Shown here: piece after piece, positions 1 to 64,000 of the stretch
Position numbering within the stretch: position 1 is the first letter of the stretch
Layout: each line of letters starts with the position of its first letter
Source: Procambarus clarkii
Taxonomy: Eukaryota > Arthropoda > Malacostraca > Decapoda > Cambaridae
Length of the DNA: 64,000 bases
Direction: 5' to 3'
Assembly: GCF_040958095.1 (NCBI RefSeq)
Contig: NC_091156.1
Coordinates: 22,065,427 to 22,129,426 of the forward strand
Notes under the pieces: model-generated
Told to the model about the DNA's origin: nothing
The model's database searches: none
What the model saw: the letters and a program-made list of their open reading frames with translations, nothing else
Translations under genes and position numbers: made by a program

Positions 1-3000
1 CCCACACACTACCACCATACACCACCACAGTACTGGGCCCCATACACTACCACCATACACCACCACAGTACTGGGCCCCACACACTACCACCATACACCA
101 CCACAGTACTGGGCCCCACACACTACCACCATACACCACCACAGTACTGGGCCCCACACACTACCACCATACACCACCACAGTACTGGGCCCATACACTA
201 CCACCATACACCACCACAGTACTGGGCCCCACACACTACCACCATACACCACCACAGTACTGGCCCCATACACTACCACCATACACCACCACAGTACTGG
301 GCCCCATACACTACCACCATACACCACCACAGTACTGGGCCCCACACACTACCACCATACACCACCACAGTACTGGGCCCCATACACTACCACCATACAC
401 CACCACAGTACTGGGCCCCACACACTACCACAGTACTGGCCCCATACACTACCACAACACCACCACAGTACTGGGCCCCCACACACTACCACAACATCAC
501 CACAGTACTGGCCCCGCACACTACCACCATACACCACCACAGTACTGGGCCCCATACACTACCACCATACACCACCACAGTACTGGGCCCCACACACTAC
601 CACAACACCACCACAGTACTGGGCCCCATACACTACCACCATACACCACCACAGTACTGGGCCCCCACACACTACCACCATACACCACCACAGTACTGGG
701 CCCCACACACTACCACCATACACCACCACAGTACTGGGCCCCATACACTACCACCATACACCACCACAGTATACCACCATACTGGGTATACACACTACCA
801 CCACCACAGTACTGGGCCCCACACACTACCACAGTACTGGCCCCATACACTACCACAACACCACCACAGTACTGGGCCCCACACACTACCACAACATCAC
901 CACAGTACTGGCCCCGCACACTACCACCATACACCACCACAGTACTGGGCCCCATACACTACCACCATACACCACCACAGTACTGGGCCCCACACACTAC
1001 CACAACACCACCACAGTACTGGGCCCCACACACTACCACCATACACCACCACAGTACTGGGCCCCACACACTACCACCATACACCACCACAGTACTGGGC
1101 CCCATACACTACCACCATACACCACCACAGTACTGGGCCCCACACACTACCACCATACACCAGCACAGTACTGGGCCCCACACACTACCACCATACACCA
1201 CCACAGTACTGGGCCCCACACACTACCACCATACACCACCACAGTACTGGGCCCCATACACTACCACCATACACCACCACAGTACTGGGCCCCACACACT
1301 ACCACAGTACTGGCCCCATACACTACCACAACACCACCACAGTACTGGGCCCCACACACTACCACCATACACCACCACAGTACTGGGCCCCACACACTAC
1401 CACAACATCACCACAGTACTGGCCCCGCACACTACCACCATACACCACCACAGTACTGGGCCCCATACACTACCACAACATCACCACAGTACTGGCCCCA
1501 TACACTACCACCATACACCACCACAGTACTGGGCCCCACACACTACCACCATACACCACCACAGTACTGGGCCCCATACACTACCACAACACCACCACAG
1601 TACTGGGCCCCATACACTACCACCATACACCACCACAGTACTGGGCCCCACACACTACCACAACATCACCACAGTACTGGCCCCGCACACTACCACCATA
1701 CACCACCACAGTACTGGGCCCCATACACTACCACAACATCACCACAGTACTGGCCCCATACACTACCACCATACACCACCACAGTACTGGGCCCCACACA
1801 CTACCACCATACACCACCACAGTACTGGGCCCCATACACTACCACCATACACCACCACAGTACTGGGCCCCATACACTACCACCATACACCACCACAGTA
1901 CTGGCCCCATACACTACCACCATACACCACCACAGTACTGGGCCCCACACACTACCACCATACACCACCACAGTACTGGGCCCCATACACTACCACCATA
2001 CACCACTACAGTACTGGGCCCCATACACTACCACCATACACCACCACAGTACTGGGCCCCACACACTACCACCATACACCACCACAGTACTGGGCCCCAT
2101 ACACTACCACCATACACCACCACAGTACTGGCCCCATACACTACCACCATACACCACCACAGTACTGGGCCCCACACACTACCACAACATCACCACAGTA
2201 CTGGCCCCGCACACTACCACCATACACCACCACAGTACTGGGCCCCACACACTACCACAACACCACCACAGTACTGGGCCCCACACACTACCACAACACC
2301 ACCACAGTACTGGGCCCTATACACTACCACAACACCACCACAGTACTGGGCCCCACACACTACCACCATACACCACCACAGTACTGGGCCCCACACACTA
2401 CCACCATACACCACCACAGTACTGGGCCCCACACACTACCACCATACACCACCACAGTACTGGGCCCCACACACTACCACCATACACCACCACAGTACTG
2501 GGCCCCATACACTACCACCATACACCACCACAGTACTGGGCCCCACACACTACCACAGTACTGGCCCCATACACTACCACAACACCACCACAGTACTGGG
2601 CCCCACACACTACCACCATACACCACCACAGTACTGGGCCCCACACACTACCACAACATCACCACAGTACTGGCCCCGCACACTACCACCATACACCACC
2701 ACAGTACTGGGCCCCATACACTACCACAACATCACCACAGTACTGGCCCCATACACTACCACCATACACCACCACAGTACTGGGCCCCACACACTACCAC
2801 CATACACCACCACAGTACTAGGCCCCATACACTACCACAACACCACCACAGTACTGGGCCCCATACACTACCACCATACACCACCACAGTACTGGGCCCC
2901 ACACACTACCACAACATCACCACAGTACTGGCCCCGCACACTACCACCATACACCACCACAGTACTGGGCCCCATACACTACCACAACATCACCACAGTA

Positions 3001-4250
3001 CTGGCCCCATACACTACCACCATACACCACCACAGTACTGGGCCCCACACACTACCACCATACACCACCACAGTACTGGGCCCCATACACTACCACCATA
3101 CACCACCACAGTACTGGGCCCCATACACTACCACCATACACCACCACAGTACTGGCCCCATACACTACCACCATACACCACCACAGTACTGGGCCCCACA
3201 CACTACCACCATACACCACCACAGTACTGGGCCCCATACACTACCACCATACACCACTACAGTACTGGGCCCCATACACTACCACCATACACCACCACAG
3301 TACTGGGCCCCACACACTACCACCATACACCACCACAGTACTGGGCCCCATACACTACCACCATACACCACCACAGTACTGGCCCCATACACTACCACCA
3401 TACACCACCACAGTACTGGGCCCCACACACTACCACAACATCACCACAGTACTGGCCCCGCACACTACCACCATACACCACCACAGTACTGGGCCCCACA
3501 CACTACCACAACATCACCACAGTACTGGCCCCATACACTACCACCATACACCACCACAGTACTGGCCCCATACACTACCACCATACACCACCACAGTACT
3601 GGGCCCCACACACTACCACAACATCACCACAGTACTGGCCCCGCACACTACCACCATACACCACCACAGTACTGGGCCCCACACACTACCACAACATCAC
3701 CACAGTACTGGCCCCGCACACTACCACCATACACCACCACAGTACTGGGCCCCATACACTACCACCATACACCACCACAGTACTGGGCCCCACACACTAC
3801 CACCATACACCACCACAGTACTGGGCCCCACACACTACCACCATACACCACCACAGTACTGGGCCCCACACACTACCACCATACACCACCACAGTACTGG
3901 GCCCCATACACTACCACCATACACCACCACAGTACTGGCCCCATACACTACCACCATACACCACCACAGTACTGGGCCCCACACACTACCACCATACACC
4001 ACCACAGTACTGGGCCCCACACACTACCACCATACACCACCACAGTACTGGGCCCCACACACTACCACCATACACCACCACAGTACTGGCCCCACACACT
4101 ACCACCATACACCACCACAGTACTGGGCCCCATACACTACCACCATACACCACCACAGTACTGGGCCCCATACACTACCACCATACACCACCACAGTACT
4201 GGGCCCCATACACTACCACCATACACCACCACAGTACTGGGCCCCATACA
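1..4250. repeat. 38-bp minisatellite array
   Basis: The stretch is a head-to-tail array with a 38-bp period, running off the left edge of the window. Each unit holds a CACTACCACCATACACCACC segment followed by ACAGTACTGGGCCCC. Main variants are CATACAC versus CACACAC, CACAACACC or CACAACATC replacing CACCATACACC, and loss of one G (GGCCCC). Each unit contains the adjacent palindromes AGTACT and GGGCCC. All long open frames here, on the minus strand, are repetitive (VVVYG, GPVLWWC) and arise because the unit lacks stops; I do not regard them as genes. A segment of about 1 kb recurs at an offset of exactly 1251 bp (see findings). The array decays into unique sequence at about 4250. Confidence 0.97.
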
Positions 4251-4406
4251 CCATACCTCCACACAATCATTGGTGGATTTTGCGGGAAGTTCTCCCAAGA
4301 GGGGCGGTCACTCTATGTCTCCCTCATCCAGCCCCATACGTCTGAGAGCTGCTGTTTTGGTTTCCCAGCAAAACCAGGAAAGAAGAGGGTAGGGAGGATC
4401 CATCTC
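4251..4406. other. unique spacer, no gene seen
   Basis: This short single-copy stretch lies between the 38-bp array and the Gag remnant. Neither strand holds a frame I recognise. Confidence 0.5.
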
Positions 4407-4619
4407 CTATCCTCCAACCGCGGGGCCGGGGGCCTCAGAAGTTGTTCTCTGGTCTTCCCCGCGTAGTTTCTCTTGGGCGTGGTTCAGCGTTTCCTCAGGG
4501 TAACCTCTATGCCTAAACATCTCCCATAGGTCGTCTAGCTGAGGGTAGAGGGTTTCGTCCTTGCTGTTTATTCTTTTAATCTTAGCTGTACCAGTTGAGC
4601 CCATTCCTCCTGTGGCCAC
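4407..4619 (-). other. 70-residue open frame, unrecognised, adjoining the Gag remnant
   Basis: This reverse-strand frame overlaps the end of the Gag remnant in a different register. Its product includes LYPQLDDLWEMFRHRGYPEE and ends with AVGG. It is more protein-like than a random frame because it is not repetitive, is charged and has a plausible amphipathic stretch. I do not recognise the family. It could be a frameshifted continuation of the same mobile element or debris from another one. The first in-frame codon is GTG, with an ATG five codons later. I would not call it a gene. Confidence 0.25.
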
Positions 4620-5299
4620 TCTTTGATGCTGGCTACTTTTTCAAAGTGTTCAAAGAAGCTCTCTGTCTCTTCGGGTACAAATAGGGGAATGTCCTTCTCC
4701 CTAACCCTATTATCTGGTGGGTGTACTACATGGGTGGTGCTCTCTGGCAACCCATGTTTAATCCTTTGCTCAGCCAAGGTTCTATTTGCTTCTATCTGCA
4801 TTTGCTTTGTTCTCTCTTTTTCTTTCTCCAACTCTAGTCTGGCTTTCTCTTTTTCTTTCTCCTGTTTCAACTCCAGTTCTCTTATTCTGGTTTTCTCATT
4901 TTCCTTCTCAACCTCTACTTCATTTTTCATCTGCAGTTCCAACCTTAACTTCTCCAGGAGGAACTGTCTCTCCTTGTCCTCACGCTGCATCTGGAGTTCT
5001 AGCTGAAATCTTTCCAAGCTCCTATTCCGGCTACTCCTGCTGCTCCTACTCGATCCCTGGGATCTCACTTCATCCTGCCCATCATCCTCCTTTCCATTTT
5101 CAGCTCCTTTCTGGGCTCCTTGTTCTACTGCTTCACTCTTGGCTCTTAACTGCCTCAAGATCTCATCCTTCATCCCAGCTACTTTAGATGCCTTCAACCT
5201 GATGCCACATCTTTCTGTTATTTGTTTCAACTATTCCCTAGTGCAACCTTCCAAGTCCTCAGGCTTACCTAACTCCACAAACGCTTGCACCTTATCCAT
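4568..5299 (-). pseudogene. LTR-retrotransposon Gag remnant (Ty3/gypsy-like), stop-broken
   Basis: Reading starts at an ATG at 5299 (MDKVQAFVELGKPEDLEG), runs 22 codons to an in-frame TAG at 5231-5233, then stays open to 4568. The product has a serine/arginine-rich patch, a long charged coiled-coil-like section full of EKEK and LELQM motifs, and then a segment with FFEHFEKVASIKEWP and EEWAQLVQ. That arrangement matches the amino-terminal, SCAN-like part of Gag proteins in animal Ty3/gypsy elements. Gag would assemble the particle that packages element RNA. The TAG and the early end just after the LVQ motif mean it is not functional as read. No protease, RT or integrase follows, so the element is truncated or scrambled by the 38-bp array. 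Family assignment comes from motif recognition, not a search. Confidence 0.6.
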
Positions 5300-5446
5300 C
5301 TTGTCCTGTGAGTCTTCCCAAGAGAGAGAATATACACCTGCGGTCACACAGTCTACTTATTTCCTCAAGAGGTGTACCAATCCGCTCTCAGACAGGTGTG
5401 GGTGTGTCAGTTCACTCTCCCGGACACAGGGCCCCAATTATTAAAA
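5300..5446 (-). other. probable element leader with primer-binding-site-like sequence
   Basis: In the sense of the Gag remnant this is the stretch just upstream of the start codon. Near 5430 the minus strand reads TGGGGCCCTGTGTCCGG, beginning with TGG as tRNA primer-binding sites do. About ten bases further out the plus strand has TG at 5447, which could be the inverted CA end of an LTR. The position is right for an LTR/PBS/leader arrangement, but I cannot name the tRNA and the spacing is longer than usual. Confidence 0.3.
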
Positions 5447-5682
5447 TGTTGTTGATGATGGTCGTTCTTCCTTACGGACAACCCAACCCAAAACCCAGAG
5501 AGTGCTTATTTTGACCAGGAGATCACCCTGGGCGCTTAGAGAGGGGTTCAACGTCACACGTTTAAGGGGTTGTGGCTCCAATGCTGACCTCGTTGTCACG
5601 TGCACACACCCACTCGAGCCGCCATGACTCCCCCCACTCTCCTTATTTGGTATGATCACCTCAACCCCCTTTTCTGAAATAT

Positions 5683-5684
<2 letters not shown>

Positions 5685-5778
<94 letters not shown>
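5685..5778. repeat. (CT)n microsatellite
   Basis: About 47 uninterrupted CT dinucleotides on the plus strand, followed by a short TTTTCT tail. Confidence 0.97.
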
Positions 5779-5781
<3 letters not shown>

Positions 5782-6044
5782 CTACTTTCTGGAAAGCCTC
5801 ACTAGGACAAGGGCGAACACCTAGTTATAAACATTTAATATACAGAGAATATATACAAACATACACAAGATACAATAACAACTCCAACACTATGCTATTG
5901 CAACCAGGTTGCATCCAATCCCATCGGGATTCATCAGCTGCTTATCTCAAGTGGTAGTCCAACTCCTGACTCGCTACTTACGCTGTCAACCTCAATAGGT
6001 GGGATAAATCTTGTCATATAATACAGCACTATCAGCCCTAGAAC

Positions 6045-6045
<1 letters not shown>

Positions 6046-6089
<44 letters not shown>
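6046..6089. repeat. (TA)n microsatellite
   Basis: About 22 TA dinucleotides in AT-rich surroundings. Confidence 0.95.
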
Positions 6090-6091
<2 letters not shown>

Positions 6092-6507
6092 GCAAGTTAT
6101 TCAGCCCACAGTTTTAACTTTATAAACTTCAGCATAAGTAAATGATAACCAATCACCCTATCAGTCCTAGATCATGTATATAATGCACGAATGTACACAA
6201 GGAAATCTAGCCTATGGCTGTAACACTATAAACATTAATATAAATGTTCCTTGATACAAAAATAGTCAGTCACCCGCCTTCCACTGCGTCTTGCTCGCCA
6301 ATGACACTCACACGCTCTACCGACTCTCCGTAAGTAATTACTAAGAACCTCTTCTCTACAAACAGAGGCTCTTCACCCTGAATATCTTCCGGTAATCTTA
6401 GAATTGTCTACCAGGGTCCTACACAGCTCTTCCGGCTGCTACACCATGAAGTCTTCCTTAACAGCAATGGTGCTTCACCACTGGTATCACAGAAGCACGT
6501 GAATCTT

Positions 6508-6616
6508 ACCGTCACTGCTCCTCTACCCACCAGTTTGAGATTCACCTCCTTACTATGGGGCTCTGCTCTTCCAAAGGGTTCAATATCCACCCCTACGGCC
6601 TTGAAGTTCCACTCAT
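6508..6616. repeat. 109-bp direct repeat, left copy
   Basis: The segment from ACCGTCACTGCTCCTCTACC to GAAGTTCCACTCAT recurs at 6821-6929 with an offset of 313 bp and appears identical. The two copies bracket a block of 19-bp minisatellite. This looks like a tandem duplication with the minisatellite lying between the copies. Confidence 0.9.
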
Positions 6617-6820
6617 ACACCACCTTCCCTACCCTTCACCACCTTCCCTACCCTTCACCACCTTCCCTACCCTTCACCACCTTCCCTGCCCTACACCACC
6701 TTCCCTACCCTTCACCACCTTCCCTACCCTTCACCACCTTCCCTACCCTTCACCACCTTCCCTACCCTTCACCACCTTCCCTACCCTTCACCACTTTCCC
6801 TACCCTTCACCACCTTCCCT
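6617..6820. repeat. 19-bp minisatellite, block 1
   Basis: About eleven head-to-tail copies of a 19-bp unit reading ACCTTCCCTACCCTTCACC, with small variants such as CTGCCCTACACC. The same unit forms blocks at 7454-7716 and from 62641 to the window end. The open frames through it (TFPTLHHLPYPSPPSLP) are a by-product of the 57-bp reading cycle. Confidence 0.95.
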
Positions 6821-6929
6821 ACCGTCACTGCTCCTCTACCCACCAGTTTGAGATTCACCTCCTTACTATGGGGCTCTGCTCTTCCAAAGGGTTCAATATC
6901 CACCCCTACGGCCTTGAAGTTCCACTCAT
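6821..6929. repeat. 109-bp direct repeat, right copy
   Basis: Second copy of 6508-6616. Sequence diverges immediately after the shared ACTCAT, where the left copy enters the minisatellite and the right copy enters unique sequence. Confidence 0.9.
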
Positions 6930-7453
6930 TAACTTCTCTGGGCTCGGAGTACTCTCATCAACTTCTTCCTCAGGACAATCCACAATAAGGTCTCCTGCAG
7001 GGCGCTCTCCCTCTCGATGGAGCCTGATCAGGGTGCTCCCACGCCCCTCGAAAATGTCTCTGGGCGGCTTCACTTTTCTTGTCGTCCAGGACTTGAGACC
7101 ACAACGTTCCCAGCTTGATTCCACAGCTGAAACGTCTGCACACTTCCTTCCTCTTGAAGGTGTATCAACTAGGAGTTCCTCTGTAACAGGAGCTCACACG
7201 GAGCGCAGCTTCCCCTCACGATTTCTAGTGCTCAAGTGAGCTCAAGCTCCTCTCAAGCGAGCCTCATACCTCCAGCAAACTCTCCATATCTCATGTCAAG
7301 TCATTTACTTATATTCTTGATCACTGCCCATACTCTTAAACTATTTATCAAATCTACGCCTCCATGTCTATATATCTTTGACCTCTTATTTAGGTCAGGT
7401 CTTGCAGAATAACTCTCAAGGTAGACTCGTTTTTCAGCTACCTGGGATCATAA
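6930..7453. other. unique sequence, no gene recognised
   Basis: An open frame on the plus strand crosses this stretch but has no motif I can place and begins inside the direct repeats. The flanking 19-bp blocks make local duplication the likely source of the frame. I see no RNA gene or clear regulatory element. Confidence 0.4.
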
Positions 7454-7716
7454 CACTACCCTTCACCACCTTCCCTACCCTTCACCACCTTCCCTACCCT
7501 TCACCACCTTCCCTACCCTTCACCACCTTCCCTACCCTTCACCACCTTCCCTACCCTTCATCACCTTCCCTACCCTTCACCACCTTCCCTACCCTTCACC
7601 ACCTTCCCTACCCTTCACCACCTTCCCTACCCTTCACCACCTTCCCTACCCTTCATCACCTTCCCTACCCTTCACCACCTTCCCTACCCTTCACCACCTT
7701 CCCTATCCTTCACCAC
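7454..7716. repeat. 19-bp minisatellite, block 2
   Basis: About fourteen copies of the ACCTTCCCTACCCTTCACC unit, with occasional TTCATC variants. It decays at the right end into CACAGTCACTTCCC. About 630 bp of unique sequence and the right 109-bp repeat separate it from block 1. Confidence 0.95.
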
Positions 7717-7740
7717 AGTCACTTCCCTTTATCATCTTCA

Positions 7741-7892
7741 CCTAGTGAAATGTTCTATCACCATGCATGGATATAGAACATCCACCATACATGATAGAAC
7801 ATCGACCATGCATGGTGATAGAACATCCAACAAGTGAAGATGATAACGCCCCATGCATGGTAGATGTTCTATCACAATGCATGGTGAACATA
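7741..7892. repeat. short ATGCAT-centred inverted repeats
   Basis: Several imperfect copies of a motif combining CCATGCATGG, itself palindromic, with ATAGAACATC or GATGTTCTAT, lie in both orientations. They can fold into local hairpins. I attach no function to this; it may be a decayed minisatellite or mobile-element end. Confidence 0.6.
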
Positions 7893-8259
7893 CGTGTTGG
7901 CCCCCTCCCTGAGATAATGACAAAATGATAATCCTGCCTTATTAGTTTTCGTGTATGTGTGATATATATATAAGAAAGAATGAAGTGATTTGTAATAAAT
8001 ATAGAACACATTGTGAACAGATTCTTAAGATATGGAGTAAAGACCCCAACCTTAAGTCCGTGGAGCGGGGAACACATCTCTCCCATACAGCAACAGAACA
8101 CGTAGGGAAGTTGATCACGAGGAAGAGCTCTCCTTCACCACCAGAGACCCGTGCCAGGAGTCAAGTATCCCGCCTGCTCCTCACAATCCCACAAATACAG
8201 CCGAAGAAAAGTAAAGCCAGGCCGCCGGGCACGTGGGAGCAGGCGTGCTCTGGTCACGC
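7893..8259. other. unique sequence left of the 30-bp array
   Basis: Plus-strand frames pass from here into the 30-bp array, but I cannot recognise a product or a credible promoter. The translated residues are unremarkable. Confidence 0.35.
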
Positions 8260-9826
8260 ACCACACGCCGAGGCCAGGCCCCCGACACGACCACACGCGG
8301 GCGCCAGGCCCCCGACACGACCACACGCGGGCGCCAGGCCACGGACACGACCACACGCTGGCGCCAGGCCACCGACACGACCACACGCTGGCGCCAGGCC
8401 ACCGACACGACCACACGCTGGCGCCAGGCCACCGACACGACCACACGCTGGCGCCAGGCCACCGACACGACCACACGCTGGCGCCAGGCCACCGACACGA
8501 CCACACGCTGGCGCCAGGCCACCGACACGACCACACGCTGGCGCCAGGCCACCGACACGACCACACGCGGGGGTCAGGCCCCCGACACGACCACACGCTG
8601 GCGCCAGGCCACCGACACGACCACACGCGGGCGCCAGGCCACGGACACGACCACACGCGGGGGTCAGGCCCCCGACACGACCACACGCTGGCGCCAGACC
8701 CCCGACCCGACCAAACGCTGGCGCCAGGCCACAGACACGACCACACGCTGGCGCCAGGCCACAGACACGACCACACGCTGGCGCCAGGCCTTCGACACGA
8801 CCACACGCCGGGGCCAGGCCTTCGACACGACCACACGCCGGGGTCAGGCCACCGACACGACTACACGCCGGGGTCAGGCCACGGACACGACCACACGCTG
8901 GGGTCAAGCCACCGACACGACCACACGCCGGGGTCAAGCCACCGACACGACCACACGCTGGGGTCAAGCCACCGACACGACCACACGCCGGGGTCAGGCC
9001 ACCGACACGACCACACGCCGGGGTCAGGCCACCGACACGACCACACGCTGGGGTCAAGCCACCGACACGACCACACGCCGGGGTCAGGCCACCGACATGA
9101 CCACACGCTGGGGTCAAGCCACCGACACGACCACACGCCGGGGTCAGGCCTTCGACACGACCACACGCCGGGGTCAAGCCTTCGACACGACCACACGCCG
9201 GGGTCAGGCCTTCGACACGACCACACGCTGGGGTCAAGCCACCGACACGACCACACGCCGGGGTCAGGCCTTCGACACGACCACACGCCGGGGTCAAGCC
9301 TTCGACACGACCACACGCCGGGGTCAGGCCTTCGACACGACCACACGCTGGGGTCAAGCCACCGACACGACCACACGCTGGGGTCAAGCCTTCGACACGA
9401 CCACACGCCGGGGTCAGGCCTTCGACATGACCACACGCTGGGGTCAAGCCACCGACACGACCACACGCCGGGGCCAGGCCTTCGACACGACCACACGCTG
9501 GCGCCAGGCCTTCGACACGACCACACGCCGGGGTCAGGCCACGGACACGACCGCACGCCGGGGCCAGGCCTTCGACACGACCACACGCGAGGGCCAGGCC
9601 TTCGACACGACCACACGCCGGGGCCAGGCCACCGACACGACCACACGCGGGGGCCAGGCCTTCGACACGACCACACGCCGGGGCCAGGCCACCGACACGA
9701 CCGCACGCGGGGGCCAGGCCTTCGACACGACCACACGCGGGGGCCAGGCCTTCGACACGACCACACGCGGGGGCCAGGCCTTCGACACTACCACACGCCG
9801 GGGCCAGGCCCCCGACATGACCACAG
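8260..9826. repeat. 30-bp minisatellite array (about 52 copies)
   Basis: The 30-bp unit contains GACACGACCACACGC followed by a variable GC-rich part ending in CAGGCC or CAAGCC. Three zones can be seen: mostly GGCGCCAGG on the left, GGGGTCAGG or GGGGTCAAG in the middle, and GGGGCCAGG on the right. Because 30 is divisible by three and the unit has no stop, all three plus frames and most minus frames stay open for hundreds of codons (RWRQATDTTT, GARPPTRPHA, APGHRHDHTL). One plus frame continues without a stop into the kinase-like sequence on the right. In the middle zone the units alternate as a 60-bp dimer, and 9121-9240 repeats as 9241-9360. Confidence 0.97.
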
Positions 9827-9840
9827 CGTTACACGTTCAG

Positions 9841-10590
9841 AAAAGTGGAAGGAAAACACGTCCATTAATAGAGGATCCTAGGATAAAGGTTATTGATCCC
9901 ATTGCTCTAACTTTCGAACATGAGATAGGACGTGGCCAGTAAGGCAGGGTCTTCAAGGGCCTCTACCAACAGGGAAATGACCAAGTTTTGGTTGCCATTA
10001 AGCAACTTTACAAAGGCAAGGAAAGAGCTTTTGTTAAAGAAGTTAAAGGCTTGTCAGCAATGTAAGGAATTGTGGGAGTTCCTTATCTTTATGGCTATTC
10101 CATTAACCCCAACTTGGTAGTGACGACCTTCTACGAAGGTCAAACTTTGTATCGGAAGATGGTGGCTGGTCAAATGGATCTTGTTCTAAACATGTTCCAT
10201 CAGTCATTTGACATTGTGAAACAAATCCATGCACTGGGTTGGTCCCACAACGACCTCCATCACGAAAATATTTTTGTTGTCGATGGGGATGGGACTGATG
10301 GGCCCCGACCCATCATCCTGGACTTTGGCTTGTCCTCGACCGAGGTTGCCTGGCGTCCCCCCTCGCAGCCTTGCCAACACTGCCCCATCATCTCCCACAG
10401 CGATGTTCCTGTACTGTCGCTCATCGCAAACAACATATGTGAGCGTCTTCAGAACTGTAAGCCCGCCGAGGAGCTCTTTAACGCTACCAAATATCAAGTG
10501 TTGACCAGAAGTCAAAAAGGACGAGAGCTTTGTTGCTGCGAAATACAGAACAAAATTTATAAAATTATTGAAACTAGAGAAAATATGTAA
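9841..10590 (+). pseudogene. protein kinase-like domain, disabled by two stop codons
   Basis: In one plus frame the sequence encodes the landmarks of the protein kinase fold in order: a glycine-rich loop beginning EHEIGRGQ and continuing GRVFKG, the ATP-lysine motif VAIKQL, a KEVKGL segment that could supply the helix-C glutamate, a catalytic loop HNDLHHEN (HND replacing the common HRD) and the metal-binding LDFGLS. A later SDVPVLSL may correspond to the helix-F region. The frame is broken by TAA at 9940-9942, inside the glycine loop, and by TAA near 10060. The carboxy lobe is short, ending at TAA 10588-10590, with no clear APE motif. It is therefore a pseudogene or a mis-read multi-exon gene. 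The frame is shared with the 30-bp array upstream. Subfamily and substrate are unknown. Confidence 0.7.
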
Positions 10591-11644
10591 GAAACAGGAT
10601 GCTGAATGTTGCAGATAAGTGGAAGGTGACAGGAGTGGTAGTTTATTTAGTTTAGTGTGGGTCCTGTTGACTATAGTAGTAGTGGAAGCGACGCAACGGG
10701 TTCTGTTGATGACAACGGGAGTGACAGTCACGCACCCCCCTACCTCGGGGTACCATACACTACACTCTTCATGCTGCATCCACCTAATACTTGAGCAGCA
10801 TTGAAGCTGTTGTATGAAGCACCAGTCGCCAGAGGACCCACTTCAAGTACTCATGGTCTACCATAAGAACATGTTGAGGCACAGTTGACGTCTGGGAAAA
10901 TCCTAGCAGGCTTTATTCTTTTTCTTTTTATGAATATTCAAATATTTACTTTATTTTATTTGTTGTTACTTGAATATTATATTATTATTTGATTATTTTT
11001 TAGTTAAACTTCAATATTGAATTATTGGTGTAAGTTATTTAGTGGAGTGTATATTATAATTCAACCTGCTAAAACTTATCACCACAATGGGAGGGACAAA
11101 TGCTTACATCACTGTGAGTGGATAACTGTAAACAAATGTTTACCTTATTGTTACTATATAAATTATATATCATACCACATGTGGTGGTCTAATCTAGAAT
11201 TCTTATAACTAATTATAAGCTACTCTATCTACAGTATATATAGGCCTTGGAACAAAGAACATATAGGCCTTAGCTGAGTGGTTGTAATGGCCTAATTAGG
11301 ATGTCACTACTGGTTAGGGTGTGCCCCTGTGCCTCAGAGTGCATAAATGACATCCTGGGCAGCTGGCGTCTTTGTGTACAACAGAGTCGAATCACAGTTA
11401 TATTGGGGGCCAACTGTCTGCTTCAGTAACTTCCTCATAATTACCTGTTTGGGATGTTAACATTAGTAAAGCACATTAACATATAAAGTATATGTGACAT
11501 GAATATTTGTGTATGTAGTAAAGAGCTGAGTAAAATGCTACTCACTGTGTTTGTGGTTTTCTCATGCTAATAACCGGCTACTTAATCCATGTTATACGGT
11601 GCACCAAATAATACCAGAATATAACGCAGTCGGATACTTAAACA
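10591..11644. other. AT-rich spacer, no gene seen
   Basis: This is largely AT-rich with long T runs and no recognisable coding, RNA or mobile-element signature. Short frames occur on both strands without protein-like features. Confidence 0.45.
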
Positions 11645-11719
11645 TTGTTGTGGTTGTTGAGAGGCTGTTGTGGTTGTTGAGAGGCTGTTGTGGTTGTTGA
11701 GAGGCTGTTGTGGTTGCTA
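11645..11719. repeat. 20-bp tandem repeat, three copies and a part
   Basis: TTGTGGTTGTTGAGAGGCTG occurs three times in a row, then starts a fourth degenerate copy (TTGTGGTTGCT). Confidence 0.92.
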
Positions 11720-12086
11720 CTCGCTTGTTGACATGTAATCTGGGCGTTTTAACGAGTTTTACCGGCTAGTAAGGAGCCACCTCTACAGCGAGGCATTTGT
11801 TATGATTGAGTTGTGTATGTGCCGACGCCTCCCCAGGGGAGACGTCCTAAAATATTTGGTGGTTGTATTTATGATTAAGGAATAGGGAGTTAAGCTATAT
11901 TCCTGGTGTTGGTAATTATATTCAGTCCCAGTGAACACTTGTTTATTAAGTCTAAATACTAGACTGAGGTTTAAAAGAAATAAGAGTTTAATATATTACA
12001 TGTTGTTGGATGACATAACGGAATACCCGTTCTCTGATTTCTTTAATAGGTAACTGAATCATTTTACTTGTGTCGGATGTCCGACA
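11720..12086 (-). other. candidate LTR of the BEL/Pao element
   Basis: Just outside the end of the Pol remnant the plus strand has TGTCGGATGTCCGACA at 12071-12086. Read on the minus strand it starts TGTCGG, a plausible LTR start with a TG end and a short internal palindrome. The sequence beyond is AT-rich with AATAAA-like stretches. I could not find the matching LTR on the far side of Gag (14438-14895), so this is inference from position and the TG end. Confidence 0.3.
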
Positions 12087-12098
12087 TAATTCCGGGAG

Positions 12099-12111
12099 GG
12101 GGGGGGGGGGG
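12099..12111. repeat. poly-G run
   Basis: A run of about thirteen G residues follows CCGGGAG. It may be a slippage site or an assembly artefact. Confidence 0.85.
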
Positions 12112-12148
12112 AACATGGGTCGAAGTCCCAGTAAGGACTGCAATCACT

Positions 12149-13470
12149 TTATTCCTCGCCCTCAGAATTAAAGAGGTTCTTTAATTTGAGTTTGCATTGT
12201 TGTGCAGCAGTCCGCTCGGGACGGACGTCCCTTACTGGCCCTTCGGGTGCTGGAAGTCGTTGAACGTCTTCTTTTCCTGCCAGTACTAAAGGAACTAATT
12301 TCTTTAATGTTTTGAGAGTGGTGTTGCCTCGGCATTTTACTTTCACTCTTCTCAAGATGCCCCTGACTGTCTGGATGAACAGAGACAATTTGGCCTATAG
12401 GCCACTCTGAGTGTGGCCCATCGCTGTCCACCAGAACTATGTCACCAAGGTTCAAGTTAATTCTGTTGTAGGGGTTGTCTGCCCCGTAATGATACTCCCT
12501 CAGAGCAGTAAGGCATTCTCGAGTCCATACGTCATTCCACCGACTTATCACCCCTCATAGATGTATGAAACGTTGAACCAAATCACTCTCTCGGACATTT
12601 GAAGGATGCTCTGGTTCCTGGTCCGTAAGGGACACGAGAGTTCTGAGAGGTCTCTCATACATCAGATGAGCTGGACTTAATGGTTGACGCTGCAAAACAT
12701 CCTCAGAGAGGTAGGTAAGTGGTGGTTGTTAACTCGTGCTTCTATCTCTATGGCAACGGTTTGGAGCTCTTTAGGTCAATCTTTTGACGGTGTAGGGTTT
12801 TCTGTAGAGAATGTTTCACCGTTCCAATCATGCCTTCATAGAAGCCTCCATGCCATGATGCTCTGGGAGGTATGAATTTCCAGTGGCACTGCCGTTGATT
12901 TAGGGCCGTGTGCACCTTTGGGTGGTTAAAGATTTTCCTCAGACATACTTCTACTGCCACTAAGTTGGACCCATTGTCTGAGATCATTAACTTAAGATCA
13001 TTAACACGCCACAGTGTTTGATCTATGTGAAGCAAACCTGCGGAAAGCCTGTAAGAATGCCTCGGCACTCATATTGGGAGTCACTTCTAAATGTACTGCC
13101 CTTGTTGTGACACAGGTGAAAAAGCAGATGTTGACCAGACCACACACTAGAAGTTGAAGGAACGACGACGTTTCGGTCCGTCCTAGACCATTCTCAAGTC
13201 GATTGAGAGGTAGAGAACGGTCCAGGACGGACCGAAACGTCGTCGTCCCTTCAACTTCTAGTGTGTGGTCTGGTCAACATATTTCAGCCACGTTATTGTG
13301 ACTCATCGCCTGCAAAAAGCAGATATATGCCTTTACTGTTTTTTTGTCCTTGGTGTCTGTTAGTGTTAGTGCTCCTGTGAAATCTACTCCTGTAGTCTCA
13401 AAGGACGAATATGTACAACTCATGCCTTAGGGAGTGGAGGAGGTCCAGGATATGGACATACTCTGGAATC
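12149..13470 (-). pseudogene. BEL/Pao retrotransposon Pol 3' part: integrase and C-terminal DUF5641-type domain
   Basis: On the minus strand the order is a PYPGPPPLPK segment, GVDFTGALTL at the start of the integrase core, an interruption by a fold-back repeat, TTRAVHLEV, the catalytic-type SDNG motif, FIPPRASWHGGFYE, then a DUF5641-like region with LREYHYG, GDIVLVD and WPIGQIVSVHPDSQG, ending in a stop at 12149. In BEL/Pao elements the integrase inserts the cDNA copy and the DUF5641-type region forms the Pol carboxy terminus. The frame is broken: a shift just before the FTG motif, the inserted repeat, a stop between integrase and DUF5641, and a one-base shift near 12355. Protease, reverse transcriptase and RNase H are absent, because the sequence passes directly from integrase to Gag. 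Family placement rests on motif recognition. Confidence 0.85.
13119..13324. mobile_element. fold-back dispersed repeat inserted in the BEL integrase
   Basis: The core 13128-13280 is a near-perfect inverted repeat with arms of about 60 bp. The outer arms begin ATGTTGACCAGACCACACAC and the inner arms carry CGACGTTTCGGTCCGTCC, around a loop of about 30 bp. A tail reading CACGTTATTGTGACTCATCG follows to 13313. The 11-bp sequence AAAAAGCAGAT flanks the insertion at 13119-13129 and 13314-13324. Removing the insert and one flank rejoins the integrase codons in frame, so these look like target-site duplications. I recognise the core as a very common repeat in crayfish-type sequence. It has no coding capacity, so movement must depend on other elements. 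The A-run at the junction could also fit retroposition. Confidence 0.85.
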
Positions 13471-14437
13471 GTATCTCTGGCTTTACTGTCAGAGAAGATT
13501 TGTTATGTAAGACAAACAACTTATCCAGTACATCACTGGGTAATTTGCATCTCATATGGACGTGGATTATCCAGTCCGATTCATCCAGATTCACTTTATT
13601 GTTAAGCGCCTTGAGCAAGGACTCAAGCTCCACTCTAAAGGCTTGGAGTGAGTCAGCTGATCCATCTGGAGGAAAATATCTAACAGTTTTTGGGGTTAGA
13701 AGTCTGATAGTCAATTCTGACTTAGCATAATTTTCCTTAAGGAGCTGTACTGCGCTATCATAACCATCATCTGTTAATGTTAAATTACCGACCACTTTTA
13801 ACGCTTCATCCTTTAAGACACTCTGCAAATATATAAATTTTGTGGTCTTGGCTATAGTAGCATTAGAATCCACTTAATCGACAAATTTGTTCCAGAAGTT
13901 GTCCCAACTTTCGTCCTCTGTACCAGAGAAAGTTGGGAGACTGGGTGATGGTAATTTGACTTCTGGTTGTGTCGGGTTTTGGGAAGCTGTGGCTGCAATA
14001 TTTGTAGTGGCCTTGTGTATGGTTATTAAATTGACAAAGTGTTGTAACTTTGTTTGTATGGCATCTTCATAATCTGCATTTTCTTGTACTACAGCTTCCA
14101 TTGCTTCTTCATCTTTGTTAGTATCAGCTATCACATCCTGATATTTCGGTATTTGGCCTTTTCCATGCTCAGACTTGCTCTCGGCAACCTTGTGATGGCC
14201 CTCCAGTTCAACATAATCAACTGGAGTGTGTTTACATAAATCGTCGCATTCACTGATCTGTCGTGTTAAATGGCCCTTCATACCTGCGAGAGTCGCCTTT
14301 ACAATTTTTGCAGTAGATATGATAGCTGTATTTGCTAGCCGTGCTGCAGATGTACTAGTGCCAAGCCTTGTTGGACTTGGATTTGGACTGTTTCTAGCAC
14401 TAGAGCTACTAGATTCCGAACTAGAGGTGATTATCAT
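13471..14437 (-). pseudogene. BEL/Pao retrotransposon Gag (DUF1759-type), stop-broken
   Basis: The reading frame starts at ATG 14437 with a serine-rich leader (MIITSSSESSSSS). It continues through an acidic, coiled-coil-like middle and reaches a LPSPSLPTFSGTEDESWDNF segment, which matches the motif opening the DUF1759-type Gag domain of BEL/Pao elements. A TAA at 13874-13876 interrupts it. The same frame goes on with FIYLQSVLKDEAL and LLKENYAKSE, the continuation expected for that domain. Near 13470 the Gag sequence stops and integrase sequence in another register begins, marking the internal deletion. Gag would form the particle; here it is defective. It shares orientation with the Pol remnant at 12149-13470 and clearly belongs to the same element. 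Confidence 0.82.
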
Positions 14438-14894
14438 TCAAAAATACCCACTATATAATCATACACACTATAATTTGAGTGGTAACCAAGTATCTATGCA
14501 GGATTTACCTCAAGTTAGCTCCTCAAAATCACTCTTAGTTGGCACAGAGACACAGATTAACAAAGGTGAAATGATTATAGTTAAATTATTACTATAGATA
14601 TGGTAATACTATGTAGTCAACACAACTCGGGTTGTCTCGAGTACTGCACAATAAAATATATATATGCTTGCTAGGCTGTAATATAGGTTCAACTCTTTTT
14701 TACAATTACATGTGTGTGTGTGTGTGTATATTACACTAATGCTTATATTCTATCCGGTTCATTGAGGACCATATTTATGTGGCAAAATCCTCAGTAAAGA
14801 AACACACTATAATGTGGTGGTGCATGAAGGAAAGTGAAGGTAACACCCAGTATATGTGTTAGTGTATTGAAAATAAAATAATTCGGAAGTAACC
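14438..14894. other. AT-rich sequence beyond BEL Gag; short (TG)n
   Basis: This should hold the element leader and 5' LTR, but I see no match to the candidate LTR at 11720-12086 and no clear primer-binding site. A short TG tract lies near 14711-14728. No gene is visible. Confidence 0.4.
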
Positions 14895-14975
14895 TACAGC
14901 CTTTCTCAGGATGGTGTATACAATACAGCCTTTCTCAGGATGGTGTATACAATACAGCCTTTCTCAGGATGGTGT
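14895..14975. repeat. 29-bp minisatellite, left fragment
   Basis: Nearly three copies of a 29-bp unit containing CTCAGGATGGTGTATACAAT. They form the left end of the array that resumes at 15658, cut off by the solo-LTR-like insertion. Confidence 0.95.
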
Positions 14976-15657
14976 TGTGACGATAATCTCCTTCAAGAGA
15001 TTGAGCCTGCTCTTCCCTCCACAATTACGTCGTTGGAATTATATAAAACTACTATGGAAGAAATGTCCAACAACGACAACAACACCAGCAAGGTTTGCCA
15101 GAGCGCAAAACGTATGCAGCCAGACACCTGTTCAGACTCAAACCGCCAAACTACCTGTTGATCGCTACCGGCTCCGCTGATTGGTCGCCGGTCTGGCTGC
15201 ACCTGCACTCGCCCCCCCCCATACTACTTGATGTCTGGGGTCGCCACGACCTCAGACCTCAGAATGTTCAGTGCTTTCGTGGTTACCACTCCTCCCGGCT
15301 AGACGTTAGCGTGTACTGAGAGAGGTGGTAGCTTAAAGCCAATATTCCAGCACCTTCCCTTTATTTTGTGTTGCACTTCTTGTTATTTTATCTTAACGTA
15401 ACTTTTCATTGTGTCATTTAATTATTCTTATTATTTTGATTGATTGATTTTATTATAAGAATTTGTTTGTCCATTTTTTCATGTTTTGATTTATTTAACG
15501 TAATTAAAATTTCATTGTTAAAATTTACTTGTGTTTTGTGTGTCTTCTCCTTACCTTACCACAGACGAAGTTCCAGTTTTCTATTTTTTTTTATAACTAT
15601 GTGACGAGGCCATACCCCTAGCCTTAAACAGCCGAACACCAACGCGTTACCGTCACA
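14976..15657. mobile_element. solo LTR-like insertion, 682 bp
   Basis: The segment starts TGTGACGATAA and ends TTACCGTCACA, inverted termini of 11 bp with one mismatch, ending in TG and CA as LTRs do. It is flanked by GTGT at 14972-14975 and 15658-15661, and removing it restores an intact 29-bp minisatellite unit. Inside are a TATAAAAC motif near 15040, a GATTGG (inverted CCAAT-type) motif near 15180 and AT-rich 3' sequence. There is no coding frame of note and no adjacent second LTR. These features fit a solo LTR left by recombination between two LTRs, although a non-autonomous TIR element with 4-bp duplications cannot be excluded. Confidence 0.75.
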
Positions 15658-16597
15658 GTGTATACAATACAGCCTTTCTCAGGATGGTGTATACAATACA
15701 GCCTTTCTCAGGATGGTGTATACAATACATCCTCTCTCAGGATGGTGTACACAATACAGCCTTTCTCAGGATGGTGTATACAATACATCCTCTCTCAGGA
15801 TGGTGTATACAATACATCCTCTCTCAGGATGGTGTATACAATACATCCTCTCTCAGGATGGTGTATACAATACATCCTCTCTCAGGATGGTGTATACAAT
15901 ACATCCTCTCTCAGGATGGTGTATACAATACATCCTCTCTCAGGATGGTGTATACAATACATCCTCTCTCAGGATGGTGTATACAATACAGCCTTTCTCA
16001 GGATGGTGTATACAATACATCCTTTCTCAGGATGGTGTATACAATACATCCTTTCTCAGGATGGTGCATACAATACATCCTTTCTCAGGATGGTGTATAC
16101 AATACATCCTCTCTCAGGATGGTGTATACAATACAGCCTTTCTCAGGATGGTGTATACAATACATCCTTTCTCAGGATGGTGTATACAATACATCCTTTC
16201 TCAGGATGGTGTATACAATACATATTTTCTCAGGATGGTGTATACAATACATCCTTTCTCAGGATGGTGTATACAATACATATTTTCTCAGGATGGTGTA
16301 TACAATACATATTTTCTCAGGATGGTGTATACAATACAGCCTTTCTCAGGATGGTGTATACAATACATCCTTTCTCAGGATGGTGTATACAATACATCCT
16401 TTCTCAGGATGGTGTATACAATACATCCTTTCTCAGGATGGTGCATACAATACATCCTTTCTCAGGATGGTGCATACAATACATCCTTTCTCAGGATGGT
16501 GTATACAATACTGCCTTTCTCAGGATGGTGTATACAATACATCCTTTCTCAGGATGGTGTATACAATACATCCTTTCTCAGGATGGTGTATACAATG
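15658..16597. repeat. 29-bp minisatellite, main block (about 32 copies)
   Basis: The unit contains CTCAGGATGGTGTATACAAT followed by a variable part: ACAGCCTTT, ACATCCTCT, ACATCCTTT or ACATATTTT. Variants are clustered: CATCCTCTC dominates 15725-15970, CATCCTTTC dominates later, and CATATTTTC occurs around 16220-16320. The unit has AGGATG and CATCCT arms around the palindrome GTATAC, so single strands can fold. Since 29 is not divisible by three, each frame cycles through all three registers and stays open; the resulting frames (MVYTIQPFSGW) are artefacts. Confidence 0.97.
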
Positions 16598-16640
16598 TTC
16601 TCAACAAGATTCTAGGAGCTTGCGTTTATATACGAGGCAG

Positions 16641-16671
16641 AGCGTCTAAAGTGGTGACCATCGTAGACGCT
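16641..16671. other. small inverted repeat
   Basis: AGCGTCT and AGACGCT lie 17 bases apart, giving a 7-bp stem between the 29-bp and 11-bp arrays. No run of T follows, and no function is implied. Confidence 0.5.
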
Positions 16672-16679
16672 CTGATTAG

Positions 16680-17206
16680 ACTCGCCAGACTCCCCAGGGA
16701 CTCGCCAGACTCCCCAGAGACTCCCCAGGGACTCGCCAGGGACTCCCCAGAGACTCCCCAGGGACTCGCCAGGGACTCGCCAGACTCCCCAGGGACTCCC
16801 CAGGGACTCCCCAGAGACTCCCCAGGGACTCCCCAGGGACTCCCCAGGGACTCGCCAGGGACTCCCCAGGGACTCCCCAGAGACTCCCCAGGGACTCCCC
16901 AGGGACTCCCCCAGGGACTCGCCAGACTCCCCAGAGACTCCCCAGAGACTCGCCAGACTCCCCATAGACTCCCCAGAGACTCCCCAGGGACTCGCCAGGG
17001 ACTCCCCAGAGACTCCCCAGGGACTCGCCAGGGACTCGCCAGGGACTCCCCAGGGACTCGCCAGGGACTCGCCAGGGACTCGCCAGGGACTCCCCAGGGA
17101 CTCCCCAGGGACTCGCCAGGGACTCGCCAGGGACTCGCCAGAGACTCCCCAGAGACTCCCCAGGGACTCGCCAGGGACTCCCCAGGGACTCGCCAGGGAC
17201 TCACCA
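16680..17206. repeat. 11-bp tandem array
   Basis: About 47 copies of an 11-bp unit, GGGACTCGCCA or GGGACTCCCCA, with AGAGACT variants. The unit varies at one main site (CG versus CC). All open frames here (ESLGSPWGV, DSPGTPQGL) are repeat by-products. A related block lies at 18610-18752. Confidence 0.95.
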
Positions 17207-17623
17207 TGTAACACTATATAAATGTGTTTAAGTTTAATATTTCATACAACAAATCAGTCACACATGATATTTGAAGGCGCCAAGCTGGCTGGCTTTAGCA
17301 ATTAAGGAATCACACATTTAGAAGGTGATGACCACAAGTTGACCAGGGGTCAGGTCGTGTCAGGTGGCCCTGCCTTCTGCTAAGCTGATAATTGCAGATT
17401 GTTGGCTGTGTGTGTCCACCTGACAAGCCGCTGTCTAGGTAGAGAGCCTGGGGCTATCTTGTTAGTAGGCAGAGCTTAGTTCCCAGATCCCTCATAAATA
17501 CCCTTGGAACTGTATATTTGAATGGAGACAGAATTGAGGGTTGAGCAGAACAGCAGTAGTTGGGAGTCCCACAGCCAGGCCTGGCTTCCCCAGGCCGGGT
17601 GGGGACTCTGTAACTCCCCCTCT

Positions 17624-17628
<5 letters not shown>
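17207..17628. other. unique sequence, nothing recognised
   Basis: No coding, RNA or mobile-element signature is evident. It leads into a pyrimidine-rich stretch and the CT tract. Confidence 0.4.
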
Positions 17629-17716
<88 letters not shown>

Positions 17717-17724
17717 CTGTCTCA

Positions 17725-17775
<51 letters not shown>
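17629..17775. repeat. (CT)n microsatellite with short interruptions
   Basis: A CT run of about 147 bp, interrupted by CCGTCTGTCTCA near 17712 and CCC near 17751. The interruptions suggest an older tract than the pure one at 5685. Confidence 0.96.
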
Positions 17776-18609
17776 AAACTTAGGCTCAGCAGTCGGTGAT
17801 GAATATTGTGTTTTCTAACCTAAGTGTTGTGTGATTTTCAGGGACAGTCAGCCGGAGTACTTTCCATTTGCTGTGTGGTGACTCACACTTGTGTAGTAGG
17901 CATCCATCAGTCTCAGGAGACTATGGTGTTCTGGTTCTTGGTCTGGAGTGGCCTCTCCAGGGCGCAAACACAGGGTAGGTTGATACAGGGGAGAAGCTGT
18001 TACCCATGCAGCAGGTCCCCCCTCTCCACGGTGCCGAAAGTCTCCAATGGAAAGGCAAACGCCAATACGATTGGTTCCAGCGCCGTCGCAGGAACTGTGA
18101 GATACATTTGTGTATTCATGTTGATATTTAACATCTAACGATATCGTTGAATTGTGATGCCCATTTGAGTGAAGATCTAATAGTAAATATATAATTGATT
18201 AATTTGTTGTTGTAAATTGACTTTAATTCTGATCCCTGGATCTTGGTTCCCTATAATAGTTTGCAGGTTGGGGTTGAGTACTCTAAAGCTAATGGGCTCA
18301 AGTTCTTGACCTAAAGAGTCTTGATTATATACGAGTACTTACAGTTGATACACGAACAAGTTTCATATCGTGTTGTACAGACAAGTTCCATTCCTTATCT
18401 TACATAGGATTACTGGAATGGACGGTGGCAGCAGCAGTAGATGTCCGCTCAGAGTTTGCTCGTAACTATAAGTACAGCGCCTTTCGTTTTGGGGTTACGT
18501 GGTAATGGACTTGGAGTTACAGTAGAGCTGTGGTCAATATTGAGTAGAGATAATTAACGGTAGGTTAAATACCCGGAGTATAGGGTTAGGAGACCCGGGA
18601 CCGTTACAG
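17776..18609. other. unique or dispersed-repeat sequence, no gene
   Basis: A GC-richer patch at about 17900-18100, including CAGTCTCAGGAGACTATGG, looks like part of an older dispersed repeat that I cannot name with confidence. The remainder is AT-rich. No gene is supported. Confidence 0.35.
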
Positions 18610-18752
18610 CCAGACTCCAAAGGCACTGTCCAGAGACTGGATAGGGACTCCCCAGGGACTGGATAGGGACTGGCCAGGGACTGGATAGGGACTGGCCAGG
18701 GACTGGATAGGGACTGGCCAGGGACTCGCCAGGGACTTCCCAGGAACTCGCT
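18610..18752. repeat. second 11-bp-type block
   Basis: Alternating GGGACTGGATA and GGGACTGGCCA units plus a few GGGACTCGCCA copies. It shares the GGGACT core and 11-bp period of the array at 16680-17206, so the two probably have a common origin. Confidence 0.85.
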
Positions 18753-19355
18753 ATGTGGGGAATTTTGACTCGTGGGATTTTATTGAACTTAATTATTAAT
18801 TAATTGGATTATTTGAAGAATTTATATTTAAGATGTATAATTAATTAATTTATTATTTCTTTCGACAGACTGTATGTTTCATTGAGCGGACAGTATGGAT
18901 TGAAATTCTCCCACAAGTCAAATTGCAACACAACTTGGGGGTTAATTAATTATAGTAGCCTATCAATCGAGAATTTATCGATTAATAGGAAAAATTATAC
19001 TAAGTGTTAGTAAATTAGTCTACTGAGGTTAGTTTAATAACTGACGGTCTTATATGATTAGAAGGCGTCAGTCTGGATATTAGCGGGACACGTGAGCAGT
19101 CTGCCAGGTATAGGCCTCGTGGCTATGGCGTCTCTTCCCACGGGAAGCAACTGGTTGAAGTTGCTCGGTTCCCTGATGACCACAGAAGATCTGCCGGAAG
19201 AATACGATATAACAACTGCAAATATACTTCCTATCACAGATGTGGCGCGTGAGTGATTGTGAGAGACTCACCGTGTTTTATTGATTTGCTGCCTCATTAC
19301 CAGTTGGCTATATTATATTATAGGGGCCCTGTAATTGTATTGTCCCCCCCCCCTC
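18753..19355. other. AT-rich spacer, no gene seen
   Basis: AT-rich sequence with TTAATTAATT-type runs gives way to mixed sequence near 19050. No protein-like frame or RNA gene was recognised. Confidence 0.4.
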
Positions 19356-19572
19356 CACCGCCCACCGTCCACGACAGCCGCCCACCTGCCACGACAGCCG
19401 CCCACCGTCCACGACAGCCGCCCACCGTCCACGACAGCCGCCCACCTGCCACGACACCCGCCCACCGTCCACGACAGCCGCCCACCTGCCACGACAGCCG
19501 CCCACCTGCCACGACAGCCGCCCACCTGCCACGACACCCGCCTACCGTCCACGACAGCCGCCCACCTGCCAC
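19356..19572. repeat. 20-bp minisatellite (about 11 copies)
   Basis: The unit is CGCCCACCTGCCACGACAGC, alternating with a CCGTCC form at the middle and an occasional CACC ending. It follows a short poly-C run. Confidence 0.95.
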
Positions 19573-19640
19573 TTGCCAATTCTCAATCTACACTTGTTAA
19601 CGATCGTTACTCCGCCGGCGCCTTCGTCACCTCACCTGTC

Positions 19641-19664
19641 TGACGTCATCACTGTATATATAAG
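19641..19664 (+). promoter_or_regulatory. CRE-like and TATA-like promoter motif pair
   Basis: A perfect TGACGTCA palindrome (19641-19648), the classical CRE/ATF site, lies six bases upstream of TATATATAAG (19655-19664). This spacing and order resemble a core promoter reading to the right, into the dispersed-repeat cluster. No transcript start or gene can be assigned; an LTR or non-coding transcript promoter is possible. Confidence 0.4.
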
Positions 19665-19698
19665 CTCAGGCAGGAGGACTGAGCAGAGAGAGAGAAGA

Positions 19699-19818
19699 TT
19701 AAGCCACCCAAAAGGTGGCACGGGCATGAATAGCCCATAAGTGGTGGCCCTTTTGAGCCATTACCAGTATCAAGAGCTGATACTGGAGATCTGTGGAGGT
19801 GCGAATGCACCCTGCGTG
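19699..19818 (-). repeat. dispersed repeat copy 1 (inverted)
   Basis: First copy of a family containing GGTGGCACGGGCATGAATAG and TGATACTGGAGATCTGTGG. It lies opposite to the other copies and forms a near-perfect inverted pair with 19870-19989. I recognise the family as common in decapod sequence; no coding capacity is visible. Confidence 0.85.
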
Positions 19819-19853
19819 CAAAGGGTGCATCTTTGACACCACACACTTGGTCC

Positions 19854-19989
19854 GGGAGACATCTCCCGTCACGCAGGGTGCAGTTGCACCTCCACAGATC
19901 TCCAGTATCAGCTCTTGATACTGGTAATGGCTCAAAAGGGCCACCACTTACGGGCTATTCATGCCCGTGCCACCTTTTGGATGGTTTAA
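19854..19989 (+). repeat. dispersed repeat copy 2
   Basis: Starts with the internal palindrome GGGAGACATCTCCC, then runs CACGCAGGGTGCAG, the CAGTATCAGCTCTTGATACTGG hairpin region and GCCCGTGCCACCTTTTGG. It is almost the exact reverse complement of copy 1 over 120 bp. Confidence 0.87.
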
Positions 19990-20010
19990 TCGTCATCTTG
20001 GACACATTCA

Positions 20011-20819
20011 CGGGAGACATCTCCCGTCACGCAGAGTGCACTTGCACCTCCACAGATCTCCAGTATCAGCTCTTGATACTGGTGATGGCTCGAAAGGGCC
20101 ACCACTTACGAGCTATTCATGCCCGTGCCACCTTTTGGGTGGCTTCATCTTCATCTTCTTCATCTGTTTAAAACACGGGAGACATCTCCCGTCACGCTGG
20201 GTGCAGTCGCACCTCCACAGATCTCCAGTATCATCTATTGATACTGGTGATGGCTCAAAAGGGCCACCACTTACCAATTCATGCCCGTGCCACCTATTGG
20301 GTGGCTTCATCTTCATCTTAACACATTCACAAGGGAGACATCTCCCATCATGCAGGGTGCATTCGTACCTCCACAGATCTCCAGTATCAGCTCTAGATAC
20401 TGGTAATGGCTTAAAAAGGCCACCACTTACGGGCTATTCATGCCCGTGCCACCTTTTGGGTGGCTTAATCTTCATCATCATCATCGGCTGAGCAGGGTGC
20501 ACGGGGTGCTCCCGATGTCTCACGGGAGACATCTCCCGTCACGCAGGGTGCAGTCGCACCTCCACAGATCTCCAGTATCATCTGTTGATACTGGTAATGG
20601 CTCAAAAAGGCCACCACTTACGGGCTATTCATGCCCGTGCCACCTTTTGAGTGGCTTAATCTTTATCAATCAATCAGGGCTGAGCAGCGTTACGGGGTCA
20701 CCATACCCCGTGCTACATGGACATTTCGTTGAGTAGCTAAATCTAAAACAACAAAACCACGAGGGTTGAGCAACACTTACGGGCTATTCATGCCCGTGCC
20801 ACCTCTTGTGTGCCTTAAT
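20011..20819 (+). repeat. dispersed repeat copies 3 to 7
   Basis: Four more complete copies start near 20011, 20175, 20331 and 20521, each about 135-140 bp. A 3' fragment lies at 20770-20819. All are plus-oriented and separated by 20-50 bp of differing sequence (TTCATC-rich tails). Each keeps GGGAGACATCTCCC, the self-complementary AGTATCA/TGATACT pair and the TATTCATGCCCGTGCCACC end. They differ by point changes, so they look like an old local amplification. Confidence 0.85.
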
Positions 20820-20910
20820 CTTGATCAATCAATCAATGGGTTGAGCAGACAAACTCTCTGGTGCTGCCATAGCTCAGGTGTTCACCCGTCGGAACACTCT
20901 GACGTTGTTA

Positions 20911-21524
20911 CGACGGGTGACGGGTGACGGGCGACGGGTGACGCGTGACGGGTGACGGGTGACGGGCGACGGGTGACGGGCGACGGGTGACGGGTGACGG
21001 GTGACGGGTGACGGGCGACGGGTGACGGGTGACGGGTGACGGGTGACGGGCGACGGGTGACGCGTGACGGGTGACGGGTGACGGGCGACGGGTGACGGGC
21101 GACGCGTGACGGGTGACGGGTGACGGGCGACGGGTGACGGGCGACGGGTGACGGGTGACGGGTGACGGGTGACGGGTGACGGGCGACGGGTGACGGGTGA
21201 CGGGTGACGGGTGACGGGCGACGGGTGACGGGTGACGGGTGACGGGCGACGGGTGACGGGTGACGGGCGACGGGTGACGGGCGACGGGTGACGGGCGACG
21301 GGTGACGGGTGACGGGTGACGGGCGACGGGTGACGGGCGACGGGTGACGGGTGACGGGTGACGGGTGACGGGTGACGGGTGACGGGTGACGGGCGACGGG
21401 TGACGGGCGACGGGTGACGGGCGACGGGTGACGGGTGACGGGTGACGGGCGACGGGTGACGGGCGACGGGTGACGGGCGACGGGTGACGGGCGACGGGCG
21501 ACGGGTGACGGGCGACGGGTGACG
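20911..21524. repeat. 7-bp tandem array (about 87 copies)
   Basis: A strict 7-bp period of GGGTGAC or GGGCGAC, with a few GCGTGAC copies. The T/C choice forms an irregular two-letter pattern along the array. Minus frames (PSPVTRH, PSPVARR) are open only because the unit is stop-free. Confidence 0.97.
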
Positions 21525-21825
21525 GTCACAGCGTGTTGTATAAAGTGTCACATTCACCTCTGTTATTAACGTCAATTCACTTGTGCATATTGTTTATTTG
21601 CTTGTGTAATGCCAAGTGGTCAAGGCTTTTTTTTGTCATTCATTATTTCTTATAATTTTGTATAAAATTAGTAATTTTTAATTAGTTTTCTTATTTTAAA
21701 TATATGAAGTTTTTATTTTTATGTTCATTACCCACAACTTGCTCAATCAAGGACCAGCAGCTTTATTTGTTTTTATTAATGTGAGTTTGGGACACAACAC
21801 CTGCCAGGATAGTTGCAGCGTCCCA
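21525..21825. other. AT-rich spacer
   Basis: Mostly A and T with long T runs; nothing coding is visible. Confidence 0.5.
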
Positions 21826-21899
21826 GAGTACCTTACCTTGAGGTTACCTTGAGGTGCTTCCGGGGCTCAGCGTCCCCGCGGCCCGGTCGTCGGCCAGGA
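21826..21899. repeat. fragment of a common decapod dispersed repeat
   Basis: The text TACCTTGAGGTTACCTTGAG followed by GTGCTTCCGGGGCTCAGCG and CCCGCGGCCCGGTCGTCG matches, from memory, the start of a repeat very abundant in crayfish-type genomic sequence. On the minus strand its end gives CAAGGTAACC and CAAGGTAAGG, both matching the splice-donor consensus. It abuts the coding-like edge of the giant array. Confidence 0.7.
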
Positions 21900-22010
21900 C
21901 TCCTTCGTCACAAGATTCTGCGGCTTTTCTAATCTCGGCCTCATTATATTCCAACTCCAGTTTCTCTTTGCTTCTGTCATCGTCGTCGTCTTCCACGATA
22001 GTAGCTGCAG
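21900..22010 (-). other. coding-like edge of the giant array (possible exon remnant)
   Basis: On the minus strand, after the last EDTPSAAA units, the same frame continues as TIVEDDDDDRSKEKLELEY, then NEAEIRKAAESCDEG, before entering the dispersed-repeat fragment. This is non-repetitive, charged and helix-prone, much more protein-like than the serine run read from the plus strand. The continuing frame passes a donor-like CAAGGTAACC. I infer a possible exon end of a gene whose repeat region expanded; no family is recognised. Confidence 0.35.
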
Positions 22011-25000
22011 CAGACGGCGTATCTTCCCCAGCAGCAGCAGACGGGGTATCTTCCCCAGCAGCAGCAGACGGGGTATCTTCCCCAGCAGCAGCAGACGGGG
22101 TATCTTCCCCAGCAGCAGCAGACGGGGTATCTTCCCCAGCAGCAGCAGACGGGGTATCTTCCCCAGCAGCAGCAGACGGGGTATCTTCCCCAGCAGCAGC
22201 AGACGGGGTATCTTCCCCAGCAGCAGCAGACGGGGTATCTTCCCCAGCAGCAGCAGACGGGGTATCTTCCCCAGCAGCAGCAGACGGGGTATCTTCCCCA
22301 GCAGCAGCAGCAGCAGACGGGGTATCTTCCCCAGCAGCAGCAGCAACAGACGGGGTATCTTCCCCAGCAGCAGCTGCAGCAGACGGGGCATCTTCCCCAG
22401 CAGCAGCTGCAGCAGACGGGGTATCTTCCCCAGCAGCAGCAGACGGGGTATCTTCCCCAGCAGCAGCAGCAACAGACGGGGTATCTTCCCCAGCAGCAGC
22501 AGCAGCAGACGGGGTATCTTCCCCAGCAGCAGCAGCAGACGGGGTATCTTCCCCAGCAGCCGCAGACAGGGTATCTTCCCCAGCAGCAGCAGCAACAGAC
22601 GGGGTATCTTCCCCAGCAGCAGCAGCAGCAAACGGGGTATCTTCCCCAGCAGCAGCAGACGGGGTATCTTCCCCAGCAGCAGCAGACGGGGTATCTTCCC
22701 CAGCAGCAGCAGACGGGGTATCTTCCCCAGCAGCAGCAGACGGGGTATCTTCCCCAGCAGCAGCAGCAGCAGACGGGGTATCTTCCCCAGCAGCAGCAGA
22801 CGGGGTATCTTCCCCAGCAGCAGCAGACGGGGTATCTTCCCCAGCAGCAGCAGCAGCAGACGGGGTATCTTCCCCAGCAGCAGCAGCAGCAGACGGGGTA
22901 TCTTCCCCAGCAGCACCAGCAGACGGGGTATCTTCCCCAGCAGCAGCAGCAGACGGGGTATCTTCCCCAGCAGCAGCAGCAGCAGCAGCAGCAGACGGGG
23001 TATCTTCCCCAGCAGCAGCAGACGGGGTATCTTCCCCAGCAGCAGCAGACGGGGTATCTTCCCCAGCAGCAGCAGACGGGGTATCTTCCCCAGCAGCAGC
23101 AGACGGGGTATCTTCCCCAGCAGCAGCAGACGGGGTATCTTCCCCAGCAGCAGCAGACGGGGTATCTTCCCCAGCAGCAGCAGACGGGGTATCTTCCCCA
23201 GCAGCAGCAGACGGGGTATCTTCCCCAGCAGCAGCAGCAGCAGCAGACGGGGTATCTTCCCCAGCAGCAGCAGACGGGGTATCTTCCCCAGCAGCAGCAG
23301 CAGCAGACGGGGTATCTTCCCCAGCAGCACCAGCAGACGGGGTATCTTCCCCAGCAGCAGCAGCAGCAGACGGGGTATCTTCCCCAGCAGCAGCAGCAGC
23401 AGACGGGGTATCTTCCCCAGCAGCAGCAGACGGGCTATCTTCCCCAGCAGCAGCAGACGGGGTATCTTCCCCAGCAGCAGCAGCAGCAGACGGGCTATCT
23501 TCCCCAGCAGCAGCAGCAGCAGACGGGGTATCTTCCCCAGCAGCAGGAGACGGGGTATCTTCCCCAGCAGCAGGAGACGGGGTATCTTCCCCAGCAGCAG
23601 CAGACGGGGTATCTTCCCCAGCAGCAGCAGACGGGGTATCTTCCCCAGCAGCAGCAGACGGGGTATCTTCCCCAGCAGCAGCAGACGAGGTATCTTCCCC
23701 AGCAGCAGCAGACGGGGTATCTTCCCCAGCAGCAGCAGCAGACGGGGTATCTTCCCCAGCAGCAGCAGACGGGGTATCTGCCCCAGCAGCAGCAGACGGA
23801 GTATCTTCCCCAGCAGCAGCAGCAGCAGACGGGGTATCTTCCCCAGCAGCAGCAGCAGCAGACGGGGTATCTTCCCCAGCAGCAGCAGCAGCAGACGGGG
23901 TATCTTCCCCAGCAGCAGCAGCAGCAGCAGACGGGGTATCTTCCCCAACAGCAGCAGCAGCAGACGGGGTATCTTCCCCAGCAGCAGCAGCAGCAGCAGA
24001 CGGGGTATCTTCCCCAACAGCAGCAGCAGACGGGGTATCTTCCACAGCAGCAGCAACAGCAGCAGACGGGGTATCTTCCACAGCAGAAGCAGCAGCAGAC
24101 GGGGTATCTTCCCCAGCAGCAGCAGCAGACGGGGTATCTTCCCCAGCAGCAGCAGCAGACGGGGTATCTTCCACAGCAGCAGCAGCAGCAGACGGGGTAT
24201 CTTCCCCAGCAGCAGCAGCAGACGGGGTATCTTCCCCAGCAGCAGCAGCAGACGGGGTATCTTCCCCAGCAGCAGCAGACGGGGTATCTTCCACAGCAGC
24301 AGCAGACGGGGTATCTTCCACAGCAGCAGCAGACGGGGTATCTTCCCCAGAAGCAGCAGACGGGGTATCTTCCACAGCAGCAGCAGCAGCAACAGACGGG
24401 GTATTTTTCCCAGCAGTAGCAGACGGGGTATCTTCCACAACAGCAGCAGCAGCAGACGGGGTATCTTCCACAACAACAGCAGCAGCAGACGGGGTATCTT
24501 CCCCAGCAGCAGCAGCAGCAGACGGGGTATCTTCCCCAACAGCAGCAGCAGACGGGGTACCTTCCACAGCAGCAGCAACAGCAGCAGACGGGGTATCTTC
24601 CACAGCAGCAGCAGCAGCAGACGGGGTATCTTCCCCAGCAGCAGCAGCAGACGGGGTATCTTCCCCAGCAGCAGCAGACGGGGTATCTTCCCCAGCAGCA
24701 GCAGACGGGGTATCTTCCACAGCAGCAGCAGCAGCAGACGGGGTATCTTCCACAGCAGCAGCAGCAGCAGACGGGGTATCTTCCCCAGCAGCAGCAGAAG
24801 GCGGGGTATCTTCCCCAGCAGCAGCAGCAGACGGGGTATCTTCCCCAGCAGCTGCAGCAGACGGGGTATCTTCCCCAGCAGCAGCAGCAGCAGACGGGGT
24901 ATCTTCCGCAGCAGCAACAGCAGACGGGGTATCTTCCCCAGCAGCAGCAGCAGACGGGGTATCCTCCCCAGCAACAGCAGCAGACGGGGTATCTTCCCCG

Positions 25001-28000
25001 GCAGCAGCAGCAGACGGGGTATCTTCCCCAGCAGTCGCAGCAGACGGGGTATCTTCCCCAGCAGCAGCAGCAGCAGACGGGGTATCTTCCCCAGCAGCAG
25101 CAGCAGACGGGGTATCTTCCCCGGCAGCAGCAGCAGACGGGGTATCTTCCCCAGCAGCAGCAGCAGACGAAGTATCTTCCCCAGCAGCAGCAGCAGACGG
25201 GGTATCTTCCCCGGCAGCAGCAGCAGACGGAGTATCTTCCCCAGCAGCAGCAGCAGCAGCAGACGGGGTATCTTCCCCAGCAGCAGCAGCAGCAGACGGG
25301 GTATCTTCCCCGGCAGCAGCAGCAGCAGACGGGGTATCTTCCCCAGCAGCAGCAGCAGACGGGGTATCTTCCCCAGCAGCAGCAGACGGGGTATCTTCCC
25401 CAGCAGCAGCAGACGGGGTATCTTCCCCAGCAGCAGCAGACGGGGTATCTTCCCCAGCAGCAGCTGCAGCAGACGGGGTATCTTCCCCAGCAGCAGCAGC
25501 AGACGGGGTATCTTCCCCAGCAGCAGCAGACGGGGTATCTTCCCCAGCAGCAGCAGACGGAGTATCTTTCCCAGCAGCAGCAGCAGCAGACGGGGTATCT
25601 TCCCCAGCAGCAGCAGCAGCAGACGGGGTATCTTCCCCAGCAGCAGCAGCAGCAGACGGGGTATCTTCCCCAGCAGCAGCTGCAGCAGACGGGGTATCTT
25701 CCCCAGCAGCAGCAGCAGCAGACTGGGTATCTTCCCCAGCAGCAGCAGACGGGGTATCTTCCCCAGCAGCAGCAGACGGGGTATCTTCCCCAGCAGCAGC
25801 AGCAGCAGCAGACGGGGTATCTTCCCCAACAGCAGCAGCAGACGGGGTATCTTCCACAGCAGCAGCAACAGCAGCAGACGGGGTATCTTCCACAGCAGCA
25901 GCAGCAGCAGACGGGGTATCTTCCCCAGCAGCAGCAGCAGACGGGGTATCTTCCCCAGCAGCAGCAGCAGACGGGGTATCTTCCCCAGCAGCAGCAGACG
26001 GGGTATCTTCCACAGCAGCAGCAGCAGCAGACGGGCTATCTTCCCCAGCAGCAGCAGCAGACGGGGTATCTTCCCCAGCAGCAGCAGCAGACGGGGTATC
26101 TTCCCCAGCAGCAGCAGCAGACGGGGTATCTTCCCCAGCAGCAGCAGCAGACGGGGTATCTTCCCCAGCAGCAGCAGACGGGGTATCTTCCACAGCAGCA
26201 GCAGCAGCAGACGGGGTATCTTCCCCAGCAGCAGCAGCAGACGGGGTATCTTCCCCAGCAGCAGCAGCAGACGGGGTATCTTCCCCAGCAGCAGCAGCAG
26301 ACGGGGTATCTTCCCCAGCAGCAGCAGCAGACGGGGTATCTTCCCCAGCAGCAGCAGACGGGGTATCTTCCACAGCAGCAGCAGCAGCAGACGGGGTATC
26401 TTCCCCAGCAGCAGCAGCAGACGGGGTATCTTCCCCAGCAGCAGCAGCAGACGGGGTATCTTCCACAGCAGCAGCAGACGGGGTATCTTCCACAGCAGCA
26501 GCAGACGGGGTATCTTCCCCAGCAGCAGCAGACGGGGTATCTTCCACAGCAGCAGCAGCAGCAACAGACGGGGTATCTTTCCCAGCAGTAGCAGACGGGG
26601 TATCTTCCACAACAGCAGCAGCAGCAGACGGGGTATCTTCCACAACAGCAGCAGCAGCAGACGGGGTATCTTCCCCAGCAGCAGCAGCAGCAGACGGGGT
26701 ATCTTCCCCAACAGCAGCAGCAGACGGGGTATCTTCCACAGCAGCAGCAACAGCAGCAGACGGGGTATCTTCCACAGCAGCAGCAGCAGCAGACGGGGTA
26801 TCTTCCCCAGCAGCAGCAGCAGACGGGGTATCTTCCCCAGCAGCAGCAGCAGACGGGGTATCTTCCACAGCAGCAGCAGACGGGGTATCTTCCACAGCAG
26901 CAGCAGACGGGGTATCTTCCCCAGCAGCAGCAGACGGGGTATCTTCCACAGCAGCAGCAGCAGCAACAGACGGGGTATCTTTCCCAGCAGTAGCAGACGG
27001 GGTATCTTCCACAACAGCAGCAGCAGCAGACGGGGTATCTTCCACAACAGCAGCAGCAGCAGACGGGGTATCTTCGCCAGCAGCAGCAGCAGCAGACGGG
27101 GTATCTTCCCCAACAGCAGCAGCAGACGGGGTATCTTCCACAGCAGCAGCAACAGCAGCAGACGGGGTATCTTCCACAGCAGCAGCAGCAGCAGACGGGG
27201 TATCTTCCCCAGCAGCAGCAGCAGACGGGGTATCTTCCCCAGCAGCAGCAGACGGGGTATCTTCCCCAGCAGCAGCAGCAGCAGACGGGGTATCTTCCCC
27301 AGCAGCAGCAGCAGACGCGGTATCTTCCCCAGCAGCAGCAGCAGACGGGGTATCTTCCCCAGCAGCTGCAGCAGACGGGGTATCTTCCCCAGCAGCAGCA
27401 GACGGGGTATCTTCCCCAGCAGCAGCAGCAGCAGACGCGGTATCTTCCCCAGCAGCAGCAGCAGACGGGGTATCTTCCCCAGCAACAGCAGCAGCAGACG
27501 GGGTATCATCCCCAGCAGCAGCAGCAGACGGGGTATCTTCCCCGGCAGCAGCAGCAGACGGGGTATCTTCCCCAGCAGCAGCTAGCAGCAGACGGGGTAT
27601 CTTCCCCAGCAGCAGTAGCAGCAGACGGGGTATCTTCCCCGGCAGCAGCAGCAGCATACGGGGTATCTTCCCCAGCAGCAGCAGCAGACGAAGTATCTTC
27701 CCCAGCAGCAGCAGCAGACATGGTTTCTTCCCCGGCAGCATCAGCAGACGGAGTATCTTCCCCAGCAGCAGCAGCAGCAGCAGACGGAGTATCTTCCCCA
27801 GCAGCAGCAGCAGCAGCAGACGGGGTATCTTCCCCGGCAGCAGCAGCAGCAGACGGGGTATCTTCCCCAGCAGCAGCAGCAGACGGGGTATCTTCCCCGG
27901 CAGCAGCAGCAGACGGGGTATCTTCCCCAGCAGCAGTAGCAGCAGACGGGGTATCTTCCCCAGCAGCAGCAGCAGCAGACGGGGTATCTTCCCCAGCAGC

Positions 28001-28654
28001 AGCAGCAGCAGCAGACGGGGTATCTTCTCCAGCAGCTGCAGCAGCAGCAGACGGGGTATCTTCTCCAGCAGCAGCAGCAGCAGCAGACGGGGTATCTTCC
28101 CCAGCAGCAGCTGCAGCAGACGGGGTATCTTCCCCAGCAGCAGCAGCAGCAGACGGGGTATCTTCCCCAGCAGCAGCAGCAGCAGACGGGGTATCTTCCC
28201 CAGCAGCAGCAGCAGCAGACGGGGTATCTTCCCCAGCAGCAGCAGCAGACGGGGTATCCTCCCCAGCAGCAGCAGCAGCAGCAGACGGGGTATCTTCCCC
28301 AGCAGCAGCAGCAGCAGACGGGGTATCTTCCCCAGCAGCAGCTGCAGCAGACGGGGTATCTTCCCCAGCAGCAGCAGCAGCAGACGGGGTATCTTCCCCA
28401 GCAGCAGCAGCAGCAGACGGGGTATCTTCCCCAGCAGCAGCAGCAGCAGCAGACGGGGTATCTTCCCCAGCAGCAGCAGCAGCAGCAGACGGGGTATCTT
28501 CCCCAACAGCAGCAGCAGACGGGGTATCTTCCACAGCAGCAGCAACAGCAGCAGACGGGGTATCTTCCACAGCAGCAGCAGCAGCAGACGGGGTATCTTC
28601 CCCAGCAGCAGCAGCAGACGGGGTATCTTCCCCAGCAGCAGCAGACGGGGTATC

Positions 28655-31345
28655 TTACCCAGCAGCAGCAGACGGGGTATCTTCCACAGCAGCAGCAGCA
28701 GCAGACGGGGTATCTTCCCCAGCAGCAGCAGCAGACGGGGTATCTTCCCCAGCAGCAGCAGCAGACGGGGTATCTTCCCCAGCAGCAGCAGACGGGGTAT
28801 CTTCCACAGCAGCAGCAGCAGCAGCAGACGGGGTATCTTCCCCAGCAGCAGCAGCAGACGGGGTATCTTCCCCAGCAGCAGCAGCAGACGGGGTATCTTC
28901 CCCAGCAGCAGCAGCAGACGGGGTATCTTCCACAGCAGCAGCAGACGGGGTATCTTCCACAGCAGCAGCAGACGGGGTGTCTTCCCCAGCAGCAGCAGAC
29001 GGGGTATCTTCCACAGCAGCAGCAGCAGCAACAGACGGGGTATCTTTCCCAGCAGTAGCAGACGGGGTATCTTCCACAACAGCAGCAGCAGCAGACGGGG
29101 TATCTTCCACAACAGCAGCAGCAGCAGACGGGGTATCTTCCCCAGCAGCAGCAGCAGCAGCAGCAGACGGGGTATCTTCCCCAACAGCAGCAGCAGACGG
29201 GGTATCTTCCACAGCAGCAGCAACAGCAGCAGACGGGGTATCTTCCACAGCAGCAGCAGCAGCAGACGGGGTATCTTCCCCAGCAGCAGCAGCAGACGGG
29301 GTATCTTCCCCAGCAGCAGCAGCAGACGGGGTATCTTCCCCAGCAGCAGCAGACGGGGTATCTTCCCCAGCAGCAGCAGACGGGGTATCTTCCCCAGCAG
29401 CAGCAGCAGCAGACGGGGTATCTTCCCCAGCAGCAGCAGCAGACGGGGTATCTTCCCCAGCAGCAGCAGCAGACGGGGTATCTTCCCCAGCAGCAGCAGC
29501 AGACGGGGTATCTTCCCCAGCAGCAGTAGCAGCAGACGGGGTATCTTCCCCGGCAGCAGCAGCAGCATACGGGGTATCTTCCCCAGCAGCAGCAGCAGAC
29601 GAAGTATCTTCCCCAGCAGCAGCAGCAGACGGGGTATCTTCCCCAGCAGCAGCAGCAGCAGCAGACGGGGTATCTTCCCCAGCAGCAGCAGCAGCAGACG
29701 GGGTATCTTCCCCAGCAGCAGCAGCAGCAGACGGGGTATCTTCCCCAGCAGCAGCAGCAGCAGCAGACGGGGTATCTTCTCCAGCAGCAGCAGCAGCAGA
29801 CGGCGTATCTTCCCCAGCAGCAGCTCCAGCAGACGGGGTATCTTCCCCAGCAGCAGCAGCAGCAGACGGGGTATCTTCCCCAGCAGCAGCAGCAGCAGAC
29901 GGGGTATCTTCCCCAGCAGCAGCAGCAGCAGACGGGGTATCTTCCCCAGCAGCAGCAGCAGACGGGGTATCTTCCCCAGCAGCAGCAGCAGCAGCAGACG
30001 GGGTATCTTCCCCGGCAGCAGCTGCAGCAGACGGGGTATCTTCCCCAGCAACAGCAGCAGCAGACGGGGTATCTTCCCCAGCAGCAGCAGACGGGGTATC
30101 TTCCCCGGCAGCAGCAGCAGACGGGGTATCTTCCCCAGCAGCAGCAGCAGCAGACGGGGTATCTTCTCAGCAGCAGCAGACGGGGTATCTTCCCCAGCAG
30201 CAGCAGCAGCAGACAGGGTATCTTCCTCAGCAACAGCAGCAGCAGACGGGGTATCTTCCCCAGCAACAGCAGCAGCAGACGGGGTATCTTCCCCAGCAGC
30301 AGCAGACGGGGTATCTTCCCCAGCAGCACCAGCAGCAGACGGGGTATCTTCCACAGCAGCAGCAGCAGCAGACGGGGTATCTTCCCCAGCAGCAGCAGCA
30401 GCAGCAGACGGGGTATCTTCCCCAACAGCAGCAGCAGACGGGGTATCTTCCACAGCAGCAGCAACAGCAGCAGACGGGGTATCTTCCACAGCAGCAGCAG
30501 CAGCAGACGGGGTATCTTCCCCAGCAGCAGCAGCAGACGGGGTATCTTCCCCAGCAGCAGCAGACGGGGTATCTTCCCCAGCAGCAGCAGACGGGGTATC
30601 TTCCACAGCAGCAGCAGCAGCAGCAGACGGGGTATCTTCCACAGCAGCAGCAGCAGCAGACGGGGTATCTTCCCCAGCAGCAGCAGAAGACGGGGTATCT
30701 TCCCCAGCAGCAGCAGCAGACGGGGTATCTTCCCCAGCAGCTGCAGCAGACGGGGTATCTTCCCCAGCAGCAGCAGACGGGGTATCTTCCCCAGCAGCAG
30801 CAGCAGCAGACGGGGTATCTTCCCCAGCAGCAGCAGCAGACGGGGTATCTTCCCCAGCAGCAGCAGCAGCAGACGGGGTATCTTCCCCAGCAGCAGCAGC
30901 AGACGGGGTGTCTTCCCCGGCAGCAGCAGCAGACGGGGTATCTTCCCCAGCAGCAGCAGCAGACGGGGTATCTTCCCCAGCAGCAGCAGCAGACGGGGTA
31001 TCTTCCCCAGCAGCAGCAGCAGACGGGGTATCTTCCCCAGCAGCAGCAGCAGACGGGGTATCTTCCCCAGCAGCAGCAGCAGACGGGGTATCTTCCCAGC
31101 AGCAGCAGCAGCAGACGGGGTATCTTCCCCAGCAGGAGCAGCAGACGGGGTATCTTCCCCAGCAGCAGCAGCAGACGGGGTATCTTCCCCAGCAGCAGCA
31201 GCAGACGGGGTATCTTCCACAGCAGCAGCAGACGGGGTATCTTCCACAGCAGCAGCAGACGGGGTGTCTTCCCCAGCAGCAGCAGACGGGGTATCTTCCA
31301 CAGCAGCAGCAGCAGCAACAGACGGGGTATCTTTCCCAGCAGTAG
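28655..31345. repeat. higher-order block, copy matching 42.2-45.0 kb
   Basis: Marker variants in this block recur in the same order about 13.64-13.66 kb to the right: GGGGTGTCTTCC (28.97 and 42.64 kb), CAGCAGTAGC (29050 and 42712), GGCGTATC beside CAGCTCCAGC (29.80 and 43.46 kb), TCTTCTCAGC (30.16 and 43.82 kb), and a final CAGCAGTAGC (31337 and 44973). This shows a large internal duplication of the array. Confidence 0.75.
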
Positions 31346-31639
31346 CAGACGGGGTATCTTCCACAACAGCAGCAGCAGCAGACGGGGTATCTTCCACAAC
31401 AGCAGCAGCAGCAGACGGGGTATCTTCCCCAGCAGCAGCAGCAGCAGCAGACGGGGTATATTCCCCAACAGCAGCAGCAGACGGGGTATCTTCCACAGCA
31501 GCAGCAACAGCAGCAGACGGGGTATCTTCCACAGCAGCAGCAGCAGCAGACGGGGTATCTTCCCCAGCAGCAGCAGCAGACGGGGTATCTTCCCCAGCAG
31601 CAGCAGCAGACGGGGTATCTTCCCCAGCAGCAGCAGACG

Positions 31640-34600
31640 GGGTATCTTCCCAGCAGCAGCAGACGGGGTATCTTCCCCAGCAGCAGCAGCAGCAGACGGG
31701 GTATCTTCCCCAGCAGCAGCAGCAGACGGGGTATCTTCCAGCAGCAGCAGCAGACGGGGTATCTTCCCCAGCAGCAGCAGCAGACGGGGTATCTTCCCCA
31801 GCAGCGCAGCAGCAGACGGGGTATCTTCCCCAGCAGCAGCAGACGGGGTATCTTCCCCAGCAGCAGAGCAGCAGACGGGGTATCTTCCCCAGCAGCAGCA
31901 GCAGACGGGGTATCTTCCCCAGCAGCAGCAGCAGCAGACGGGGTATCTTCCCCAGCAGCAGCAGCAGACGGGGTATCTTCCCCAGCAGCAGCAGCAGACG
32001 GGGTATCTTCCCCAGCAGCAGCAGCAGACGGGGTATCTTCCCCAGCAGCAGAGCAGCAGACGGGGTATCTTCCCCAGCAGCAGCAGCAGACGGGGTATCT
32101 TCCCCAGCAGCAGCAGCAGACGGTATCTTCCCCAGCAGCAGCAGCAGACGGGGTATCTTCCCCAGCAGCAGCAGCAGCAGACGGGGTATCTTCCCCAGCA
32201 GCAGCAGCAGCAGACGGGGTATCTTCCCCAGCAGCAGCAGCAGCAGACGGGGTATCTTCCCCAGCAGCAGCAGCATCAGCAGCAGCAGACGGGGTATCTT
32301 CTCCAGCAGCAGCAGCAGCAGACGGGGTATCTTCCCCAGCAGCAGCTCAGCAGACGGGGTATCTTCCCCAGCAGCAGCAGCAGCAGACGGGGTATCTTCC
32401 CAGCAGCAGCAGCAGCAGACGGGAGTATCTTCCCCAGCAGCAGCAGCAGCAGCAGACGGGGTATCTTCCCCCAGCAGCAGCAGCAGCAGAGACGGGGTAT
32501 CTTCTCCAGCAGCAGCAGCAGCAGACGGGGTATCTTCCCCAGCAGCAGCTCCAGCAGACGGGTATCTTCCCCAGCAGCAGCAGCAGCAGACGGGGTATCT
32601 TCCCCAGCAGCAGCAGCAGCAGACGGGGTATCTTCCCCAGCAGCAGCAGCAGCAGACGGGGTATCTTCCCCAGCAGCAGCAGCAGACGGGGTATCTTCCC
32701 CAGCAGCAGCAGCAGCAGCAGACGGGGTATCTTCCCCGGCAGCAGCTGCAGCAGACGGGGTATCTTCCCCAGCAACAGCAGCAGCAGACGGGGTATCTTC
32801 CCCAGCAGCAGCAGACGGGGTATCTTCCCGGCAAGCAGCAGCAGACGGGGTATCTTCCCCAAGCAGCAGCAGCAGCAGACGGGGTATCTTCCTCAGCAGC
32901 AGCAGACGGGGTATCTTCCCCCAGCAGCAGCAGCAGCAGACGGGGTATCTTCCTCAGCAACAGCAGCAGCAGACGGGGTATCTTCCCCAGCAACAGCAGC
33001 AGCAGACGGGGTATCTTCCCCAGCAGCAGCAGACGGGGTATCTTCCCCAGCAGCAGCAGCAGCAGACGGGGTATCTTCCACAGCAGCAAGCAGCAGCAGC
33101 AGACGGGGTATCTTCCCCAGCAGCAGCAGCAGCAGCAGACGGGGTATCTTCCCCAACAGCAGCAGCAGACGGGGTATCTTCCACAGCAGCAGCAGCAGCA
33201 GACGGGGTATCTTCCCACAGCAGCAGCAGCAGCAGACGGGGTATCTTCCCCAGCAGCAGCAGCAGACGGGGTATCTTCCCCAGCAGCAGCAGCAGACGGG
33301 TATCTTCCCCAGCAGCAGCAGACGGGGTATCTTCCACAGCAGCAGCAGCAGCAGACGGGGTATCTTCCACAGCAGCAGCAGCAGCAGGCGGGGTATCTTC
33401 CCCAGCAGCAGCAGAAGACGGGGTATCTTCCCCAGCAGCAGCAGCAGACGGGGTATCTTCCCCAGCAGCTGCAGCAGACGGGGTATCTTTCCCAGCAGCA
33501 GCAGACGGGGTATCTTCCCCAGCAGCAGCAGCAGCAGACGGGGTATCTTCCCCAGCAGCAGCAGCAGACGGGGTATCTTCCCCAGCAGCAGCAGCAGCAG
33601 ACGGGGTATCTTCCCCAGCAGCAGCAGCAGACGGGGTATCTTCCCCGGCAGCAGCAGCAGACGGGGTATCTTCCCCAGCAGCAGCAGCAGACGGGGTATC
33701 TTCCCCAGCAGCAGCAGACGGGGTATCTTCCCCAGCAGCAGCAGCAGACGGGGTATCTTCCCCAGCAGCAGCAGCAGACGGGGTATCTTCCCCAGCAGCA
33801 GCAGCAGACGGGGTATCTTCCCCAGCAGCAGCAGCAGACGGAGTATCTTCCCCAGCAGCAGCAGCAGCAGCAGACGGGGTATCTTCCCCAGCAGCAGCAG
33901 CAGCAGACGGGGTATCTTCCCCGGCAGCAGCAGCAGACGGGGTATCTTCCCCAGCAGCAGCAGCAGACGGGGTATCTTCCCCCCAGCAGCAGCAGACGGG
34001 GTATCTTCCCAGCAGCAGCAGCAGACGGGGTATCTTCCCCAGCAGCAGCAGCAGCAGACGGGGTATCTTCCCCAGCAGCAGCAGCAGCAGACGGGGTATC
34101 TTCCCCAGCAGCAGCAGACGGGGTATCTTCCCCAGCAGCAGCAGACGGGTATCTTCCCAGCAGCAGCAGCAGCAGACGGGGTATCTTCCCCAGCAGCAAG
34201 CAGAAGCAGCAGACGGGGTATCTTCCCCAGCAGCAGCAGCAGCAGACGGGTATCTTCCCCAGCAGCAGCTGCAGCAGACGGGGTATCTTCCCCAGCAGCA
34301 GCAGCAGACGGGGTATCTTCCCCAGCAGCAGCAGCAGCAGACGGGGTATCTTCCCCAGCAGCAGCAGCAGACGGGGTATCTTCCCCAGCAGCAGCAGCAG
34401 CAGACGGGGTATCTTCCCCAGCAGCAGCAGCAGACGGGGTAGTCTTCCCCCGGCAAGCAGCAGCAGACGGGGTATCTTCCCCAGCAGCAGCAGCAGACGG
34501 GGTATCTTCCCCAGCAGCAGCAGCAGCAGACGGGGTATCTTCCCCAGCAGCAGCAGCAGACGGGTATCTTCCCCAACAGCAGCAGACGGGGTATCTTCCA

Positions 34601-37600
34601 CAGCAGCCAGCAGCAGCAGCAGACGGGGTATCTTCCCACGCAGGAGCAGCAGACGGGGTATCTTCCCCAGCAGCAGAGCAGCAGACGGGGTATCTTCCCC
34701 AGCAGCAGCAGCAGACGGGGTATCTTCCCAGCAGCAGCAGCAGACGGGGTATCTTCCACAGCAGCAGCAGACGGGGTATCTTCCCCAGCAGCAGCAGAGG
34801 GGGTATCTTCCCCAGCAGCAGCAGCAGCAGACGGGGTATCTTCCCCAGCAGCAGCAGACGGGGTATCTTCCCCAGCAGCAGCAGCAGACGGGGTATCTTC
34901 CCCAGCAGCAGCAGCAGACGGGGTATCTTCCCCAGCAGCAGCAGCAGCAGCAGACGGGGTATCTTCCCCAGCAGCAGCAGCAGACGGGGTATCTTCCCAG
35001 CAGCAGCCAGCAGCAGACGGGGTATCTTCCCAGCAGCAGCAGCAGCAGCGGGGTATCTTCCCCAGCAGCAGCAGCAGACGGGGTATCTTCCCCAGCAGCA
35101 GCAGCAGACGGGGTATCTTCCCCAGCAGCAGCAGACGGGGTATCTTCCCCAGCAGCAGCAGACGGGGTATCTTCCCAGCAGCAGCAGCAGCAGACGGGGT
35201 ATCTTCCCCAGCAGCAGCAGCAGACGGGGTATCTTCCCCAGCAGCAGCAGCAGACGGGGTATCTTCCCAGCAGCAGCAGCAGACGGGGTATCTTCCCAGC
35301 AGCTGCAGCAGACGGGGTATCTTCCCCAGCAGCAGCAGACGGGGTATCTTCCCCAGCAGCAGCAGCAGCAGACGGGGTATCTTCCCAGCAGCAGCAGCAG
35401 ACGGGGTATCTTCCCCAGCAGCAGCAGCAGCAGACGGGGTATCTTCCCCAGCAGCAGCAGCAGACGGGGTATCTTCCCCGGCAGCAGCAGCAGACGGGGT
35501 ATCTTCCCCAGCAGCAGCAGCAGACGGGGTATCTTCCCCAGCAGCAGTAGCAGCAGACGGGGTATCTTCCCCGGCAGCAGCAGCAGCAGACGGGGTATCT
35601 TCCCCAGCAGCAGCAGCAGACGAGGTAGCTTCCCCAGCAGCAGCAGCAGACGGGGTATCTTCCCCAGCAGCAGCAGCAGCAGGACGGGGTATCTTCCCAG
35701 CAGCAGCAGCAGCAGACGGGTATCTTCCCCAGCAGCAGCAGCAGCAGACGGGGTATCTTCCCAGCAGGCAAGCAGCAGCAGCATACGGGGTATCTTCTCC
35801 AGCAGCAGCAGCAGCAGACGGGGTATCTTCCCCAGCAGCAGCTCCAGCAGACGGGGTATCTTCCCCAGCAGCAGCAGCAGCAGACGGGTATCTTCCCCAG
35901 CAGCAGCAGCAGCAGACGGGGTATCTTCCCCAGCAGCAGCAGCAGCAGACGGGGTATCTTCCCCAGCAGCAGCAGCAGCAGCAGACGGGGTATCTTCTCC
36001 AGCAGCAGCAGCAGCAGACGGGGTATCTTCCCCAGCAGCAGCTCCAGCAGACGGGTATCTTCCCCAGCAGCAGCAGCAGCAGACGGGGTATCTTCCCCAG
36101 CAGCAGCAGCAGCAGACGGGGTATCTTCCCCAGCAGCAGCAGCAGCAGACGGGGTATCTTCCCCAGCAGCAAGCAGCAGACGGGGTATCTTCCCCAGCAG
36201 CAGCAGCAAGCAGCAGACGGGGTATCTTCCCCGGCAGCAGCTGCAGCAGACGGGGTATCTTCCCAGCAACAGCAGCAGCAGACGGGGTATCTTCCCCAGC
36301 AGCAGCAGACGGGGTATCTTCCCCGGCAGCAGCAGCAGACGGGGTATCTTCCCCAGCAGCAGCAGCAGCAGACGGGGTATCTTCTCAGCAGCAGCAGACG
36401 GGGTATCTTCCCCAGCAGCAGCAGCAGCAGACGGGGTATCTTCCTCAGCAACAGCAGCAGCAGACGGGGTATCTTCCCCAGCAACAGCAGCAGCAGACGG
36501 GGTATCTTCCCCAGCAGCAGCAGACGGGGTATCTTCCCCAGCAGCAGCAGCAGCAGACGGGGTATCTTCCACAGCAGCAGCAGCAGCAGCAGACGGGGTA
36601 TCTTCCCCAGCAGCAGCAGCAGCAGCAGACGGGGTATCTTCCCCAACAGCAGCAGCAGACGGGGTATCTTCCACAGCAGCAGCAACAGCAGCAGACGGGG
36701 TATCTTCCACAGCAGCAGCAGCAGCAGACGGGGTATCTTCCACAGCAGCAGCAGCAGCAGACGGGGTATCTTCCCCAGCAGCAGCAGCAGCAGACGGGGT
36801 ATCTTCCCCAGCAGCAGCAGACGGGGTATCTTCCCCAGCAGCAGCAGACGGGGTATCTTCCACAGCAGCAGCAGCAGCAGACGGGGTATCTTCCACAGCA
36901 GCAGCAGCAGCAGGCGGGGTATCTTCCCCAGCAGCAGCAGAAGACGGGTATCTTCCCCAGCAGCAGCAGCAGACGGGGTATCTTCCCCAGCAGCTGCAGC
37001 AGACGGGGTATCTTTCCCAGCAGCAGCAAGACGGGGTATCTTCCCCAGCAGCAGCAGCAGCAGACGGGGTATCTTCCCCCAGCAAGCAGCAGCAGACGGG
37101 GTATCTTCCCCAGCAGCAGCAGCAGCAGACGGGGTATCTTCCCCAGCAGCAGCAGCAGACGGGTATCTTCCCCGGCAGCAGCAGCAGACGGGGTATCTTC
37201 CCCAGCAGCAGCAGCAGACGGGGTATCTTCCCCAGCAGCAGCAGACGGGGTATCTTCCCCAGCAGCAGCAGCAGACGGAGGTATCTTCCCAGCAGCAGCA
37301 GCAGACGAAGTATCTTCCCCAGCAGCAGCAGCAGACGGGGTATCTTCCCCGGCAGCAGCAGCAGACGGAGTAATCTTCCCCAGCAGCAGCAGCAGCAGCA
37401 GACGGGGTAATCTTCCCCAGCAGCAGCAGCAGCAGACGGGGTATCTTCCCCGGCAGCAGCAGCAGCAGACGGGGTATCTTCCCCAGCAGCAGCAGCAGAC
37501 GGGGGTATCTTCCCCAGCAGCAGCCAGACGGGGTATCTTCCCCAGCAGCAGCAAGACGGGGTATCTTCCCAGCAGCAGCTGCAGCAGACGGGGTATCTTC

Positions 37601-40600
37601 CCCAGCAGCAGCAGCAGCAGACGGGGTATCTTCCCCAGCAGCAGCAGACGGGGTATCTTCCCCAGCAGCAGCAGACGGAGTATCTTTCCCAGCAGCAGCA
37701 GCAGCAGACGGGGTATCTTCCCCAGCAGCAGCAAGCAGCAGCAGACGGGTATCTTCCCCAGCAGCAGCAGCAGCAGACGGGGTATCTTCCCCAGCAGCAG
37801 CTGCAGCAGACGGGGTATCTTCCCAGCAGCAGCAGCAGCAGACGGGGTATCTTCCCCAGCAGCAGCAGACGGGGTATCTTCCCCAGCAGCAGCAGACGGA
37901 GTATCTTCCCCAGCAGCAGCAGCAGCAGACGGGGTATCTTCCCCAGCAGCAGGCAGCAGCAGACGGGGTGTCTTCCCCAGCAGCAGCAGGCAGCAGCAGA
38001 CGGGGTATCTTCCCCAGCAGCAGCAGCAGCAGCCAGACGGGGTATCTTCCCCAACAGCAGCAGCAGACGGGGGTATCTTCCACAGCAGCAGCAACAGCAG
38101 CAGACGGGGTATCTTCCCACTAGCAAGCAGCAGCAGCAGACGGGGTATCTTCCCCAGCAGCAGCAGCAGACGGGGTATCTTCCCCAGCAGCAGCAGACGG
38201 GGTATCTTCCCCAGCAGCAGCAGCAGACGGGGTATCTTCCCCAGCAGCAGCAGCAGCAGACGGGGTATCTTCCCCAGCAGCAGCAGCAGACGGGGTATCT
38301 TCCCCAGCAGCAGCAGCAGACGGGGTATCTTCCCCAGCAGCAGCAGCAGACGGGGTATCTTCCCCAGCAGCTGCAGCAGACGGGGTATCTTCCCCAGCAG
38401 CAGCAGCAGACGGGGTATCTTCCCCAGCAGCAGCAGACGGGGTATCTTCCCCAGCAGCACCAGTAGCAGACGGGGTATCTTCCCCAGCAGCATCAGCAGA
38501 CGGGGTATCTTCCCCAGCAGCAGCAGCAGCAGACGGGGTATCTTCCCCAGCAGCAGCAGCAGACGGGGTATCTTCCCCGGCAGCAGCAGCAGACGGGGTA
38601 TCTTTCCCAGCAGCAGCAGCAGACGGGGAATCTTCCCCAGCAGCAGCAGACGGGGTATCTTTCCCAGCAGCAGCAGCAGACGGGGTATCTTCCCCAGCAG
38701 CAGCAGCAGACGAAGTATCTTCCCCAGCAGCAGCAGCAGGACGGGGTATCTTCCCCGGCAGCAGCAGCAGACGGAGTATCTTCCCCAGCAGCAGCAGCAG
38801 CAGCAGACGGGTATCTTCCCCAGCAGCAGCAGCAGCAGACGGGGTATCTTCCCCGGCAGCAGCAGCAGCAGACGGGGTATCTTCCCCAGCAGCAGCAGCA
38901 GACGGGGTATCTTCCCCAGCAGCAGCAGACGGGGTATCTTCCCCAGCAGCAGCAGACGGGGTATCTTCCCCAGCAGCAGCTGCAGCAGACGGGGTATCTT
39001 CCCCAGCAGCAGCAGCAGCAGACGGGGTATCTCCCAGCAGCAGCAGACGGGGTATCTTCCCCAGCAGCAGCAGACGGGGTATCTTTCCCAGCAGCAGCAG
39101 CAGCAGACGGGGTATCTTCCCCAGCAGCAGCAGCAGCAGCAGACGGGGTATCTTCCCCAGCAGCAGCAGCAGCAGACGGGGTATCTTCCCCAGCAGCAGC
39201 TGCAGCAGACGGGGTATCTTCCCCAGCAGCAGCAGCAGCAGACGGGGTATCTTCCCCAGCAGCAGCAGACGGGGTATCTTCCCCAGCAGCAGCAGACGGA
39301 GTATCTTCCCCAGCAGCAGCAGCAGCAGCAGACGGGGTATCTTCCCCAGCAGCAGCAAGCAGCAGACGGGGTATCTTCCCCAGCAGCAGCAGCAGCAGCA
39401 GACGGGGTATCTTCCACAGCAGCAGCAGCAGCAGCAGACGGGGTATCTTCCACACAGCAGCAGCAGCAGACGGGGTATCTTCCACAGCAGCAGCAACAGC
39501 AGCAGACGGGGTATCTTCCACAGCAGCAGCAGCAGCAGACGGGGTATCTTCCCAGCAGCAGCAGCAGACGGGGTATCTTCCCCAGCAGCAGCAGACGGGG
39601 TATCTTCCCCAGCAGCAGCAGACGGGGTATCTTCCCCAGCAGCAGCAGCAGCAGACGGGGTATCTTCCCCAGCAGCAGCAGCAGACGGGGTATCTTCCCC
39701 AGCAGCAGCAGCAGACGGGGTATCTTCCCCAGCAGCAGCAGCAGACGGGGTATCTTCCCCAGCAGCTAGCAGCAGACGGGGTATCTTCCCCAGCAGCAGC
39801 AGCAGACGGGGTATCTTCCCCAGCAGCACCAGCAGCAGACGGGGTATCTTCCCCAGCAGCAGCAGCAGACGGGGTATCTTCCCCAGCAGCAGCAGCAGCA
39901 GACGGGGTATCTTCCCCAGCAGCAGCAGCAGACGGGGTATCTTCCCCGGCAGCAGCAGCAGACGGGGTATCTTCCCCAGCAGCAGCAGCAGACGGGGTAT
40001 CTTCCCCAGCAGCAGTAGCAGCAGACGGGGTATCTTCCCCGGAAGCAGCAGCAGCATACGGGGTATCTTCCCCAGCAGCAGCAGCAGACGAAGTATCTTC
40101 CCCAGCAGCAGCAGCAGACGGGGTATCTTCCCCAGCAGCAGCAGCAGCAGACGGGGTATCTTCCCCAGCAGCAGCAGCAGCAGACGGGGTATCTTCCCCA
40201 GCAGCAGCAGCAGCAGACGGGGTATCTTCCCCAGCAGCAGCAGCAGCAGCAGCAGACGGGGTATCTTCTCCAGCAGCAGCAGCAGCAGACGGGGTATCTT
40301 CCCCAGCAGCAGCTCCAGCAGACGGGGTATCTTCCCCAGCAGCAGCAGCAGCAGACGGGGTATCTTCCCCAGCAGCAGCAGCAGCAGACGGGGTATCTTC
40401 CCCAGCAGCAGCAGCAGCAGACGGGGTATCTTCCCCAGCAGCAGCAGCAGACGGGGTATCTTCCCCAGCAGCAGCAGCAGCAGCAGACGGGGTATCTTCC
40501 CCGGCAGCAGCTGCAGCAGACGGGGTATCTTCCCCAGCAACAGCAGCAGCAGACGGGGTATCTTCCCAGCAGCAGCAGACGGGGTATCTTCCCCGGCAGC

Positions 40601-40860
40601 AGCAGCAGACGGGGTATCTTCCCCAGCAGCAGCAGCAGCAGACGGGGTATCTTCTCAGCAGCAGCAGACGGGGTATCTTCCCCAGCAGCAGCAGCAGCAG
40701 ACGGGGTATCTTCCTCAGCAACAGCAGCAGCAGACGGGGTATCTTCCCCAGCAACAGCAGCAGCAGACGGGGTATCTTCCCCAGCAGCAGCAGACGGGGT
40801 ATCTTCCCCAGCAGCAGCAGCAGCAGACGGGGTATCTTCCCCAGCAGCAGCACAGCAGCA
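31640..40860. other. indel-rich stretch of the giant array
   Basis: Unlike the rest of the array, this part has many single-base gains and losses: TTCCCAGC with a C missing, GCAAGCAG, GCAGCCAGC, CCCCCAGC and ACGGGTATC. They break the triplet register every few hundred bases. The pattern suggests uncorrected long-read or assembly errors, or a decayed zone. Confidence 0.6.
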
Positions 40861-42225
40861 GACGGGGTATCTTCCCCAACAGCAGCAGCAGACGGGGTAT
40901 CTTCCACAGCAGCAGCAACAGCAGCAGACGGGGTATCTTCCACAGCAGCAGCAGCAGCAGACGGGGTATCTTCCCCAGCAGCAGCAGCAGACGGGGTATC
41001 TTCCCCAGCAGCAGCAGACGGGGTATCTTCCCCAGCAGCAGCAGACGGGGTATCTTCCACAGCAGCAGCAGCAGCAGACGGGGTATCTTCCACAGCAGCA
41101 GCAGCAGCAGACGGGGTATCTTCCCCAGCAGCAGCAGAAGACGGGGTATCTTCCCCAGCAGCAGCAGCAGACGGGGTATCTTCCCCAGCAGCTGCAGCAG
41201 ACGGGGTATCTTCCCCAGCAGCAGCAGACGGGGTATCTTCCCCAGCAGCAGCAGCAGCAGACGGGGTATCTTCCCCAGCAGCAGCAGCAGACGGGGTATC
41301 TTCCCCAGCAGCAGCAGCAGCAGACGGGGTATCTTCCCCAGCAGCAGCAGCAGACGGGGTATCTTCCCCGGCAGCAGCAGCAGACGGGGTATCTTCCCCA
41401 GCAGCAGCAGCAGACGGGGTATCTTCCCCAGCAGCAGCAGACGGGGTATCTTCCCCAGCAGCAGCAGCAGACGGGGTATCTTCCCCAGCAGCAGCAGCAG
41501 ACGAAGTATCTTCCCCAGCAGCAGCAGCAGACGGGGTATCTTCCCCGGCAGCAGCAGCAGACGGAGTATCTTCCCCAGCAGCAGCAGCAGCAGCAGACGG
41601 GGTATCTTCCCCAGCAGCAGCAGCAGCAGACGGGGTATCTTCCCCGGCAGCAGCAGCAGCAGACGGGGTATCTTCCCCAGCAGCAGCAGCAGACGGGGTA
41701 TCTTCCCCAGCAGCAGCAGACGGGGTATCTTCCCCAGCAGCAGCAGACGGGGTATCTTCCCCGGCAGCAGCAGCAGACGGGGTATCTTCCCCAGCAGCAG
41801 CAGCAGCAGACGGGGTATCTTCTCAGCAGCAGCAGACGGGGTATCTTCCCCAGCAGCAGCAGCAGCAGACGGGGTATCTTCCTCAGCAACAGCAGCAGCA
41901 GACGGGGTATCTTCCCCAGCAACAGCAGCAGCAGACGGGGTATCTTCCCCAGCAGCAGCAGACGGGGTATCTTCCCCAGCAGCAGCAGCAGCAGACGGGG
42001 TATCTTCCCCAGCAGCAGCAGCAGCAGCAGACGGGGTATCTTCCCCAACAGCAGCAGCAGACGGGGTATCTTCCACAGCAGCAGCAACAGCAGCAGACGG
42101 GGTATCTTCCACAGCAGCAGCAGCAGCAGACGGGGTATCTTCCCCAGCAGCAGCAGCAGACGGGGTATCTTCCCCAGCAGCAGCACACGGGGTATCTTCC
42201 CCAGCAGCAGCAGACGGGGTATCTT

Positions 42226-44982
42226 CCACAGCAGCAGCAGCAGCAGACGGGGTATCTTCCCCAGCAGCAGCAGCAGACGGGGTATCTTCCCCAGCAGCAG
42301 CAGCAGACGGGGTATCTTCCCCAGCAGCAGCAGACGGGGTATCTTCCACAGCAGCAGCAGCAGACGGGGTATCTTCCCCAGCAGCAGCAGCAGACGGGGT
42401 ATCTTCCCCAGCAGCAGCAGCAGACGGGGTATCTTCCCCAGCAGCAGCAGCAGACGGGGTATCTTCCACAGCAGCAGCAGCAGCAGCAGACGGGGTATCT
42501 TCCCCAGCAGCAGCAGCAGACGGGGTATCTTCCCCAGCAGCAGCAGCAGACGGGGTATCTTCCCCAGCAGCAGCAGCAGACGGGGTATCTTCCACAGCAG
42601 CAGCAGACGGGGTATCTTCCACAGCAGCAGCAGACGGGGTGTCTTCCCCAGCAGCAGCAGACGGGGTATCTTCCACAGCAGCAGCAGCAGCAACAGACGG
42701 GGTATCTTTCCCAGCAGTAGCAGACGGGGTATCTTCCACAACAGCAGCAGCAGCAGACGGGGTATCTTCCACAACAGCAGCAGCAGCAGACGGGGTATCT
42801 TCCCCAGCAGCAGCAGCAGCAGCAGACGGGGTATCTTCCCCAACAGCAGCAGCAGACGGGGTATCTTCCACAGCAGCAGCAACAGCAGCAGACGGGGTAT
42901 CTTCCACAGCAGCAGCAGCAGCAGACGGGGTATCTTCCCCAGCAGCAGCAGCAGACGGGGTATCTTCCCCAGCAGCAGCAGCAGACGGGGTATCTTCCCC
43001 AGCAGAAGCAGACGGGGTATCTTCCCCAGCAGCAGCAGACGGGGTATCTTCCCCAGCAGCAGCAGCAGCAGACGGGGTATCTTCCCCAGCAGCAGCAGCA
43101 GACGGGGTATCTTCCCCAGCAGCAGCAGCAGACGGGGTATCTTCCCCAGCAGCAGCAGCAGACGGGGTATCTTCCCCAGCAGCAGTAGCAGCAGACGGGG
43201 TATCTTCCCCGGCAGCAGCAGCAGCATACGGGGTATCTTCCCCAGCAGCAGCAGCAGACGAAGTATCTTCCCCAGCAGCAGCAGCAGACGGGGTATCTTC
43301 CCCAGCAGCAGCAGCAGCAGCAGACGGGGTATCTTCCCCAGCAGCAGCAGCAGCAGACGGGGTATCTTCCCCAGCAGCAGCAGCAGCAGACGGGGTATCT
43401 TCCCCAGCAGCAGCAGCAGCAGCAGACGGGGTATCTTCTCCAGCAGCAGCAGCAGCAGACGGCGTATCTTCCCCAGCAGCAGCTCCAGCAGACGGGGTAT
43501 CTTCCCCAGCAGCAGCAGCAGCAGACGGGGTATCTTCCCCAGCAGCAGCAGCAGCAGACGGGGTATCTTCCCCAGCAGCAGCAGCAGCAGACGGGGTATC
43601 TTCCCCAGCAGCAGCAGCAGACGGGGTATCTTCCCCAGCAGCAGCAGCAGCAGCAGACGGGGTATCTTCCCCGGCAGCAGCTGCAGCAGACGGGGTATCT
43701 TCCCCAGCAACAGCAGCAGCAGACGGGGTATCTTCCCCAGCAGCAGCAGACGGGGTATCTTCCCCGGCAGCAGCAGCAGACGGGGTATCTTCCCCAGCAG
43801 CAGCAGCAGCAGACGGGGTATCTTCTCAGCAGCAGCAGACGGGGTATCTTCCCCAGCAGCAGCAGCAGCAGACAGGCTATCTTCCTCAGCAACAGCAGCA
43901 GCAGACGGGGTATCTTCCCCAGCAACAGCAGCAGCAGACGGGGTATCTTCCCCAGCAGCAGCAGACGGGGTATCTTCCCCAGCAGCACCAGCAGCAGACG
44001 GGGTATCTTCCACAGCAGCAGCAGCAGCAGACGGGGTATCTTCCCCAGCAGCAGCAGCAGCAGCAGACGGGGTATCTTCCCCAACAGCAGCAGCAGACGG
44101 GGTATCTTCCACAGCAGCAGCAACAGCAGCAGACGGGGTATCTTCCACAGCAGCAGCAGCAGCAGACGGGGTATCTTCCCCAGCAGCAGCAGCAGACGGG
44201 GTATCTTCCCCAGCAGCAGCAGACGGGGTATCTTCCCCAGCAGCAGCAGACGGGGTATCTTCCACAGCAGCAGCAGCAGCAGCAGACGGGGTATCTTCCA
44301 CAGCAGCAGCAGCAGCAGACGGGGTATCTTCCCCAGCAGCAGCAGAAGACGGGGTATCTTCCCCAGCAGCAGCAGCAGACGGGGTATCTTCCCCAGCAGC
44401 TGCAGCAGACGGGGTATCTTCCCCAGCAGCAGCAGACGGGGTATCTTCCCCAGCAGCAGCAGCAGCAGACGGGGTATCTTCCCCAGCAGCAGCAGCAGAC
44501 GGGGTATCTTCCCCAGCAGCAGCAGCAGCAGACGGGGTATCTTCCCCAGCAGCAGCAGCAGCAGACGGGGTGTCTTCCCCGGCAGCAGCAGCAGACGGGG
44601 TATCTTCCCCAGCAGCAGCAGCAGACGGGGTATCTTCCCCAGCAGCAGCAGCAGCAGACGGGGTATCTTCCCCAGCAGCAGCAGCAGACGGGGTATCTTC
44701 CCCAGCAGCAGCAGACGGGGTATCTTCCACAGCAGCAGCAGCAGCAGCAGACGGGGTATCTTCCCCAGCAGGAGCAGCAGACGGGGTATCTTCCCCAGCA
44801 GCAGCAGCAGACGGGGTATCTTCCCCAGCAGCAGCAGCAGACGGGGTATCTTCCACAGCAGCAGCAGACGGGGTATCTTCCACAGCAGCAGCAGACGGGG
44901 TGTCTTCCCCAGCAGCAGCAGACGGGGTATCTTCCACAGCAGCAGCAGCAGCAACAGACGGGGTATCTTTCCCAGCAGTAGC
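42226..44982. repeat. higher-order block, copy matching 28.7-31.3 kb
   Basis: Second copy of the marker-ordered block described at 28655-31345. The small drift in offset (13,662 falling to 13,636) means only a few CAG triplets or units were gained or lost between copies. Confidence 0.75.
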
Positions 44983-47900
44983 AGACGGGGTATCTTCCAC
45001 AACAGCAGCAGCAGCAGACGGGGTATCTTCCACAACAGCAGCAGCAGCAGACGGGGTATCTTCCCCAGCAGCAGCAGCAGCAGCAGACGGGGTATATTCC
45101 CCAACAGCAGCAGCAGACGGGGTATCTTCCACAGCAGCAGCAACAGCAGCAGACGGGGTATCTTCCACAGCAGCAGCAGCAGCAGACGGGGTATCTTCCC
45201 CAGCAGCAGCAGCAGACGGGGTATCTTCCCCAGCAGCAGCAGCAGACGGGGTATCTTCCCCAGCAGCAGCAGACGGGGTATCTTCCCCAGCAGCAGCAGA
45301 CGGGGTATCTTCCCCAGCAGCAGCAGCAGCAGACGGGGTATCTTCCCCAGCAGCAGCAGCAGACGGGGTATCTTCCCCAGCAGCAGCAGCAGACGGGGTA
45401 TCTTCCCCAGCAGCAGCAGCAGACGGGGTATCTTCCCCAGCAGCTGCAGCAGACGGGGTATCTTCCCCAGCAGCAGCAGACGGGGTATCTTCCCCAGCAG
45501 CAGCAGCAGCAGACGGGGTATCTTCCCCAGCAGCAGCAGCAGACGGGGTATCTTCCCCAGCAGCAGCAGCAGCAGACGGGGTATCTTCCCCAGCAGCAGC
45601 AGCAGACGGGGTATCTTCCCCGGCAGCAGCAGCAGACGGGGTATCTTCCCCAGCAGCAGCAGCAGACGGGGTATCTTCCCCAGCAGCAGTAGCAGCAGAC
45701 GGGGTATCTTCCCCGGCAGCAGCAGCAGCATACGGGGTATCTTCCCCAGCAGCAGCAGCAGACGAAGTATCTTCCCCAGCAGCAGCAGCAGACGGGGTAT
45801 CTTCCCCAGCAGCAGCAGCAGCAGACGGGGTATCTTCCCCAGCAGCAGCAGCAGCAGACGGGGTATCTTCCCCAGCAGCAGCAGCAGCAGACGGGGTATC
45901 TTCCCCAGCAGCAGCAGCAGCAGCAGACGGGGTATCTTCTCCAGCAGCAGCAGCAGCAGACGGGGTATCTTCCCCAGCAGCAGCTCCAGCAGACGGGGTA
46001 TCTTCCCCAGCAGCAGCAGCAGCAGACGGGGTATCTTCCCCAGCAGCAGCAGCAGCAGACGGGGTATCTTCCCCAGCAGCAGCAGCAGCAGACGGGGTAT
46101 CTTCCCCAGCAGCAGCAGCAGACGGGGTATCTTCCCCAGCAGCAGCAGCAGCAGCAGACGGGGTATCTTCCCCGGCAGCAGCTGCAACAGACGGGGTATC
46201 TTCCCCAGCAACAGCAGCAGCAGACGGGGTATCTTCCCCAGCAGCAGCAGACGGGGTATCTTCCCCGGCAGCAGCAGCAGACGGGGTATCTTCCCCAGCA
46301 GCAGCAGCAGCAGACGGGGTATCTTCTCAGCAGCAGCAGACGGGGTATCTTCCCCAGCAGCAGCAGCAGCAGACGGGGTATCTTCCTCAGCAACAGCAGC
46401 AGCAGACGAGGGTATCTTCCCCAGCAACAGCAGCAGCAGACGGGGTATCTTCCCCAGCAACAGCAGCAGCAGACGGGGTATCTTCCCCAGCAGCAGCAGA
46501 CGGGGTATCTTCCCCAGCAGCAGCAGCAGCAGACGGGGTATCTTCCACAGCAGCAGCAGCAGCAGCAGACGGGGTATCTTCCCCAGCAGCAGCAGCAGCA
46601 GCAGACGGGGTATCTTCCCCAACAGCAGCAGCAGACGGGGTATCTTCCACAGCAGCAGCAACAGCAGCAGACGGGGTATCTTCCACAGCAGCAGCAGCAG
46701 CAGACGGGGTATCTTCCCCAGCAGCAGCAGCAGACGGGGTATCTTCCCCAGCAGCAGCAGACGGGGTATCTTCCCCAGCAGCAGCAGACGGGGTATCTTC
46801 CACAGCAGCAGCAGCAGCAGACGGGGTATCTTCCACAGCAGCAGCAGCAGCAGACGGGGTATCTTCCCCAGCAGCAGCAGAAGACGGGGTATCTTCCCCA
46901 GCAGCAGCAGCAGACGGGGTATCTTCCCCAGCAGCTGCAGCAGACGGGGTATCTTCCCCAGCAGCAGCAGACGGGGTATCTTCCCCAGCAGCAGCAGCAG
47001 CAGACGGGGTATCTTCCCCAGCAGCAGCAGCAGACGGGGTATCTTCCCCAGCAGCAGCAGCAGCAGACGGGGTATCTTCCCCAGCAGCAGCAGCAGACGG
47101 GGTATCTTCCCCGGCAGCAGCAGCAGACGGGGTATCTTCCCCAGCAGCAGCAGCAGACGGGGTATCTTCCCCAGCAGCAGCAGACGGGGTATCTTCCCCA
47201 GCAGCAGCAGCAGACGGGGTATCTTCCCCAGCAGCAGCAGCAGACGAAGTATCTTCCCCAGCAGCAGCAGCAGACGGGGTATCTTCCCCGGCAGCAGCAG
47301 CAGACGGAGTATCTTCCCCAGCAGCAGCAGCAGCAGCAGACGGGGTATCTTCCCCAGCAGCAGCAGCAGCAGACGGGGTATCTTCCCCGGCAGCAGCAGC
47401 AGCAGACGGGGTATCTTCCCCAGCAGCAGCAGCAGACGGGGTATCTTCCCCAGCAGCAGCAGACGGGGTATCTTCCCCAGCAGCAGCAGACGGGGTATCT
47501 TCCCCAGCAGCAGCTGCAGCAGACGGGGTATCTTCCCCAGCAGCAGCAGCAGCAGACGGGGTATCTTCCCCAGCAGCAGCAGACGGGGTATCTTCCCCAG
47601 CAGCAGCAGACGGAGTATCTTTCCCAGCAGCAGCAGCAGCAGACGGGGTATCTTCCCCAGCAGCAGCAGCAGCAGCAGACGGGGTATCTTCCCCAGCAGC
47701 AGCAGCAGCAGACGGGGTATCTTCCCCAGCAGCAGCTGCAGCAGACGGGGTATCTTCCCCAGCAGCAGCAGCAGCAGACGGGGTATCTTCCCCAGCAGCA
47801 GCAGACGGGGTATCTTCCCCAGCAGCAGCAGACGGAGTATCTTCCCCAGCAGCAGCAGCAGCAGACGGGGTATCTTCCCCAGCAGCAGCAGCAGCAGACG

Positions 47901-50900
47901 GGGTGTCTTCCCCAGCAGCAGCAGCAGCAGCAGACGGGGTATCTTCCCCAGCAGCAGCAGCAGCAGCAGACGGGGTATCTTCCCCAACAGCAGCAGCAGA
48001 CGGGGTATCTTCCACAGCAGCAGCAACAGCAGCAGACGGGGTATCTTCCACAGCAGCAGCAGCAGCAGACGGGGTATCTTCCCCAGCAGCAGCAGCAGAC
48101 GGGGTATCTTCCCCAGCAGCAGCAGACGGGGTATCTTCCCCAGCAGCAGCAGACGGGGTATCTTCCCCAGCAGCAGCAGCAGCAGACGGGGTATCTTCCC
48201 CAGCAGCAGCAGCAGACGGGGTATCTTCCCCAGCAGCAGCAGCAGCAGACGGGGTATCTTCCCCAGCAGCAGCAGCAGACGGGGTATCTTCCCCAGCAGC
48301 TGCAGCAGACGGGGTATCTTCCCCAGCAGCAGCAGACGGAGTATCTTCCCCAGCAGCACCAGCAGCAGACGGGGTATCTTCCCCAGCAGCAGCAGCAGAC
48401 GGGGTATCTTCCCCAGCAGCAGCAGCAGCAGACGGGGTATCTTCCCCAGCAGCAGCAGCAGACGGGGTATCTTCCCCGGCAGCAGCAGCAGACGGGGTAT
48501 CTTCCCCAGCAGCAGCAGCAGACGGGGTATCTTCCCCAGCAGCAGCAGACGGGGTATCTTCCCCAGCAGCAGCAGCAGACGGGGTATCTTCCCCAGCAGC
48601 AGCAGCAGACGAAGTATCTTCCCCAGCAGCAGCAGCAGACGGGGTATCTTCCCCGGCAGCAGCAGCAGACGGAGTATCTTCCCCAGCAGCAGCAGCAGCA
48701 GCAGACGGGGTATCTTCCCCAGCAGCAGCAGCAGCAGACGGGGTATCTTCCCCGGCAGCAGCAGCAGCAGACGGGGTATCTTCCCCAGCAGCAGCAGCAG
48801 ACGGGGTATCTTCCCCAGCAGCAGCAGACGGGGTATCTTCCCCAGCAGCAGCAGACGGGGTATCTTCCCCAGCAGCAGCTGCAGCAGACGGGGTATCTTC
48901 CCCAGCAGCAGCAGCAGCAGACGGGGTATCTACCCCAGCAGCAGCAGACGGGGTATCTTCCCCAGCAGCAGCAGACGGAGTATCTTTCCCAGCAGCAGCA
49001 GCAGCAGACGGGGTATCTTCCCCAGCAGCAGCAGCAGCAGCAGACGGGGTATCTTCCCCAGCAGCAGCAGCAGCAGACGGGGTATCTTCCCCAGCAGCAG
49101 CTGCAGCAGACGGGGTATCTTCCCCAGCAGCAGCAGCAGCAGACGGGGTATCTTCCCCAGCAGCAGCAGACGGGGTATCTTCCCCAGCAGCAGCAGACGG
49201 AGTATCTTCCCCAGCAGCAGCAGCAGCAGACGGGGTATCTTCCCCAGCAGCAGCAGCAGCAGACGGGGTATCTTCCCCAGCAGCAGCAGCAGACGGGGTA
49301 TCTTCCCCAGCAGCAGCAGCAGACGGGGTATCTTCCACAGCAGCAGCAACAGCAGCAGACGGGGTATCTTCCACAGCAGCAGCAGCAGCAGACGGGGTAT
49401 CTTCCCCAGCAGCAGCAGCAGACGGGGTATCTTCCCCAGCAGCAGCAGACGGGGTATCTTCCCCAGCAGCAGCACACGGGGTATCTTCCCCAGCAGCAGC
49501 AGCAGCAGACGGGGTATCTTCCCCAGCAGCAGCAGCAGACGGGGTATCTTCCCCAGCAGCAGCAGCAGACGGGGTATCTTCCCCAGCAGCAGCAGCAGAC
49601 GGGGTATCTTCCCCAGCAGCTGCAGCAGACGGGGTATCTTCCCCAGCAGCAGCAGACGGGGTATCTTCCCCAGCAGCACCAGCAGCAGACGGGGTATCTT
49701 CCCCAGCAGCAGCAGCAGACGGGGTATCTTCCCCAGCAGCAGCAGCAGCAGACGGGGTATCTTCCCCAGCAGCAGCAGCAGACGGGGTATCTTCCCCGGC
49801 AGCAGCAGCAGACGGGGTATCTTCCCCAGCAGCAGCAGCAGACGGGGTATCTTCCCCAGCAGCAGTAGCAGCAGACGGGGTATCTTCCCCGGAAGCAGCA
49901 GCAGCATACGGGGTATCTTCCCCAGCAGCAGCAGCAGACGAAGTATCTTCCCCAGCAGCAGCAGCAGACGGGGTATCTTCCCCAGCAGCAGCAGCAGCAG
50001 ACGGGGTATCTTCCCCAGCAGCAGCAGCAGCAGACAGGGTATCATCCCCAGCAGCAGCAGCAGCAGACGGGGTATCTTCCCCAGCAGCAGCAGCAGCAGC
50101 AGACGGGGTATCTTCTCCAGCAGCAGCAGCAGCAGACGGGGTATCTTCCCCAGCAGCAGCTCCAGCAGACGGGGTATCTTCCCCAGCAGCAGCAGCAGCA
50201 GACGGGGTATCTTCCCCAGCAGCAGCAGCAGCAGACGGGGTATCTTCCCCAGCAGCAGCAGCAGCAGACGGGGTATCTTCCCCAGCAGCAGCAGCAGACG
50301 GGGTATCTTCCCCAGCAGCAGCAGCAGCAGCAGACGGGGTATCTTCCCCGGCAGCAGCTGCAGCAGACGGGGTATCTTCCCCAGCAACAGCAGCAGCAGA
50401 CGGGGTATCTTCCCCAGCAGCAGCAGACGGGGTATCTTCCCCGGCAGCAGCAGCAGACGGGGTATCTTCCCCAGCAGCAGCAGCAGCAGACGGGGTATCT
50501 TCTCAGCAGCAGCAGACGGGGTATCTTCCCCAGCAGCAGCAGCAGCAGCAGACGGGGTATCTTCCTCAGCAACAGCAGCAGCAGACGGGGTATCTTCCCC
50601 AGCAACAGCAGCAGCAGACGGGGTATCTTCCCCAGCAGCAGCAGACGGGGTATCTTCCCCAGCAGCAGCAGCAGCAGACGGGGTATCTTCCCCAGCAGCA
50701 GCAGCAGCAGCAGCAGACGGGGTATCTTCCCCAACAGCAGCAGCAGACGGGGTATCTTCCACAGCAGCAGCAACAGCAGCAGACGGGGTATCTTCCACAG
50801 CAGCAGCAGCAGCAGACGGGGTATCTTCCCCAGCAGCAGCAGCAGACGGGGTATCTTCCCCAGCAGCAGCAGACGGGGTATCTTCCCCAGCAGCAGCAGA

Positions 50901-53900
50901 CGGGGTATCTTCCACAGCAGCAGCAGCAGCAGACGGGGTATCTTCCACAGCAGCAGCAGCAGCAGACGGGGTATCTTCCCCAGCAGCAGCAGAAGACGGG
51001 GTATCTTCCCCAGCAGCAGCAGCAGACGGGGTATCTTCCCCAGCAGCTGCAGCAGACGGGGTATCTTCCCCAGCAGCAGCAGACGGGGTATCTTCCCCAG
51101 CAGCAGCAGCAGCAGACGGGGTATCTTCCCCAGCAGCAGCAGCAGACGGGGTATCTTCCCCAGCAGCAGCAGCAGCAGACGGGGTATCTTCCCCAGCAGC
51201 AGCAGCAGACGGGGTATCTTCCCCGGCAGCAGCAGCAGACGGGGTATCTTCCCCAGCAGCAGCAGCAGACGGGGTATCTTCCCCAGCAGCAGCAGACGGG
51301 GTATCTTCCCCAGCAGCAGCAGCAGACGGGGTATCTTCCCCAGCAGCAGCAGCAGACGAAGTATCTTCCCCAGCAGCAGCAGCAGACGGGGTATCTTCCC
51401 CGGCAGCAGCAGCAGACGGAGTATCTTCCCCAGCAGCAGCAGCAGCAGCAGACGGGGTATCTTCCCCAGCAGCAGCAGCAGCAGACGGGGTATCTTCCCC
51501 GGCAGCAGCAGCAGCAGACGGGGTATCTTCCCCAGCAGCAGCAGCAGACGGGGTATCTTCCCCAGCAGCAGCAGACGGGGTATCTTCCCCAGCAGCAGCA
51601 GACGGGGTATCTTCCCCGGCAGCAGCAGCAGACGGGGTATCTTCCCCAGCAGCAGCAGCAGCAGACGGGGTATCTTCTCAGCAGCAGCAGACGGGGTATC
51701 TTCCCCAGCAGCAGCAGCAGCAGACGGGGTATCTTCCTCAGCAACAGCAGCAGCAGACGGGGTATCTTCCCCAGCAACAGCAGCAGCAGACGGGGTATCT
51801 TCCCCAGCAGCAGCAGACGGGGTATCTTCCCCAGCAGCAGCAGCAGCAGACGGGGTATCTTCCCCAGCAGCAGCAGCAGCAGACGGGGTATCTTCCCCAA
51901 CAGCAGCAGCAGACGGGGTATCTTCCACAGCAGCAGCAACAGCAGCAGACGGGGTATCTTCCACAGCAGCAGCAGCAGCAGACGGGGTATCTTCCCCAGC
52001 AGCAGCAGCAGACGGGGTATCTTCCCCAGCAGCAGCAGACGGGGTATCTTCCCCAGCAGCAGCAGACGGGGTATCTTCCACAGCAGCAGCAGCAGCAGAC
52101 GGGGTATCTTCCACAGCAGCAGCAGCAGCAGACGGGGTATCTTCCCCAGCAGCAGCAGCAGACGGGGTATCTTCCCCAGCAGCAGCAGCAGACGGGGAAT
52201 CTTCCCCAGCAGCAGCAGCAGACGGGGTATCTTCCCCAGCAGCAGCAGCAGCAGCAGACGGGGTATCTTCCCCAACAGCAGCAGCAGACGGGGTATCTTC
52301 CACAGCAGCAGCAACAGCAGCAGACGGGGTATCTTCCACAGCAGCAGCAGCAGCAGACGGGGTATCTTCCCCAGCAGCAGCAGCAGACGGGGTATCTTCC
52401 CCAGCAGCAGCAGACGGGGTATCTTCCCCAGCAGCAGCAGACGGGGTATCTTCCACAGCAGCAGCAGCAGCAGACGGGGTATCTTCCCCAGCAGCAGCAG
52501 CAGACGGGGTATCTTCCCCAGCAGCAGCAGCAGACGGGGTATCTTCCCCAGCAGCAGCAGACGGGGTATCTTCCACAGCAGCAGCAGCAGCAGCAGACGG
52601 GGTATCTTCCCCAGCAGCAGCAGCAGACGGGGTATCTTCCCCAGCAGCAGAAGCAGACGGGGTATCTTCCCCAGCAGCAGCAGCAGACGGGGTATCTTCC
52701 ACAGCAGCAGCAGACGGGGTATCTTCCACAGCAGCAGCAGACGGGGTGTCTTCCCCAGCAGCAGCAGACGGGGTATCTTCCACAGCAGCAGCAGCAGCAA
52801 CAGACGGGGTATCTTTCCCAGCAGTAGCAGACGGGGTATCTTCCACAACAGCAGCAGCAGCAGACGGGGTATCTTCCACAACAGCAGCAGCAGCAGACGG
52901 GGTATCTTCCCCAGCAGCAGCAGCAGCAGCAGACGGGGTATCTTCCCCAACAGCAGCAGCAGACGGGGTATCTTCCACAGCAGCAGCAACAGCAGCAGAC
53001 GGGGTATCTTCCACAGCAGCAGCAGCAGCAGACGGGGTATCTTCCCCAGCAGCAGCAGCAGACGGGGTATCTTCCCCAGCAGCAGCAGACGGGGTATCTT
53101 CCCCAGCAGCAGCAGACGGGGTATCTTCCCCAGCAGCAGCAGACGGGGTATCTTCCCCAGCAGCAGCAGCAGCAGACGGGGTATCTTCCCCAGCAGCAGC
53201 AGCAGCAGACGGGGTATCTTCCCCAGCAGCAGCAGCAGACGGGGTATCTTCCCCAGCAGCAGCAGACGGGGTATCTTCCCCAGCAGCAGCAGCAGACGGG
53301 GTTTCTTCCCCAGCAGCAGCAGCAGCAGCAGACGGGGTATCTTCCCCGGCAGCAGCTGCAGCAGACGGGGTATCTTCCCCAGCAACAGCAGCAGCAGACG
53401 GAGTATCTTCCCCAGCAGCAGCAGACGGGGTATCTTCCCCGGCAGCAGCAGCAGACGGGGTATCTTCCCCAGCAGCAGCAGCAGCAGACGGGGTATCTTC
53501 TCAGCAGCAGCAGACGGGGTATCTTCCCCAGCAGCAGCAGCAGCAGACGGGGTATCTTCCTCAGCAACAGCAGCAGCAGACGGGGTATCTTCCCCAGCAA
53601 CAGCAGCAGCAGACGGGGTATCTTCCCCAGCAGCAGCAGACGGGGTATCTTCCCCAGCAGCAGCAGCAGCAGACGGGGTATCTTCCACAGCAGTAACAGA
53701 CGGGGTATCTTCCACAGCAGCAGCAGACGGGGTATCTTCCCCAGCAGCAGCAGACTGGGTATCTTCCCCAGCAGCAGCAGCAGCAGACGGGGTATCTTCC
53801 CCAGCAGCAGCAGCAGCAGACGGGGTATCTTCCCCAGCAACAGCAGCAGCAGACGGGGTATCTTCCCCAGCAGCAGCAGCAGACGGGGTATCTTCCCCAG

Positions 53901-55179
53901 CAGCAGCAGCAGCAGACGGGGTATCTTCCCCGGCAGCAGCAGCAGCAGACGGGGTATCTTCCCCAGCAGCAGCAGCAGACGGGGTATCTTCCACAGCAGC
54001 AGCAGACGGGGTATCTTCCCCAGCAGCAGCAGACGGGGTATCTTCCCCAGCAGCAGCAGACGGGGTATCTTCCCCAGCAGCAGCAGACGGGGTATCTTCC
54101 CCAGCAGCAGCAGCAGACGGGGTATCTTCCCCAGCAGCAGCAGCAGCAGACGGGGTATCTTCCCCAGCAGCAGCTGCAGCAGACGGGGTATCTTCCTCAG
54201 CAGCAGCAGCAGCAGCAGACGGGGTATCTTCCCCGGCAGCAGCAGACGGGGTATCTTCCCCGGCAGCAGCAGCAGACGGGGTATCTTCCCCAGCAGCAGC
54301 AGCAGCAGCAGACGGGGTATCTTTCCCAGCAGCAGCAGACGGGGTATCTTCCCCAGCAGCAGCAGCAGCAGACGGGGTATCTTCCCCAGCAGCAGCAGCA
54401 GACGGGGTATCTTCCCCAGCAGCAGCAGCAGCAGACGGGGTATCTTCCCCAGCAGCAGCAGCAGACGGGGTATCTTCCCCGGCAGCAGCAGCAGACGGGG
54501 TATCTTCCCCAGCAGCAGTAGCAGCAGACGGGGTATCTTCCCCGGCAGCAGCAGCAGCATACGGGGTATCTTCCCCAGCAGCAGCAGCAGACGAAGTATC
54601 TTCCCCAGCAGCAGCAGCAGACGGGGTATCTTCCCCAGCAACAGCAGCAGCAGACGGGGTATCTTCCCCAGCAGCAGCAGCAGCAGACGGGGTATCTTCC
54701 CCAGCAGCAGCAGCAGCAGCAGACGGGGTATCTTCTCCAGCAGCAGCAGCAGCAGACGGGGTATCTTCCCCAGCAGCAGCAGACGGGGTATCTTCCCCAG
54801 CAGCAGCAGCAGCAGACGGGGTATCTTCCCCAGCAGCAGCAGCAGCAGCAGACGGGGTATCTTCCCCAGCAGCAGCAGACGGGGTATCTTCCCCAGCAGC
54901 AGCAGCAGACGGGGTATCTTCCACAGCAGCAGCAGACGGGGTATCTTCCCCAGCAGCAGCAGACGGGGTATCTTCCCCAGCAGCAGCAGACGGGGTATCT
55001 TCCCCAGCAGCAGCAGACGGGGTATCTTCCCCAGCAGCAGCAGCAGACGGGGTATCTTCCCCAGCAGCAGCAGCAGCAGCAGACGGGGTATCTTCCCCGG
55101 CAGCAGCTGCAGCAGACGGGGTATCTTCCCCAGCAACAGCAGCAGCAGACGGAGTATCTTCCCCAGCAGCAGCAGACGG

Positions 55180-56844
55180 GGTATCTTCCCCAGCAGCTGC
55201 AGCAGACGGGGTATCTTCCCCAGCAGCAGCAGACGGGGTATCTTCCCCAGCAGCAGCAGCAGCAGACGGGGTATCTTCCCCAGCAGCAGCAGCAGACGGG
55301 GTATCTTCCCCAGCAGCAGCAGCAGCAGACGGGGTATCTTCCCCAGCAGCAGCAGCAGACGGGGTATCTTCCCCGGCAGCAGCAGCAGACGGTGTATCTT
55401 CCCCAGCAGCAGCAGCAGACGGGGTATCTTCCCCGGCAGCAGCAGCAGCAGACGGGGTATCTTCCCCAGCAGCAGCAGCAGATGAAGTATCTTCCCCAGC
55501 AGCAGCAGCAGACGGGGTATCTTCCCCGGCAGCAGCAGCAGCAGACGGGGTATCTTCCCCAGCAGCAGCAGCAGCAGACGGGGTATCTTCCACAGCAGCA
55601 GCAGCAGACGGGGTATCTTCCCCAGCAGCAGCAGCAGACGGGGTATCTTCCTCAGCAGCAGCAGCAGACGGGGTATCTTCCCCAGCAGCAGCAGCAACAG
55701 ACGGGGTATCTTCCCCAGCAGCAGCAGCAGCAGCAGACGGGGTATCTTCCACAGCAGCAGCAGCAGACGGGGTATCTTCCCCAGCAGCAGCAGCAGCAGC
55801 AGACGGGGTATCTTCCCCAGCAGCAGCAGCAGCAGACGGGGTATCTTCCACAGCAGCAGCAGACGGGGTATCTTCCACAGCAGCAGCAGCAACAGACGGG
55901 GTATCTTCCACAGCAGCAGCAGCAACAGACGGGGTATCTTCCACAGCAGCAGCAGACGGGGTATCTTCCACAGCAGCAGCAGCAGCAGCAGACGGGGTAT
56001 CTTCCACAGCAGCAGCAGCAACAGACGGGGTATCTTCCACAGCACAGCAGACGGGGTATCTTCCACAGCAGCAGCAGCAGACGGGGTATCATCCCCAGCA
56101 GCAGCAGCAGCAGACGGGGTATCTTCCCCAGCAGCAGCAGCAACAGACGGGGTATCTTCCACAGCAGCAGCAGCAACAGACGGTGTATCTTCCACAGCAG
56201 CAGCAGACGGGGTATCTTCCACAGCAGCAGCAGCAGACGGGGTATCTTCCCCAGCAGCAGCAGCAACAGACGGGGTATCTTCCACAGCAGCAGCAGCAAC
56301 AGATGGGGTATCTTCCACAGCAGCAGCAGACGGGGTATCTTCCACAGCAGCAGCAGCAGACGGGGTATCTTCCCCAGCAGCAGCAGCAGCAGACGGGGTA
56401 TCTTCCTCAACAGCAGCAGCAGACGGGGTATCTTCCACAGCAGCAGCAGCAGCAGCAGACGGGGTATCTTCCACAGCAGCAGCAGCAGGCGGGGTATCTT
56501 CCCCAGCAGCAGCAACAGCAGACGGGGTATCTTCCCCAGCAGCAGCAGCAGCAGACGGGGTATCTTCCACAACAGCAGCAGCAGACGGGGTATCTTCCAC
56601 AGCAGCAGCAGCAGACGGGGTATCTTCCACAGCAGCAGCAGCAGACGGGGTATCTTCCCCAGCAGCAGCAGCAGCAGACGGGGTATCTTCCACAACAGCA
56701 GCAGCAGACGGGGTATCTTCCACAGCAGCAGCAGCAGACGGGGTATCTTCCACAGCAGCAGCAGCAGACGGGGTATCTTCCACAGCAGCAGCAGCAGACG
56801 GGGTATCTTCCCCAGCAGCAGCAGCAGCAGACGGGGTATCTTCC

Positions 56845-56875
<31 letters not shown>

Positions 56876-58670
56876 ACGGGGTATCTTCCACAGCAGCAGC
56901 TGCAGACGGGGTATCTTCCCCAGCAGCAGCAACAGATGGGGTATCTTCCACAGCAGCAGCAGCAGACGGGGTATCTTCCCCAGCAGCAGCAACAGATGGG
57001 GTATCTTCCCCAGCAGCAGCAGCTGACTGGGTATCTTCCACAGCAGCAGCAGCAGCAGACGGGGTATCTTCCACAGCAGCAGCAGCAGACGGGGTATCTT
57101 CCCCAGCAGCAGCAGACGGGGTATCTTCCACAACAGCAGCAGCAGACGGGGTATCTTCCACAGCAGCAGCAGCAGCAGCAGCAGCAGACGGGGTATCTTC
57201 CACAGCAGCAGCAGCAGACGGGGTATCTTCCCCAGCATCAGCAGCAGCAGACGGGGTATCTTCCACAGCAGCAGCAGCAGACGCGGTATCTTCCACAGCA
57301 GCAGCAGCAGCAGACGGGGTATCTTCCACAGCAGCAGCAGCAGCAGACGGGGTATCTTCCACAGCAGCAGCAGCAGCAGCAGCAGCAGACGGGGTATCTT
57401 CCACAGCAGCAGCAGCAGCAGCAGCAGCAGACGGGGTATCTTCCACAGCAGCGGCAGCAGACGGGGTATCTTCCCCAGCAGCAGCAACAGATGGGGTATC
57501 TTCCACAGCAGCAGCAGCAGACGGGGTATCTTCCCCAGCAGCAGCAACAGATGGGGTATCTTCCCCAGCAGCAGCAGCAGACGGGGTATCTTCTCCAGCA
57601 GTAGCAGCAGCAGCAGCAGGAGCAGACGGGGTATCTTCCACAGCAGCAGCAGCAGCAGACGGGGTATCTTCCACAGCAGCAACAGACGGGGTATCTTCCC
57701 CAGCAGCACCAGCAGACGGGGTATCTTCCCCAGCAGCAGCAGCAGCAGACGGGGTATCTTCCCCAGCAGCAGCAGCAGCAGACGGGGTATCTTCCCCAGC
57801 AGCAGCAGCAGCAGACGGGGTATCTTCCACAGCAGCAGCAGCAACAGACGGGGTATCTTCTCCAGCAGCAGCAGCAGCAGCAGACGGGGTATCTTCCACA
57901 GCAGCAGCAGCAACAGACGGGTTATCTTCTCCAGCAGCAGCAGCAGCAGACGGGGTATCTTCCACAACAGCAGCAACAGACGGGGTATCTTCCCCAATAG
58001 CAGCAGCAACAGACGGGGTATCTTCCACAACAACAGCAACAGACGGGGTATCTTCCCCAGCAGCAGCAGCAACAGACGGGGTATCTTCCTCAACAGCAGC
58101 AACAGACGGGGTATCTTCCACAACAGCAGCAACAGACGGGGGTATCTTTCACAGCAGCAGCAGCAGCAACAGACGGGGTATCTTCCACAGCAGCAGCAGC
58201 AGACGGGGTATCTTCCACAGCAGCAGCAGACGGGGTATCTTCCACAGCAGCAGCAGCAGACGGGGTATCTTCCACAGCAGCAGCAGCAACAGACGGGGTA
58301 TCTTTCACAACAGCAGCAACAGACGGGGTATCTTCCACAACAGCAGCAACAGACGGGGTATCTTCCACAACAGCAGCAACAGACGGGGTATCTTCCACAG
58401 CAGCAGCAGCAGCAACAGACGGGGTATCTTCCACAGCAGCAGCAGCAGACGGGGTATCTTCCACAGCAGCAGCAGCAGACGGGGTATCTTCCACAGCAGC
58501 AGCAGCAGCAGACGGGGTATCTTCCCCAGCAGCAGCAGACGGGGTATCTTCCACAGCAGCAGCAGCAACAGACGGGGTATCTTCCACAACAGCAGCAACA
58601 GACGGGGTATCTTCCACAACAGCAGCAACAGACGGGGTATCTTCCACAGCAGCAGCAGCAACAGACGGGG
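55180..58670. repeat. 3.5-kb tandem duplication in the array, left copy
   Basis: Rare variants occur here and again about 3.5-3.66 kb later in the same order: CAGCTGCAGC (55195 and 58713), GATGAAGTATC (55.48 and 58.99 kb), CACAGCACAGCAGACGG (56.04 and 59.64 kb), CACAGTAGCAGC (56.85 and 60.51 kb), GGAGCAGACGG (57.62 and 61.23 kb), ACGGGGGTATCTTTC (58.14 and 61.72 kb). Confidence 0.85.
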
Positions 58671-60510
58671 TATCTTCCCCGGCAGCAGCAGCAGACGGGG
58701 TATCTTCCCCAGCAGCTGCAGCAGACGGGGTATCTTCCCCAGCAGCAGCAGACGGGGTATCTTCCCCAGCAGCAGCAGCAGCAGACGGGGTATCTTCCCC
58801 AGCAGCAGCAGCAGACGGGGTATCTTCCCCAGCAGCAGCAGACGGGGTATCTTCCCCAGCAGCAGCAGCAGACGGGGTATCTTCCCCGGCAGCAGCAGCA
58901 GACGGGGTATCTTCCCCAGCAGCAGCAGCAGACGGGGTATCTTCCCCGGCAGCAGCAGCAGCAGACGGGGTATCTTCCCCAGCAGCAGCAGCAGATGAAG
59001 TATCTTCCCCAGCAGCAGCAGCAGACGGGGTATCTTCCCCGGCAGCAGCAGCAGCAGACGGGGTATCTTCCCCAGCAGCAGCAGCAGCAGACGGGGTATC
59101 TTCCACAGCAGCAGCAGCAGACGGGGTATCTTCCCCAGCAGCAGCAGCAGACGGGGTATCTTCCTCAGCAGCAGCAGCAGACGGGGTATCTTCCCCAGCA
59201 GCAGCAGCAACAGACGGGGTATCTTCCCCAGCAGCAGCAGCAGCAGACGGGGTATCTTCCACAGCAGCAGCAGCAGCAGCAGACGGGGTATCTTCCCCAG
59301 CAGCAGCAGCAGCAGCAGACGGGGTATCTTCCCCAGCAGCAGCAGCAGCAGACGGGGTATCTTCCACAGCAGCAGCAGACGGGGTATCTTCCACAGCAGC
59401 AGCAGACGGGGTATCTTCCACAGCAGCAGCAGCAACAGACGGGGTATCTTCCACAGCAGCAGCAGACGGGGTATCTTCCACAGCAGCAGCAGCAACAGAC
59501 GGGGTATCTTCAACAGCAGCAGCAGCAACAGACGGGGTATCTTCCACAGCAGCAGCAGACGGGGTATCTTCCACAGCAGCAGCAGCAGCAGCAGACGGGG
59601 TATCTTCCACAGCAGCAGCAGCAACAGACGGGGTATCTTCCACAGCACAGCAGACGGGGTATCTTCCACAGCAGCAGCAGCAGACGGGGTATTATCCCCA
59701 GCAGCAGCAGCAGCAGACGGGGTATCTTCCCCAGCAGCAGCAGCAACAGACGGGGTATCTTCCACAGCAGCAGCAGCAACAGACGGTGTATCTTCCACAG
59801 CAGCAGCAGACGGGGTATCTTCCACAGCAGCAGCAGCAGACGGGGTATCTTCCCCAGCAGCAGCAGCAACAGACGGGGTATCTTCCACAGCAGCAGCAGC
59901 AACAGATGGGGTATCTTCCACAGCAGCAGCAGACGGGGTATCTTCCACAGCAGCAGCAGCAGACGGGGTATCTTCCCCAGCAGCAGCAGCAGACGGGGTA
60001 TCTTCCTCAACAGCAGCAGCAGACGGGGTATCTTCCACAGCAGCAGCAGCAGCAGCAGACGGGGTATCTTCCACAGCAGCAGCAGCAGGCGGGGTATCTT
60101 CCCCAGCAGCAGCAACAGATGGGGTATCTTCCACAACAGCAGCAGCAGCAGACGGGGTATCTTCCCCAGCAGCAGCAGCAGCAGACGGGGTATCTTCCCC
60201 AGCAGCAGCAGCAGCAGACGGGGTATCTTCCACAACAGCAGCAGCAGACGGGGTATCTTCCACAGCAGCAGCAGCAGACGGGGTATCTTCCACAGCAGCA
60301 GCAGCAGACGGGGTATCTTCCCCAGCAGCAGCAGCAGCAGACGGGGTATCTTCCACAACAGCAGCAGCAGACGGGGTATCTTCCACAGCAGCAGCAGCAG
60401 CAGACGGGGTATCTTCCACAGCAGCAGCAGCAGACGGGGTATCTTCCACAGCAGCAGCAGCAGACGGGGTATCTTCCCCAGCAGCAGCAGCAGCAGACGG
60501 GGTATCTTCC

Positions 60511-60541
<31 letters not shown>

Positions 60542-62240
60542 ACGGGGTATCTTCCACAGCAGCAGCTGCAGACGGGGTATCTTCCCCAGCAGCAGCAACA
60601 GATGGGGTATCTTCCACAGCAGCAGCAGCAGACGGGGTATCTTCCCCAGCAGCAGCAACAGATGGGGTATCTTCCCCAGCAGCAGCAGCAGACGGGGTAT
60701 CTTCCACAGCAGCAGCAGCAGCAAACGGGGTATCTTCCACAGCAGCAGCAGCAGACGGGGTATCTTCCCCAGCAGCAGCAGCAGCAGACGGGGTATCTTC
60801 CACAACAGCAGCAGCAGACGGGGTATCTTCCACAGCAGCAGCAGCAGACGGGGTATCTTCCACAGCAGCAGCAGCAGACGGGGTATCTTCCCCAGCAGCA
60901 GCAGCAGCAGACGGGGTATCTTCCACAGCAGCAGCAGCAGACGCGGTATCTTCCACAGCAGCAGCAGCAGCAGACGGGGTATCTTCCACAGCAGCAGCAG
61001 CAGCAGACGGGGTATCTTCCACAGCAGCAGCAGCAGCAGCAGACGGGGTATCTTCCACAGCAGCAGCAGCAGACGGGGTATCTTCCCCAGCAGCAGCAAC
61101 AGATGGGGTATCTTCCACAGCAGCAGCAGCAGACGGGGTATCTTCCCCAGCAGCAGCAACAGATGGGGTATCTTCCCCAGCAGCAGCAGCAGACGGGGTA
61201 TCTTCTCCAGCAGTAGCAGCAGCAGCAGCAGGAGCAGACGGGGTATCTTCCACAGCAGCAGCAGCAGCAGACGGGGTATCTTCCACAGCAGCAACAGACG
61301 GGGTATCTTCCCCAGCAGCACCAGCAGACGGGGTATCTTCCCCAGCAGCAGCAGCAGTAGACGGGGTATCTTCCCCAGCAGCAGCAGCAGCAGACGGGGT
61401 ATCTTCCCCAGCAGCAGCAGCAGCAGACGGGGTATCTTCCACAGCAGCAGCAGCAACAGACGGGGTATCTTCTCCAGCAGCAGCAGCAGCAACAGACGGG
61501 GTATCTTCTCCAGCAGCAGCAGCAGCAGACGGGGTATCTTCCACAACAGCAGCAACAGACGGGGTATCTTCCCCAGTAGCAGCAGCAACAGACGGGGTAT
61601 CTTCCACAACAACAGCAACAGACGGGGTATCTTCCCCAGCAGCAGCAGCAACAGACGGGGTATCTTCCTCAACAGCAGCAACAGACGGGGTATCTTCCAC
61701 AACAGCAGCAACAGACGGGGGTATCTTTCACAGCAGCAGCAGCAGCAACAGACGGGGTATCTTCCACAGCAGCAGCAGCAGACGGGGTATCTTCCACAGC
61801 AGCAGCAGACGGGGTATCTTCCACAGCAGCAGCAGCAGACGGGGTATCTTCCACAGCAGCAGCAGCAACAGACGGGGTATCTTTCACAACAGCAGCAACA
61901 GACGGGGTATCTTCCACAACAGCAGCAACAGACGGGGTATCTTCCACAACAGCAGCAACAGACGGGGTATCTTCCACAGCAGCAGCAGCAGCAACAGACG
62001 GGGTATCTTCCACAGCAGCAGCAGCAGACGGGGTATCTTCCACAGCAGCAGCAGCAGACGGGGTATCTTCCACAGCAGCAGCAGCAGCAGCAGACGGGGT
62101 ATCTTCCCCAGCAGCAGCAGACGGGGTATCTTCCACAGCAGCAGCAGCAACAGACGGGGTATCTTCCACAACAGCAGCAACAGACGGGGTATCTTCCACA
62201 ACAGCAGCAACAGACGGGGTATCTTCCACAGCAGCAGCAG
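58671..62240. repeat. 3.5-kb tandem duplication in the array, right copy
   Basis: Right partner of 55180-58670. The variable offset reflects differences in CAG number and a few whole units, so the duplication is recent relative to the array but not identical. Confidence 0.85.
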
Positions 62241-62478
62241 CAACAGACGGGGTATCTTCCACAACAGCAGCAACAGACGGGGTATCTTCCACAACAGCAG
62301 CAACAGACGGGGTATCTTCCACAGCAGCAGCAGCAACAGACGGGGTATCTTCTCCAGCAGCAGCAGCAGACGGGGTATCTTCCACAACAGCAGCAAGAGA
62401 CGGGGTATCTTCCACAGCAGCAGCAGAAACAGGCGGGGTATCGTCCACAACAACAGCAGCAGCGACAGGTCCAACAGT

Positions 62479-62640
62479 AGAACCAGCATCTTTATCATTC
62501 ACAGCCACAGATGGCCTGGCCATACGTGGACTGCTGTGTCTAAAGACGCCATGGCTTGGGGAGTAGGTCGGTGTGGCATTATTTTCAGGGCTTATTATTA
62601 AAGTCACTATAGCCCGTTCTTGCAGTGTCTGAGCTAATTT
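62479..62640 (-). other. coding-like right edge of the giant array
   Basis: On the minus strand a frame with ATG at 62521-62523 begins MARPSVAVNDKDAGSTVGP. It runs into degenerate units (VVVDDTPPVSAAAVEDTPS) and then regular EDTPS units, in the same register as the acidic coding-like segment at the far left edge. It is broken by a one-base gain near 61718. Beyond the ATG the frame stays open upstream into the 19-bp array, with no obvious splice acceptor. This could be the amino-terminal remnant of an ancestral repeat protein, or chance. Confidence 0.3.
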
Positions 62641-64000
62641 TCCACCCTCCCTACCCTTGACCACCTTCCCTACCCTCCACCACCTTCCCTACCCTTGACC
62701 ACCTTCCCTACCCTTGACCACCTTCCCTACCCTCCACCACCTTCCCTACCCTTGACCACCTTCCCTACCCTTGACCACCTTCCCTACCCTTGACCACCTT
62801 CCCTACCCTTGACCACGTTCCCTACCCTTCATCACCTTCCCTACCCTCCACCACCTTCCCTACCCTTGACCACCTTCCCTACCCTCCACCACCTTCCCTA
62901 CCCTCCACCACCTTCCCTACCCTTGACCACCTTCCCTACCCTCCACCACCTTCCCTACCCTCCACCACCTTCCCTACCCTTGACCACCTTCCCTACCCTC
63001 CACCACCTTCCCTACCCTCCACCACCTTCCCTACCCTCGACCACCTTCCCTACCCTTGACCACCTTCCCTACCCTCCACCACCTTCCCTACCCTCCACCA
63101 CCTTCCCTACCCTCGACCACCTTCCCTACCCTTGACCACCTTCCCTACCCTTGACCACCTTCCCTACCCTTGACCACCTTCCCTACCCTTGACCACCTTC
63201 CCTACCCTTGACCACCTTCCCTACCCTTGACCACCTTCCCTACCCTTGACCACCTTCCCTACCCTTGACCACCTTCCCTACCCTTGACCACCTTCCCTAC
63301 CCTCCACCACCTTCCCTACCCTTGACCACCTTCCCTACCCTCCACCACCTTCCCTACCCTTGACCACCTTCCCTACCCTCCACCACCTTCCCTACCCTTG
63401 ACCACCTTCCCTACCCTCCACCACCTTCCCTACCCTTGACCACCTTCCCTACCCTCCACCACCTTCCCTACCCTTGACCACCTTCCCTACCCTTGACCAC
63501 CTTCCCTACCCTCCACCACCTTCCCTACCCTTGACCACCTTCCCTACCCTCCACCACCTTCCCTACCCTTGACCACCTTCCCTACCCTTGACCACCTTCC
63601 CTACCCTTCACCACCTTCCCTACCCTCCACCACCTTCCCTACCCTCCACCACCTTCCCTACCCTCGACCACCTTCCCTACCCTTGACCACCTTCCCTACC
63701 CTCCACCACCTTCCCTACCCTCCACCACCTTCCCTACCCTTGACCACCTTCCCTACCCTCCACCACCTTCCCTACCCTTGACCACCTTCCCTACCCTTGA
63801 CCACCTTCCCTACCCTTGACCACCTTCCCTACCCTTGACCACCTTCCCTACCCTTCACCACCTTCCCTACCCTCCACCACCTTCCCTACCCTCCACCACC
63901 TTCCCTACCCTTGACCACCTTCCCTACCCTTGACCACCTTCCCTACCCTCCACCACCTTCCCTACCCTCGACCACCTTCCCTACCCTTGACCACCTTCCC
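62641..64000. repeat. 19-bp minisatellite, block 3, to window end
   Basis: More than 70 copies of ACCTTCCCTACCCTTGACC, alternating irregularly with the TCCACC form and rarer TTCACC or TCGACC forms. It runs off the right edge. The unit is the same family as blocks 1 and 2 near 7 kb, which mostly carry the TTCACC form. Open frames here are by-products. Confidence 0.97.

Follow-up and report, generated by a model that had tools for sequence, protein, structure and literature searches.

We found a tandem array in the crayfish Procambarus clarkii that is very probably a minisatellite grown within a piece of a mobile-element-like gene that exists in many copies, from a short in-frame repeat in the tail of that gene. 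About 70 matches to the gene family keep one or two units of the repeat and one has about 1,300, so it is possible to trace from which seed, in which frame and by which steps the array was born. The array lies in a stretch of 64,000 nucleotides (C7:22065427-22129426), which we call the window, and we searched the whole 4.03-Gb assembly of 2,308 contigs for its relatives.

The array and its unit

TRF places the array at 22003-62463 and counts about 1,298 repeats of a 30/33-bp unit. By cyclic profile alignment it has 1,307 units, which fall into 204 kinds. Each unit has a core, ACGGGGTATCTTCCC, followed by (CAG)n, and the minus strand reads as VEDTPSAAA or GEDTPSAAA. A previous reading of this DNA from its letters only, here the sequence-only reading, had described an array of 24-36-bp units in which nearly all length change is by whole CAG triplets. 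Both TRF and the unit decomposition confirm it, although the figure of about 1,400 units given then was somewhat high.

Lengths of 27 bp (232 units), 30 bp (434), 33 bp (426) and 36 bp (113) account for 1,205 of the 1,307 units. The same reading held that length changes by whole triplets. This is so for 969 of the 982 units that lie outside 31-41 kb, but for only 256 of 325 inside. The part at 31001-41000 contains 92 of the 105 indel events in the array, most of which alter one base within a run of C or G, or add an A. Judging from their nature and from an alignment of copied blocks (below), their density is probably a local consensus error in the assembly. The CAG tracts are short and are interrupted by the 15-bp core; TRF rows at 100% purity for CAG are only 9 copies long.

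The array appears to be confined to one place. An exact 25-mer of the unit occurs 676 times in the assembly, and all 676 occurrences are in the window. When up to three mismatches are allowed, a 24-mer has 1,237 matches in the assembly (1,235 forward and 2 reverse; 7 for a backward control), of which 1,234 are in the window. Beyond three scattered near-matches, we saw no other array of the unit in the assembly. It is therefore a single-locus array and not yet an abundant satellite. On contig C19, an open frame of 5,260 aa was a candidate second expanded copy but was rejected, since it is mostly a run of N. The literature listings that we searched contained no report of the unit.

Open reading frames in the array

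All six frames of the array are open over long runs, as had been claimed. The longest runs are 5,610 aa on the plus strand and 3,583 aa on the minus strand, and the fixed frames over 22005-62480 contain 13, 14 and 10 stops (plus) and 12, 22 and 17 stops (minus). This openness is real. However, it is not rare, because 5.7% of random 30-bp units are open in six frames by chance, as are 21.6% at the composition of the array, and because the 30-bp unit of a separate array in the window (8255-9825) is likewise open in all six. It is thus weak evidence. The open frames of the array appear to be a by-product of its origin, rather than a sign of protein production. The caution in the sequence-only reading that triplet length change is no proof of coding was well placed.

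Gene fragments at both edges

On the minus strand, the EDTPSAAA frame continues beyond both ends of the array and remains protein-like. The sequence-only reading was right about the unit, the triplets, the open frames and the need for caution, but it overlooked this continuation. The peptide of the right edge, which is the 5′ side on the minus strand, is KLAQTLQERAIVTLIISPENNATPTYSPSHGVFRHSSPRMARPSVAVNDKDAGSTVGP. That of the left edge, on the 3′ side, is TIVEDDDDDRSKEKLELEYNEAEIRKAAES, followed by a SINE-like repeat. The genome search showed that both edges match a single dispersed gene family. Because the EDTPSAAA frame enters fragments of this family at both ends, the unit is probably derived from coding sequence and its triplet register partly inherited.

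The right edge (62460-62640, minus strand) has 81.8% DNA identity over 181 bp to the family copies L031 and L029. The left edge (21913-22002, minus strand) has 85.6% identity to the same copies over 90 bp, and 86.7% to copy L030. In tblastn, the right edge aligns with the 337-aa L031 protein from residue 211 to about 270, and the left edge aligns up to residue 335; the latter is a C-terminal fragment that ends roughly five codons before the family stop. In place of the gene end there is a dispersed repeat (21834-21903) that we take to be SINE-like. It is 80% identical to part of the sequence L039, and part of its peptide matches many loci. On the 5′ side, the gene is cut by a 19-bp minisatellite detected by TRF (62642-64000), which extends 4,032 bp past the window.

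Neither edge contains stops. The right edge has dN 0.195 and dS 0.264, and the left edge has dN 0.121 and dS 0.422, each calculated from few sites. These values and the lack of stops suggest coding in the past, and perhaps not only in the past. Neither edge peptide has a Pfam match, and the right-edge peptide has one weak match in the PDB (E 0.098).

Among the matches listed, the commonest lengths of family open frames are 329 and 337 aa. In L031, BIR and RING proteins lie beside the family gene; in all, this copy encodes two BIR proteins and one with a RING domain, three mutually related proteins and one more ORF. Pfam E-values are 6.5e-17 and 4e-12 for BIR and 1.2e-12 for RING; two of three BIR matches exceed the Pfam cut-off, while the third has 20.5 bits against a cut-off of 22.9. 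The three related proteins, together with relatives in L039, have 23-51% identity to the first. They have no Pfam match above cut-off and no credible PDB match, macro domain included, and one of them has no relative in IMG/VR. The best PHROGs match among five element proteins has an E-value of 0.0078. Family proteins may have a likeness to macro domains, which the Pfam and PDB searches did not show.

L029 and L030 resemble L031 in layout, and in L038 one related gene is interrupted and the RING part lies beyond the stretch examined. Inverted arms made of roughly 215-bp repeats occur in L031 (291 and 237 nt) and L029 (130 nt). Within the stretches examined, they are absent from L030, which has AT runs only, and from L038. 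No transposase was found in the proteins that were scanned by Pfam. The search with residues 1-210 of the family protein also contains a second set, at about 61-65% identity. The copy number and the inverted arms suggest that the family may be mobile.

The tail repeat as the probable seed

We joined right-edge and left-edge matches, among the matches listed, when they shared contig and strand and were at most 100 kb apart. By this rule, 74 of 92 right-edge matches have a paired left edge and 18 are unpaired. The spacing between paired edges is 218-286 bp in 70 of the 74 pairs, with 26 at 258 bp and 34 at 282 bp. These two spacings differ by 24 bp, i.e., one unit, and the step is visible in the sequence as the presence or absence of a VEDTTSVA-type repeat. 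The remaining four spacings are 476 bp (L012 on contig C3, where the insert is 90-94% like a 158-bp repeat of the window), 6,397 bp, 89,507 bp and, at the array in the window, 40,614 bp.

Family copies thus have an in-frame 24-bp repeat of one or two units at the position of the array, and the VEDTPSAAA unit of the array occupies the same place and frame. Given that position, frame, sequence and order agree, we infer that the array descended from the family's 24-bp tail repeat. No intermediate between the seed and the array was found.

Growth of the array

Exact repeated blocks of at least 8 units are numerous (n=65), the longest having 37 units at an offset of 9,855 bp. In total, 570 of 1,307 units belong to those of these blocks that combine three or more unit kinds. 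One copied block (28792-31000) has its sister 13.66 kb away, from 42454 to approximately 44660. Up to 31.0 kb, the two align with 2,139 matches and 6 mismatches (99.7%), and their only gaps are five triplets. When the comparison is continued (28.8-33.2 kb against the sister from 42.45 kb), non-triplet gaps begin only past 31.0 kb. Block offsets are many, rather than one, and unit strings vary along the array. Variant content is distinct toward the right end, and CCA and CAA variants are most abundant in the right 5.5 kb, which is consistent with an older edge.

The array has therefore changed at two scales: CAG tracts vary in length, and blocks that comprise tens of units are repeated. Slippage and either unequal exchange or repair copying are the likely agents. 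In the history that we propose, the 24-bp coding repeat of a diverged family copy would have gained CAG triplets. Expansion would have followed in two ways: slippage within the CAG tracts, which changes unit length three bases at a time, and unequal exchange or repair-based copying, which multiplies blocks of tens of units. The gene copy would now be a relic, truncated on one side by the 19-bp minisatellite and on the other by the SINE-like repeat, and the array would no longer be coding. Such a history would account for three properties. Frameshifts would spread freely because the array is now non-coding, unit length would remain divisible by three because it goes back to a coding seed and changes by whole CAGs, and the six frames would be long by default because no phase of the unit contains a stop.

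Frameshifts and substitutions

The frame is not kept throughout the array, since frameshifts have spread. A 26-bp frame-shifting unit is present in nine copies between 30154 and 53488 (starts 30154, 36372, 40642, 41810, 43813, 46314, 50490, 51665 and 53488; whole span 30154-53513). Two other frameshift variants have two copies each, in identical contexts. One is an extra G at 61717, close to the 5′ edge, which puts the EDTPSAAA frame out of register and recurs at 58138; the other occurs at 56045 and 59648.

We then consider substitutions. In rare units with a commoner parent one step away (n=82), changes are distributed 30/25/27 over the three phases. None of the six frames has a synonymous excess among rare substitutions, and the counts are within chance; for the EDTPSAAA frame, 23 synonymous changes are observed and 21.0 expected. 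The raw counts of substitutions in the three phases are 106/232/545, with an excess at third bases of the Gln frame, which comes mostly from two widespread variants, CCC>CCA (266) and CAG>CAA (221). Stop-making changes in the Gln frame number 2, compared with 9.1 +/- 2.4 expected under a simple null. This deficit may result from context-dependent mutation, e.g., if C-to-T changes seldom occur within GCAG. Stops adjoining both array ends close the Gln frame, and two kinds of unit that contain a TAG have risen to nine and seven copies. Coding selection on the array is unsupported, as the rare changes are even over phases, although the Gln-frame stop deficit counts in the contrary direction.

Residues 1-210 of the family protein have no match on contig C7 among the matches listed. 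Since these represent 150 of 2,053 candidates, a poor copy could be hidden. The sequences beside the window (L035-L037) have no match to element proteins. The spread frameshifts, the unfound residues 1-210 and the lack of synonymous frame bias argue against present coding. Searches of the window revealed no known RNA at Rfam gathering scores and no tRNA by ARAGORN.

Alternative explanations

The array could instead be a giant coding exon of a living, domesticated gene whose product is an EDTPSAAA-repeat protein. The 19-bp array would then lie in an intron, and distant exons would supply the other parts. Both edges are indeed open in the frame of the repeat with dN below dS, and a minus-strand frame is open from 32346 to 21844 (3,500 aa). 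However, translation from the 5′ edge halts after 339 aa, of which the first 16 come from the 19-bp array. Moreover, the frameshift variants recur nine, two and two times, outside a chance context. With the EDTPSAAA frame free of synonymous excess and residues 1-210 missing from the C7 matches listed, we consider a living gene highly improbable. The sequence-only reading proposed that the array, if transcribed, would yield several peptides by repeat-associated non-ATG translation. The array is CAG-rich on one strand and has long open frames in six phases. RNA of ten units has a predicted folding energy of -0.397 kcal/mol per base, close to -0.401 for pure CAG of equal length, and the minus-strand RNA has -0.421, compared with -0.482 for CUG. 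However, relative to shuffled sequences the folds are modest (plus, -107.1 versus -96.2 +/- 6.0; minus, -113.6 versus -111.2 +/- 5.7). The shortness of pure CAG, the frameshifts spread through the array and the lack of synonymous excess among rare substitutions in any of the six frames also weigh against this putative translation, whose probability we regard as slight in the extreme. A reading as several peptides does not follow from the observation of the array. We see an equally slight chance that transcription of the relic gene continues and that the array putatively gives very large repeat proteins or several peptides in different frames. If this were true, one mobile-element-derived locus would parallel repeat-expansion translation in a natural setting without disease, and the Gln-frame stop deficit would be its first trace.

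The length of the array could in part be an assembly artifact, from mis-joined reads or double-counted blocks. The concentration of single-base indels in 31-41 kb and the near identity of sister blocks point in this direction, but unit strings vary along the array, its right-end variants are distinct and the block offsets are many. We regard such an artifact as unlikely but worth bearing in mind; it would change the length of the array and not its origin. Finally, the array might have arisen independently and merely landed in a gene fragment. Unrelated minisatellites are abundant here, with TRF rows covering 51,901 of the 64,000 bases of the window. Yet the array is located where the family has a related in-frame 24-bp repeat, and beyond its edges the gene resumes in the right order and frame, so that we give an independent origin almost no credence.

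Comparison with known systems

Coding VNTRs, such as mucin repeats, are in-frame and rich in Pro, Ser, Thr and Ala. The repeat of the array is likewise in-frame and rich in these residues. Unlike in coding VNTRs, its frame is broken by spread frameshifts and the gene is truncated. Repeat-associated non-ATG translation is known for CAG/CTG expansions, and the array is similarly CAG-rich and open in many frames, but its tracts are short and split by the 15-bp core. The array shows that six open frames and triplet-only change are possible from a coding seed and CAG slippage, which makes selection unnecessary.

The family may also be compared with endogenous nimavirus genes of crustaceans. Nimaviruses are reported to have BIR/RING and macro-domain proteins (PMC7016691) and BIR genes (PMC10871703), and BIR and RING proteins are common to both groups. 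In the copies examined, however, the family is a far smaller unit.

Crayfish are reported to be rich in minisatellites (PMC13130569). Satellite arrays that arise from repeats internal to an element are described for TIR-220 of Tetris in Drosophila virilis (PMC4079207), and retrotransposon-derived satellites are described for Lathyrus sativus (PMC7004042). As in these accounts, a short tandem repeat in a dispersed element would have become a long array in the crayfish. The Tetris repeats, however, sit in inverted termini, whereas the proposed crayfish seed is in a protein-coding tail, and the crayfish array has kept a triplet register and occupies one locus. We see in the array a case of tandem amplification at one locus, probably from a mobile element, that is distinguished by its coding seed, its size and its record of both before and after.

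Minisatellites in and beside the window

Taken as a whole (1-64000), the window is a minisatellite-dense region. Tandem-repeat calling with TRF covers 51,901 of its 64,000 bases, and the rows comprise many unrelated units. One of these arrays, at 8255-9825, has a 30-bp unit in 52 copies, and a frame check of the TRF unit shows that it is a second array whose unit lacks a stop in any phase on either strand. TRF also reports a 19-bp minisatellite at 6618-6823, at 7456-7716 and at 62642-64000, where it continues past the window end (positions 1-4032 of L035, a stretch on the right side). A single type of 19-bp minisatellite is common to these three sites. Farther to the right, an array of a 31-bp type extends over at least 12.6 kb, from L035:7140 to L036:9900.

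An ORF on the plus strand at 10066-10590 has a weak protein-kinase-like match (Pkinase, E 0.0003), which is under the Pfam cut-off.

The dispersed element family

Within a copy of the element gene on contig C3, an insert (L012:1687-1849) is 90-94% like the 158-bp repeat unit found at window positions 19853-20698. A 5,260-aa open frame on contig C19 (L032-L034) was rejected as false: a long run of N lies inside the element copy.

In the dispersed family (loci L029, L030, L031, L038 and L039), BIR/RING (IAP-like) genes adjoin those of three uncharacterised proteins that are related to one another, and in some copies from this set the genes are flanked by inverted arms built of ~215-bp repeats. 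In its gene content the family is reminiscent of nimaviruses (PMC7016691).
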